Notes under the pieces: model-generated | The model's input: only the letters and a program-made list of their open reading frames with translations | Databases searched by the model: none | What the model was told of the DNA's origin: nothing | Translations under genes and position numbers: made by a program | Source of the DNA: Lachnospiraceae bacterium | GTDB taxonomy: Bacteria; Bacillota; Clostridia; Lachnospirales; Lachnospiraceae | DNA: 39,154 nt | NCBI GenBank assembly: GCA_022510605.1 | Contig: JAFLTB010000022.1 | Coordinates: 1 to 39,154, forward strand | Reading direction: 5' to 3' | Shown: piece after piece, positions 1 through 39,154 of the stretch | Layout of the letters: the number at the start of each line of letters is the position of its first letter | Position numbering within the stretch: the first letter of the stretch is position 1

Positions 1-171
1 CAAGTCTGCCTGACTTCGCCCACGCTCCTGCTTTTTTATTTGTAGATACTTTTGAATATTAAGCAAGAGTGTTAGACGTATCAGATAAAAAATATCAGAC
101 AATAGATTCCACTTGCTTACTGAACTTTTGAATTAGTTATAACATTACACAGCTCGGATTGCAAGTATTTT
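1..171. other. Gene-free left edge
   Basis: I see no supported gene here. The stretch holds a minus-strand promoter (136-164, listed separately) that reads out of the window to the left. It also holds a short direct repeat of TATCAGA (about 80-86 and 94-100) separated by an A-run, which could be an operator for the outgoing transcript but is too short to claim. The gene served by the promoter would start beyond base 1. Confidence 0.4.
136..164 (-). promoter_or_regulatory. Sigma-A-type promoter reading left out of the window
   Basis: On the minus strand TTGCAA (159-164) is followed after exactly 17 bases by TATAAC (136-141). That is 4/6 and 5/6 against TTGACA and TATAAT. It lies beyond the terminator hairpin at 221-268, so it most likely starts the next transcription unit, outside the window. 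Confidence 0.5.
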
Positions 172-606
172 TTATAAAAGGGATATCATAAAAAACCCAG
201 TCTGACACCTGCTGAGTTGAAAAAGAGAGGCAAAACTCACATTATAATGCATGTTTTGCCCCTCTTTTGCAACATCAGCAACCAGACCATTAAAATTACT
301 TTTATAGTCCGTTAAATCATCATTGAAAAACTGAATTACCTCTTTTTTAAATACACAATAGCCTATTTCAAACTAATGTGGTGCTCCTGTAGTAAACTTC
401 CGGATAATTGCCAAAAGAAAATGCTCTCCATGATAAGAAATGCATTCACAACTATATTCGCCCTTCAATAAACTCTTCAATAATTGCTCTTTTTTCGCAA
501 GATTCCTCTATCGCTGCATTTACCGCAGGAATGATATCTTCCTTTTTTCTACCTTACATATCCCACGGCTCCCAGAGCGGTCCGTTGGTTTGATAATAAT
601 AGGCAT
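172..606 (-). pseudogene. Decayed ATP-grasp ligase fragment
   Basis: Translating the minus strand from the ATG at 606 gives MPIIIKPTDRSGSRGICKVE. After a shift in an A-run near 545 it continues EDIIPAVNAAIEE and IIEEFIEG. After a second shift near 450 it continues EYSCECISYHGEHF, LLAI and KFTTGAPH, then a TAG stop, then FEIGYC. The series KP-x-D-x-S-G-S-R-G, EEFIEG and FTTG-x-PH in this order is the signature of ATP-grasp carboxylate-amine ligases. The N-terminal half is missing and the fragment starts only about 20 bases after the LuxC stop. The third frame stays open to a TAA at 172 with sequence I do not recognise, so the far end may belong to something else. At least two frameshifts and one stop make it non-functional. 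Confidence 0.6.
221..268 (-). terminator. Long hairpin, probable end of the island transcript
   Basis: Bases 221-236 and 253-268 pair as a 16-bp stem with a single A/C mismatch (228/261) around a 16-base loop. On the minus strand the stem is followed by a T-run (complement of the A-run at 220-224). On the plus strand it also ends in T-residues, so it may work in both directions. It is the first convincing intrinsic terminator downstream of the leftmost LuxC gene. Confidence 0.6.
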
Positions 607-627
607 CCTCATTTTAAAAAGTGCCTC

Positions 628-1881
628 TTATTCCCCCGCCAAATTAAAGCATACTACTCTTGTAAGCGCTTGTATCAATTGATATCCGTCCCACAGAAAA
701 TCAAAATCCATCGTATGACCGATCGATACTACTCTATCCACTCCTTTAATTCCACTTCTGACAAGTGGTTCCAGCATTTTCGCATTCCCTAGCATACCTA
801 TTGTCTGACATTTTTTGTCATTACACAGAACTTTTAACTCCATAATATTTCTGCAATCATATTCAAAAAAGAATCCACAATTATCCATATAATTCATAAG
901 TGTGCTGTCTATTTTTTTTACTGATACCCTTATCATCAGATTATCATCATGCTCCTCTACATGAGCACCATACTTATTCATACTATCATCAACACTACTA
1001 GAAGGTTCGGATTCCATACTGGCAGATAATAGCGCACTTGTCAATTTATTTACTCCCTGTATGTCTTGAAATAAATATTTTTCTTTTACAACTTCATATA
1101 ATTTATTCCAAAATATTTCTTTTGCCTCCTCTTTCTTATCTCCCGTCCAAATAACTACTCTGGGACTCGTACACGCATTTTGATCGGAAAAATATGTATC
1201 ATTATAGAAATCGAACGCTACTCCCATCTTATCTTCTATCTCCATGTACGCATCCGAATCAATCAATGCAATTGAATACCTGTCTGCAAATGTAATCTCA
1301 GTGCTTCTTGGCGGCAATGATGATTTTCTCACTTCTTCAATAGTTCTATCACCACCCCAGATAATACGTGTGTCAGCTATCAGACTTAGTTCATCATTTA
1401 CATCTTTATTATGCTCATACCGTATTAATGCGATATAAGGCTTCATCTCTTTATATCTTTCCAATGTGACTCTGATTGCATCCGCTATAATCTCAACCTG
1501 CGGGAAATCCTTAGACGGAACACGTACTATATTCGCATTGCCTGTCAACAATCCACTTACAAGGCTATATGCAAAATTCACAGGTACATTAGACGGTGCG
1601 ATATGAAAAGCAATTCCTCTACCAAGATGAAAATTTTTATCTTCGAAAGCATATCTATCTTCAAGCTGAGCAATCGACGCCTTTCTTATCCAAAACGCGA
1701 ACGTTATGACATCTGAATGCTGTTTACTCCTTGAGTCTTTCATCAGTACCTTTGATACATCAGATAAATACTTTTTCACATCATCAGCGAATGGAACTTT
1801 TAATGGTAAATCTGGCATTGACTCAATAATATCAGCGCTTCCTACAAGATAATCTATTTTTTCTAATATTTCCCTACTCAT
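628..1881 (-). CDS. LuxC-like acyl reductase (LuxC-1)
   Basis: 417-residue member of the LuxC family, which reduces an enzyme-bound acyl group to the aldehyde with NADPH. The nucleotide-binding stretch GRGIAFHIAPSNVPVNF (about 87-103) and the active-site cysteine in DQNAC (Cys237) are intact. The start at 1881 is chosen because its ATG overlaps the LuxE-1 stop as ATGA and has GGAGAGG about six bases upstream; the longer reading from 1911 lies inside luxE. It is the last gene of the sub-operon Fe-ADH, NeuD-like, ACP, LuxE, LuxC. No LuxA, LuxB or LuxD is present, so the aldehyde is not luciferase fuel. The nearby alcohol dehydrogenase suggests it is reduced on to an alcohol (inference). A paralogue, LuxC-2, lies at 20067-21884. 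Confidence 0.9.
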   Translation of the reverse strand: MSREILEKIDYLVGSADIIESMPDLPLKVPFADDVKKYLSDVSKVLMKDSRSKQHSDVITFAFWIRKASIAQLEDRYAFEDKNFHLGRGIAFHIAPSNVPVNFAYSLVSGLLTGNANIVRVPSKDFPQVEIIADAIRVTLERYKEMKPYIALIRYEHNKDVNDELSLIADTRIIWGGDRTIEEVRKSSLPPRSTEITFADRYSIALIDSDAYMEIEDKMGVAFDFYNDTYFSDQNACTSPRVVIWTGDKKEEAKEIFWNKLYEVVKEKYLFQDIQGVNKLTSALLSASMESEPSSSVDDSMNKYGAHVEEHDDNLMIRVSVKKIDSTLMNYMDNCGFFFEYDCRNIMELKVLCNDKKCQTIGMLGNAKMLEPLVRSGIKGVDRVVSIGHTMDFDFLWDGYQLIQALTRVVCFNLAGE

Positions 1882-2969
1882 CTGAACCTCTCCGCATAAG
1901 TATCGCTGCATCCACGTATTTCTGCATCTTTCAACCGTCCTATAATCTTAAAGTACTTACCTTTACGACCACATGAACAGTCATCTATTCCTTCTATTAT
2001 CCCCTCATCCTCAGTTAATAAGCTGTGTCCAGGATACGATTCCGGGATGGTAGAAACGACTTGTATAATTCCTTTTTCCCCGACTTCACACGGTTTGAAG
2101 TCAATAGCGCGACGAGTAATCACGTCAGAGAAAATGCTTGCATGGAGATGACCACACTCGCACTCCATGTATATACAGCCAGTCTGCTCAACCATACCGT
2201 AGTAGTCATAGATTTGCTGCAAACCACAGACATCTTTAAGTCGCTTATGAAACTCATCATGGCTGACCGCTTCTGCCAACAACTTCTTCCATCCACCACC
2301 ATGGATAAGGATGCCATTGGACAAATCAAAAGTCATCCCTTCTTGTTTAAGTCTAATGAGCTCCTTATAGAAATGCTGCCATATCATGAATGTAAATCCG
2401 AAAAGAAGAATTCGTTCACGCTTGTGCCGTTCCAGAAAAGCACATAACACATCCACATCCAGTTTCATTTCATCATCTAATGCGTAAATCTTCTTAGAGC
2501 CAAAAATCGAAAATCCACGAATCCCTGCACCTCTGGCAGAAAACATCGCACGATTTTTTACCACACTTGGACAATCGATAATTATCATCGGCATTCTGGC
2601 ACTTCCTGTGAAATCAGAGACAATTTTTACCATTGTTTTCTGCTGGTTTGCAGATGTTCGCCTATCAAGGTATATTTTGCTCACCGCCTGACCTGTAGTA
2701 CCAGATGACATCATAGTCTTAATGACTTCGTCATCTGGTACTGATCTCAATTCCAACTCTTTAAACAGACTAACCGGCAAAAAAGGTAAATCCTCATATG
2801 AGTTCACTTTATTTTTATTATAATTTATAGCATTCAACATTCTTCTATATGGCAAACATCGCTCATAATGATGTTCCGTTAGTCCTATCAAACGCTTAGT
2901 CAATAATTTTTCTTTCTCCGATGCATTCAAGCTATAAGGAGATATATCAACAATTTCATCGAAAGACAT
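1878..2969 (-). CDS. LuxE-like acyl-protein synthetase (LuxE-1)
   Basis: 363-residue LuxE-family adenylate-forming enzyme. In the Lux system it activates a fatty acid with ATP, holds it on a C-terminal cysteine and passes it to LuxC. The ATP-loop SSGTTGQ sits at 88-94 and the C-terminal cysteine motif EIRGCSDTY has Cys354, matching the acyl-accepting cysteine of the family. The start has a clear GGAGG six bases upstream. It is translationally coupled to LuxC-1 (ATGA overlap) and preceded by ACP-1, so the acyl donor may be an ACP-bound chain rather than a free acid (inference). Its paralogue LuxE-2 at 18976-20061 shares the same motifs, but there the gene order with LuxC is reversed. Confidence 0.9.
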   Translation of the reverse strand: MSFDEIVDISPYSLNASEKEKLLTKRLIGLTEHHYERCLPYRRMLNAINYNKNKVNSYEDLPFLPVSLFKELELRSVPDDEVIKTMMSSGTTGQAVSKIYLDRRTSANQQKTMVKIVSDFTGSARMPMIIIDCPSVVKNRAMFSARGAGIRGFSIFGSKKIYALDDEMKLDVDVLCAFLERHKRERILLFGFTFMIWQHFYKELIRLKQEGMTFDLSNGILIHGGGWKKLLAEAVSHDEFHKRLKDVCGLQQIYDYYGMVEQTGCIYMECECGHLHASIFSDVITRRAIDFKPCEVGEKGIIQVVSTIPESYPGHSLLTEDEGIIEGIDDCSCGRKGKYFKIIGRLKDAEIRGCSDTYAERFR

Positions 2970-3023
2970 GTTTTGCCTCCAATTTTATTTTTCCATTTCA
3001 GCTATTGTGGCATTATTCATGCT

Positions 3024-3263
3024 TTAAAACTCCACCCCATAGTTAGAAGAAAGAATTTCCTTTCCCTTTTCAAATGAACTAAAATCTATGATATCTTCTG
3101 CACTCATTTCAATCTCAAATGCAGTTTCAAGAGCATCTATCAGTCCCATATGACCTACAGAATCCCATGCTTGTATGTCCTGATATTTCAAATCTTGAAG
3201 CTCCTCTTTTTTTATATCAAATGTACTGATGAAAGCATCCGCATATTTTTCATGATTATTCAT
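3024..3263 (-). CDS. Acyl carrier protein ACP-1
   Basis: 79-residue acidic protein with the phosphopantetheine site WDSVGHM, where the serine would carry the prosthetic group. The W-D-S form, instead of the D-S-L of housekeeping AcpP, is shared by most ACPs of this island and is common in polysaccharide-linked ACPs. The ATG at 3263 is preferred over a TTG six bases upstream because AGGAGG lies eight bases before it. It is closest in motif and C-terminus (GHM, then ending VEF) to ACP-2 at 16914-17153, so the two probably arose by duplication. It would hold the acyl group handled by LuxE-1 and LuxC-1. Confidence 0.88.
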   Translation of the reverse strand: MNNHEKYADAFISTFDIKKEELQDLKYQDIQAWDSVGHMGLIDALETAFEIEMSAEDIIDFSSFEKGKEILSSNYGVEF

Positions 3264-3290
3264 AATCAAGCCTCCTTTTCACTTACTTAA

Positions 3291-3959
3291 TTAAAAACTT
3301 TCAACCATAATATCCAAAAGTCTGCGTTTAGATTGCTGCACCCTGCATGCATCAGGCGCTACTATATTATTTTCACCGATAGACTTGGAAAGTACCGCTC
3401 CAGAACCAATAAGGTTATAACTCCCTATTTCCACTCTATCACCTATGATTGCCCCTATTCCAAAATCATTATTGTTAGCAACCTTTATGAAACTTCCTAA
3501 AAAAGTCTTTGGACCAACAAAATTAAAGTCTGCAATTGTCGTTTCTTGCTCAACCATTGAAAATTCACCAAATATATTTGCGTCACCAACCTCTACAAAA
3601 GGATGAAATAAAGCATTTGCCATGACAATATTTCCTCTTCCAAACTTAACTCCATTCGTCTGAGCAGAAGAGTGATAAAAGCTACCAATCTTATAGCCCA
3701 GTTCATCACATCGGTTGAATATTTTCTTTCTAATATCATTCATTTGATGATATCCACAAGTGATAAGCACCGATATATCTGTCATGTCATAAATATCATT
3801 AAGGCTGTCAAAGTCTACCACCGGAAGTCCATCAAATTCCTTTTCCTTGAGATATTCCTTTTCAACCGTATATGCGAGAATCTCATCATTTGTATCATCT
3901 TCAATATACCAGCGAATCAATCTCGAATAGACGCTTGTCCCAAAAAGAATCCTTCTCAT
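3291..3959 (-). CDS. NeuD/PglD-like hexapeptide acyltransferase with a changed active site
   Basis: 222 residues with the two-part layout of the NeuD/PglD sugar acyltransferases: an N-terminal Rossmann-like domain (about 1-85) and a left-handed beta-helix of hexapeptide repeats (about 100-210). In PglD-type enzymes a histidine in a V-x-H-D/E stretch acts as the base. Here the matching stretch reads VEQET, with Gln138 in its place, so either another residue serves or the protein is not a conventional acetyltransferase. The ATG at 3959 has AGGAGG nine bases upstream; an upstream GTG overlaps the Fe-ADH stop. It lies between Fe-ADH and ACP-1, which suggests a role in placing an acyl group on a sugar. 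Confidence 0.75.
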   Translation of the reverse strand: MRRILFGTSVYSRLIRWYIEDDTNDEILAYTVEKEYLKEKEFDGLPVVDFDSLNDIYDMTDISVLITCGYHQMNDIRKKIFNRCDELGYKIGSFYHSSAQTNGVKFGRGNIVMANALFHPFVEVGDANIFGEFSMVEQETTIADFNFVGPKTFLGSFIKVANNNDFGIGAIIGDRVEIGSYNLIGSGAVLSKSIGENNIVAPDACRVQQSKRRLLDIMVESF

Positions 3960-3973
3960 CACACCCAACCTCC

Positions 3974-5137
3974 TCACATACTCATGCGTAAAATATGCAA
4001 AACATCTTCTTTATCCAGCTTAACAAAAGCATTCGAAAGCCCGCCGTTGACAACAGCATTTCCAGCCATCTCCTCAAATAAATCTTCCGTTTCAATTCCG
4101 ACTTCTGACAAACTGGAAGGAAGGTATAAAGACTTCAAAAATCCCTCAAATGCCTCTATCCCTTTTTCTGCAGCACATCTATCATCGTTCTCTATAATAT
4201 TCCATACGTTCCTGGCAAAAGCCGAATACTGCGGGAGTGTATCATCATTCAGTGTATATTTCATCCAGTTAGGCATGAGGATTGCAAGTCCATCACCATG
4301 TGTAATGTCATAATATGCACCTAACTCATGCTCTATTCCATGACAAGGAAAGACTACTTTTCCGCGCCCCCAGCGAATCGTCCCGTTTGCAGCCTGGGTG
4401 CCAGCCCACATTATATTGGCCCGTGCCTCATAATTTTCCGGTTCTTCCATCAAAATCGATCCGTAGTGAACACAGGTTATCATAATCGCCTCGGCAATTC
4501 GATCTGACAGATACGCTCCCATAGTTTCATTAAAATACATTTCCATGGCATGTGAGAATATGTCAGCTATTCCCGCTGATGTCTGTTTTTGAGGCAATGT
4601 ATACAGATAAGTCGGATCACATATTGACACCCTGGGATAAAACGGAATAGCACCAATAGCTAATTTTCGATGAAACAAGTTGTTAGATATCACGGCGCTG
4701 CGAGCCATCTCGGACCCTGAAGCAGCCAACGTCAGAATAGTTACAATCGGCAGGCCATCTTTTATTAGTCTCTGATTTTCCATAATATCCCATGGATCAC
4801 CGTCATAACTAACTGAAACAGCTATTACTTTGGCAGCATCTATAACACTGCCACCACCACAAGCTACAATAGCGTCAATATTATTAGCACGACACAGTCT
4901 TACCCCTTCCCTTACTGATTCTATTTCAGGATTCGGTTGGATATCTGAAAGTTCTGTTATTTCATAATCTGAAAGTAATGATTTAACCTTGTCATATATG
5001 CCGATTTTCTTTATGCTCCCTCCACCATATACAAATAATAACCTTTTCCCGAGTCCCTCTATTGCAGATGGCAGGTTATCAATCTGATTCTTTCCAAAAA
5101 GCAAATTTGTAGGTATGTTCCATTGGAAATTATCCAT
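3974..5137 (-). CDS. Iron-dependent alcohol dehydrogenase (BDH/YqhD type)
   Basis: 387-residue group III alcohol dehydrogenase, a family that interconverts aldehydes and alcohols with NAD(P)H. The dinucleotide motif GGGSVIDAAK is at 94-103. The four metal ligands expected from YqhD are all present: Asp192, His196, His266 and His280. It is the first gene after the internal sigma-A promoter at 5187-5215, with GGAGAAAC just before the ATG. It shares its transcript with LuxE-1 and LuxC-1, so reduction of a LuxC-made aldehyde to an alcohol is the obvious reading (inference). The opposite direction is also possible. Confidence 0.88.
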   Translation of the reverse strand: MDNFQWNIPTNLLFGKNQIDNLPSAIEGLGKRLLFVYGGGSIKKIGIYDKVKSLLSDYEITELSDIQPNPEIESVREGVRLCRANNIDAIVACGGGSVIDAAKVIAVSVSYDGDPWDIMENQRLIKDGLPIVTILTLAASGSEMARSAVISNNLFHRKLAIGAIPFYPRVSICDPTYLYTLPQKQTSAGIADIFSHAMEMYFNETMGAYLSDRIAEAIMITCVHYGSILMEEPENYEARANIMWAGTQAANGTIRWGRGKVVFPCHGIEHELGAYYDITHGDGLAILMPNWMKYTLNDDTLPQYSAFARNVWNIIENDDRCAAEKGIEAFEGFLKSLYLPSSLSEVGIETEDLFEEMAGNAVVNGGLSNAFVKLDKEDVLHILRMSM

Positions 5138-5186
5138 TGTGTTTCTCCTGATAATAATGTTTTTCTTCTTTAATATATACGGCTAT

Positions 5187-5215
5187 ATTATATGCGATTC
5201 CATCTGAAAAATCAA
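5187..5215 (-). promoter_or_regulatory. Internal sigma-A promoter before the alcohol dehydrogenase
   Basis: On the minus strand TTGATT (5210-5215) and a perfect TATAAT (5187-5192) are separated by exactly 17 bases. They sit in the 103-base gap between the WbqC-like gene and the alcohol dehydrogenase, the widest gap inside the island. It would let the Fe-ADH, NeuD-like, ACP, LuxE and LuxC genes be expressed independently of the far-upstream promoter. Confidence 0.7.
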
Positions 5216-5240
5216 GATTTCTTTTTCTAAATGTCTGTTA

Positions 5241-5948
5241 TCATATTTCAAAACTTTTCATATATTTTTTTGCATCAGGTCCTTCATTAAATATCAAATC
5301 TATGATCGACACTCCGTGTTCAAAAGTTTTCCCCAATTGAGTGTACTGTGGATATCCGGAATAATCCATCCATTCCAGTGTGATTCCTGCGTCTTCAAAC
5401 AATTTATCTACAATATAGTCCTTTGCAGCTGGTCCCGACAGATAATAATCCCCCTTTGCTTCCCTCACTAATTCCACCAGTCTTTCTGTTTTCCCATCCA
5501 CAAGATGATAATCCGAACTCCATGTTATTTTTGTTTCAATCCCAAGTATAGAGCAGATTTCCTTTATAAAACAAAAATTAATTTGACTCAAAAATTCTTT
5601 CTCTTTACAGATTTCATATACCTTCCGGATACGCCCACTGTACTCGGAAAAATATTTGGCCTTGGCGTAATTGTATTGAATACTTTTCCAATGCCTGTCC
5701 GCCCATGTGGCATCTGCCACTTTGGTTTCATTAATCTTCTGAAAAAATTTGCCTTTGCTATCCACAGGTATACTAAGCCACAATAATCCATCCTTTGTCA
5801 CTATTTTATTCCTATTTCTCCAATCACGCTTTGTATACTGCATATCATCATATAGAATAAACTCATCAACCATATTTATAATGTCAAAATATCCTTTCCA
5901 TGGAATATAATTTGACTGTAAAATTGCGACTTTTTTCAACCTAACCAT
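5241..5948 (-). CDS. WbqC-like family protein
   Basis: 235 residues with the typical WbqC-family opening VAILQSNYIPWKGYF (about 7-21), followed by D-E-F, D-D-x-Q-Y-T-K-R-D-W-R-N-R and W-x-S-I-P blocks. The family recurs in O-antigen and glycan clusters that also hold 4-amino-4,6-dideoxysugar genes, but its reaction is not established. The ribosome site before the ATG at 5948 is weak (AGAAAGAAG), and a TTG three codons in, where the family similarity starts, is an alternative start. It follows a radical-SAM gene and is the last gene before the internal promoter. Confidence 0.8.
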   Translation of the reverse strand: MVRLKKVAILQSNYIPWKGYFDIINMVDEFILYDDMQYTKRDWRNRNKIVTKDGLLWLSIPVDSKGKFFQKINETKVADATWADRHWKSIQYNYAKAKYFSEYSGRIRKVYEICKEKEFLSQINFCFIKEICSILGIETKITWSSDYHLVDGKTERLVELVREAKGDYYLSGPAAKDYIVDKLFEDAGITLEWMDYSGYPQYTQLGKTFEHGVSIIDLIFNEGPDAKKYMKSFEI

Positions 5949-5971
5949 CTTCTTTCTGTGAACTACGTAAT

Positions 5972-6928
5972 CTATACCATAGGGCTGTCAAATTCATAGG
6001 AACGGTCATACTTTTTCCCTGTAGGATCATAGTGTTCCTCACTGCCTGCCAGCGCCCAACTAGTACACTGCTGACAGAGTTTCGGCAATTCATCAAATCT
6101 GTGCTCCATATGCAATTTTATCATCGATTGCTTTCTTTTCCACACCTCTTGAACAGATTCCTTATTTAGGTCTCCACATGCCAGTGTCGCATCACAGTCG
6201 TCACCACAGACTGTAGCTGTCCCATCCCATGTGACGCCCAACTGACCGATAGCAAGTCCACAGGCAATTCGCTCTTGATTAATATCATGCTTCACTGTCT
6301 TTAAATTTCCTGCCCAGTTCCCCAAAACTCGGACTCCTACACCCACTCCTTTGTCCAGCCAATAATCTACAATCTGTTGGACCTCGTGCTTATTCTCCTC
6401 CATCTCAATAACTTTAATTTCAAAGTAAGGTTTTTTGCCTTCACGTTTCTTCCACTTTTCCGCAAAATTTAAAAGATTGTTATACAACACATCTCGGTCA
6501 CCACCACAACGTATTTTCTCATACACTTCCTTGCTGAAACCATCTACATCCGTACTAAGAAAATCAATACCGGAATCCAAAAGCATATCTGCCATTTCAT
6601 CATCCAGAAGAATTCCATTGGTATTCAAATTCACATTAGTCAATCCCTTTTTCTTAGCATAGTCAATCATAAAGTACAATTTATATCTGGCAAGCAAAGG
6701 TTCGCCTACAAAATCCAGCCAAATTCTAGTACCCGGACTGACTTCTGCTACTTCGTCAATGATTTTGCGATACAGTTTCATGTCCATATACCCTTTTTTT
6801 CTTGTCAGACTGTCATTACAACACATAATGCAATTCAAATTACAGTAAGCTCCCACCTCCACTAGCAGATTCAATGGAAAGTCTCTTGACACAAATTTTT
6901 GTTCTTGTTCTTTTAGATTTTTGATCAT
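5972..6928 (-). CDS. Radical SAM/SPASM protein (rSAM-2)
   Basis: 318 residues with the usual order for this class. The cluster motif CNLNCIMC (Cys29, Cys33, Cys36) is near the N-terminus, a TIM-barrel region follows, and a cysteine-rich SPASM-type C-terminus (about 220-290) contains CGDDC and LCQQC for extra iron-sulfur clusters. The start has AGGAGG seven bases upstream. The substrate cannot be read from sequence. Between the sugar aminotransferase and WbqC, the likeliest role is a radical step on a nucleotide sugar or on an acyl/amino group attached to it. No peptide precursor gene is visible nearby, which argues against a RiPP function. Confidence 0.82.
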   Translation of the reverse strand: MIKNLKEQEQKFVSRDFPLNLLVEVGAYCNLNCIMCCNDSLTRKKGYMDMKLYRKIIDEVAEVSPGTRIWLDFVGEPLLARYKLYFMIDYAKKKGLTNVNLNTNGILLDDEMADMLLDSGIDFLSTDVDGFSKEVYEKIRCGGDRDVLYNNLLNFAEKWKKREGKKPYFEIKVIEMEENKHEVQQIVDYWLDKGVGVGVRVLGNWAGNLKTVKHDINQERIACGLAIGQLGVTWDGTATVCGDDCDATLACGDLNKESVQEVWKRKQSMIKLHMEHRFDELPKLCQQCTSWALAGSEEHYDPTGKKYDRSYEFDSPMV

Positions 6929-6943
6929 TTTTTATCCTCCTTT

Positions 6944-8065
6944 TCATTTACAAAATACAAAATTATTAATCAAATCGGTTACTGCATTCATCTCCTTTTC
7001 CTGCAAACCATAAAACATCGGCAGACGTACCAGTCGCTCGCTTTCTCTTGTCGTATATACATCTTTTTCAGCAAATCTGCCATACTGTTCCCCTGCATGT
7101 GATGAATGGAGTGGAACATAATGAAATACTGCTCCCACACCACCCTCTCGCAGATAAGCGATCAGTTTCTGGCGTTCCTGTAAATTTCCAACCTTTATGT
7201 AAAACATATGTGCATTGTGTATACAGCCATCCGGAATACTCGGTAGTTCTATGGGGAGTTCTGAGAGTCTATCCCGATACTTGTTCCATGTATCCAGACG
7301 ATTCCGGTTAATCTCCTCTGCCCGCTCTAGCTGGGCGTACAGCATTGCCGCATTGATTTCACTCGGGAGATAAGAAGATCCTTGATCGACCCAACTGTAC
7401 TTGTCAATCTCTCCTCTGAAAAACTGTGCTCTGTTTGTTCCCTTCTCGCGAATGATCTCAGCACGCTCTATATACTTCTCATCATTAATTACAAGTGCGC
7501 CGCCTTCTCCCATCGTATAGTTTTTCGTCTCATGGAAGCTGTAGCAGCCAAGATCGCCTATTGTTCCCAAAGCCCTTCCCTTATAAGTTGCCATAACCCC
7601 CTGAGCTGCATCCTCTACTACTGGGAGATTATATGCTTTTGCAATTCTCATGATTTCATCCATTTCACAGGATACGCCGGCATAATGGACGACTACAATT
7701 GCCCTCGTCTTGTCAGTGATTGCCCTTTCGATCAGTCTCTCGTCTATATTCATCGTATCCTGTCGGATATCCACAAATACTACTTTCGCACCTCGCAGCA
7801 CAAAAGCATTTGCCGTCGATACAAAGGTATAGGAGGGCATGATTACCTCGTCTCCCGCTTTGATATTCAAAAGAATGGCAGCCATCTCAAGAGCCGCTGA
7901 ACATGAAGTAGTCAGTAGCACCTTTTTGGCATGGAAACGATTCTCCATCCATTCACTGCATAGTTTTGTATATTTGTCATTTCCGGCAATTTTCCCGGAC
8001 TTCACTGCTTCTTCCATATAGGCAATGGATTCTGGTAGATAGATTGCTCTGTTAAATGGTATCAT
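6944..8065 (-). CDS. wecE: dTDP-4-amino-4,6-dideoxygalactose transaminase
   Basis: 373-residue PLP enzyme of the DegT/DnrJ/EryC1/StrS family, unusually easy to place because long blocks match E. coli WecE (RffA). Examples are GDEVIMPSYTFVSTANAFVL, VVEDAAQGVM, HETKNYT with the PLP lysine at 181, REKGTNR, and the C-terminal AVFHYVPLH-type and SERLVRLP segments. It should aminate dTDP-4-keto-6-deoxyglucose to dTDP-Fuc4N using glutamate. The ATG at 8065 is used because AAGGAG lies nine bases before it; a GTG three codons earlier would be too close. No rmlA or rmlB is in the window, so the substrate must come from genes elsewhere. This is the firmest link of the island to amino-sugar synthesis. 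Confidence 0.92.
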   Translation of the reverse strand: MIPFNRAIYLPESIAYMEEAVKSGKIAGNDKYTKLCSEWMENRFHAKKVLLTTSCSAALEMAAILLNIKAGDEVIMPSYTFVSTANAFVLRGAKVVFVDIRQDTMNIDERLIERAITDKTRAIVVVHYAGVSCEMDEIMRIAKAYNLPVVEDAAQGVMATYKGRALGTIGDLGCYSFHETKNYTMGEGGALVINDEKYIERAEIIREKGTNRAQFFRGEIDKYSWVDQGSSYLPSEINAAMLYAQLERAEEINRNRLDTWNKYRDRLSELPIELPSIPDGCIHNAHMFYIKVGNLQERQKLIAYLREGGVGAVFHYVPLHSSHAGEQYGRFAEKDVYTTRESERLVRLPMFYGLQEKEMNAVTDLINNFVFCK

Positions 8066-8090
8066 TACTTTCACGCTCCTTAGACATCAA

Positions 8091-9794
8091 CTAATCAATA
8101 ATTGCAATCTCACCTACGTTCACTCCTATCTTTTTCCCCAGTTGAATCGCCCGATTCAGCTGCTCAACATATACCTCATGATATACATTTCTCTCATCAT
8201 CTACTTTCTCGGATATACTATATCCCATGATTTTTTGAAACCAGACCGTGTCTGCTTTGTATTTCTTAGCAAATTCAACAAAGGGCACCAGTTCACGCAC
8301 GTTTATTCTTTGAATACAGTAATTAAATCGCGTATCATATACAACTCCTTTTTCTCTGAGAGAAGCCAGCACTGCCAGGCTATCTAATAATTGCTTATAA
8401 CTGCCTCCCCTTCGAATTATAGAATATGTTTCCGTACATGCAGCATCAATGGAAATAGTCACCAGTATCCTATATTTCCGAGACAATTTTTTTATCAGTT
8501 CCTCATTTCTCCCCAATAATATTCCATTGGATTGAATAAGAATTTCTTCCAGGTTTGGCATAATAAACTCTTCTAAATGATTCAATATTTCCAAACATAC
8601 AGGACTATAAAATACTTCACCGCTTCCGTTTATCGTAAGTCTTTTTAAGTTTGTAAACTCATATTCTTTTAATTTTCTCAAAATATCCCACATTTTATCC
8701 TTTGTTTCCTGTGAAGGCCGGACATTAGTTTCACGACACATTCTGCATCGAAGATTACATTGATCATCAAAAGCAATATTCAATTCAGCAGGTCCACCTT
8801 CTATTTCCAGTGTATTCTCATCAATGATTTTGCGGTAGAATGGATCTGTTATTTCCTCCTTTTTAAGTAGTGAACCCGTCTTTATTACCGGACATCTTTC
8901 ACTATTACAAAAATAATAACTGCCATTTAAGATGGATTCTCGAACAAGTCTTGACATCGGGGAGTTCCAAAGTTCATCTATACCTTCTTTTTCCTGTATA
9001 TTTCCCACACTTAAATGATTTATGTACCAGGGGCAACACAGGTCCGCCGTGTTCAAATACAAATCCATGTGCATAAAAGGTCTCCAACAGAAATATTCTT
9101 TCATGCTCTTTTCACCAAATTCTAACTTCTCATATACATGTTTTTTGTTTTCTGTTTTAAGATAAATATAATCAGGATAAATAAAATGCGTGATAGGAAC
9201 AAAATCTATATTTGCACGAAAATCTCTTTCAATAAGCTGATTTTCTATATCCAGATGATTTTTCCCTGTAATCCAGAACACTTGATTCTCCTCAGGAGAG
9301 AATTTGTCGATTTCCTCTTCGGGAATCACCTGGATTGCGAAGTTTTTGGAAGCAGGCATTTTTTTAATTATTTCTGCAAAGGCTTTCACTTCATTTACAT
9401 TGCTATCTCCTATAATTATAATATTTCTATTCTTATAACAATTCCATAAGTCTTTCCATTCATCGTCACAGCATGAATGCGCATTGTAAATTAAATAATC
9501 TCCTTGCCCTTCTAACTGTGACTTAATTTCTTCGTAATACTGACTGGCAATCAAAACGCATATGTCACTTTCATCCATGGTATTCAGCACTTCCGGTCCC
9601 TTTATTTCATATTTGTTCAGAAAATAAAAACCCCATCGTTCTTTATTATTATCCAGACAAAACGCAATCTGATCAGTAATATCCAGAATATCCAGCCAAT
9701 GCCATAACTTCTGAGCACCTGACCCTGTCCCAAATACAACGACCTTCTTGCCTTTTGTAATTTCTTTTAATCCCACCAGATCATGTATTGTCAT
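8091..9794 (-). CDS. Radical SAM protein with SPASM-like domain before the rSAM core (rSAM-1)
   Basis: 567 residues in three parts. Residues 1-125 form a Rossmann-like domain (KKVVVFGTGSGAQKL at 16-30). Residues about 230-305 carry a SPASM-type cysteine pattern (Cys236, Cys253, Cys254, Cys296, Cys301) with the typical S-V-G-N-I and D-E-L-W-N-S-P spacing. Residues 335-567 form the radical SAM core with CNLRCRMC (Cys346, Cys350, Cys353). SPASM normally follows the core, so the order here is permuted. The start has AGGAGG nine bases upstream. The neighbours (glycosyltransferase, WecE, second rSAM) suggest a sugar-related reaction. The Rossmann-like front end resembles the one at the front of the adjacent glycosyltransferase-like protein. 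Confidence 0.78.
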   Translation of the reverse strand: MTIHDLVGLKEITKGKKVVVFGTGSGAQKLWHWLDILDITDQIAFCLDNNKERWGFYFLNKYEIKGPEVLNTMDESDICVLIASQYYEEIKSQLEGQGDYLIYNAHSCCDDEWKDLWNCYKNRNIIIIGDSNVNEVKAFAEIIKKMPASKNFAIQVIPEEEIDKFSPEENQVFWITGKNHLDIENQLIERDFRANIDFVPITHFIYPDYIYLKTENKKHVYEKLEFGEKSMKEYFCWRPFMHMDLYLNTADLCCPWYINHLSVGNIQEKEGIDELWNSPMSRLVRESILNGSYYFCNSERCPVIKTGSLLKKEEITDPFYRKIIDENTLEIEGGPAELNIAFDDQCNLRCRMCRETNVRPSQETKDKMWDILRKLKEYEFTNLKRLTINGSGEVFYSPVCLEILNHLEEFIMPNLEEILIQSNGILLGRNEELIKKLSRKYRILVTISIDAACTETYSIIRRGGSYKQLLDSLAVLASLREKGVVYDTRFNYCIQRINVRELVPFVEFAKKYKADTVWFQKIMGYSISEKVDDERNVYHEVYVEQLNRAIQLGKKIGVNVGEIAIID

Positions 9795-9832
9795 TACTTT
9801 TCCTCCTTTTTTCTATCGGAATTTTCTCTGAC

Positions 9833-11761
9833 TTATATTTCAAAATAAAAATCACGGATCTCCATCTTTGACACTTCCTCGACGATTTGGTACAACACCT
9901 CTGCCCATTCTTCGTGAGGATGTTTTTTTTCTATGTTCAGTTGCATCTCCTGTTTGGTTCGAACTAATATCTCATGATCCTCATATAATTTTTCAATATA
10001 CTCACATAACTCCTTATAACTGCCTTCTACCAGCCAATGCCTGTCTATCCAATTCGATGCAGCCCCTATATTTAATGAGGCAACGGCAACCCCCTCCTGC
10101 ATGGCAGACACCATCGAAAATCCGCCTCCCATCCGGTCAGGATTCAGATATACATCACAGAGATGATATAATGCAACCAGATCTTCTTCAAAGGGAAGTA
10201 TCCGAACCTTATCATAAGCTGCCATATCTTCTGAAAAATGTTTGGACACACTGGTATCTCCAACTAAGACCCAGTACATGTCTCTCTTTTTTTCCAACAG
10301 AGGCATGATTATATCCACCAAAGACGATGTTATCTCCATGCCCAGTCTGGTACCTGGAGTTATCAGTACAAAACTGTCTTCTGGTATTTGAAGTTTTTCT
10401 TCCTTGTTATAAACTACCGTTGCTTCTTTTTTCACTTCTAGAAGTGGAAGTTCAACACGATATGAATCAATTTCCCTGTTATATTCAAAAGAGCACATCA
10501 TAGTCTTATGAAAAAAACTTGAGGACGTACACGTTCTCACCGGATAATTAAATACCGGATAATGCTGATATAATATTGCGGATACCGGACACAGTTCATC
10601 TGTTGCATCAATGATGCATCCCGGTTGGAACTCATTAACCCGAATTATCACTTGATCCAACAAGTCTTTGGCAGTATGCTCCTCCACACACTCATATTTC
10701 ACCTCATCATCCAGCCATTTTCTGTTTTTTTTAAGATTTACTTTGGTAGGTATCCGGTAATAATCCTCCGACGTTGACAAAAAACCGAAACATTGCTCTG
10801 CAGGAGGGAAAATAATAAACATATGAATTTTCTTCCCTTTTCTGCTTAGCGTATTTGCCACCTCACGCCAGACCATAGAAGAGGCTGAATTCTGATCTAA
10901 CAGCGCAGGTACCAGCATTGCTACCCTGTCCGGATTTTCCCTGTAATCGCCAAAATCATACTGTTTCCTGCTACAATAGTAATCAACGATTTTCTCACCT
11001 AATTTCCTTCTATCTTTTCCCAGGTCTTTATATAAAATTTTCTTCTGGTTCAACTCCATGTAAGCAGTATTTCCGAACAACATATAAGCCCACTCATACT
11101 GCTCCTCCGGAAGTTCATTGATACTGCGCATAAGCTTTTCCATATCCACAGCATCTAATGCCTGTAGTTCAAATAAATACTTTCCGAGCATAATACGAGT
11201 ATCCAATGACGGATAATGATTAAACTCGCATTTTATCCTGGCTATGAATTTCTCCTTTTCCGATAATAAAGAAAAATATAACTTCATCCAATAGTAAAAC
11301 TGGACACTTAGTTCCACTTCTCCTTTTTTCAGATTCTCATCTGCTTTCACCAGCTGCCTAAACGCCGTATCCACATCATCAATCATACGATATTCCTGCT
11401 CACCATCATAAAAACTTTCCTCCAGGAAAATAATCCTGTCATTCTCGATTTCATGATTCATGAGATAATCCGTCATGACATTTTTCGTTTCCCGGTTTGA
11501 AGTGGCCAGAAAGATGAAATCATACCCCTTTTTTTCAAAGAGCCATTCCGGTTTATAAACCTCACAGTTTATATCGTCATTTTGCAAATACGCCTTTATT
11601 TTTTCCCCCTGCTGGTCGGCAAAAGCAACTACCTGAGCAAAATTTCTGTCCAGAATCTGTTTATACAGAGTTTTCCCTGTTTGGCTTGCTCCGTATATAA
11701 CAATCTTTTTATTTTTACATCTCTTGTCCAGGAAAAATCTGCGACCTAGCTGCTGTTCCAT
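9833..11761 (-). CDS. Large glycosyltransferase-like protein, candidate protein glycosyltransferase
   Basis: 642 residues. The N-terminus (about 14-120) is a Rossmann-like domain beginning KKIVIYGASQTGKTLYKQIL. The middle is a helical region without clear repeats. The C-terminal half looks like a GT-B fold glycosyltransferase, with IPEDSFVLITPGTRLG near the start of the sugar-nucleotide domain and LNPDRMGGGFSMVSAMQEG at about 535-560 resembling the donor-binding E-x7-E/PD region of GT4/GT41 enzymes. The ATG at 11761 has AGGAGG seven bases upstream, ten bases after the preceding ligase. No membrane segment is seen, so a cytoplasmic enzyme acting on a protein such as flagellin is plausible. It is the only glycosyltransferase in the window. 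Confidence 0.68.
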   Translation of the reverse strand: MEQQLGRRFFLDKRCKNKKIVIYGASQTGKTLYKQILDRNFAQVVAFADQQGEKIKAYLQNDDINCEVYKPEWLFEKKGYDFIFLATSNRETKNVMTDYLMNHEIENDRIIFLEESFYDGEQEYRMIDDVDTAFRQLVKADENLKKGEVELSVQFYYWMKLYFSLLSEKEKFIARIKCEFNHYPSLDTRIMLGKYLFELQALDAVDMEKLMRSINELPEEQYEWAYMLFGNTAYMELNQKKILYKDLGKDRRKLGEKIVDYYCSRKQYDFGDYRENPDRVAMLVPALLDQNSASSMVWREVANTLSRKGKKIHMFIIFPPAEQCFGFLSTSEDYYRIPTKVNLKKNRKWLDDEVKYECVEEHTAKDLLDQVIIRVNEFQPGCIIDATDELCPVSAILYQHYPVFNYPVRTCTSSSFFHKTMMCSFEYNREIDSYRVELPLLEVKKEATVVYNKEEKLQIPEDSFVLITPGTRLGMEITSSLVDIIMPLLEKKRDMYWVLVGDTSVSKHFSEDMAAYDKVRILPFEEDLVALYHLCDVYLNPDRMGGGFSMVSAMQEGVAVASLNIGAASNWIDRHWLVEGSYKELCEYIEKLYEDHEILVRTKQEMQLNIEKKHPHEEWAEVLYQIVEEVSKMEIRDFYFEI

Positions 11762-11771
11762 CTTGTGCCTC

Positions 11772-13172
11772 CTATTCCTCCAATTCGTTATACTGCTTCT
11801 TCCCCGAATCATTCTTCGGAATCTCGTCTATTTTTCTTATTTCAAAAGCCCGGCTATTCAAGGCAGTTTTTTCAGACAGGAAATCACGCACTGCCTGAAC
11901 CGGTGCATGGCCGGCAATATAAATCCGCATATGGTCGTCGCTGCCGACACAGGCGCACTCGACATTTTCGAAATGTCCCTCTATCATCCGCTCACATTCA
12001 TCCAGATTGACACGATTGCCATATATTTTCAAAAATCGTTTCTTTCGGCCAACGATGGTATAATAACCGTCCTCATCGAACTGTGCCATATCTCCGGTTT
12101 CAAGCACGCCTTGACGCTCATCTCCCCTTTGCAGGTCGTCCTGACATTCCGCATAACCCAGGGTCACATTAGCGCCTTCATAGACAAGTTCCCCCGTCAC
12201 ATAAGGAGTCTGTATACGGTTCCCATCCACATCGATAAGATGAAACTTTCCTCCCGGAATCGCAATTCCCATACTTCCATATTTCTCAATGGATTTTTCA
12301 TATGGCAGATACGACATTCTGGCAGTTGCCTCCGTCTGCCCATACATCACATAGAAGCGCAGTCCCTTTTCCTTAGCAAACTCAGCAAACTCCCGATGGA
12401 GTTCCGGTAATAGCTTACCTCCCGCCTGGGTCATATAGCGGAGAGAAGGGAGTTCCATCTTAAAAAAATGTATCTTTTTTAAGATTTCATATGTATAAGG
12501 CACCCCTACAATAGAGGTTGCTTTTTCTTTCCTGAAAAAATCCCAAAAGGACTTCTGTGCATAACTTGCTTTCGTCATGAGCATCGTCGCACCGATGAGA
12601 AGATGGCTCTGAATCACCGAAAGTCCATAGGTATAGTTCATAGGAAGCATGGTGATGGCCCGCTCTGTCTCATCAAGTTCAAGATATTCTGCTATGGAAC
12701 CGGCATTGGCACTTATATTATCATAGGACTGTCTCACCAGTTTGGGACTTCCTGTGGAGCCGGATGTCGTCAGAAGCAGCGCCAGCGAGGGGTCCATCTC
12801 CACGATCTCCTTTGAACAGGAAAGCAATACATAACCGTATCGCTTTAACACACACTCTCCCTCAAAATGTTCTGCAAGACCTTCCGGCACCCACAAATAA
12901 TTGGGAGCATAGGTATCCAGTAAATAAGTAAGAAGTTCCCTGTCCATCTGTGCCCCCAGAAGAAGGGGAACCATACGTCCTGATAAAAACGCCACATAAC
13001 CAGAGAGTGCTCCTACCACATTTTCGCAGAGTGAAAACACCAGAGAACGTTCCGGAATACACTCTGCTACCTCATGACAGAAGTCCACTAATTGACCATA
13101 AGTCAACTCTTTTCCGTCCTCCTGTATAGCAGCTAACTGCTCACGCTTCTTTTCATCTATATTTAGAAACAT
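11772..13172 (-). CDS. AMP-forming acyl ligase (short type, AMP-466)
   Basis: 466-residue ANL-superfamily enzyme that activates a carboxylic acid as the adenylate and passes it to CoA or an ACP. The ATP loop TSGSTGSPKLV is at about 136-146. YGQTEATARMS, the TGD-x-A-Q-F-D-E-D-G-Y-Y hinge region and the C-terminal lysine in NDSGKKQY are intact. The position matching the NRPS A4 motif reads PMNYTYGLS without the Asp that binds an amino group, so a plain acid rather than an amino acid is likely. GGGGAGG overlapping the transketolase stop sets the start. It lies between transketolase and the glycosyltransferase; the ACP partner is not obvious. Confidence 0.85.
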   Translation of the reverse strand: MFLNIDEKKREQLAAIQEDGKELTYGQLVDFCHEVAECIPERSLVFSLCENVVGALSGYVAFLSGRMVPLLLGAQMDRELLTYLLDTYAPNYLWVPEGLAEHFEGECVLKRYGYVLLSCSKEIVEMDPSLALLLTTSGSTGSPKLVRQSYDNISANAGSIAEYLELDETERAITMLPMNYTYGLSVIQSHLLIGATMLMTKASYAQKSFWDFFRKEKATSIVGVPYTYEILKKIHFFKMELPSLRYMTQAGGKLLPELHREFAEFAKEKGLRFYVMYGQTEATARMSYLPYEKSIEKYGSMGIAIPGGKFHLIDVDGNRIQTPYVTGELVYEGANVTLGYAECQDDLQRGDERQGVLETGDMAQFDEDGYYTIVGRKKRFLKIYGNRVNLDECERMIEGHFENVECACVGSDDHMRIYIAGHAPVQAVRDFLSEKTALNSRAFEIRKIDEIPKNDSGKKQYNELEE

Positions 13173-13174
13173 AA

Positions 13175-15118
13175 CTAGTCCTCCCCTTTGCAGGAATAGT
13201 GATTGTAAATCTCTTCTGCAATCTGTGATGCTGTCAATCCGTATTTCTCCAGTAAATTCTGATATTCACCACCGTGTCCATAGGCATCCGGCAAACCGAG
13301 AACCAACAATTCAGGTGTATCTGGAGCTTCTGCCAGAACCTCCGCAACTGCCGTTCCCAAACCACCGCAAACACTATGTTCCTCCACTGTCACCATCAGT
13401 CCTGCGTATTCCGATGACTTTCTGATTCTTTCCCTGTCAATTGGTTTGATCGTATGCATATTGAGCACTTCCGTCTCTATATTCTTTTCTCCTAATATCT
13501 CAGCCGCTTTCCCTGCCACATGAACCATAGTACCTGTTGCAATAATCGTAACACAATCTTCAATGTGTGCCGCTTCTTTTACCACAATTGCTCTGCCAAT
13601 TTCAAATTCATAATCCTCCTGATAGACAACCGGACAGCCTCCGCCCCCTGTCAATCTGATATACACAGAATCCGGATAACTCAAGGCCGCATGTATTGCT
13701 TTTCCCACTTCTCCTGCATCTGCCGGTGAAATGACCGCTATATTAGAAATTGACCGCAATACTCCCACATCTTCAAAACAGCAGTGGGTATTTCCCAATG
13801 TCCCTAAAGAAAGACCACTTGCCAGACCAACCATAATAACTTTATTCTTCATATATCCAAGATTCACACGAATCTGTTCTAAGCAGCGCATGCTTTGAAA
13901 GGGGGCAAAGGTACAGGTAATAACAGTATATCCCATGCTTGACAGACCGGTAGCGATTCCCATCATATTTTGTTCCGCAATTCCTATATCCAGAAACTGT
14001 TCCGGCAAACTTTTTATATAACGCTCTAAACCGGCAGATGTGCTTACGTCTGCTGTTAAGACCATAATTTTATCATTTTTCTGGGCTTCATCCAAAGCGG
14101 CCAATCCAAATGCTACTCTCTGACCAAGTAAAGACCATCTTCGTATAATCTGCTTCGATAATAAAAATGGTTCTGGCTCTACGCAATTTTTCACACTGTC
14201 TTCATCCATTACCTCAAATTCTTTTTCATCCCAGAGCCTGAGCTGATTCTCTATGTACTCTGTTTCCGGTTTCCTGCCAAGTTCCTGCATTCCTGATTCA
14301 TACAGTTCTTTTGTGACTACAGCATGATGCCAATCATTGTTAGAGGCAGAAAAAGAAAAGCCATACCCCTTGATCGTATCTGCTATAATGGCAAGAGGTT
14401 TCCCCGATGGAATATCTTTTGTAAAGGCATGATACAACTGTTCCACATCATGTCCATCCACTTCCCGGGTCTCCCATCCGAAACTTTGCAGTTTCGCTGC
14501 TGCATTCCCGATATCCATAATATTCTCTGTATTACCACCTAATTGAAAATGATTGCGGTCAATAATGGCAACGATATTATCTAATTGGTACTGTGCCGCA
14601 GACATAAAGGCTTCCCAGACAGAGCCTTCATTACACTCACCATCTCCCATTAATACATAAACCTTTGAATTCTTACTCTGCTTTTTCAGTGACAGAGCAA
14701 CTCCTACTCCAATCGAAATTCCCTGTCCCAAGCTTCCGGTAGAATACTCAATTCCTTTTTTTACATTTTTTATAGGATGCCCTAATAAGAAACTGCCATC
14801 TTTTTCAATACTGCACAACTCTTCTTTAGAAATATAACCGCATTCGTGTAATGCCGCATAATATCCTAAGACACCATGCCCCTTACTCAAAATAAATCGA
14901 TCCCGCTCTTCCCACTCAGGATGCTCCGGATCAATATCCATCACCGCACCATATAATACGGCCAAAATGTCAATGCTTGATACTCCACCTCCAAAGTGAA
15001 CTGCCTTTGCCCCCGCACTATATCCCATCATAAGTGCGTCAGCCCTCATAGAGACTGCCATATCGGCAACATTTTTTAACAGTTCATCTTCTTGTATATT
15101 AATCCGTTCTCTTTTCAA
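13175..15118 (-). CDS. Full-length transketolase
   Basis: 647 residues with both halves in one chain. The N-terminal thiamine-diphosphate domain has GDG (158-160) and the paired Asn189, with GECNEGSVWEA between. The pyrimidine domain has the catalytic Glu382 in GIAEQNM, and a C-terminal transketolase domain follows. The start is a TTG at 15118, with GGAGG nine bases upstream and no in-frame ATG near. The enzyme moves a two-carbon ketol unit between sugars or onto an aldehyde. Its place directly after a KASIII pair and in a cluster with two aldehyde-forming LuxC/LuxE pairs suggests a biosynthetic use, either supplying an unusual ketose or extending an aldehyde by two carbons (inference). A housekeeping copy stranded here is less likely but cannot be excluded. 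Confidence 0.85.
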   Translation of the reverse strand: MKRERINIQEDELLKNVADMAVSMRADALMMGYSAGAKAVHFGGGVSSIDILAVLYGAVMDIDPEHPEWEERDRFILSKGHGVLGYYAALHECGYISKEELCSIEKDGSFLLGHPIKNVKKGIEYSTGSLGQGISIGVGVALSLKKQSKNSKVYVLMGDGECNEGSVWEAFMSAAQYQLDNIVAIIDRNHFQLGGNTENIMDIGNAAAKLQSFGWETREVDGHDVEQLYHAFTKDIPSGKPLAIIADTIKGYGFSFSASNNDWHHAVVTKELYESGMQELGRKPETEYIENQLRLWDEKEFEVMDEDSVKNCVEPEPFLLSKQIIRRWSLLGQRVAFGLAALDEAQKNDKIMVLTADVSTSAGLERYIKSLPEQFLDIGIAEQNMMGIATGLSSMGYTVITCTFAPFQSMRCLEQIRVNLGYMKNKVIMVGLASGLSLGTLGNTHCCFEDVGVLRSISNIAVISPADAGEVGKAIHAALSYPDSVYIRLTGGGGCPVVYQEDYEFEIGRAIVVKEAAHIEDCVTIIATGTMVHVAGKAAEILGEKNIETEVLNMHTIKPIDRERIRKSSEYAGLMVTVEEHSVCGGLGTAVAEVLAEAPDTPELLVLGLPDAYGHGGEYQNLLEKYGLTASQIAEEIYNHYSCKGED

Positions 15119-15164
15119 TTCAACATTCCTCCATTAGCCCTTAAAATCTGTATGATAATTCCCC

Positions 15165-15875
15165 CTATACAGTAAAGTAAGCAGCTGTAATCGAACCACC
15201 TGCACCACATCCAAAACAAGCAAAGCATTCACTGTCCCAATCATCCGAATACTTTTTTTGTATGATTTCTTTCGGAACCAGCACCGGGGAATCCGAAAGT
15301 TCCTCCGCTGCCATATTCTTCTGCGGGCAAATCAGACATGTAATGTCTCTCTGTCTGGTCTGTTCTTCAAATTCCGGGACCGATACATCTATAACCTTTT
15401 TATACCTCTCCCTGTCAAATTCCAATTCCTTGCTCCATCTGCTCCGATATGCGATATCCCAATCCCTGGGATTACTTTTGTGAACAAACTCAATCTTCAT
15501 CCCCGGTGTACTGCCAATGCGTGCCGCCGATGCACGATTGCAATCTCCCGCAATGACCAGCGCCTCTGCCTCTTTGCCATAAGGAATCAAAAGACCAATC
15601 GCTGTTTCCAGCGCCGTAAGAAAACCATCGGCTCCCAGATTGATATCATATACCATGCAATATTGTGGCAGTTCCAACTCTTTATGAATAACAAAAGCAG
15701 TGGCAGGAAACAAAAAATCTTCCTCCTGCGTAACGAGAATCAACACACGGATATTTTCCTTTTGCGTATCAGCAAGTACCTTCTTTGCTGCCTCTGCGGA
15801 CACTTCTGATACTTTTCCCTCCATACCATCTGCCAGTGCAATATCTCTGATAGAATAATCACGATAAAGACTCAT
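15165..15875 (-). CDS. KASIII-like protein without catalytic residues (pseudo-KASIII)
   Basis: 236 residues, about 100 shorter than the other KASIIIs here. The region FPATAFVIHKELELP followed by VYDINLGADGF lines up with the active-site block of its neighbour (FDINLACSGF), but the nucleophilic cysteine is Ala82. The later block LICPQKNM matches FIHQAQKF, with the catalytic His replaced by Cys183. The loop that should carry the catalytic Asn is missing. The reading frame is intact, starts with an ATGA overlap on the active KASIII gene and has its own AGAGGG site, so it is probably translated in step with it. A structural partner, like the chain-length factor of type II polyketide synthases, is an attractive idea; early decay is the alternative. 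Confidence 0.78.
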   Translation of the reverse strand: MSLYRDYSIRDIALADGMEGKVSEVSAEAAKKVLADTQKENIRVLILVTQEEDFLFPATAFVIHKELELPQYCMVYDINLGADGFLTALETAIGLLIPYGKEAEALVIAGDCNRASAARIGSTPGMKIEFVHKSNPRDWDIAYRSRWSKELEFDRERYKKVIDVSVPEFEEQTRQRDITCLICPQKNMAAEELSDSPVLVPKEIIQKKYSDDWDSECFACFGCGAGGSITAAYFTV

Positions 15876-16894
15876 AGCATGCCCTCTTTTCCGTCCGGAT
15901 ATATCTGGTTACTGCGACAAACCTCAAAGTACGTATCCTTCGCTATATCAACTGTTGCACATCCCCAGGAGTGTCCGCCCCCAAAACCGCACATAAACAC
16001 TCTTGTCCTGTCATTTTCTGAAAATAACTTCGATGACTCACACATGGTAAGTGGAATCGAAGCACACCCTGTATTACCATACCGGTCATAAGTAACAGGA
16101 ATCTTTTCCGGAGCAATTTCCGCAAAACTTCCCACTTTATCCACAATAAATTTTTGTGCCTGATGAATAAAATAACAGGAAATCGTTTCCCGCTCCACCA
16201 GTGGGTGTCCCAAAAATTCCTGCACCGTGTCCACTACATCGGATATGGCAAAATTGAATACTGACATCCCGTCCATGATGAATTCGTGCTCCCCGTCCTC
16301 ACGAAGGATATCTGCATACCCTTTTCCGTCCGATTTCTGCAGACAGACCATGGGAAAGTTCTCTTCTTTTTCAATGGCAATAGCCGCACCGGCATCCCCA
16401 AACAAAATACGGGTGGCAGGGTCTCGCCCCGATACGGACTCCGAGGTGGTATCCGTCACAAGTAAAAGGGCCTTTGTCCCTTTATTGCGTCCCTGAAAAA
16501 ATCCTCCTATTGTCTGTAACCCTGCTACAAATCCCGAACACGCCAGATTGATATCAAAGATTAGACACTCTTCACCCAACTCCAGTTCTCTGCGGATAAA
16601 AAAGGCTGAAGAGGGAATCCCATAACTGGCATAAGAGGAAACAAACAGAAGACAGGAAATCTCAGTTGGTTTCCAACCAATATTCGAAAGCAGTTTTTTC
16701 GCCGATGTAATACAGAGATCCGCACCGCGTTGTCCCGGCACACACACCGGACGCTGACGGATTCCCGTTACACGAATCTGCTTCTTTATCGTCTTCTCAT
16801 CTTCGCCTACCGCATATTTCATATTATCTTCCAAATGATCCGGAACGGCAGAAACGATTCCCCTGATTTTCATATTTTCATATTTGCCAAGCAT
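15872..16894 (-). CDS. 3-oxoacyl-ACP synthase III (KASIII-A)
   Basis: 340-residue FabH-like condensing enzyme of the thiolase superfamily, which joins an acyl starter to malonyl-ACP. The full triad is present: Cys119 in NLACSGF, His244 in FIHQAQKF and Asn274 in RYGNTGCASIP. The N-terminus MLGKYENMKIRGI matches those of KASIII-B and KASIII-D, which supports the ATG at 16894. ACP-2 lies 19 bases upstream and an active SDR lies before that, giving a synthase-carrier-reductase set. Its last codons overlap the pseudo-KASIII start (ATGA), suggesting a complex of the two products. Confidence 0.92.
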   Translation of the reverse strand: MLGKYENMKIRGIVSAVPDHLEDNMKYAVGEDEKTIKKQIRVTGIRQRPVCVPGQRGADLCITSAKKLLSNIGWKPTEISCLLFVSSYASYGIPSSAFFIRRELELGEECLIFDINLACSGFVAGLQTIGGFFQGRNKGTKALLLVTDTTSESVSGRDPATRILFGDAGAAIAIEKEENFPMVCLQKSDGKGYADILREDGEHEFIMDGMSVFNFAISDVVDTVQEFLGHPLVERETISCYFIHQAQKFIVDKVGSFAEIAPEKIPVTYDRYGNTGCASIPLTMCESSKLFSENDRTRVFMCGFGGGHSWGCATVDIAKDTYFEVCRSNQIYPDGKEGML

Positions 16895-16913
16895 ATTAAC
16901 ATATCCTTACTGT

Positions 16914-17153
16914 TTAAAATTCAACGTCGTGGGCTTTCAGAACCTCCAGACCTTTGTTAAAAGAATCCAGACCGATAATCTCATCTGTCTCCAGCATGAC
17001 ATCAAAAGCATCCTCCAATGAGGCTACCAGATCCATATGTCCCACACTGTCCCACTCAGGAATCTGCTTAAATTGCAGATTTTCCACATCAAAGTCCTCT
17101 GATAAAGAGAACACCTCAATAAAAACATTTTTATAGGTTTCTAAGTTTGCCAT
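16914..17153 (-). CDS. Acyl carrier protein ACP-2
   Basis: 79-residue acidic protein with the phosphopantetheine site EWDSVGHMDL. The start at 17153 (MANLETYKN) has GGAGG upstream; the longer frame to 17192 would run into the preceding SDR. It resembles ACP-1 in the WDSVGHM motif and in ending with VEF. It lies between an SDR and KASIII-A and is the probable carrier of the product of that pair. Confidence 0.88.
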   Translation of the reverse strand: MANLETYKNVFIEVFSLSEDFDVENLQFKQIPEWDSVGHMDLVASLEDAFDVMLETDEIIGLDSFNKGLEVLKAHDVEF

Positions 17154-17172
17154 ATTGACCCTCCATTTCTTT

Positions 17173-17922
17173 TTACATTCCTGGATATCCACCGGATATC
17201 CTCAAAATTTCCCCTGTAATATGTCCGGAAGCATCCGATAGCAGAAATTCTGTCCAATCTGCAATCTCCTCTACAGGAATCATACCATATGGTTGCTTCT
17301 CCTGTAAATAATCTTCAAAATCATCTCGTACATGTTTTGTATCCCATGCCATTTCTGTATCTACAAAAGCAGGTGCCAGTGCATTCACACGGATTTTTCG
17401 GTCTGCAAACTCTTTTGCCATAGTCTCTGTCACCGCATTCAACGCCGCCTTTGACGCTGCATACTGACTCATTGCCTTTTCGCACAAAAAAGAAGAAATA
17501 GAAGAAAAGCCGACAATACTCCCTCCATCATTAGAAAACTTTTTCTTGCAAAAATGTTTGCACAACTCCACATAAGCAAAATAATTAAGCTGCATGTGAG
17601 CCTGCATATCCTCTAAATCCACTACTTTGACCGGCATATCAATACACATTCCCGCCGCATATACTAACCCATCGGCCTTCAGATTTTCTGATTTCAGAAA
17701 TTGAAACAACAAGCCCAGTTTTTCTACATCAGCAAAATCGACCGTGTATATATACGACTCCCCCTGAAGCTGATTCTGTAGTTCTCTCAACTTCGTTTCA
17801 TTCCGGCCCACAAGTATCGTAATCGCTCCCGACTGATCCAGTTTTTTTACCACACCGGTTCCAATTCCCCCGGTCGCTCCTGCCACAATAATCACTTTAT
17901 CCTTCATATTAGTCTCAATCAT
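17173..17922 (-). CDS. SDR oxidoreductase, probable 3-oxoacyl-ACP reductase
   Basis: 249-residue classical short-chain dehydrogenase. It has GATGGIG (15-21) for the dinucleotide, YAAG in place of NNAG, catalytic Ser140/141 and Y154-AAS-K158. The C-terminus TGEILRISGGYPG is typical of FabG-like reductases. The ATG at 17922 is used because AGGAAGGA lies about eight bases before it; the longer frame overlaps ACP-3. Flanked by ACP-3 and ACP-2 and upstream of KASIII-A, it would reduce a 3-oxoacyl-ACP to the 3-hydroxyacyl-ACP. Confidence 0.88.
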   Translation of the reverse strand: MIETNMKDKVIIVAGATGGIGTGVVKKLDQSGAITILVGRNETKLRELQNQLQGESYIYTVDFADVEKLGLLFQFLKSENLKADGLVYAAGMCIDMPVKVVDLEDMQAHMQLNYFAYVELCKHFCKKKFSNDGGSIVGFSSISSFLCEKAMSQYAASKAALNAVTETMAKEFADRKIRVNALAPAFVDTEMAWDTKHVRDDFEDYLQEKQPYGMIPVEEIADWTEFLLSDASGHITGEILRISGGYPGM

Positions 17923-17944
17923 TCCGGTATCCTTCCTTTCTTCT

Positions 17945-18163
17945 CTATTCCAAAAATACAATAACATCCTGCACCGTCTGACACTTATTTATATCGCTGA
18001 CGGCTATAACAACACCGCTCCGTTTTCTCACTTCTGCCATCAGAGATAATTTGCCGATAGAATCCCATTCCTCTATATCATCCAATTCCATTTCCGGTTT
18101 TAATTCACCCTCATCAACATCCAAAATCTCTTCTAATAATGCAAGCTTTTCATCCACAGTCAT
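17945..18163 (-). CDS. Acyl carrier protein ACP-3
   Basis: 72-residue acidic protein with the phosphopantetheine site EEWDSIGKLSL. The sequence around it (ELDDIEEWDSIGKLSLMAEV, then TVQDVIVFL at the end) is close to ACP-4 and ACP-8, so the three form one subgroup. It lies between two SDR genes with no synthase directly next to it. Confidence 0.88.
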   Translation of the reverse strand: MTVDEKLALLEEILDVDEGELKPEMELDDIEEWDSIGKLSLMAEVRKRSGVVIAVSDINKCQTVQDVIVFLE

Positions 18164-18212
18164 CTTTATTTCCTCCTATATCTTTGATTAATGTAATTAA
18201 CAACTCTCTTCT

Positions 18213-18971
18213 TTACAAAAATTTTAATCCGGTACCACCATCAATGCGAATGGTCTGTCCAGTCATATAGGACGACCTTTCTGATGCCAGATACAGAATA
18301 GCATCCGCTATTTCTTCCGGTTTCCCTTTTCTTGGAATCACCATACGCTCTTCTAATTTTATCATGTCCTTATCCCTCATAATCGCTCCCATCTCTGTGT
18401 CCGTCATCCCCGGTGCCACTGCATTCACACGGATGCCATACTCTCCCAGTTGACAGGCCAGATTCTTTGTCGCTGCTATAATCGCCGCCTTAGAAGCACA
18501 ATATTCCAGTTCTCCCAGACCACTGCCATTCAATGCAGCAATCGACGACACATTGACAATGCTCCCCTTTTTCCTTCGGAGCATAACTCTGGCTATGTAC
18601 TGTGTTAATATCATTTGAGCCACAAAGTTTATCTCCATTGTCTTCCGGAACGATTGCACATCTGCCATTAAAAACCCCTGTGGCTGTGGGCATATTCCGG
18701 CATTGTTTACGAGTATATCAATCTGCTTCTCCCTTTTTCGTATCTGCTGTACTGCTGCCTTTATCTCTTCCTCGCTGGACAAATCAAAATAGATAGGGAA
18801 AATCGTTACCTCATACTCCTCCGCCAGAGTCTTCATATCTTTTTCAAACTCCGGATTCTCCTTTCTGGCACAGGCAAATATTGTCGCCTTTTCCTTTGCA
18901 AAGGTTTCTACAACCGCCCTGCCAATGCCCCGATTAGTTCCTGTTACCACCGCTACTTTACCGGTAAGCAT
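18213..18971 (-). CDS. SDR oxidoreductase, FabG-like
   Basis: 252-residue classical SDR and the most FabG-like of the island. It has TGTNRGIG (10-17), NNAG (89-92), Ser142/143, Y157-CAS-K161 and the ending TGQTIRIDGGTG. The start at 18971 follows AAAGGATG and lies four bases after the LuxE-2 stop; the longer frame to 19103 sits inside luxE. A 3-oxoacyl-ACP reductase is the likely role. Because it directly follows LuxE-2 it could instead reduce an aldehyde or ketone made by the LuxC-2/LuxE-2 pair. Confidence 0.88.
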   Translation of the reverse strand: MLTGKVAVVTGTNRGIGRAVVETFAKEKATIFACARKENPEFEKDMKTLAEEYEVTIFPIYFDLSSEEEIKAAVQQIRKREKQIDILVNNAGICPQPQGFLMADVQSFRKTMEINFVAQMILTQYIARVMLRRKKGSIVNVSSIAALNGSGLGELEYCASKAAIIAATKNLACQLGEYGIRVNAVAPGMTDTEMGAIMRDKDMIKLEERMVIPRKGKPEEIADAILYLASERSSYMTGQTIRIDGGTGLKFL

Positions 18972-18975
18972 CCCA

Positions 18976-20061
18976 TCATCCTTTCTTTTCAAACGTATCA
19001 CTGCAGCCACGAACCTCTGCCTGCTTGATGCGTCCATGTATTTTAAAATATTTCCCTTTTCTGCCACAAGGACAATCATCTTCTCCCAGCAGTTCTCCTT
19101 CATCCTCTGTCAGGAGAATGTGTCCCGGATAACTGCTTGGTAACAGGGAAAATAATTCAATCATTCCCCTCTCCCCATATCCCGCCACAGAGAAATCTCT
19201 GCTGCGCCGAATTAAGATATCCGAAAAATTGGAACAGTGCATATGTCCGTGCTCACACTCTACAAAGATAGAGCCAAGTTGTTCCGCCATTCCGTAATAG
19301 TTAAAGACTTGCACATTGCCAAGTGTATCACGAACAGTCTGATTAAATTTATCCGTGTCCACTGATTCGCTCTGTAACTTTTTCCAGCCCCCTACGTGAA
19401 ATAAAATACCATCCTCTATGTCCAATGAAAGATTCTTTTCCTGTAACTGATTCAGCACAAATTTCCAGATCATATAAGTATAGCCAAACAGTAAAATTTT
19501 TTCGCCTTTGTGAGCGGAAATATAATCTTTCAGTCTTTCCCTGTCCAGATTCATGTCCTCATCCAAAATATATTCCGGTTTTCTTCCAAACATGGTAAAA
19601 CCAATAATCCCAGCTCCTCTTGCAGAAAACATCGCCCTGTCTTTTCTCACCATCGGAGTATCCAGAATCAGCATCGGCAATCGCTTCTCTCCCAGATAGG
19701 AACTCATAATATGGGCAAGCACCTTTGTCTGCATACTGGAATTTTCGGCATCCAGACAGATTCTGGACACCTTCTGCCCGGACGTACCGGAGGAGGTCAT
19801 TGTTTTTGTAATCCTGTCCCGGGGAACGCTCCGAAGCTCATACTCCTTGAACATTCTCACCGGAAGCATCGGCATATCCTCTAATGAGCTCCTCTTATCC
19901 GTGTCATAGTGAAGCAGGTCCAGTACTTTCCCATACTCCTCACAGGAGGAATGGTGAAAACGAATCAGTTCATGAAAATCCTCTTCTAACATTTTGCGCT
20001 TTTCTTCCCCAGTCAGACCATATGGTGGGATTTCCAATAATTTTGTCAGATTTTCCTGCAT
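18976..20061 (-). CDS. LuxE-like acyl-protein synthetase (LuxE-2)
   Basis: 361-residue LuxE-family enzyme with the ATP loop TSSGTSGQ (89-96), the HVGGWKK block, a C-x-C-G-R-K-G-K-Y-F-K block and the acyl-accepting cysteine in EVRGCSDTF (Cys353). The ATG at 20061 has GGAGAGGTG about six bases upstream; the alternative GTG at 20070 overlaps the LuxC-2 stop but abuts the ribosome site. It would activate an acyl group and pass it to LuxC-2. Here luxC comes before luxE, the reverse of the 628-2969 pair, so the two modules did not arise by simple block duplication. Confidence 0.9.
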   Translation of the reverse strand: MQENLTKLLEIPPYGLTGEEKRKMLEEDFHELIRFHHSSCEEYGKVLDLLHYDTDKRSSLEDMPMLPVRMFKEYELRSVPRDRITKTMTSSGTSGQKVSRICLDAENSSMQTKVLAHIMSSYLGEKRLPMLILDTPMVRKDRAMFSARGAGIIGFTMFGRKPEYILDEDMNLDRERLKDYISAHKGEKILLFGYTYMIWKFVLNQLQEKNLSLDIEDGILFHVGGWKKLQSESVDTDKFNQTVRDTLGNVQVFNYYGMAEQLGSIFVECEHGHMHCSNFSDILIRRSRDFSVAGYGERGMIELFSLLPSSYPGHILLTEDEGELLGEDDCPCGRKGKYFKIHGRIKQAEVRGCSDTFEKKG

Positions 20062-20066
20062 GTTTC

Positions 20067-21884
20067 TCACCTCTCCAACAAATAGATATCCTCTGCTCCT
20101 ACGAAACGACCGCCCAAAGATATATATATATTGGCCACTTCCACATTCCGGGAGGATATCTCTCCGGTCAGTTTCTTATACCCCTTTTCCTTATAATACT
20201 GTGCCACATAGGAATATAGGGAGAGAGCCGCACCGCTGATCCGGTACTCCGGTCTGACAGCAGCCAGATAGACGGAAACTTCCCTTTCACTCTCTATCCT
20301 TGGGATAATAAATCCTGCTATTTCTTCTTTATATCGGCATATAAACCATTGTTCACAATCCATAATATACTGACGTATTTTCGTCTTTCTCCGTTCTTCA
20401 TTACGCGAAAATGTTACAACAAATCTCGTATCATCGGGAAAACATTCCTCTGCAATCTGACAAATCGTCTCCCGGTATTCTCCCGTCAGCAAAATCTCCA
20501 TACGGATTTTCTCTGCAAAATCCACTGCACTTCTCTGCAGCGGAATCTCGATTTTCTGTAATCGGTCTGCAAGCAGATATCCCTGCTCCTTCCGGATGGG
20601 AATCCGTCCAAGATCCGGTTTCTCCTGAATCCGGTATACCACTTCTGACTGTCCCGCAGGCAGCTGCATTTCAATCCTTCTCGACATCTGGGTTATAATA
20701 TCATATCCGTCCCAGAACACATCCATGTCCAAGGCACTGCCGAAGGGAACGACACGGTCGATTCCCATCAAATGATTATCTTCGATAAAGTGCTTTAATC
20801 TATCTCCGGACACTCCATAATACAACATGCTCTGTACTTTCTGTTGCATATATGGCAGAAGTTCTTCCATGGAATGTATCGTGTGCTGATAAAACATGCC
20901 AAACCGCCCCCGGTATTCGGTAATATCATCTGTAGTGATAGAAGGCACCTCCAACACATACAGAACATTTTCCCTCTGCAGTTTCAATCGGCACTCTGGC
21001 TTTTCAACTGCTGCCTTACACATTTCCATGTATTTATCACTGACTTTTATATCTTCCAAAGCATATCGTTTTTCTGCTACACGATATACCGCATCCCAAA
21101 AGCGCTCTGCGCTGTTTTCCACAGATTCTTCACGCATCTCCGGTGGCTGTAGAAAGAAAATCATATGAGGAGTGGAGCAGGCATTTTGATCCATTCCATA
21201 GGTGTCATTATAAAAGCCTTCTGCAAGACGGGTCATCTCTTCATCGGAACACTCCTTCAATACTCCACAGTCAATCACACCAAAGGAATAACGGTCTGCA
21301 AAGACTACTTCTATAGCCTTTGACTTTAATGCACAGGCTCTTACGTCATGAATCGTGTCATCCCCGCCCCAGATGATACGGACATCGCAGATCGCTGACA
21401 ACTCCTCTGTCATATGACTGCTCTTATCATAACTGAGTATCAGATTCCGGGATGCCAGGGACTTATATTTTTCCTGCTCCCATAATGACCGAATCCCATC
21501 ACATATGATCACGGTCTGTTCATATTCTTTGGATGGCACACGAACCACATTGGCATTGCCGGCCAGACAGCCAAAGGCAAAACTAAAGGCAAAATTCACC
21601 GGCACATTCGACGGGGTAATATGAAAAGCCAGTCCGCGCCCCAGGGCCACAATGTCCTTTGCAATCCCCTGCTTCCGCTTTAAAATATTACCCTTTCTGC
21701 ACCAGAAGGCAAAGGCCATCACATCCGGATACCCTGCCGTCCGCTTATCCCTGCGCAAAAGCCTGGACAGATCATCCAAAAACTCACAGACAATATCGGA
21801 ATAAACCGGCAGCGGTTGTATTTCCATATTCACCTTTCCCGCATATATGGTGCAGTTTGTATCCTGATTCAGCTTCAGCTCCAT
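20067..21884 (-). CDS. LuxC-like acyl reductase fused to a GNAT-like domain (LuxC-2)
   Basis: 605 residues, about 190 longer than LuxC-1. Residues 1-412 are LuxC, with GRGLAFHITPSNVPVNF (about 82-98), IIWGGDDT and the catalytic cysteine in DQNAC (Cys236). The remaining part (413-605) resembles a GNAT acyltransferase. Its strand EEIAGFIIPR is followed by VSVYLAAVRPEYRISGAA where the acetyl-CoA loop would be, then KKLTGEISSRNVEVANIYISLG. The start at 21884 is chosen because the longer frame to 21947 overlaps the preceding gene by 29 bases; the ribosome site is only moderate. Fusion of an aldehyde-forming enzyme with an acyltransferase suggests the two act on the same chain (inference). Confidence 0.85.
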   Translation of the reverse strand: MELKLNQDTNCTIYAGKVNMEIQPLPVYSDIVCEFLDDLSRLLRRDKRTAGYPDVMAFAFWCRKGNILKRKQGIAKDIVALGRGLAFHITPSNVPVNFAFSFAFGCLAGNANVVRVPSKEYEQTVIICDGIRSLWEQEKYKSLASRNLILSYDKSSHMTEELSAICDVRIIWGGDDTIHDVRACALKSKAIEVVFADRYSFGVIDCGVLKECSDEEMTRLAEGFYNDTYGMDQNACSTPHMIFFLQPPEMREESVENSAERFWDAVYRVAEKRYALEDIKVSDKYMEMCKAAVEKPECRLKLQRENVLYVLEVPSITTDDITEYRGRFGMFYQHTIHSMEELLPYMQQKVQSMLYYGVSGDRLKHFIEDNHLMGIDRVVPFGSALDMDVFWDGYDIITQMSRRIEMQLPAGQSEVVYRIQEKPDLGRIPIRKEQGYLLADRLQKIEIPLQRSAVDFAEKIRMEILLTGEYRETICQIAEECFPDDTRFVVTFSRNEERRKTKIRQYIMDCEQWFICRYKEEIAGFIIPRIESEREVSVYLAAVRPEYRISGAALSLYSYVAQYYKEKGYKKLTGEISSRNVEVANIYISLGGRFVGAEDIYLLER

Positions 21885-21918
21885 TATCACTTCACATCCT
21901 GATCCTTTGCTCTGTTCT

Positions 21919-23604
21919 CTACATTCCCACAGAGAGTAAATTTCCATTAGTATACAGGGACTCCTCCGAGAGAAGATATTTCACCGCATGGTTAATATAC
22001 TGCGGTCTTTTCATTTCCTGGGGACATCCTTCCTGTAAAAACTTCTCAATCCACTCCTGTCCACTTCCTGTAACCTGAACCAGATTACATTTATCTTCAT
22101 CATAAAGTACGGCATTGACCCTGATACCATGGTCAGACAGCGTATCCTGCACTTGGGAAATCAGAACTTCAACATGACGTCTTCCCTTATCATAGGTTTC
22201 CTGTTCTCCTCTGTTCCGATAAGTATCCTCATTGGATACAATCACCACACTGGCCTGGTCATTCAGGATTCCTGCTTCTTTTATCGCTGATACCTCTGTA
22301 ACGTTGACACACCTTTTATTTGGATATACAATGCCATCCAGACACAGTCCCTTATCCTTACACAAACTGGCAATTTTATGAATGAGAGCTTCTCCGGTGC
22401 CGGAAATAAAGCAGGAGTCCCAAAACAGATCTCCCTGTATGTAGGACAGTCTGTCCGAATCCGAACCCGCCAGAATTACTCGTGTTGATTTATCATCCAG
22501 ATAGCGGCTGATATACTGTCCCATCTCCGTATCTGCATCCATAACCAGCACACATTTGCCTTTCAAATCTTCCACCATTTCTTTATCTTCGTCATAGTGC
22601 TCATCCGTCTCAAAAACAGGCAGGATATTTTCTACCGGTATCTCCGAATAAATCATTCCCCAGGATAAGCCGACACCAAATCCACATAACAGCAGACGAA
22701 CTGTGTCCTTATCCCTGAATCTGTCCACATTGGCACAGACTGTCACTGGGACAGAGGTCCCGGAAGTGTTCCCGTATTCCTCCAGAGAACGCAACTCCTT
22801 TCCTTCCGGAATGTCGCAGACTGCAGCTATATTATCCAAAATCATTTTTTGCGCCTGATGGAATACATAGTAGTCGATATCACTTTCTGTTAAATTAAAA
22901 CGATTTCTAAAAGCTTTCACATCTTCCGCTACATCATTGATAGCAAATTCAAACACAACTTCCCCTTGCATCCTGCAGTCCCCGCCTTGGTGCTCTATAA
23001 TAGCTTCAAAGCCGGTACCGTCCGACTTGTTCAAAAACTGCATAGAATGATGTTTCACTTTTTCCAAAGCAACGGCGGCTCCTGCCGCACCAAAAAGAAT
23101 ACTACTCGCCAGCACGTCTTCGTCTAATTTCTTATCCGGCTCCAACACCTGCCCGGATATATCTCCCAACAGAAGCAGCGCCTTATCAGACACTTCACAG
23201 TTTTGCAAAAGTGCAGAAACCACATGGACGCCCGCATTAAAACTGGAACATCCAAGATTGATATCAAAGACCACACAGTCCTTCCCAATCCCCAGTCTCT
23301 GCTGCAGAAAGAATGCCGTGGAAGGCAGTTCATAATTAGGAGTCTGGGTCACCATGATCAGAACCTTGATATCTTCTTTGTTCCATTCCAGTTTATCTAA
23401 CAGCCGAACTGCCGCTGCATAGCACAAATCAGAGGTTCTCTGGTGAGGTCCCGAGATATGCCGTTTGAAAACCCCTGTCAGCTTGGACTGCTTCTTTGTT
23501 CTTCTCGCTCCCAAAACACTCTCAAACGACTTGTTTTCCTCCACATATCCAGGAACGGCTGCCGCCATCCCCTGAATCTTAACATTATCAAATTCACCTG
23601 TCAT
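21919..23604 (-). CDS. KASIII fused to a degenerate SDR domain (KASIII-B)
   Basis: 561 residues. The front part (1-330) is an intact KASIII with Cys119 (NLGCSSF), His249 (VFHQAQKM) and Asn279 (YGNTSGTSVP). The back part (about 347-561) has the length and ending of an SDR (GIRVNAVL, YLLSEESLYTNGNLLSVG). Its cofactor glycine motif reads MDADTEMG, the NNAG block reads VYPNKR, and the YxxxK pair reads Y471-DKG-R475, so it should not reduce anything. The ATG at 23604 has AGGTGA upstream and aligns with the other KASIII N-termini. ACP-4 lies nine bases upstream. Elsewhere in the island the same pair exists as two genes overlapping by one base (KASIII-D and its SDR). Confidence 0.87.
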   Translation of the reverse strand: MTGEFDNVKIQGMAAAVPGYVEENKSFESVLGARRTKKQSKLTGVFKRHISGPHQRTSDLCYAAAVRLLDKLEWNKEDIKVLIMVTQTPNYELPSTAFFLQQRLGIGKDCVVFDINLGCSSFNAGVHVVSALLQNCEVSDKALLLLGDISGQVLEPDKKLDEDVLASSILFGAAGAAVALEKVKHHSMQFLNKSDGTGFEAIIEHQGGDCRMQGEVVFEFAINDVAEDVKAFRNRFNLTESDIDYYVFHQAQKMILDNIAAVCDIPEGKELRSLEEYGNTSGTSVPVTVCANVDRFRDKDTVRLLLCGFGVGLSWGMIYSEIPVENILPVFETDEHYDEDKEMVEDLKGKCVLVMDADTEMGQYISRYLDDKSTRVILAGSDSDRLSYIQGDLFWDSCFISGTGEALIHKIASLCKDKGLCLDGIVYPNKRCVNVTEVSAIKEAGILNDQASVVIVSNEDTYRNRGEQETYDKGRRHVEVLISQVQDTLSDHGIRVNAVLYDEDKCNLVQVTGSGQEWIEKFLQEGCPQEMKRPQYINHAVKYLLSEESLYTNGNLLSVGM

Positions 23605-23613
23605 TTTGGTCAC

Positions 23614-23832
23614 CTACTGTAAATAATCACAAATATCCTGAACCGTCTTAAATTCCTTGATTTCATCTACGGTCAGACGCTTGCCAAATTGCTTCTTCAC
23701 CTCTCCCATCAGGGACAATTTGCTGAGTGAATCCCACTCTTCAAAATCATCCAGTACGGAATCCGGCTTTAAAGTACCCTCATCCAAATCCATAACGTCT
23801 TCTAACAGTTCAATTTTTTCTTCTAATGACAT
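23614..23832 (-). CDS. Acyl carrier protein ACP-4
   Basis: 72-residue acidic protein with the phosphopantetheine site EEWDSLSKLSL and a TVQDICDYL ending, close to ACP-3 and ACP-8. It is immediately upstream of KASIII-B and is the natural carrier for that synthase. Confidence 0.88.
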   Translation of the reverse strand: MSLEEKIELLEDVMDLDEGTLKPDSVLDDFEEWDSLSKLSLMGEVKKQFGKRLTVDEIKEFKTVQDICDYLQ

Positions 23833-23859
23833 CTTCCTCTACCTCTTTTCATTTATTAT

Positions 23860-24861
23860 TTATATTACATGGTTTGGACGATCCTGATCGCCAAATCCAC
23901 GGTATACATGAATCTTGTCCTTGTGCCATGTGTAGAAAAATATTTCTATATTTTCCTGTACAAAGGGGGCAAAATAGTTTGGAATTATATTGGTATCCTT
24001 TTCCTCCCGTCGGACAAAGCCGGCATCTCGTAATATGGTTCCCTCTATCCCATAGCAGTAAAAATCTATGTACTCATAATCCCCTTCTTCTATCAACTGG
24101 TCAAATGACTCCCCCGCAAAGGCGAGGTCTTCATCTCTTCCAAAAAAATCCACAATACGAAGCACCTTTGCCCCCGAGACATTTTCCTCCCTCATCACAA
24201 TAGCACTTTTTAGCTGACCATTAAGACGCAGTCCATATACTCTATATGAAAAATAGGGATGCTCATAGTAACGGTGTTCAATATAGTTCATGCTTCTGCG
24301 AGGGCAATCTTTGGCTATCTCGTCCAAGTCCACGTTACTCCGAAACTGCTCTGCCGTTTCCAGTGGCTCAAGTACTACCCCGGTCTTTTTAATATCCGGC
24401 CGTTCGTAATGGTTAATGCGGGCAACCACAAAACTTTCCCGTTTTCCCAGGCGGTAGTAATGCTCCATCATTCCCACATTATCGCTTAATGCCGCAAGCG
24501 CTTTGGCATACCGTTTCATAATCCCCGGTGAAATCAGATTCCGGCAACCCATATTCGCCTCAAAAAAACGAGCCATTTCCTCCCCCAGCATCCGCTCCTC
24601 CGGATTTTTGAGAGCGCGAATCATCATAGAGGACATACAGGCCCCGTCCCCCTCTGCCATAGGCATGTATCCCATGGAGGCATAAATCTTACCCGTGGTA
24701 TCGTCTTCTGCTATTATATAAAATACCTCCCCGTTTCGCACATGCTGAAATTCAAACATCTTTCTGTCATTTCCCATAATATGTCCTTTTTTCCAGTCTT
24801 CATCAATATGTTTCATGATACGGGGTATGTCTTCATACGTGGCTTGTCTGATTTTTATCAT
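23860..24861 (-). CDS. GNAT-type acyltransferase (GNAT-335), paralogue of the 36687 gene
   Basis: 333 residues opening MIKIRQATYEDIPRIMKHID, a typical GNAT first strand and helix, with a further GNAT-like region toward the C-terminus (YEYIDFYCYGIEGTILRDAGF). The opening, the WKKGHI block, the NIIPNYF-PF block and the C-terminal GDQDRP are shared with the gene at 36687-37679. The second ATG (24861) is preferred since GAGGT lies seven bases before it. It precedes ACP-4 and KASIII-B just as its paralogue precedes an SDR, two ACPs and KASIII-D, so this acyltransferase travels with a KASIII unit. It may transfer the ACP-bound acyl group to an amino-sugar (inference). Confidence 0.78.
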   Translation of the reverse strand: MIKIRQATYEDIPRIMKHIDEDWKKGHIMGNDRKMFEFQHVRNGEVFYIIAEDDTTGKIYASMGYMPMAEGDGACMSSMMIRALKNPEERMLGEEMARFFEANMGCRNLISPGIMKRYAKALAALSDNVGMMEHYYRLGKRESFVVARINHYERPDIKKTGVVLEPLETAEQFRSNVDLDEIAKDCPRRSMNYIEHRYYEHPYFSYRVYGLRLNGQLKSAIVMREENVSGAKVLRIVDFFGRDEDLAFAGESFDQLIEEGDYEYIDFYCYGIEGTILRDAGFVRREEKDTNIIPNYFAPFVQENIEIFFYTWHKDKIHVYRGFGDQDRPNHVI

Positions 24862-24902
24862 ACTCATACCTCTATTTCTTCTATATCTTATAAAATCGGA
24901 TG

Positions 24903-26363
24903 TTATCCTTTCTTTTTTCTATCCTTCTTTCCATTAAAGGTCTTTGGAATATCCTCCACGATATCAATTACTTTTGGCACCTTATAAGATTCCAATTTTT
25001 CCTTCATATATTTCTTCAGTTCATCCATAACAAAACTTTCATTCACTACAACAGAAAGTTTCAAAAAAGAGCCGATTACTGAATCTAATTCTTCCACCAG
25101 CATACACTCTTCCACGCCGTCAAAAAGTTCAATAATCTCTTCGACCTCTGTCGGTGCAATTTTGTACCCGCCTATATTTATCACATCATCTTTTCTTCCA
25201 AGCAGATAAACAAATCCATCTTCCGCAAAATATCCGATATCATTCGTATATATAAGACCATTGCGCAGAGCTTGCTTTGTCAATTCCTCATCACCAAGAT
25301 ATCCCTGCATATTTACTTTACCCTCACATACTAACAACCCGGGATTTTCCTTTGAAGACTCAATTTTATTTCCTTCATCATCCACAAAAAACAAATTTGC
25401 ATGATGGCTTGGTTTTCCTGCACATCCCGCTTCCTTTTTATAATGATTATAATCATATATTACGATAGCACCCGCCTCAGACGAACCATAGGAATTATAC
25501 AATCTGGCATCCGGGAGCAGCTCGCCCAGCTTCTGCCGCAGATTTTCCGGCATAGGCGCTGTTGAATTCTCCATATATTCAATGCGGTCACGATATTCAC
25601 TTAATTTATCTCCCGTTATCTGTAGCAAAACCCGGATTCCGGATGGGGGAATACACATACAATTAATCGGATATTTATCCAATGCGCCAAAGAAATTTTT
25701 CATTGAACTCATGCCCTGAATCACGACAACACTGCTTCCCTTAATAATCGCCGTATAAACCTTACGAATAGGATTTGCATGATTTAATGGGCCCACAACT
25801 AACATACAATCCGAATCCTTTATATCTAACCCATACATGATATTTTCTGCCGTTGCAAACAGATTTTCATGCGACAAAATAACTCCCTTTGATTTTCCTG
25901 TTGTTCCGGTCGTCAGCATTACATCTGCATAATCACTGTCTAAGGGAAAATCCTCCCATGAATCCGGCTCATTCACGGCATCCATTTTCTCGTATACCTT
26001 CTTTAAGTCAAAAATAGACACGGAACTTTCAATGGCTTCTTCTTTATGGGATAAAATAAGTGAAGCACCTGTCTCTTTCTGCATTTCTAACATGGTTTCC
26101 ATGGGCACATCTGTTTCCAGGGGAACGGCAACTGCTCCGAGGAGATGAATGCCAAAATACACTATGATATGCTCCAATGTCTGGGACGAACGAATCAATA
26201 CATAGTCATGTTTCTTAATCTTATATTCAACCTTCATGATGTAAGCGATGCACTTCACTTTACTCCATAATTCAGCATAGGTCAGCGAACGGTCAATGTC
26301 CGCTGCTGCCATCTTATTCGGAGTTTCCCCGGCATGCTTCTTCAGATACTGTTCAATCGTCAT
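24903..26363 (-). CDS. AMP-forming acyl ligase (AMP-486)
   Basis: 486-residue ANL enzyme with TTGTTGKSKGV (151-161), YGSSEAG, TNDIGYFAEDGFVYLLGRKDD and the catalytic lysine region FNGKKDRKK at the C-terminus. The A4-equivalent block is PLNHANP, as in acid-CoA ligases, so the substrate is probably a simple carboxylic acid. Its first 11 bases overlap the end of the importer ATPase gene, so it is translationally coupled to the importer. This invites the reading that the importer brings in the acid that the ligase loads onto CoA or ACP-4 (inference). Confidence 0.87.
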   Translation of the reverse strand: MTIEQYLKKHAGETPNKMAAADIDRSLTYAELWSKVKCIAYIMKVEYKIKKHDYVLIRSSQTLEHIIVYFGIHLLGAVAVPLETDVPMETMLEMQKETGASLILSHKEEAIESSVSIFDLKKVYEKMDAVNEPDSWEDFPLDSDYADVMLTTGTTGKSKGVILSHENLFATAENIMYGLDIKDSDCMLVVGPLNHANPIRKVYTAIIKGSSVVVIQGMSSMKNFFGALDKYPINCMCIPPSGIRVLLQITGDKLSEYRDRIEYMENSTAPMPENLRQKLGELLPDARLYNSYGSSEAGAIVIYDYNHYKKEAGCAGKPSHHANLFFVDDEGNKIESSKENPGLLVCEGKVNMQGYLGDEELTKQALRNGLIYTNDIGYFAEDGFVYLLGRKDDVINIGGYKIAPTEVEEIIELFDGVEECMLVEELDSVIGSFLKLSVVVNESFVMDELKKYMKEKLESYKVPKVIDIVEDIPKTFNGKKDRKKKG

Positions 26364-27123
26364 AATCTGTCTCCTTCATTCTTCCATTCTCCAGCGCAAA
26401 CAATAAACTGCTCCAATATTCTCCATACCCTTCTGTCTCTGGTGTAACAGGTTTCTCCAAGTCGTTCTTCATATCCACCACTATGTTTCCTTCCTGGGAA
26501 AGAACCATAATTCTCGTCCCCAAAATCAAAGCTTCCTGTACATTATGGGTAATAAATATGATAGAAATATTTTCTGCCTCAAACTTACTTATTAATTCAT
26601 TCTGAAGTTTTCTTCTGGTCATTGCATCTACACTGGCAAAGGGCTCATCCATCAAAATAAATTTGGGCTCCAGCACTAGCGCTCTTGCAATGGCCACTCG
26701 CTGCTTCATTCCCCCACTCAGCTGATAAGGATAAAGACTGCGACTATCATACAATCCTACTTTCTGCAAAATTTCTTCGGCCTTATGAACTCTGGCTGTC
26801 CTATCTTTTACTCCTTTTATTTTCAGTACATAAGTAATGTTTCCCAAAACTGTTTTCCATGGAAACAGCTGTTCAAAATTCTGGAAGACAACCACTCTGT
26901 CATTCCCTGGTTTTTCTACCCTGTTTCCATCAATAATAATGGTTCCCTCATAGCTTTCAAATCCCGCAATACAACGGAGCAGCGTAGTTTTTCCACAACC
27001 GGAAGGTCCCAATATACATAAAAATTCCTTTTCCTTCACGTCAAAAGAAAAGTCGTTCAAAACAACTTTATTTGAATTTTTATATTGCTTTTTCAATCCC
27101 TTGACTATCAACTCACTGTTCAT
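26353..27123 (-). CDS. ABC importer ATPase (NitT/TauT type)
   Basis: 256 residues with all ABC motifs: Walker A GPSGCGKTT, Q-loop QNFEQLFPW, signature LSGGMKQR, Walker B FILMDEPFA and the switch histidine in FITHN. The GGM signature and the FEQLFPW Q-loop are typical of the SsuB/TauB/nitrate subfamily. The start at 27123 (MNSELIVKG) gives an 11-base overlap with the permease gene; the longer frame lies inside the permease. It energises the importer formed with the next two genes. Confidence 0.9.
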   Translation of the reverse strand: MNSELIVKGLKKQYKNSNKVVLNDFSFDVKEKEFLCILGPSGCGKTTLLRCIAGFESYEGTIIIDGNRVEKPGNDRVVVFQNFEQLFPWKTVLGNITYVLKIKGVKDRTARVHKAEEILQKVGLYDSRSLYPYQLSGGMKQRVAIARALVLEPKFILMDEPFASVDAMTRRKLQNELISKFEAENISIIFITHNVQEALILGTRIMVLSQEGNIVVDMKNDLEKPVTPETEGYGEYWSSLLFALENGRMKETDYDD

Positions 27124-27901
27124 TTTGAACCATTCCCCACTTCCGTATAGTATGCTTCTCCAGCTGTGCAAACAATAAGTGTTCCACAATAATACCAATA
27201 ATCATAATCACAACAAGTGCCGCAAAGGTTCCCGCTGTATCCATCTGATACCGCTTGATATAAATAAACCAGCCCAGACCGCCAACCGCTCCGGATACAC
27301 CAAAAATCATCTCGGCACTAATGAGCGCTCTCCAGGCTCTTGCCCATCCAACCTTTAGGCCGGATATAATGGAAGGAAGGGAAGCCGGTAAATAAATATC
27401 CGTGATTAATCTACCCTTTGATAATCCAATATTCCTTCCACATTCCACATATATGCTGGGCGTAGAACGGAATCCATCAATAATACTTCTGGAAATCGGC
27501 CAGAGGACAGAATGAACAATGATAAAAACTGTCGTCGCCTCTCCCGTTCCGAACCATAGTATAGCCAGGGGCAGGAGTGCCACTCCTGGCAGCGGGTCAA
27601 ATAATGTAACAACCGTGTCATATATCGCACAAAAAAACTTTGAGAGAATTGCCAGGGCAGACAGAATAAATCCGATAACAATCCCCAAAAACAATCCCAT
27701 GCCAATTAAACGGAGAGAAAAAACAATGGAAGTCAAAAGATCCTCCTGCGTCACTCCTTTTACCAGGGCATTCCAAATCTCCCCCAGAGATGGAAACAAC
27801 AATTCCGGAAATATTCCACTCCAATAGCAAATCTGCCATATGAATAGCAGCGCTATCACGATGATAAGCATTTTGCATGTTCTCTTCATACGTTTCCTCA
27901 T
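27113..27901 (-). CDS. ABC importer permease (NitT/TauT type)
   Basis: 262-residue membrane protein with about six hydrophobic segments. The cytoplasmic EAA-like loop ECGRNIGLSKGRLITDIYLP is followed by ASLPSIISGLKVGWARAWRA, the hallmark of SsuC/TauC-type permeases. It starts three bases after the lipoprotein stop and overlaps the ATPase gene. Confidence 0.9.
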   Translation of the reverse strand: MRKRMKRTCKMLIIVIALLFIWQICYWSGIFPELLFPSLGEIWNALVKGVTQEDLLTSIVFSLRLIGMGLFLGIVIGFILSALAILSKFFCAIYDTVVTLFDPLPGVALLPLAILWFGTGEATTVFIIVHSVLWPISRSIIDGFRSTPSIYVECGRNIGLSKGRLITDIYLPASLPSIISGLKVGWARAWRALISAEMIFGVSGAVGGLGWFIYIKRYQMDTAGTFAALVVIMIIGIIVEHLLFAQLEKHTIRKWGMVQNEQ

Positions 27902-27904
27902 TTA

Positions 27905-28876
27905 CTATAATATATTATCAAAACAAATCTCGCTCAAATCCGCCGGCGCTTTTTCCATAAAGTCCGCACGCTCCATGAACTGAGCAATCTCCAATGTTCC
28001 GTGCGGCTTCATATCATAATCGGAACCCTCTGCTGATAAAAATTCTTTCATTTTATCCGCCGTCACCCCCTCTTTTTCACACAGCATTTCCGCTGCTTTA
28101 TCCTGATTATTGTTCAGCATGTCCATTGCCTCTTCCATGGCCGAAACCAAGGCCTGATACACCTGCGGTTTCTCGTCGTGAAGCTTGGTTGTCGTTGATC
28201 CTACAATAATCGTTGCATCTTCTGGAAATGCCGCCGCAACATCCTCCACTTCATGAATATTACTCTCCTCCTTCTCCTGCAGGAAATATGGGGATGTTGT
28301 CAGCTGACAGGGAACGCTTCCTGACAGCAATGCCTGCATTCCATCCGGATGGGACATAGTAACCATATTATTGTCTAAAGCATGTGGGTCCCCCAGCTCC
28401 TTTTCACAGGCCATAGCCAGCATGACGTGCTGAATGCTGCCGTAGCCCACCAGCGCAATCTTATCTCCCTCTTTAATATCCTTAATCGATTGGATGCGGT
28501 CTTCTGTGGTATTTAGCCCCATCGGCTGTGCCGAAAGCGCCGAATACATCTTGATTTCTCCGCTCTTCATTGAGTTTATCAAAAATGGACCAACCCCGGA
28601 ATGCGCTACATCAATACTTCCCGCTACCATTCCTTCATAAATTTCTGCCGGGCCATTTAATGTTTTCCACTCGACTTCAATTTCTCCGTCATAATATTTT
28701 TCAATCAATTGCTCCTGCTTCATAATCTCAAGAGGAGCATAGGCAAGGCCCCACTGATATGCCATTACCAGCTTCTCTTTTCCATTTTCGGATGAGTTCT
28801 GGCCACAGGCAGAACTTAAGCATATTACCATGCCCATCACTAAAGCCGCTGCTAAGATTTTTTTCATACTTTTCAT
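27905..28876 (-). CDS. Substrate-binding lipoprotein of the importer (SsuA/NMT1-like)
   Basis: 323 residues with a lipoprotein signal peptide (KKILAAALVMGMVICLSSAC; lipobox cysteine near residue 24) and a periplasmic-binding fold of the SsuA/TauA/NMT1 type. Typical blocks are QWGLAYAPLEIMK and GMVAGSIDVAHSGVGPF. Members bind small sulfonates, carboxylates, nitrate or thiamine precursors; the ligand cannot be read here. An importer inside a glycan/acyl cluster is unexpected. Its position directly upstream of an AMP ligase suggests an acid destined for activation. An ACP gene lies 22 bases upstream, so it is part of the same transcript. Confidence 0.88.
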   Translation of the reverse strand: MKSMKKILAAALVMGMVICLSSACGQNSSENGKEKLVMAYQWGLAYAPLEIMKQEQLIEKYYDGEIEVEWKTLNGPAEIYEGMVAGSIDVAHSGVGPFLINSMKSGEIKMYSALSAQPMGLNTTEDRIQSIKDIKEGDKIALVGYGSIQHVMLAMACEKELGDPHALDNNMVTMSHPDGMQALLSGSVPCQLTTSPYFLQEKEESNIHEVEDVAAAFPEDATIIVGSTTTKLHDEKPQVYQALVSAMEEAMDMLNNNQDKAAEMLCEKEGVTADKMKEFLSAEGSDYDMKPHGTLEIAQFMERADFMEKAPADLSEICFDNIL

Positions 28877-28898
28877 TTTTTACCTTCCTCTCAAATTG

Positions 28899-29138
28899 TT
28901 ACTTATTTTGGTGCTGCTTATTTTCGATTACCTGACAAATATCCCCGACACTTTCCATGGAAATCATCTCATCAAAGGAAAATTTCAAATCAAAGTGCTG
29001 CTCCAGTTTCTGGAATAGCACAATCTGCCCAAAAGAATCCCATTCTGGCAAACTGTCAGAAGATGTGCACTCCGTAACTTCAATATTCTCTCCCAGATTA
29101 AGCGCTTCTCTCAAAATCTCAATTACTTCGTTTAACAT
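28899..29138 (-). CDS. Acyl carrier protein ACP-5
   Basis: 79-residue acidic protein with the phosphopantetheine site PEWDSFGQIVL. It starts four bases after the GNAT-265 stop and lies just before the importer genes. Its motif differs from the WDS-L-S-K-L-S-L subgroup, so it may serve a different partner, possibly the GNAT beside it. Confidence 0.87.
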   Translation of the reverse strand: MLNEVIEILREALNLGENIEVTECTSSDSLPEWDSFGQIVLFQKLEQHFDLKFSFDEMISMESVGDICQVIENKQHQNK

Positions 29139-29142
29139 ACCA

Positions 29143-29940
29143 TCAATCCTCCTTGATAAATATCGTGTCGGTCATTCCGTCCGGAAAATACTGTTTCAGT
29201 TGGCCAAACCGTAATGATGCAGTGTTTGTTTCTTCTACCCAGGAATATCCATAGGTACATCCTGCTTCTATAGCAATTTTTGCCGCCTTCGCATACAAAC
29301 TCATGGCAATGTGATTCTGCGCTCCGTTATAAATATGGTTACCATAAAATTTTTTACCAGAACAAACAAATATAATAAAAGAAACAATCTTGCCATTTTC
29401 CTTATAAAGCAAAACATGACCTTTCTTAATACAATCTGCCACCTGCTCTCTACTGTCAAAATGACTGGTTCTGCAATCAAAAACACCCAGCAATTTTTCA
29501 TACAGCTCATTTAAATCCTGTAACGATGCAACAATGACTTTTTTTTCATCCGCAAAGCGTTCCAGATATTCTCCATAGGGATTGTTTGCAGGATTAAATA
29601 CATTTACAAGTTCTTTATTGGATAGCCTTAAAAAACGAGCAAATCTTCTATAACCAGAGTTTTCAAACACTTCCAGCAATGAGTCATCACAGTCACCAAG
29701 ATAGTCCAGTACACTTTCCCGCTGCTGCATAGCAAGCAGTTTTTCTAATTGCTGCAAATCCGAACTAAAAAAAAAGGTTCTCATCGCATACTTACTATAA
29801 CATGAAAATACAATGGTATGAGAATCCAGTAATACGGAATACTCTGATTCATTATTATATTCATAAAAATTGGTGTATGCTTTTGAGTGCGATGCACGTT
29901 TTATAGCTGATATATGTTCCCTTATTTGTTTTGTGTTCAT
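29143..29940 (-). CDS. GNAT-like acyltransferase (GNAT-265)
   Basis: 265 residues. The C-terminal half has GNAT character: KKGHVLLYKENGKIVSFIIFVCSGKKFYGNHIYNG followed by a helix, then AGCTYGYSWVEETNTASLRFGQLKQY, where E-E-T-N-x-A-S-L-R-F-G is the familiar end-of-domain pattern. The N-terminal half may be a second, diverged GNAT repeat. ATG at 29940 is used; a TTG two codons earlier fits the AAGGA site slightly better. It is not obviously a paralogue of the 330/333-residue GNATs. It sits between KASIII-C and ACP-5, so transfer of an ACP-bound acyl group is the natural guess. Confidence 0.7.
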   Translation of the reverse strand: MNTKQIREHISAIKRASHSKAYTNFYEYNNESEYSVLLDSHTIVFSCYSKYAMRTFFFSSDLQQLEKLLAMQQRESVLDYLGDCDDSLLEVFENSGYRRFARFLRLSNKELVNVFNPANNPYGEYLERFADEKKVIVASLQDLNELYEKLLGVFDCRTSHFDSREQVADCIKKGHVLLYKENGKIVSFIIFVCSGKKFYGNHIYNGAQNHIAMSLYAKAAKIAIEAGCTYGYSWVEETNTASLRFGQLKQYFPDGMTDTIFIKED

Positions 29941-29973
29941 ATTCAAATTATCCTTCCTGTTCTAGTCCTTTCC

Positions 29974-31038
29974 CTAATAATTAGAAATAATCATCTCACA
30001 AAAATCCAAGCATCCAAGATCCAAGATCATGGAACTCCATGACAATCCTGCTCCAAATCCAGCAAGACAGCACTTATACTTGCTTTTAACCATCTGCCCA
30101 CTAAAATTATGTGTAATAGCAACGGGGATTGTTGAACCACTGGTGTTACCAAAATTTTCTACTACATTCATTGGAATCTTTTCCCAGGATATCCCCAGTT
30201 TATCGGAAAGTTTCTGTAACATAAATTTATTGGGCTGATGAAATATGAACCAGTCGATATCTTCTTTTTTCATACTGGCATATTCCAGTATTTCATTAAT
30301 CAATGGTGGAACTTCTTTTTGGACAAAGTTAAATACTTTAGAGCCGTCCATCCACAAGTCATCATAACTCTTCATTGTCCCATCACCAATATCCACTGGA
30401 ACTGCTGTCTGTGGACTCCTTGGCATCTTATACCCCCCTGCGTGCATAATCAAAGCTTCTCTTTCCGTTCCATCATTATAAAAATTAATATATATATCAG
30501 ATGCTTTATCATCCCTCTCAAATATTGTTATAGCTGTTGCATCACCACCAAAAGATGCTGAAGTCAATGGTGTTTTTTTATCTTTCCGGTTGAGAACATC
30601 ACTATTGAAAACCAGCACCTTTTTATCGCCCACTACATCCAACAATAGAAATGCCTGTAATGCCCCCAACATAAATCCTGCACACCCCTGCGGAATGTCT
30701 ATACAAATTACATCTTGTGGCAGATTGCACTCACCGTGAATAATATTACTCACATGAGGAATAAAGTAATCCGGAGTCAACCCGGTAACTACAATAGCGC
30801 CAATTTCCTCTTTTTTTATATAGCCTTTATTCAGCAGATAATTGAGCCCATATACACAATAGTCGGATGCGGTAGAGTCCGCTTTTGCCGCCCTTCTTTT
30901 TCCAAAGCCCATAATTCTCTTTAGTCTCTTGGTCTGAAGGGTCGCAAAGGGTTTGGTCTCTTCATCATAGTCATACTCATTCTCCGGCATAACAGTTAGT
31001 ATTCCGGTTATTTTTTTCCCTTTTATGGTGGTAATCAT
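29974..31038 (-). CDS. 3-oxoacyl-ACP synthase III (KASIII-C)
   Basis: 354 residues with Cys119 (PQGCAGF), His267 (FHQPNKF) and Asn298 (FGNTSGSTIP). It is the most divergent of the four intact KASIIIs. Its N-terminus lacks the M-x-G-x-Y/F-x-N opening, and it has about 20 extra residues before the histidine with the acidic/aromatic stretch YDDLWMDGSKVFNF. Its start overlaps the ACP-6 stop (ATGA) and the adenylation gene lies just before, so its starter may be the unit loaded by that enzyme (inference). The differences from the other KASIIIs fit a different starter. Confidence 0.9.
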   Translation of the reverse strand: MITTIKGKKITGILTVMPENEYDYDEETKPFATLQTKRLKRIMGFGKRRAAKADSTASDYCVYGLNYLLNKGYIKKEEIGAIVVTGLTPDYFIPHVSNIIHGECNLPQDVICIDIPQGCAGFMLGALQAFLLLDVVGDKKVLVFNSDVLNRKDKKTPLTSASFGGDATAITIFERDDKASDIYINFYNDGTEREALIMHAGGYKMPRSPQTAVPVDIGDGTMKSYDDLWMDGSKVFNFVQKEVPPLINEILEYASMKKEDIDWFIFHQPNKFMLQKLSDKLGISWEKIPMNVVENFGNTSGSTIPVAITHNFSGQMVKSKYKCCLAGFGAGLSWSSMILDLGCLDFCEMIISNY

Positions 31039-31268
31039 AATGTCCCCCCATTGTTCTTAACAACATTGGCAATAGTCTCAATTGTTTCAAAATTTTCCGG
31101 GACGATATCCAGGCCATCAATTGATATATCAAAGGTGGCATCCAACTCTGACACCAAAGTAACCAGATCAAAAGAGTCTAAATATCCGTCCTCAATAAAA
31201 TTTTCGCTTGTACTAAAATCGAACTCCGGTCGGATTCCTTGCAAAATTTCCATAATTTTATTCATCAT
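31035..31268 (-). CDS. Carrier protein ACP-6 (peptidyl-carrier-like)
   Basis: 77 residues with the phosphopantetheine site DGYLDSFDLVTLV. This lacks the tryptophan seen in the other seven carriers here and looks more like carriers served by adenylation domains. It lies between the stand-alone adenylation enzyme (16 bases upstream) and KASIII-C (ATGA overlap), so the three probably form one loading-and-condensation unit. Confidence 0.86.
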   Translation of the reverse strand: MMNKIMEILQGIRPEFDFSTSENFIEDGYLDSFDLVTLVSELDATFDISIDGLDIVPENFETIETIANVVKNNGGTL

Positions 31269-31284
31269 AATCCCTCACTTCTTT

Positions 31285-32814
31285 TTATTCATTAACTACC
31301 ATCTGTGATAGTTTTAATCGATCAATCTTTCCATTCGTATTTCTTGGCAGCTCCTCCATCACATGATAAACTGTCGGAACCATATAACGCGGAAAGGAAT
31401 TCCCTAGGGCCTTCCGGATTTCCACCTCCGTCTTTCCGCTTTCTTCATAGAACAGCACAATGTTTTTATTCTTATTATCATAAACAACACAGCAGTTTGT
31501 CACCAGTTTTAAATTATTTAAAATCTCATGCTCAATTTCTCCCAGTTCAATCCGGTACCCCTGATGCTTGACCAGCGTGTCTTTTCTTCCTTTAAAATGA
31601 ATCAGCCCATCCTCGCCATAGGAAGCAATATCACCGGTTCGATAAATCAGTTCCGGATATGCCGTATTCAGAGGATTCTGAACGAAAGCGGCAGCTGTCT
31701 TATCCGGATTATTGTAATACCCCATCGCCAGTGAGGTTCCCCTGACACAGATTTCTCCTTCTTCGCCAACTCCACAGAGATTATCTTCCTCAGAAAGCAG
31801 AAGAATATCTGTGTTATTGCACGGTATCCCTATGGGCAGTGGTTCATCATCATCAAAATCTTTATCTACAATGTAATATATACAATCCAATGTAATCTCA
31901 ATTGGACCATAAAGATTAGCAAATACTGCCTGAGGGAGATGTTTTTTCCAATAATTAAACTGTTTGGTAGGAAATACCTCGCCGGCAAACCATACCGTTT
32001 TAATATCCGGTAACGGAAGTTTCTCCAATAAATCCATATTTGCTATGTTGACCATTATAGTAGGAACCCAGAACAGAAAATTTACCTTTTTCTCCTGAAG
32101 TTCCATCAAAAGCTTAGCCGGAAAAACTCCCAGCGCACTATCAAGAAGAACCATTGATGATCCCTTCATCATCATAAGACATATTTCAAAATCATATATG
32201 TCAAACACGATTGGTGACAGCGCTCCGATGACCTCATCCCCGGAAAAATGAAACGTTTCCACCGACCAGGTCAAAAAATCAAAAAAACTACGGTAGTTTA
32301 ATACAACACCTTTAGGCGTTCCCGTCGAGCCGGAAGTATTGATAATACAAAAGGGATCCGTGTCAACTAATTTTCCACGCCTCTTGCTCAGTTCTTTCTC
32401 ATCAATGGACATGTTATCAAAATCCAGGTCATCCACATTCACAACTTCCATCGGATGCTCTTTCCAATCAATTATATCTATGTACTGCCCACTGGTAATA
32501 ACTGCCGCAGGTTTCAGCAAACGAAGGATATTCTCCAGACGATGAGCCGGAGTCTTTACATCCAGATTGTTAAAAACATTAGCACTATATAAAATTCCAA
32601 TGTCAGCCACAACCGCATCAATTGACTTGGGAAGTAAGACTACAATGGGCAGGAAAGACTGTTTCCCAATCTTATCCGCAAGTAATGTGCCAAGTTTTTT
32701 CCCTCTCTTCTGCAGTTCAGCAAAGGTACAACTCTCTTCCTTGTGAAGAAGTGCATTTTTTTCTTTATTCCCCAAAACTGTTTCGTCGAAATAATCCAAA
32801 ATAGATTTATACAC
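31285..32814 (-). CDS. Stand-alone adenylation enzyme of the NRPS/DltA type
   Basis: 509-residue ANL enzyme with TSGSTGTPKGV (160-170), the A4-type block FDIYDFE with Asp205, LYGPIE, YRTGD, GRKDTLVKHQGYRIELGEIE and the C-terminal NGKIDR lysine. Asp205 corresponds to the residue that binds the alpha-amino group in NRPS and DltA domains; the other two ligases of the island lack it. It therefore probably activates an amino acid or other amino-bearing acid and loads it on ACP-6. No condensation domain is present. Confidence 0.87.
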   Translation of the reverse strand: MYKSILDYFDETVLGNKEKNALLHKEESCTFAELQKRGKKLGTLLADKIGKQSFLPIVVLLPKSIDAVVADIGILYSANVFNNLDVKTPAHRLENILRLLKPAAVITSGQYIDIIDWKEHPMEVVNVDDLDFDNMSIDEKELSKRRGKLVDTDPFCIINTSGSTGTPKGVVLNYRSFFDFLTWSVETFHFSGDEVIGALSPIVFDIYDFEICLMMMKGSSMVLLDSALGVFPAKLLMELQEKKVNFLFWVPTIMVNIANMDLLEKLPLPDIKTVWFAGEVFPTKQFNYWKKHLPQAVFANLYGPIEITLDCIYYIVDKDFDDDEPLPIGIPCNNTDILLLSEEDNLCGVGEEGEICVRGTSLAMGYYNNPDKTAAAFVQNPLNTAYPELIYRTGDIASYGEDGLIHFKGRKDTLVKHQGYRIELGEIEHEILNNLKLVTNCCVVYDNKNKNIVLFYEESGKTEVEIRKALGNSFPRYMVPTVYHVMEELPRNTNGKIDRLKLSQMVVNE

Positions 32815-32824
32815 TTTCTACCTC

Positions 32825-33685
32825 CTACTGAACAGTTGTGACATTTCCATAAGAATACTCTTTTACTAATGGTTTACTATCATAAGGCTCTGCTAAAAAA
32901 CAATTCACATCCCGTGTCAGCCATTCAACCGCTTTGTCATATGCTGCCTTCTCTGTAAAGGAGGATACATAAGAATCGCCTACCGCCTGCTTTAAAAAGA
33001 CTCCCTGCTCGATTAATTCCTTTTCAAAGGATGGCGGTACACACGGTATTACATCTCTGTATTTAACATACAGAATGTGTTTATCTTCTCGGATATTGCC
33101 CTCTTTGTCAATGATATGACCCTCAAATTCTTTGTCATAACGATAAGGAACTCGTAACTTTTCCTCTACATAATGCATATGCGTGTGGCACTGTGGAAGC
33201 CGAGAACCGAAAAACAGAATCCTCGCATTTTCTATTTGATGAAACCGGTCAAAAAAACTTCCCGCTCCCAACGATTTGTTTCCACTAACCTCTGCCAATT
33301 CTTTATGGTCACCAATCACACACACAGACATCAATGGATCCTCTGACCGGATGGCATCCTCTCTTTTTCTCGCATACTCATTTATCATGCCCATTTTACA
33401 TTTTGTATTTAAGACATCATAATCCTCATGATTTCCATAACTGAAAGTAAAGGTTGGGAACACCAGGGTATTGACTTCCAACTCACAAATAGCATCAAAT
33501 AGTATTTCCACTAACTCTTTTCGTTTCAAATCCCGACTGGGGAGCCCAAAAGACAAATCCGTATGGATTAAGAGAACTTCACAGTCATCTGCCTTTACAT
33601 TACGCATAGCCTGCACCAGTTCGCCATAGGTCACCCAGGATTTATCTCTGGATTGAAACACTTTAAGACTGCTATCTCTCTTCAT
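32825..33685 (-). CDS. AAC(3)-family N-acyltransferase
   Basis: 286 residues with the blocks of the AAC(3)/YokD/FrbF family: HTDLSFGLPS (41-50), LVFPTFTFSYG, the S-E-D-P-L-M-S-V segment, SLGAGSFFDRF and the active-site THMHYVEE at 168-175. Although named for aminoglycoside acetylation, members in glycan clusters transfer acyl groups to amino-sugars. The start overlaps the preceding SDR stop by one base (TAATG). Directly after a KASIII/SDR pair and before a carrier-loading unit, it is the best candidate for putting an ACP-borne acyl group on the amine made by WecE (inference). A resistance role is unlikely in this context. Confidence 0.85.
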   Translation of the reverse strand: MKRDSSLKVFQSRDKSWVTYGELVQAMRNVKADDCEVLLIHTDLSFGLPSRDLKRKELVEILFDAICELEVNTLVFPTFTFSYGNHEDYDVLNTKCKMGMINEYARKREDAIRSEDPLMSVCVIGDHKELAEVSGNKSLGAGSFFDRFHQIENARILFFGSRLPQCHTHMHYVEEKLRVPYRYDKEFEGHIIDKEGNIREDKHILYVKYRDVIPCVPPSFEKELIEQGVFLKQAVGDSYVSSFTEKAAYDKAVEWLTRDVNCFLAEPYDSKPLVKEYSYGNVTTVQ

Positions 33686-34419
33686 TACAGTCGTCCTCCA
33701 TCTACGTAGAAATTTCTTCCTGTTACAAATTGTGATACATCACTTAGCAAATAAAGTATGGCATTTGCTACATCCTCCGGTTCTGCCAGCCCCAATGAAT
33801 CACCTTCTTTAATATTGGATTCATACATCTCCCTCGTCTCTCTCGCCATAGGGGTATCGACGGGTCCGGGAATAACTGTATTAATGCGATATTTCTTATC
33901 TATCAATTCATAAGCCAAAGATTTCACCGCCGCTTCTAATGCCCCTTTTGAAGCGGCGTAAATGCTCATGCACTTTTGGGGATTATGAGCATTTACAGCT
34001 GAAATCGCCACTATGCTCCCCCCTCTTGAATACTTTCTCTTTATAAAATATTTAATCAATTCCATAAAAGAGACAAAATTAATATCAAATGTTTCTTTTA
34101 TGAAAAATTCAGATAACATTTTGGCCGGTACCGGTTTGGCAATTCCTGCGCAATGAACCAAACCGTCTAAAAGTCCATCTTCTGCCGCTTCTGAAAACAT
34201 AGCCGGATAATTTTCAAATTCTCTGAGATCAAAAGCAATTTTTTTGTGACCTTCCCCCGATAAATGTCGCATTACATCTTCAAGTTTATCAGAATCTCGT
34301 CCAACAGCGATTACCTGCGCTCCATACTTGCTTAATTGAATTGCTGTTTCTCTTCCAATTCCGGAGGAAGCACCGGTAACTATGATTCTTTTTCCGCCCA
34401 GTTTCAGAAAATCTTCCAT
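33685..34419 (-). CDS. SDR oxidoreductase, probable 3-oxoacyl-ACP reductase
   Basis: 244-residue classical SDR with TGASSGIG (15-22), HCAG (89-92), Ser140, Y154-AAS-K158 and TGRNFYVDGGRL at the end. It is coupled on both sides by one-base TAATG overlaps, to KASIII-D upstream and the AAC(3)-type gene downstream. This makes a tight condense, reduce, transfer series that would give a 3-hydroxyacyl amide. It is the working counterpart of the degenerate SDR fused to KASIII-B. Confidence 0.9.
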   Translation of the reverse strand: MEDFLKLGGKRIIVTGASSGIGRETAIQLSKYGAQVIAVGRDSDKLEDVMRHLSGEGHKKIAFDLREFENYPAMFSEAAEDGLLDGLVHCAGIAKPVPAKMLSEFFIKETFDINFVSFMELIKYFIKRKYSRGGSIVAISAVNAHNPQKCMSIYAASKGALEAAVKSLAYELIDKKYRINTVIPGPVDTPMARETREMYESNIKEGDSLGLAEPEDVANAILYLLSDVSQFVTGRNFYVDGGRL

Positions 34420-35426
34420 TATTCAATCTCCCCATAACAAAAATCGCTTAATTCTAACGGCAAAATCCCTTTTGTATCCAGCGTCAGATAAACATTGCTC
34501 CAGGCAAGTCCAACGCCAAAACCTGACATAAGGAGAGAAACCTTATCCTTCTTTCGCAACAATTCAGCATTGCGGCATATCGTCAACGGAACGGTCGCCG
34601 TAGATGTATTGCCAAACTCATCATAGGAAATCAACATTTTGGAAACATCAAAATTACATTCATTTGCCATTCCATTCAGTATTATTTTCTGTGCCTGATG
34701 CAGCACATAATAATCAATCGCTTCCTCAGAAATAGAAAAATGCTTCTTTATATCAACTATACTTCGTGACACCTCGTCAAGGGAAAAAAGCAAAACTGCA
34801 TTTCCATCCATATTGATTTCCCCTTCTAAGGACTTCGTGATCAATTCGTGGCGTGAACCATCTGTATACTGCGAATAACAAAACCCCTCTTCTCCCTCTA
34901 CATATTCTAATGCTGTGGCGCTTGCTCCATCTCCAAAGAGCAGCGCATCCGTAGACGTCACCTTAATATCATCTCCGGAATATCTGCCATCGCCTACTAG
35001 AAGAAGACCTTTTCCGTGTACATTATTCAAAATTGCTGAAATAATCTGCAGACCGCTAACATAGCCGGTACAGCCAAGATTCACGTCGAAAGCAATACAG
35101 TCTTTTCCAATCTGCAATCTTTTTTGCACTATCATAGCCGTAGCTGGCGTCTGTACATCCGGTGATTGTGTCACAAAAATAAGCGCCTTGATTTCATCTC
35201 TTCGCCATCCCAAATGCTCAAATACTCTTTCAGCTGCTACACAGGCCATATCCGAAGCAGCTTGTCCTTTCTGGCATACATGCCGTCGGTTAATTCCCGT
35301 CACTGAAACCTGTCTTTTTGCACGCCGTGATTCTAGTTGATCGACCAGTTCCAGATTATTTACGACACGTTTTGGCGCCGTTGCAGCTATGCCACATATT
35401 TTAATATTTTTATACTGACCAAACAA
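34419..35426 (-). CDS. 3-oxoacyl-ACP synthase III (KASIII-D)
   Basis: 335 residues with Cys119 (NLGCTGY), His243 (VLHQAQK) and Asn273 (FGNTSTATVP). The opening MFGQYKNIKICGI matches KASIII-A and KASIII-B. It is preceded by two tandem ACPs and overlaps its reductase by one base. Closeness to the KASIII part of KASIII-B in motif wording suggests a common origin of the two synthase-reductase units. Confidence 0.92.
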   Translation of the reverse strand: MFGQYKNIKICGIAATAPKRVVNNLELVDQLESRRAKRQVSVTGINRRHVCQKGQAASDMACVAAERVFEHLGWRRDEIKALIFVTQSPDVQTPATAMIVQKRLQIGKDCIAFDVNLGCTGYVSGLQIISAILNNVHGKGLLLVGDGRYSGDDIKVTSTDALLFGDGASATALEYVEGEEGFCYSQYTDGSRHELITKSLEGEINMDGNAVLLFSLDEVSRSIVDIKKHFSISEEAIDYYVLHQAQKIILNGMANECNFDVSKMLISYDEFGNTSTATVPLTICRNAELLRKKDKVSLLMSGFGVGLAWSNVYLTLDTKGILPLELSDFCYGEIE

Positions 35427-35441
35427 TATGCTTCTCCACCT

Positions 35442-35660
35442 TTATTTCATATTATCCATCAAATCTTTTACTGTCTTGTATTCACGTATTTCCGAAGCGT
35501 GTGGAAACTTGTTGAACTCTTCGTTCATGACGGAAATAACGGACAAAACAGCAACGGAATCCCATGTTTCATAATCTTCTAACACGGATTCTTCTTTTAC
35601 ATCCTCCAAATCCACTTCCAGAATGTCTGCAATAATCTCCATTTTTTCTTCGCTTGTCAT
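35442..35660 (-). CDS. Acyl carrier protein ACP-7
   Basis: 72-residue acidic protein with the site YETWDSVAVLSV. It is the second of two tandem ACP genes and lies 15 bases before KASIII-D. Compared with ACP-8 it has the same layout (a TVKDL-type ending) but a different recognition helix, so the pair may carry starter and extender, or two different acyl groups. Confidence 0.87.
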   Translation of the reverse strand: MTSEEKMEIIADILEVDLEDVKEESVLEDYETWDSVAVLSVISVMNEEFNKFPHASEIREYKTVKDLMDNMK

Positions 35661-35701
35661 GTCATCTTCTCCTTGTTATTCATATTTTAATAGCTACAAT
35701 G

Positions 35702-35917
35702 TCACTGCATGATGTCACATATATCCTTCACAGTGACGAATCCACGTATCATATCTGTTGTGAGACTAATTCCAAATTCTTTTCTCACTAACACGGTAAG
35801 TGACAATGCGCTCAGAGAATCCCATTCATCCACGTCTGCAAGAATCGTATCTTCTGTTAGTTCTCCCTCACAATCCATAATCTCCTCAAGTAATTCTAAT
35901 TTTTCTTTCAGTTCCAT
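35702..35917 (-). CDS. Acyl carrier protein ACP-8
   Basis: 71-residue acidic protein with the site DEWDSLSALSL, of the same subgroup as ACP-3 and ACP-4. It is the first of the tandem pair and follows an SDR gene by 26 bases. Confidence 0.88.
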   Translation of the reverse strand: MELKEKLELLEEIMDCEGELTEDTILADVDEWDSLSALSLTVLVRKEFGISLTTDMIRGFVTVKDICDIMQ

Positions 35918-35943
35918 CGCTTTTCTCCTTATACTGTTATAGT

Positions 35944-36657
35944 TTATACTGCACCGGCCGAAACAGGAATCAAAGCTCCCGTCATATATTTTGCCTTGTC
36001 TGACAACAAATACTCAACCAAATACGAGATGTATTCCGGTTCGATCAGCCCCAGTGGTTGCAATCCTTCAATTTTATTTTCCTCCAAGTACGTAACCTTC
36101 TTCAGCATCTCTGTATCGACACCGGCAGGCAGGATGGCATTCACTCGGATTTTTCTCTTTATCATTTCCTTCGCTGCCACCTGAATCGCCACTTCCAATG
36201 CAGCCTTGGACGATATATATGTATTCATACCGGCACCAACTGTCTTAGTCGCATTCGAGGATATTGCCACGATACTACTTCCCTCTGTGGAATATTTCTT
36301 CTTACTAAAATACTTGAGCAACTCCACAAATGCCATATAGTTTACCGCCAGCACTTCTTGCATGACAGCGAGGTCATTTGTTCTAATCGGCATGTCCCGA
36401 TTGATACCGGCACAGTAGACCATTCCATCCAATACAATGTCCTTTTCTTTACAAAACTTCAGTATATTTTCTATATTCTCTAAATTATGTAAATCATAGG
36501 GAAATATAAATGCTTCATTTTCCAATCGTGAAACGAGTTCTTCCAATTTAACCGTATTACGAGATACAAGGACAACTCGGTATCCCGATTCCGATAAATA
36601 TTCTGCTGTCTTTGCCCCAATCCCCTGGGAAGCACCTACAACAAGTATATTTTTCAT
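35944..36657 (-). CDS. SDR oxidoreductase, probable 3-oxoacyl-ACP reductase
   Basis: 237-residue classical SDR with GASQGIG (8-14), YCAG, Ser133/134, Y147-ISS-K151 and TGALIPVSAGA at the C-terminus. The start at 36657 (MKNILVVG) is at the normal position before the first beta strand and has GGA-rich sequence upstream. A start at 36693, overlapping the preceding gene, would add 12 residues without family support. It feeds the two tandem ACPs and KASIII-D, giving this unit two reductases for one synthase. Confidence 0.87.
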   Translation of the reverse strand: MKNILVVGASQGIGAKTAEYLSESGYRVVLVSRNTVKLEELVSRLENEAFIFPYDLHNLENIENILKFCKEKDIVLDGMVYCAGINRDMPIRTNDLAVMQEVLAVNYMAFVELLKYFSKKKYSTEGSSIVAISSNATKTVGAGMNTYISSKAALEVAIQVAAKEMIKRKIRVNAILPAGVDTEMLKKVTYLEENKIEGLQPLGLIEPEYISYLVEYLLSDKAKYMTGALIPVSAGAV

Positions 36658-36686
36658 AAAATCTTTTCCGTCCTTCCTGTCTCCTG

Positions 36687-37679
36687 TCAACATGGCCGAT
36701 CCTGGTCACCATCTCCCCTGAATATGCGAATGCCATCAATCCCAGGCTCCATAAGACTAATAGAAACATTTCTCTGCTCAAAGGGATGAAAATAATTGGG
36801 GATGATATTGACATCATCCACTTTAAGTTTTATAAAGCCTGCTTTTTCATAGAGTTCTGTAGGCACCCCAAAAGAATAAATATCTATGTACTCATAATCA
36901 TTCTCTTCAATCAGACGTCGCAATGAGAAACCTATTTCTCCCAAATCATTCACATTACCATAAAAATCTATAATCTTGCAAGCCTTATTTCCATTTACTT
37001 CCTCTTCTCTGGTAATGATTACAGATTCTGTCTCTTTTCTGTCTGAATATATCTTCCAGACATCATATCTGTATACAGGATGTTCAAAATACCTTTTTCG
37101 TATATACTCATAATCCTTGGATAATACATATGATAAAAGCGTTTCCTCTGAAATAACCTGCTTCATCTCCTCTACACTATGAATCGGAGCCAGATGGCAT
37201 CCTGTATCTTTTACCTCTTTTATGACCTTCTTGTGAATATCGGCAATACAATAATCACTTTTATCTCCCAGCATATAATAATGATCCATTGTAAGAGGAG
37301 ACCTTCCTTGTAACTGATGTATCTTTATCGCTTTGTTCGTGAGCCCTGCAGAACACGCATATCTTGCATTCAAATCCCGCCATAGAAAATCATCAATATC
37401 CATTCCCAATAACGGGTTCTCACTTTTAATTGTTTTCCACATTCCGCAGGATGCATCCGGATTGTCACTTCGATTATACTTAATGACTCCTTCTATTCCA
37501 TAAATTGTCTGCGACTCTTCATCAATACCAATATACACATTCACCCCACTGTCATCTACATATTGCCACTCGAAAAACTCTCTGTCTCTGGCAAGTATAT
37601 GTCCCTTTTTCCAGTACTCATCAATAAATGCCATAATCAACGGAATATCTTCATATATTGCGCGTCGTATTGTTATCAT
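36687..37679 (-). CDS. GNAT-type acyltransferase (GNAT-337), first gene of the island
   Basis: 330 residues opening MITIRRAIYEDIPLIMAFID, with WKKGHILARDREFFEWQY, YEYIDIYSFGVPTELYEKAGF and the ending GDGDQDRPC. It is a clear paralogue of the gene at 23860-24861. The ATG at 37679 has AGGGG eight bases upstream and is preferred over 37700. It is the first gene after the sigma-28-like promoter, behind a leader of about 160 bases. Confidence 0.8.
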   Translation of the reverse strand: MITIRRAIYEDIPLIMAFIDEYWKKGHILARDREFFEWQYVDDSGVNVYIGIDEESQTIYGIEGVIKYNRSDNPDASCGMWKTIKSENPLLGMDIDDFLWRDLNARYACSAGLTNKAIKIHQLQGRSPLTMDHYYMLGDKSDYCIADIHKKVIKEVKDTGCHLAPIHSVEEMKQVISEETLLSYVLSKDYEYIRKRYFEHPVYRYDVWKIYSDRKETESVIITREEEVNGNKACKIIDFYGNVNDLGEIGFSLRRLIEENDYEYIDIYSFGVPTELYEKAGFIKLKVDDVNIIPNYFHPFEQRNVSISLMEPGIDGIRIFRGDGDQDRPC

Positions 37680-37838
37680 ACTGATTCCCCTCACAGACAT
37701 AACTACTGTAAACTACAAAAAGCCATCTCTGCCTCATGGCAAACACAGCTTGTACTTTTGATATCTATCTTTTCCCTTTGAATCTTCCCATCACGACTGC
37801 CTCCTTGCATCCAAAAAGAATGTCTTCCCTTACATTCC
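37680..37838 (-). promoter_or_regulatory. Long 5' leader of the island transcript, with a possible 8-codon leader peptide
   Basis: About 160 bases separate the predicted start (near 37838) from the first gene. On the minus strand the ATG at 37791 has a perfect AAGGAGG eight bases upstream and reads MGRFKGKR then TAG (37765), a very short ORF with a better ribosome site than many genes here. Nothing shows that it is made. The leader also holds several GGA triplets and the stem-loop listed separately. Confidence 0.35.
37818..37837 (-). promoter_or_regulatory. Stem-loop at the predicted 5' end, GGGA in the loop
   Basis: On the minus strand GAATGT and ACATTC form a perfect six-base stem around the loop AAGGGAAG, starting one or two bases after the start site predicted from the sigma-28-like promoter. 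An A-x-GGA in a hairpin loop is the form of CsrA sites, and CsrA controls flagellin translation in some Firmicutes. It could equally be a 5' stabilising hairpin. Confidence 0.4.
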
Positions 37839-37844
37839 TTTTAT

Positions 37845-37871
37845 ATATCGGATTAAGTACACAGAAAGTTA
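37845..37871 (-). promoter_or_regulatory. Sigma-28 (SigD/FliA)-type promoter of the island
   Basis: On the minus strand TAAC (37868-37871) is followed after exactly 15 bases by TCCGATAT (37845-37852). The SigD consensus is TAAA-N15-GCCGATAT, so the match is 3/4 and 7/8 with ideal spacing. It lies in the only sizeable gap before the first island gene and after the terminator of the upstream nuclease gene. An extended -10 (TGG-TAAAAT, 37891-37899) farther upstream is a weaker, alternative sigma-A candidate. Sigma-28 control would place the island in the motility regulon. Confidence 0.62.
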
Positions 37872-38005
37872 AGTATTATGACTACCAACTATTTTACCAC
37901 AGTATGATTGTAATTTCTACATTTTTTTGCATGCTCCCTCTGCTTCCATTTCTGCACGATTCCCCCGCAGACAATAAATGGCTTGCTTTTCTAAAAATCC
38001 TTATA

Positions 38006-38036
38006 TAAAAAAGAGATGCCGCCAAAGAGCATCTCC
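38006..38036 (-). terminator. Intrinsic terminator of the Rpn gene
   Basis: On the minus strand GAGATGC and GCATCTC form a seven-base stem around a nine-base loop and are followed by six T residues. It lies about 35 bases beyond the stop of the Rpn gene, isolating that gene from the island transcript. Confidence 0.82.
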
Positions 38037-38069
38037 TTTCATCGTCTTTATATTGGATATAAGTTCATT

Positions 38070-39125
38070 TCATCCGTTATCCTTTTCCGTTTCATACTTT
38101 ATATTTTCACGTGCCATCTGGCTGTATTCCTCGTGAAGCTGAGCAATATAGTCTACAGGTTGTCCAGTTAGTTCACTGACTTCTTCTGGTGTTATACTAT
38201 TATCAAACATATGATTGATGATCTGCTCTATACCAAGTTTAATACCTTCCCTTCTGCCTTCTTCCCTGCCTTCCTTTCTGCCTTCCTTTCTGCCTTCTTC
38301 CCTGCCTTCCTTAAGCCCTTCCTCTCTGTATTCTTCCTGCATCATCCTCATATACTTTTCTTCATCGAAATCATACAATATACTCACTTTCTTCACCTCC
38401 GCCCGGTTCTTCCTTAAAAACTCTTCCAGTATTCCTTCCTCGATACACTCTGTTATAGCCCACTCTACCGCCTTACTCAAAGGCATTTCTTTCTGGTATT
38501 TCTTCACCCGCTCAACATACAGCGTATACTCCAGCAGTGTCGGGCATTCTTTCTTTAGCTTCTCATTGTACCCCGGATTGATATTTAGCTGCTGTACGAC
38601 CAGTTCCAGATTAGTCTCCCCGGTATCTGTGGCAAATGAATCCGACAGTCTCATCACCCGGCGCTCCGGCTGCTTCTGTTCTCCATTGTAAAGCACGATG
38701 AAACGTGGTGTCGGCAGCGGAATCCTTTTACTGGAATATATATTCTCATTTATGACCCATTTCTCATACAGTGTTCCTATGTACATCAGATACCGCAATG
38801 GCATGTTGGGATTTACTGTAGACTGATGCTCATACAGGTGCATTTGCAAATCCAGCACACAGGAAACGTCATTTTTCATGGACATATAAATAGCATTCTC
38901 CAGTGTGGTAATCTGCAGGTCATCGGGGTTTTCATAGCAGGTTCCCGTCACCGCATTAAAAAGTGACAGCAGTTCTTCCTTTTCCTTAAACAACATGCGA
39001 AAAAGTGAGTCTTTATACTCCCTTTTTGCTGCTGGTACATCTTTCCGGAAACCTTCTTCTATGAAGCCTGCATCCAATCTGTCATTAGTGTCTTTTCTTT
39101 TCTCAGTTCCTTTGTTGTTTCCCAT
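38070..39125 (-). CDS. Rpn-family PD-(D/E)XK nuclease/putative transposase
   Basis: 351-residue protein of the Rpn (recombination-promoting nuclease, YhgA-like) family. The N-terminal half has the family blocks YKDSLFRMLFKEKEELLSLF, CVLDLQMHLYEHQST (a D-x-Q core typical of the PD-(D/E)XK fold) and PRFIVLYNG. Next comes a helical region, then a charged repeat tail of EGR(E/K)EG units. The start has GGGGAGG eight bases upstream and the gene is complete. These proteins are frequent and multicopy in Lachnospiraceae. It has its own terminator, so it is a neighbour rather than a member of the island, though it may mark a recombination-prone border. Confidence 0.85.
   Translation of the reverse strand: MGNNKGTEKRKDTNDRLDAGFIEEGFRKDVPAAKREYKDSLFRMLFKEKEELLSLFNAVTGTCYENPDDLQITTLENAIYMSMKNDVSCVLDLQMHLYEHQSTVNPNMPLRYLMYIGTLYEKWVINENIYSSKRIPLPTPRFIVLYNGEQKQPERRVMRLSDSFATDTGETNLELVVQQLNINPGYNEKLKKECPTLLEYTLYVERVKKYQKEMPLSKAVEWAITECIEEGILEEFLRKNRAEVKKVSILYDFDEEKYMRMMQEEYREEGLKEGREEGRKEGRKEGREEGRREGIKLGIEQIINHMFDNSITPEEVSELTGQPVDYIAQLHEEYSQMARENIKYETEKDNG
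38246..38313 (-). repeat. 12-base tandem repeats coding the EGREEG/EGRKEG tail
   Basis: About five to six imperfect copies of a 12-base unit (on the plus strand ctgccttc followed by ctt, ttt or tcc variants) encode the charged repeats near the C-terminus of the Rpn protein. All variation keeps the frame. Such tracts can gain or lose units by slippage. Confidence 0.7.
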
Positions 39126-39154
39126 AATACATTCCTCCCCTGAACGCTGGCAGG

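What the first reader, a model, noticed from the sequence alone, without database searches (positions are those of the whole stretch)
628..37679. A 37-kb, one-direction island combining eight ACPs, four KASIIIs, two LuxE/LuxC pairs and amino-sugar genes
Seen: 39 minus-strand genes with tiny gaps or overlaps. They include 8 carrier proteins, 4 intact KASIIIs plus one catalytically empty one, 4 intact SDRs, 3 AMP ligases, 2 LuxE, 2 LuxC, WecE, a glycosyltransferase-like protein and two radical SAM proteins. Known: KASIII and SDR genes of much smaller flagellin islands (Pseudomonas modified viosamine) make the 3-hydroxybutanoyl group on a 4-amino sugar. Inference: this is a greatly expanded system making one or more unusual acyl, aldehyde- or alcohol-derived decorations on a 4-amino-4,6-dideoxysugar. 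I know of no described system with this combination.
Basis: partly seen in the sequence, partly recalled or inferred. Interest (0 to 1): 0.88.

Follow-up and report, generated by a model that had tools for sequence, protein, structure and literature searches.

The report
Giant flagellin-sugar acyl decoration island
A bacterium with gut and rumen relatives carries a 37-kb gene block that most likely builds several small custom acyl groups on carrier proteins, using parts resembling fatty-acid and peptide-antibiotic machinery, and attaches them to amino sugars that decorate its flagella.

Summary
In detail: 39 minus-strand genes (628-37700), 99.4% coding, largest gap 103 bp, 8 carriers, 4 intact KASIIIs plus one without catalytic residues, two LuxE/LuxC pairs. 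In the same genus, related islands adjoin flagellin and Maf (G300: FliD-FliS-FlgN-Maf-NeuC-flagellin-NeuA-deacetylase-GNATx-KAS genes on one strand). Island KASs occur in 19/39 genus genomes but 6/395 others of the family sample, and track NeuB (p=1.7e-5). Against it: the window holds no flagellin or Maf; the Lux half tracks neither KAS, NeuB nor Maf; relatives of both halves also sit in exopolysaccharide, capsule and pilus loci. The combination has precedents: LuxE-LuxC-ligase-ACP modules in Aeromonas and enterobacterial flagellin islands, tetronate genes of an O-antigen, and the KAS-SDR-ACP viosamine cassette. New, as far as the papers seen go: the scale, an adenylation-carrier-KAS-GNAT-like quartet (6 of 8 island genomes), an active/inactive KAS pair kept in a second species, and a transketolase-linked Lux module. 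No product is shown. New variant of a known kind.

The parts
628..1911 (-). g1 LuxC acyl reductase, motif DQNACTSP
   Evidence: PF05893 2.9e-30; motif read, its catalytic role recalled
1878..2969 (-). g2 LuxE acyl-protein synthetase
   Evidence: PF04443 3.1e-59; PDB LuxE 7xc6 1.2e-19
3024..3269 (-). g3 carrier protein
   Evidence: DSVGHM motif; no Pfam hit; up to 71% to carriers beside LuxE in relatives
3291..3977 (-). g4 NeuD/VioB-like hexapeptide acyltransferase
   Evidence: PF00132; TIGR03570 108 bits, below cut-off 160.8
3974..5137 (-). g5 iron-containing alcohol dehydrogenase
   Evidence: PF00465, PF25137
5241..5948 (-). g6 WbqC family
   Evidence: PF08889 3.3e-78
5972..6928 (-). g7 radical SAM/SPASM protein
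   Evidence: PF04055, PF13186
6944..8074 (-). g8 WecE, dTDP-4-amino-4,6-dideoxygalactose transaminase
   Evidence: NF008687 619.5 bits over cut-off 375
8091..9794 (-). g9 radical SAM protein
   Evidence: PF04055
9833..11812 (-). g10 glycosyltransferase (group 1 domain)
   Evidence: PF13692, PF00534
11772..13172 (-). g11 AMP ligase of the LuxE/LuxC module, no amino-acid Asp
   Evidence: PF00501; best PDB relative oxalate-CoA ligase; pocket residue T not D
13175..15118 (-). g12 full-length transketolase
   Evidence: PF00456/PF02779/PF02780; PDB transketolases, split transketolase 6yaj/6yak
15165..15875 (-). g13 KASIII-like protein lacking catalytic Cys/His/Asn
   Evidence: an Ala-for-Cys protein follows an intact KAS in G312
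15872..16894 (-). g14 intact KASIII
   Evidence: PF08541/PF08545; C-H-N
16914..17192 (-). g15 carrier protein
   Evidence: DSVGHM motif; no Pfam hit
17173..17967 (-). g16 SDR
   Evidence: PF13561
17945..18163 (-). g17 carrier protein
   Evidence: PF00550
18213..19103 (-). g18 SDR of the type that travels with transketolase
   Evidence: PF13561; co-occurrence p=2e-5
18976..20070 (-). g19 LuxE
   Evidence: PF04443
20067..21947 (-). g20 LuxC fused to GNAT acyltransferase
   Evidence: PF05893, PF13673; separate nearby genes in G242
21919..23613 (-). g21 KASIII fused to degenerate SDR
   Evidence: PF08541, PF13561
23614..23832 (-). g22 carrier protein
   Evidence: PF00550
23860..24867 (-). g23 tandem-GNAT acyltransferase family (GNATx)
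   Evidence: no Pfam/NCBIfam; 37% to g39
24903..26363 (-). g24 AMP ligase, non-amino-acid type
   Evidence: PF00501/PF13193
26353..27198 (-). g25 ABC importer ATPase
   Evidence: PF00005; 72% in G329 island
27113..27901 (-). g26 ABC importer permease
   Evidence: PF00528; 78% in G329
27905..28876 (-). g27 SsuA/NMT1-like substrate-binding protein
   Evidence: PF13379, TIGR01728 below cut-off; 76% in G329
28899..29138 (-). g28 carrier protein
   Evidence: PF00550
29143..29946 (-). g29 GNAT-like protein (fold unproven), member of the quartet
   Evidence: no family hit; AF2 pLDDT 56 only
29974..31038 (-). g30 intact KASIII of the quartet
   Evidence: PF08541; 82% in G108, G329, G333, G319
31035..31268 (-). 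g31 carrier protein of the quartet
   Evidence: PF00550
31285..32814 (-). g32 amino-acid-type adenylation enzyme of the quartet
   Evidence: PF00501; PDB linear gramicidin synthetase, GrsA, DltA; Asp235-equivalent
32825..33685 (-). g33 AAC(3)-fold N-acyltransferase
   Evidence: PF02522; far below NCBIfam AAC_3 cut-off
33685..34419 (-). g34 SDR
   Evidence: PF13561
34419..35426 (-). g35 intact KASIII
   Evidence: PF08541/PF08545
35442..35660 (-). g36 carrier protein
   Evidence: PF00550
35702..35917 (-). g37 carrier protein
   Evidence: PF00550
35944..36693 (-). g38 SDR
   Evidence: PF13561
36687..37700 (-). g39 tandem-GNAT acyltransferase (GNATx)
   Evidence: no Pfam hit; AF2 pLDDT 77.7, pTM 0.79; Foldseek best 7q3a tandem GNAT, E 9.8e-9, TM 0.50

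Best explanation
It is a very large flagellin-glycosylation island that makes several small acyl groups and hangs them on amino groups of the sugars that decorate flagellin. Carboxylic acids are activated by AMP ligases (g11, g24) and an amino acid probably by g32, and loaded on dedicated carriers; some substrate may be imported by g25-g27. KASIIIs extend carrier-bound acyl groups with malonyl units and SDRs reduce the 3-oxo group (the viosamine-island chemistry, repeated in several cassettes); the quartet g32-g31-g30-g29 would do this with an aminoacyl starter. The LuxE/LuxC pairs reduce an activated acid to an aldehyde, finished either by the Fe-alcohol dehydrogenase (tetronate-like, g1-g5) or by transketolase plus SDR (g12, g18). 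The GNATx (g23, g39), NeuD-like (g4) and AAC(3)-fold (g33) enzymes then acylate the amine of a 4-amino-4,6-dideoxysugar (WecE) and/or a nonulosonic acid, which Maf-type transferases put on flagellin. Shown: gene content, conserved catalytic motifs of the KASs and carriers, synteny beside flagellin and Maf in the genus, NeuB association, GNAT fold of g39 by prediction. Inferred: every substrate, every product, the order of steps, and the flagellin target in this host.
For: G300: one-strand order FliD-FliS-FlgN-Maf-NeuC-flagellin-NeuA-deacetylase-GNATx (58%)-AAC3 (75%)-adenylation (70%)-KAS/ACP/SDR genes (its FlgN is 60% to a host protein that matches FlgN). G329: relatives of g21-g30, g32-g35 and g38 at 50-82% identity, then deacetylase, flagellin, Maf. 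G299 and G301: flagellins on the island contig. 39 of 39 genus genomes have a Flagellin_N match; KAS island x NeuB 17/2/4/16, p=1.7e-5; x Maf 12/7/4/16, p=0.0095. Host: 4 Flagellin_N matches (the weakest, beside FliD and FliS on C71, may be hook-associated), Maf-type matches on C3 and C88, NeuB on C58, FliD-FliS-FlgN at the end of C71. Cassette precedent by mutants and mass spectrometry: vioS/vioR/acp/vioB for 3-hydroxybutyryl-viosamine (PMC3927599, passages). RfbL activates 2,4-dihydroxybutanoate and putatively loads carrier RfbK (PMC12208996, passages). Aeromonas AH-3, in a group whose islands carry ACP/SDR/ligase/LuxE/LuxC, has a 376.14-Da pseudaminic derivative, which fits one acetyl replaced by C4H6O3 (376.148), and an unknown 102-Da moiety (C4H6O3 is 102.032) (arithmetic mine).
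Against: The window itself holds no flagellin, Maf or NeuB, and the contig ends. Family-wide, strong LuxE does not track flagellin (15 of 22 versus 141 of 277, p=0.13); 7 of 22 LuxE genomes lack flagellin. In the genus the Lux marker (g20 search, 11 of 39) tracks neither KAS, NeuB nor Maf, so the two halves may be separate units. Quartet relatives lie in exopolysaccharide (G098), NulO (G188, by BLAST) and type IV pilus (G180, G129) settings. KAS x Maf weakens to p=0.051 in the 26 high-quality genomes. 7 of 19 KAS-island genomes have no Maf match above 95 bits. Genus genomes are related, so Fisher tests overstate independence.
Confidence: 0.66

Rival explanations
1. The island decorates a different surface glycan (exopolysaccharide, capsule, teichoic-like polymer or type IV pilin) in this host; chemistry as above.
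For: G098, without a flagellin match, has the quartet plus AAC3, ACC carboxyltransferase, an acyltransferase-domain (malonyl-transacylase type) protein, thioesterase, a Polysacc_synt_2 (PglF-like) dehydratase, a sugar transferase and glycosyltransferases; G180 and G129 have it beside prepilins and, in G180, PilT/PilB-type ATPases; G242 combines KAS, Lux and transketolase with NeuB and a Wzm/Wzt-like pair named by eye. g6 WbqC and g8 WecE are typical polysaccharide-cluster genes (recalled).
Against: The nearest, same-genus islands adjoin flagellin and Maf.
Confidence: 0.22
2. Two or more independent units: a KAS/ACP flagellin island (about 21.9-37.7 kb) and a LuxE/LuxC/transketolase/WecE polysaccharide unit (about 0.6-21.9 kb), merely abutting on this contig. 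(Not exclusive of the readings above.)
For: G108 and G329 hold right-half genes, and neither genome has a g20 (LuxC) match at E<=0.001; Lux x KAS p=1.0 in the genus; Lux modules with transketolase occur without KAS in many loci read, e.g. G317/L206.
Against: G312 has Lux, KAS, carriers, adenylation enzyme, NeuA-like and NeuB genes in one same-strand run of about 33 kb, including an intact/Cys-less KAS pair as here; the window has no gap larger than 103 bp.
Confidence: 0.35
3. It makes a secreted small molecule (hybrid lipopeptide/aminoglycoside-like natural product) rather than a surface decoration.
For: Carrier, KAS, adenylation and aminotransferase genes resemble natural-product clusters; AAC(3)-fold gene.
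Against: No exporter, condensation domain or regulator family was hit in the island; relatives embedded in flagellin, NulO and polysaccharide loci.
Confidence: 0.05

Closest known systems
Pseudomonas syringae viosamine island (vioA, vioM, vioT, vioS, vioB, vioR, acp) for 3-hydroxybutyryl-viosamine on flagellin (PMC3927599, passages read)
   Same: KASIII + SDR + ACP + acyltransferase + sugar aminotransferase, flagellin target, 4-amino-4,6-dideoxysugar
   Different: One cassette versus several here; no adenylation enzyme, LuxE/LuxC, transketolase or importer among its seven ORFs
Vibrio cholerae O1 tetronate genes rfbK-O (PMC12208996 and PMC3441752, passages; Morona 1995 cited there, not read; functions of rfbM, N, O recalled)
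   Same: Carrier, AMP ligase, and by recall Fe-ADH, LuxE-LuxC fusion and NeuD-type gene, for an N-acyl group on a 4-amino-4,6-dideoxysugar
   Different: O-antigen, perosamine; no KAS recalled there; sequence orthology to the window genes was not tested; g5 is only 28% over 230 aa to the Fe-ADH of the G098 module
Aeromonas group II and Enterobacteriaceae flagellin glycosylation islands with ACP, FabG-type reductase, AMP ligase, LuxE, LuxC (PMC7874193, PMC4875605, passages)
   Same: LuxE/LuxC module inside flagellin islands
   Different: No KASIII or adenylation enzyme in the passages seen; the word transketolase occurs in neither text; function there only proposed as a liposugar
KASIII pair PqsC/PqsB (recalled; PqsC is a PDB match of g30)
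   Same: Intact KASIII next to one lacking catalytic residues
   Different: No evidence here that g14 and g13 bind each other
DltA-DltC and NRPS adenylation-carrier pairs
   Same: Amino-acid-type adenylation enzyme plus carrier
   Different: Stand-alone, paired with KASIII and a GNAT-like protein, no condensation domain

Membership tests
Maf/NulO-type flagellin glycosylation island | adjacent to flagellin/Maf/flagellar late genes | tested here: inconclusive
   Not on this contig, which ends; met in related same-genus islands G300, G329
Maf/NulO-type flagellin glycosylation island | host encodes flagellin, Maf and NulO synthase | tested here: met
Maf/NulO-type flagellin glycosylation island | flagellin carries the glycan | not testable with these tools
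   needs mass spectrometry
Viosamine-type acyl cassette | intact KASIII, SDR, carrier, sugar aminotransferase, acyltransferase together | tested here: met
Viosamine-type acyl cassette | 3-hydroxybutyryl product on 4-amino sugar | not testable with these tools
   no product data
Tetronate (RfbK-O) pathway | carrier, AMP ligase, Fe-ADH, LuxE, LuxC, NeuD-type acyltransferase together | tested here: met
   g1-g5 and g11 by family (NeuD model below its cut-off); the ligase lies over 6 kb from g5. The feature list is partly recalled
Tetronate (RfbK-O) pathway | orthology to RfbK-O by sequence | not tested
   V. cholerae was not among the 80 loci kept
LuxE/LuxC/transketolase module (type II) | ligase, carrier, SDR, transketolase with LuxE/LuxC, no Fe-ADH | tested here: inconclusive
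   Ligase in 74 of 78 and transketolase in 31 of 78 typed loci; Fe-ADH and transketolase together in 1 of 78; the window has both, in different halves
Bacterial bioluminescence (lux) operon | luciferase LuxA/LuxB | tested here: not met
   no such family among the 39 genes
Modular NRPS/PKS | multidomain modules with condensation or cis-KS and thioesterase | tested here: not met
   domains are on separate small proteins apart from the two fusions g20 and g21; no condensation or thioesterase family in the window
Aminoglycoside AAC(3) resistance enzyme | NCBIfam AAC_3 cut-off | tested here: not met
   g33 35.1 bits against 270

The most novel reading that the evidence does not exclude
A dissociated hybrid peptide-polyketide assembly line for protein glycans: an amino acid loaded by g32 on carrier g31 is extended by KASIII g30 and reduced to a 4-amino-3-hydroxyacyl (statine-like) group, capped by g29 and moved to a flagellin sugar by tandem-GNAT or AAC(3)-fold transferases, while an active/inactive KASIII pair (g14/g13) and a LuxC-aldehyde plus transketolase step build further branched or polyhydroxy groups. 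Each species of this genus that has an island would carry its own shuffled set, giving species-specific flagellar chemistry.
Probability: 0.35. Interest if true: 0.85.

Novelty: new variant of a known kind. Interest (0 to 1): 0.66.

Why it matters
Flagellins of gut bacteria are important antigens (recalled), and chemistry on their sugars could change recognition and motility. If right, the island holds a richer acyl-building kit than any flagellin island in the papers I saw, links amino-acid adenylation and KASIII extension to protein glycans, points to a tandem-GNAT family that matched no Pfam or NCBIfam model as its transferase, and offers an explanation for orphan masses (102 and 376 Da) on Aeromonas flagellin.

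Tried and rejected
Considered and rejected: a luciferase operon (no LuxA/B); AAC(3) drug resistance for g33. Long lipid chains as the main role seem unlikely: no FabF-type synthase or dehydratase family was hit and g11's best solved relative is oxalate-CoA ligase; but the SDRs match adh_short_C2, whose name is enoyl-ACP reductase, so an enoyl reductase is not excluded. A clear sigma-28 promoter: pattern scans gave no enrichment (6 matches against 3.9 expected, 6 against 2.9). Sigma-70-like matches: 8 against 3.7 in 37600-39154, both strands, 53 against 56.1 in 1-20000; 20001-37599 was not scanned; nothing is built on these. Structure of g29: pLDDT 56, inconclusive, not searched further. One search covered a wrong Pfam accession (LNT_N instead of Maf) and says nothing. 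Paper searches (10 of 10 used): no listed title or abstract start describes a flagellin island with adenylation enzyme, KASIII and LuxE/LuxC; three papers hold both 'transketolase' and 'flagellin glycosylation', none opened; the library holds open-licence papers only. PMC6927306 was opened for LuxE, but the match was the word Luxembourg. Rows dropped: two of 80 named loci had no LuxE ORF in my ORF choice (L125, L142) and were left out, which counts same-strand genes within 6 kb of LuxE. Labels such as NeuA/NeuB/NeuC, PSdeac and Wzm/Wzt in relatives are best BLAST matches to G242 proteins named by eye; Pfam checks were made only for NeuB in G242, NeuA, NeuC and deacetylase in G300 and the deacetylase on C88. 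KAS, ACP and adenylation labels in relatives are best BLAST matches to window, G098 or G242 proteins. Gene calls in relatives come from a simple longest-ORF script, so starts and some small carriers may be wrong (carrier g31 was not called in G329). The genome sets and table counts behind the Fisher tests were typed by hand.

Full report
OBSERVATION. The window is the complete contig C39 (39,154 bp) of a 2.72-Mb, 123-contig genome. It holds 39 minus-strand genes from 628 to 37700 with 99.4% coding sequence, 15 overlapping junctions of 38 and no gap over 103 bp. Three AMP-forming enzymes differ: g32 is NRPS/DltA-like and keeps the Asp that binds an alpha-amino group, g24 and g11 do not (the mapping to PheA was done by motif with recalled positions). 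The family is probably Lachnospiraceae: the same-family genome G098 matches L078, titled uncultured Lachnospiraceae, at 100% in all 17 labelled genes. Where this genome was sampled is not known to me.

SYNTENY. In the family sample, KASs of the island type (E<=1e-80) occur in 8 of 397 genomes: this one, its congener G108, and 6 of the other 395. In the window's genus they occur in 19 of 39. G108 has many right-half genes in nearly the same order: KAS30 82%, carrier 81%, adenylation 80%, AAC3 86%, KAS35 60%, KAS-SDR 36%. G329 has g24-g28 relatives including the importer (72-78%), KAS30 82%, AAC3 81%, KAS-SDR 62%, GNATx 72%. G333 and G319 each carry two runs of KAS genes. G312 combines LuxE, LuxC, g11-type ligase (72%), KASs, carriers, an adenylation enzyme, NeuA-like and NeuB genes in one same-strand run of about 33 kb.

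WHAT IT DECORATES. In G300 one strand reads FliD, FliS, FlgN-like, Maf, NeuC, flagellin, NeuA, polysaccharide deacetylase, GNATx, AAC3, adenylation enzyme and the KAS/SDR/carrier genes. G329 ends in deacetylase, flagellin and Maf; G299 has the island, flagellins, Maf and flagellar genes on one contig; G301 has three flagellins about 8-9 kb away. All 39 genus genomes have a Flagellin_N match, 29 of 39 some MptE-like match and 21 of 39 NeuB. Counting only MptE-like matches above 95 bits as Maf (16 genomes), KAS islands track Maf (12/7/4/16, p=0.0095; 26 high-quality genomes only, p=0.051) and NeuB (17/2/4/16, p=1.7e-5; high-quality p=1.7e-4). Against a purely flagellar role: the quartet's other relatives lie in an exopolysaccharide locus of a genome without a flagellin match (G098), a NulO-type locus (G188, by BLAST) and beside type IV pilus genes (G180, G129), and strong LuxE does not track flagellin across the family (15 of 22 against 141 of 277, p=0.13). 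In the genus the Lux marker tracks neither KAS (p=1.0), NeuB (0.72) nor Maf (0.73).

THE LUX MODULES. Of 78 typed loci, 74 have an AMP ligase near LuxE; 17 have Fe-ADH, 31 transketolase, one both (p=0.0014; not corrected for kinship, and within the window-like LuxE type only 1 of 40 has Fe-ADH, p=1); transketolase travels with a g18-type SDR (p=2e-5); 31 have neither. So there may be two finishing routes for a LuxC aldehyde. The Fe-ADH form, in the order carrier-ligase-FeADH-LuxE/LuxC, resembles the tetronate genes of V. [quoted passage not shown] the Fe-ADH and LuxE/LuxC nature of RfbM and RfbN is recalled. LuxE/LuxC/ligase/ACP/SDR modules were noted in Aeromonas group II and enterobacterial flagellin islands and read as a possible liposugar component. 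In A. piscicola AH-3 the linking sugar is 376.14 Da and an unknown moiety 102 Da; replacing one acetyl of Pse5Ac7Ac by C4H6O3 gives 376.148 and C4H6O3 is 102.032, which fits a dihydroxybutyryl group (an O-methylglyceroyl group has the same formula). This is my arithmetic and a hypothesis. The transketolase would instead transfer a two-carbon ketol to the aldehyde; the one search for it with flagellin glycosylation listed three papers on other subjects, not opened.

THE KAS CASSETTES. KASIII+SDR+ACP+acyltransferase is the viosamine-island set for 3-hydroxybutyryl-viosamine, worked out with mutants and mass spectrometry (PMC3927599, passages). Here it is repeated. A quartet of adenylation enzyme, carrier, KAS and GNAT-like protein is present in one locus in 6 of the 8 island genomes (window, G108, G188, G180, G129, G098; not G242 or G017), though the GNAT-like member is only 19-29% alike. 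The adenylation pocket is nearly the same in 9 of 15 rows, from several genera (DIFFWALLDK or DIYFWALLDK), with two other codes in 3 rows each, suggesting fixed, different substrates; I could not assign them. G098 adds an ACC carboxyltransferase, an acyltransferase-domain (malonyl-transacylase type) protein and a thioesterase, which fits malonyl extension. The g14/g13 pair recurs in G312, where a 251-aa protein with Ala for Cys follows an intact KAS. Of 86 KAS sequences compared there (5 of them the window's), 79 align with C-H-N; besides g13 and the G312 protein, two keep Cys but not His and Asn (G318, G332) and three are fragments (L097, L137 twice).

THE TRANSFERASE. GNATx proteins match no Pfam (g23, g39) or NCBIfam (g23 only tested) model. 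The g39 model (pLDDT 77.7, pTM 0.79) matches a tandem-repeat GNAT, VipF, Eis and N-myristoyltransferases at TM 0.4-0.5. Relatives sit near LuxE/LuxC with NeuA/B/C-like and deacetylase-like genes in V. fortis (L105), Vibrio sp. 99-8-1 (L109) and Carboxylicivirga (L095), which suggests deacetylate-then-reacylate; inference.

VERDICT. A new, oversized variant of flagellin-type acyl-sugar islands, made of known cassettes plus an adenylation-KAS quartet and a transketolase-linked Lux module that I did not find described in the papers seen. The target is probably flagellin (about 0.66), and very likely a surface amino sugar in any case. Products are unknown.

Noticed in passing
G000 C84:13207-13614 (L036) and G333, G319, G312, G325, G334: Flagellin N-terminal domain in a very long open frame (1643 aa in the host, 1645 aa in five sister genomes, 1650-1708 in three more): apparently giant flagellins conserved in the genus.
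   Followed up: no
L173/L174 (G180) and L177/L178 (G129): The adenylation-carrier-KAS-GNAT-like quartet lies beside type IV pilus genes, hinting at acylated pilus glycans.
   Followed up: partly
window 38070-39152 and L198:15809-16102: g40 resembles Rpn/PD-(D/E)XK-type multi-copy genes (name by eye); a 97-aa copy (59%) lies at a contig end of C88, so such repeats may cause the contig breaks.
   Followed up: partly
L120: A Pacearchaeota MAG carries LuxE, LuxC, carrier, ligase, Fe-ADH and DegT-like genes together, by BLAST.
   Followed up: no
L081, L153: Treponema parvum and T. bryantii carry LuxE/LuxC/ligase/carrier modules near NulO-like or aminotransferase-like genes.
   Followed up: no
L203:2940-5191: G312 island has a FabA-like dehydratase and an acetolactate-synthase-like TPP enzyme next to the KAS pair, where the window has transketolase.
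   Followed up: partly
L206 = L150: A same-genus genome (G317) is identical on this contig to record ONNE01000040.1, uncultured Clostridiales RUG441.
   Followed up: yes
window 1-627: No convincing gene in the first 627 bases; the contig ends just past LuxC g1.
   Followed up: no
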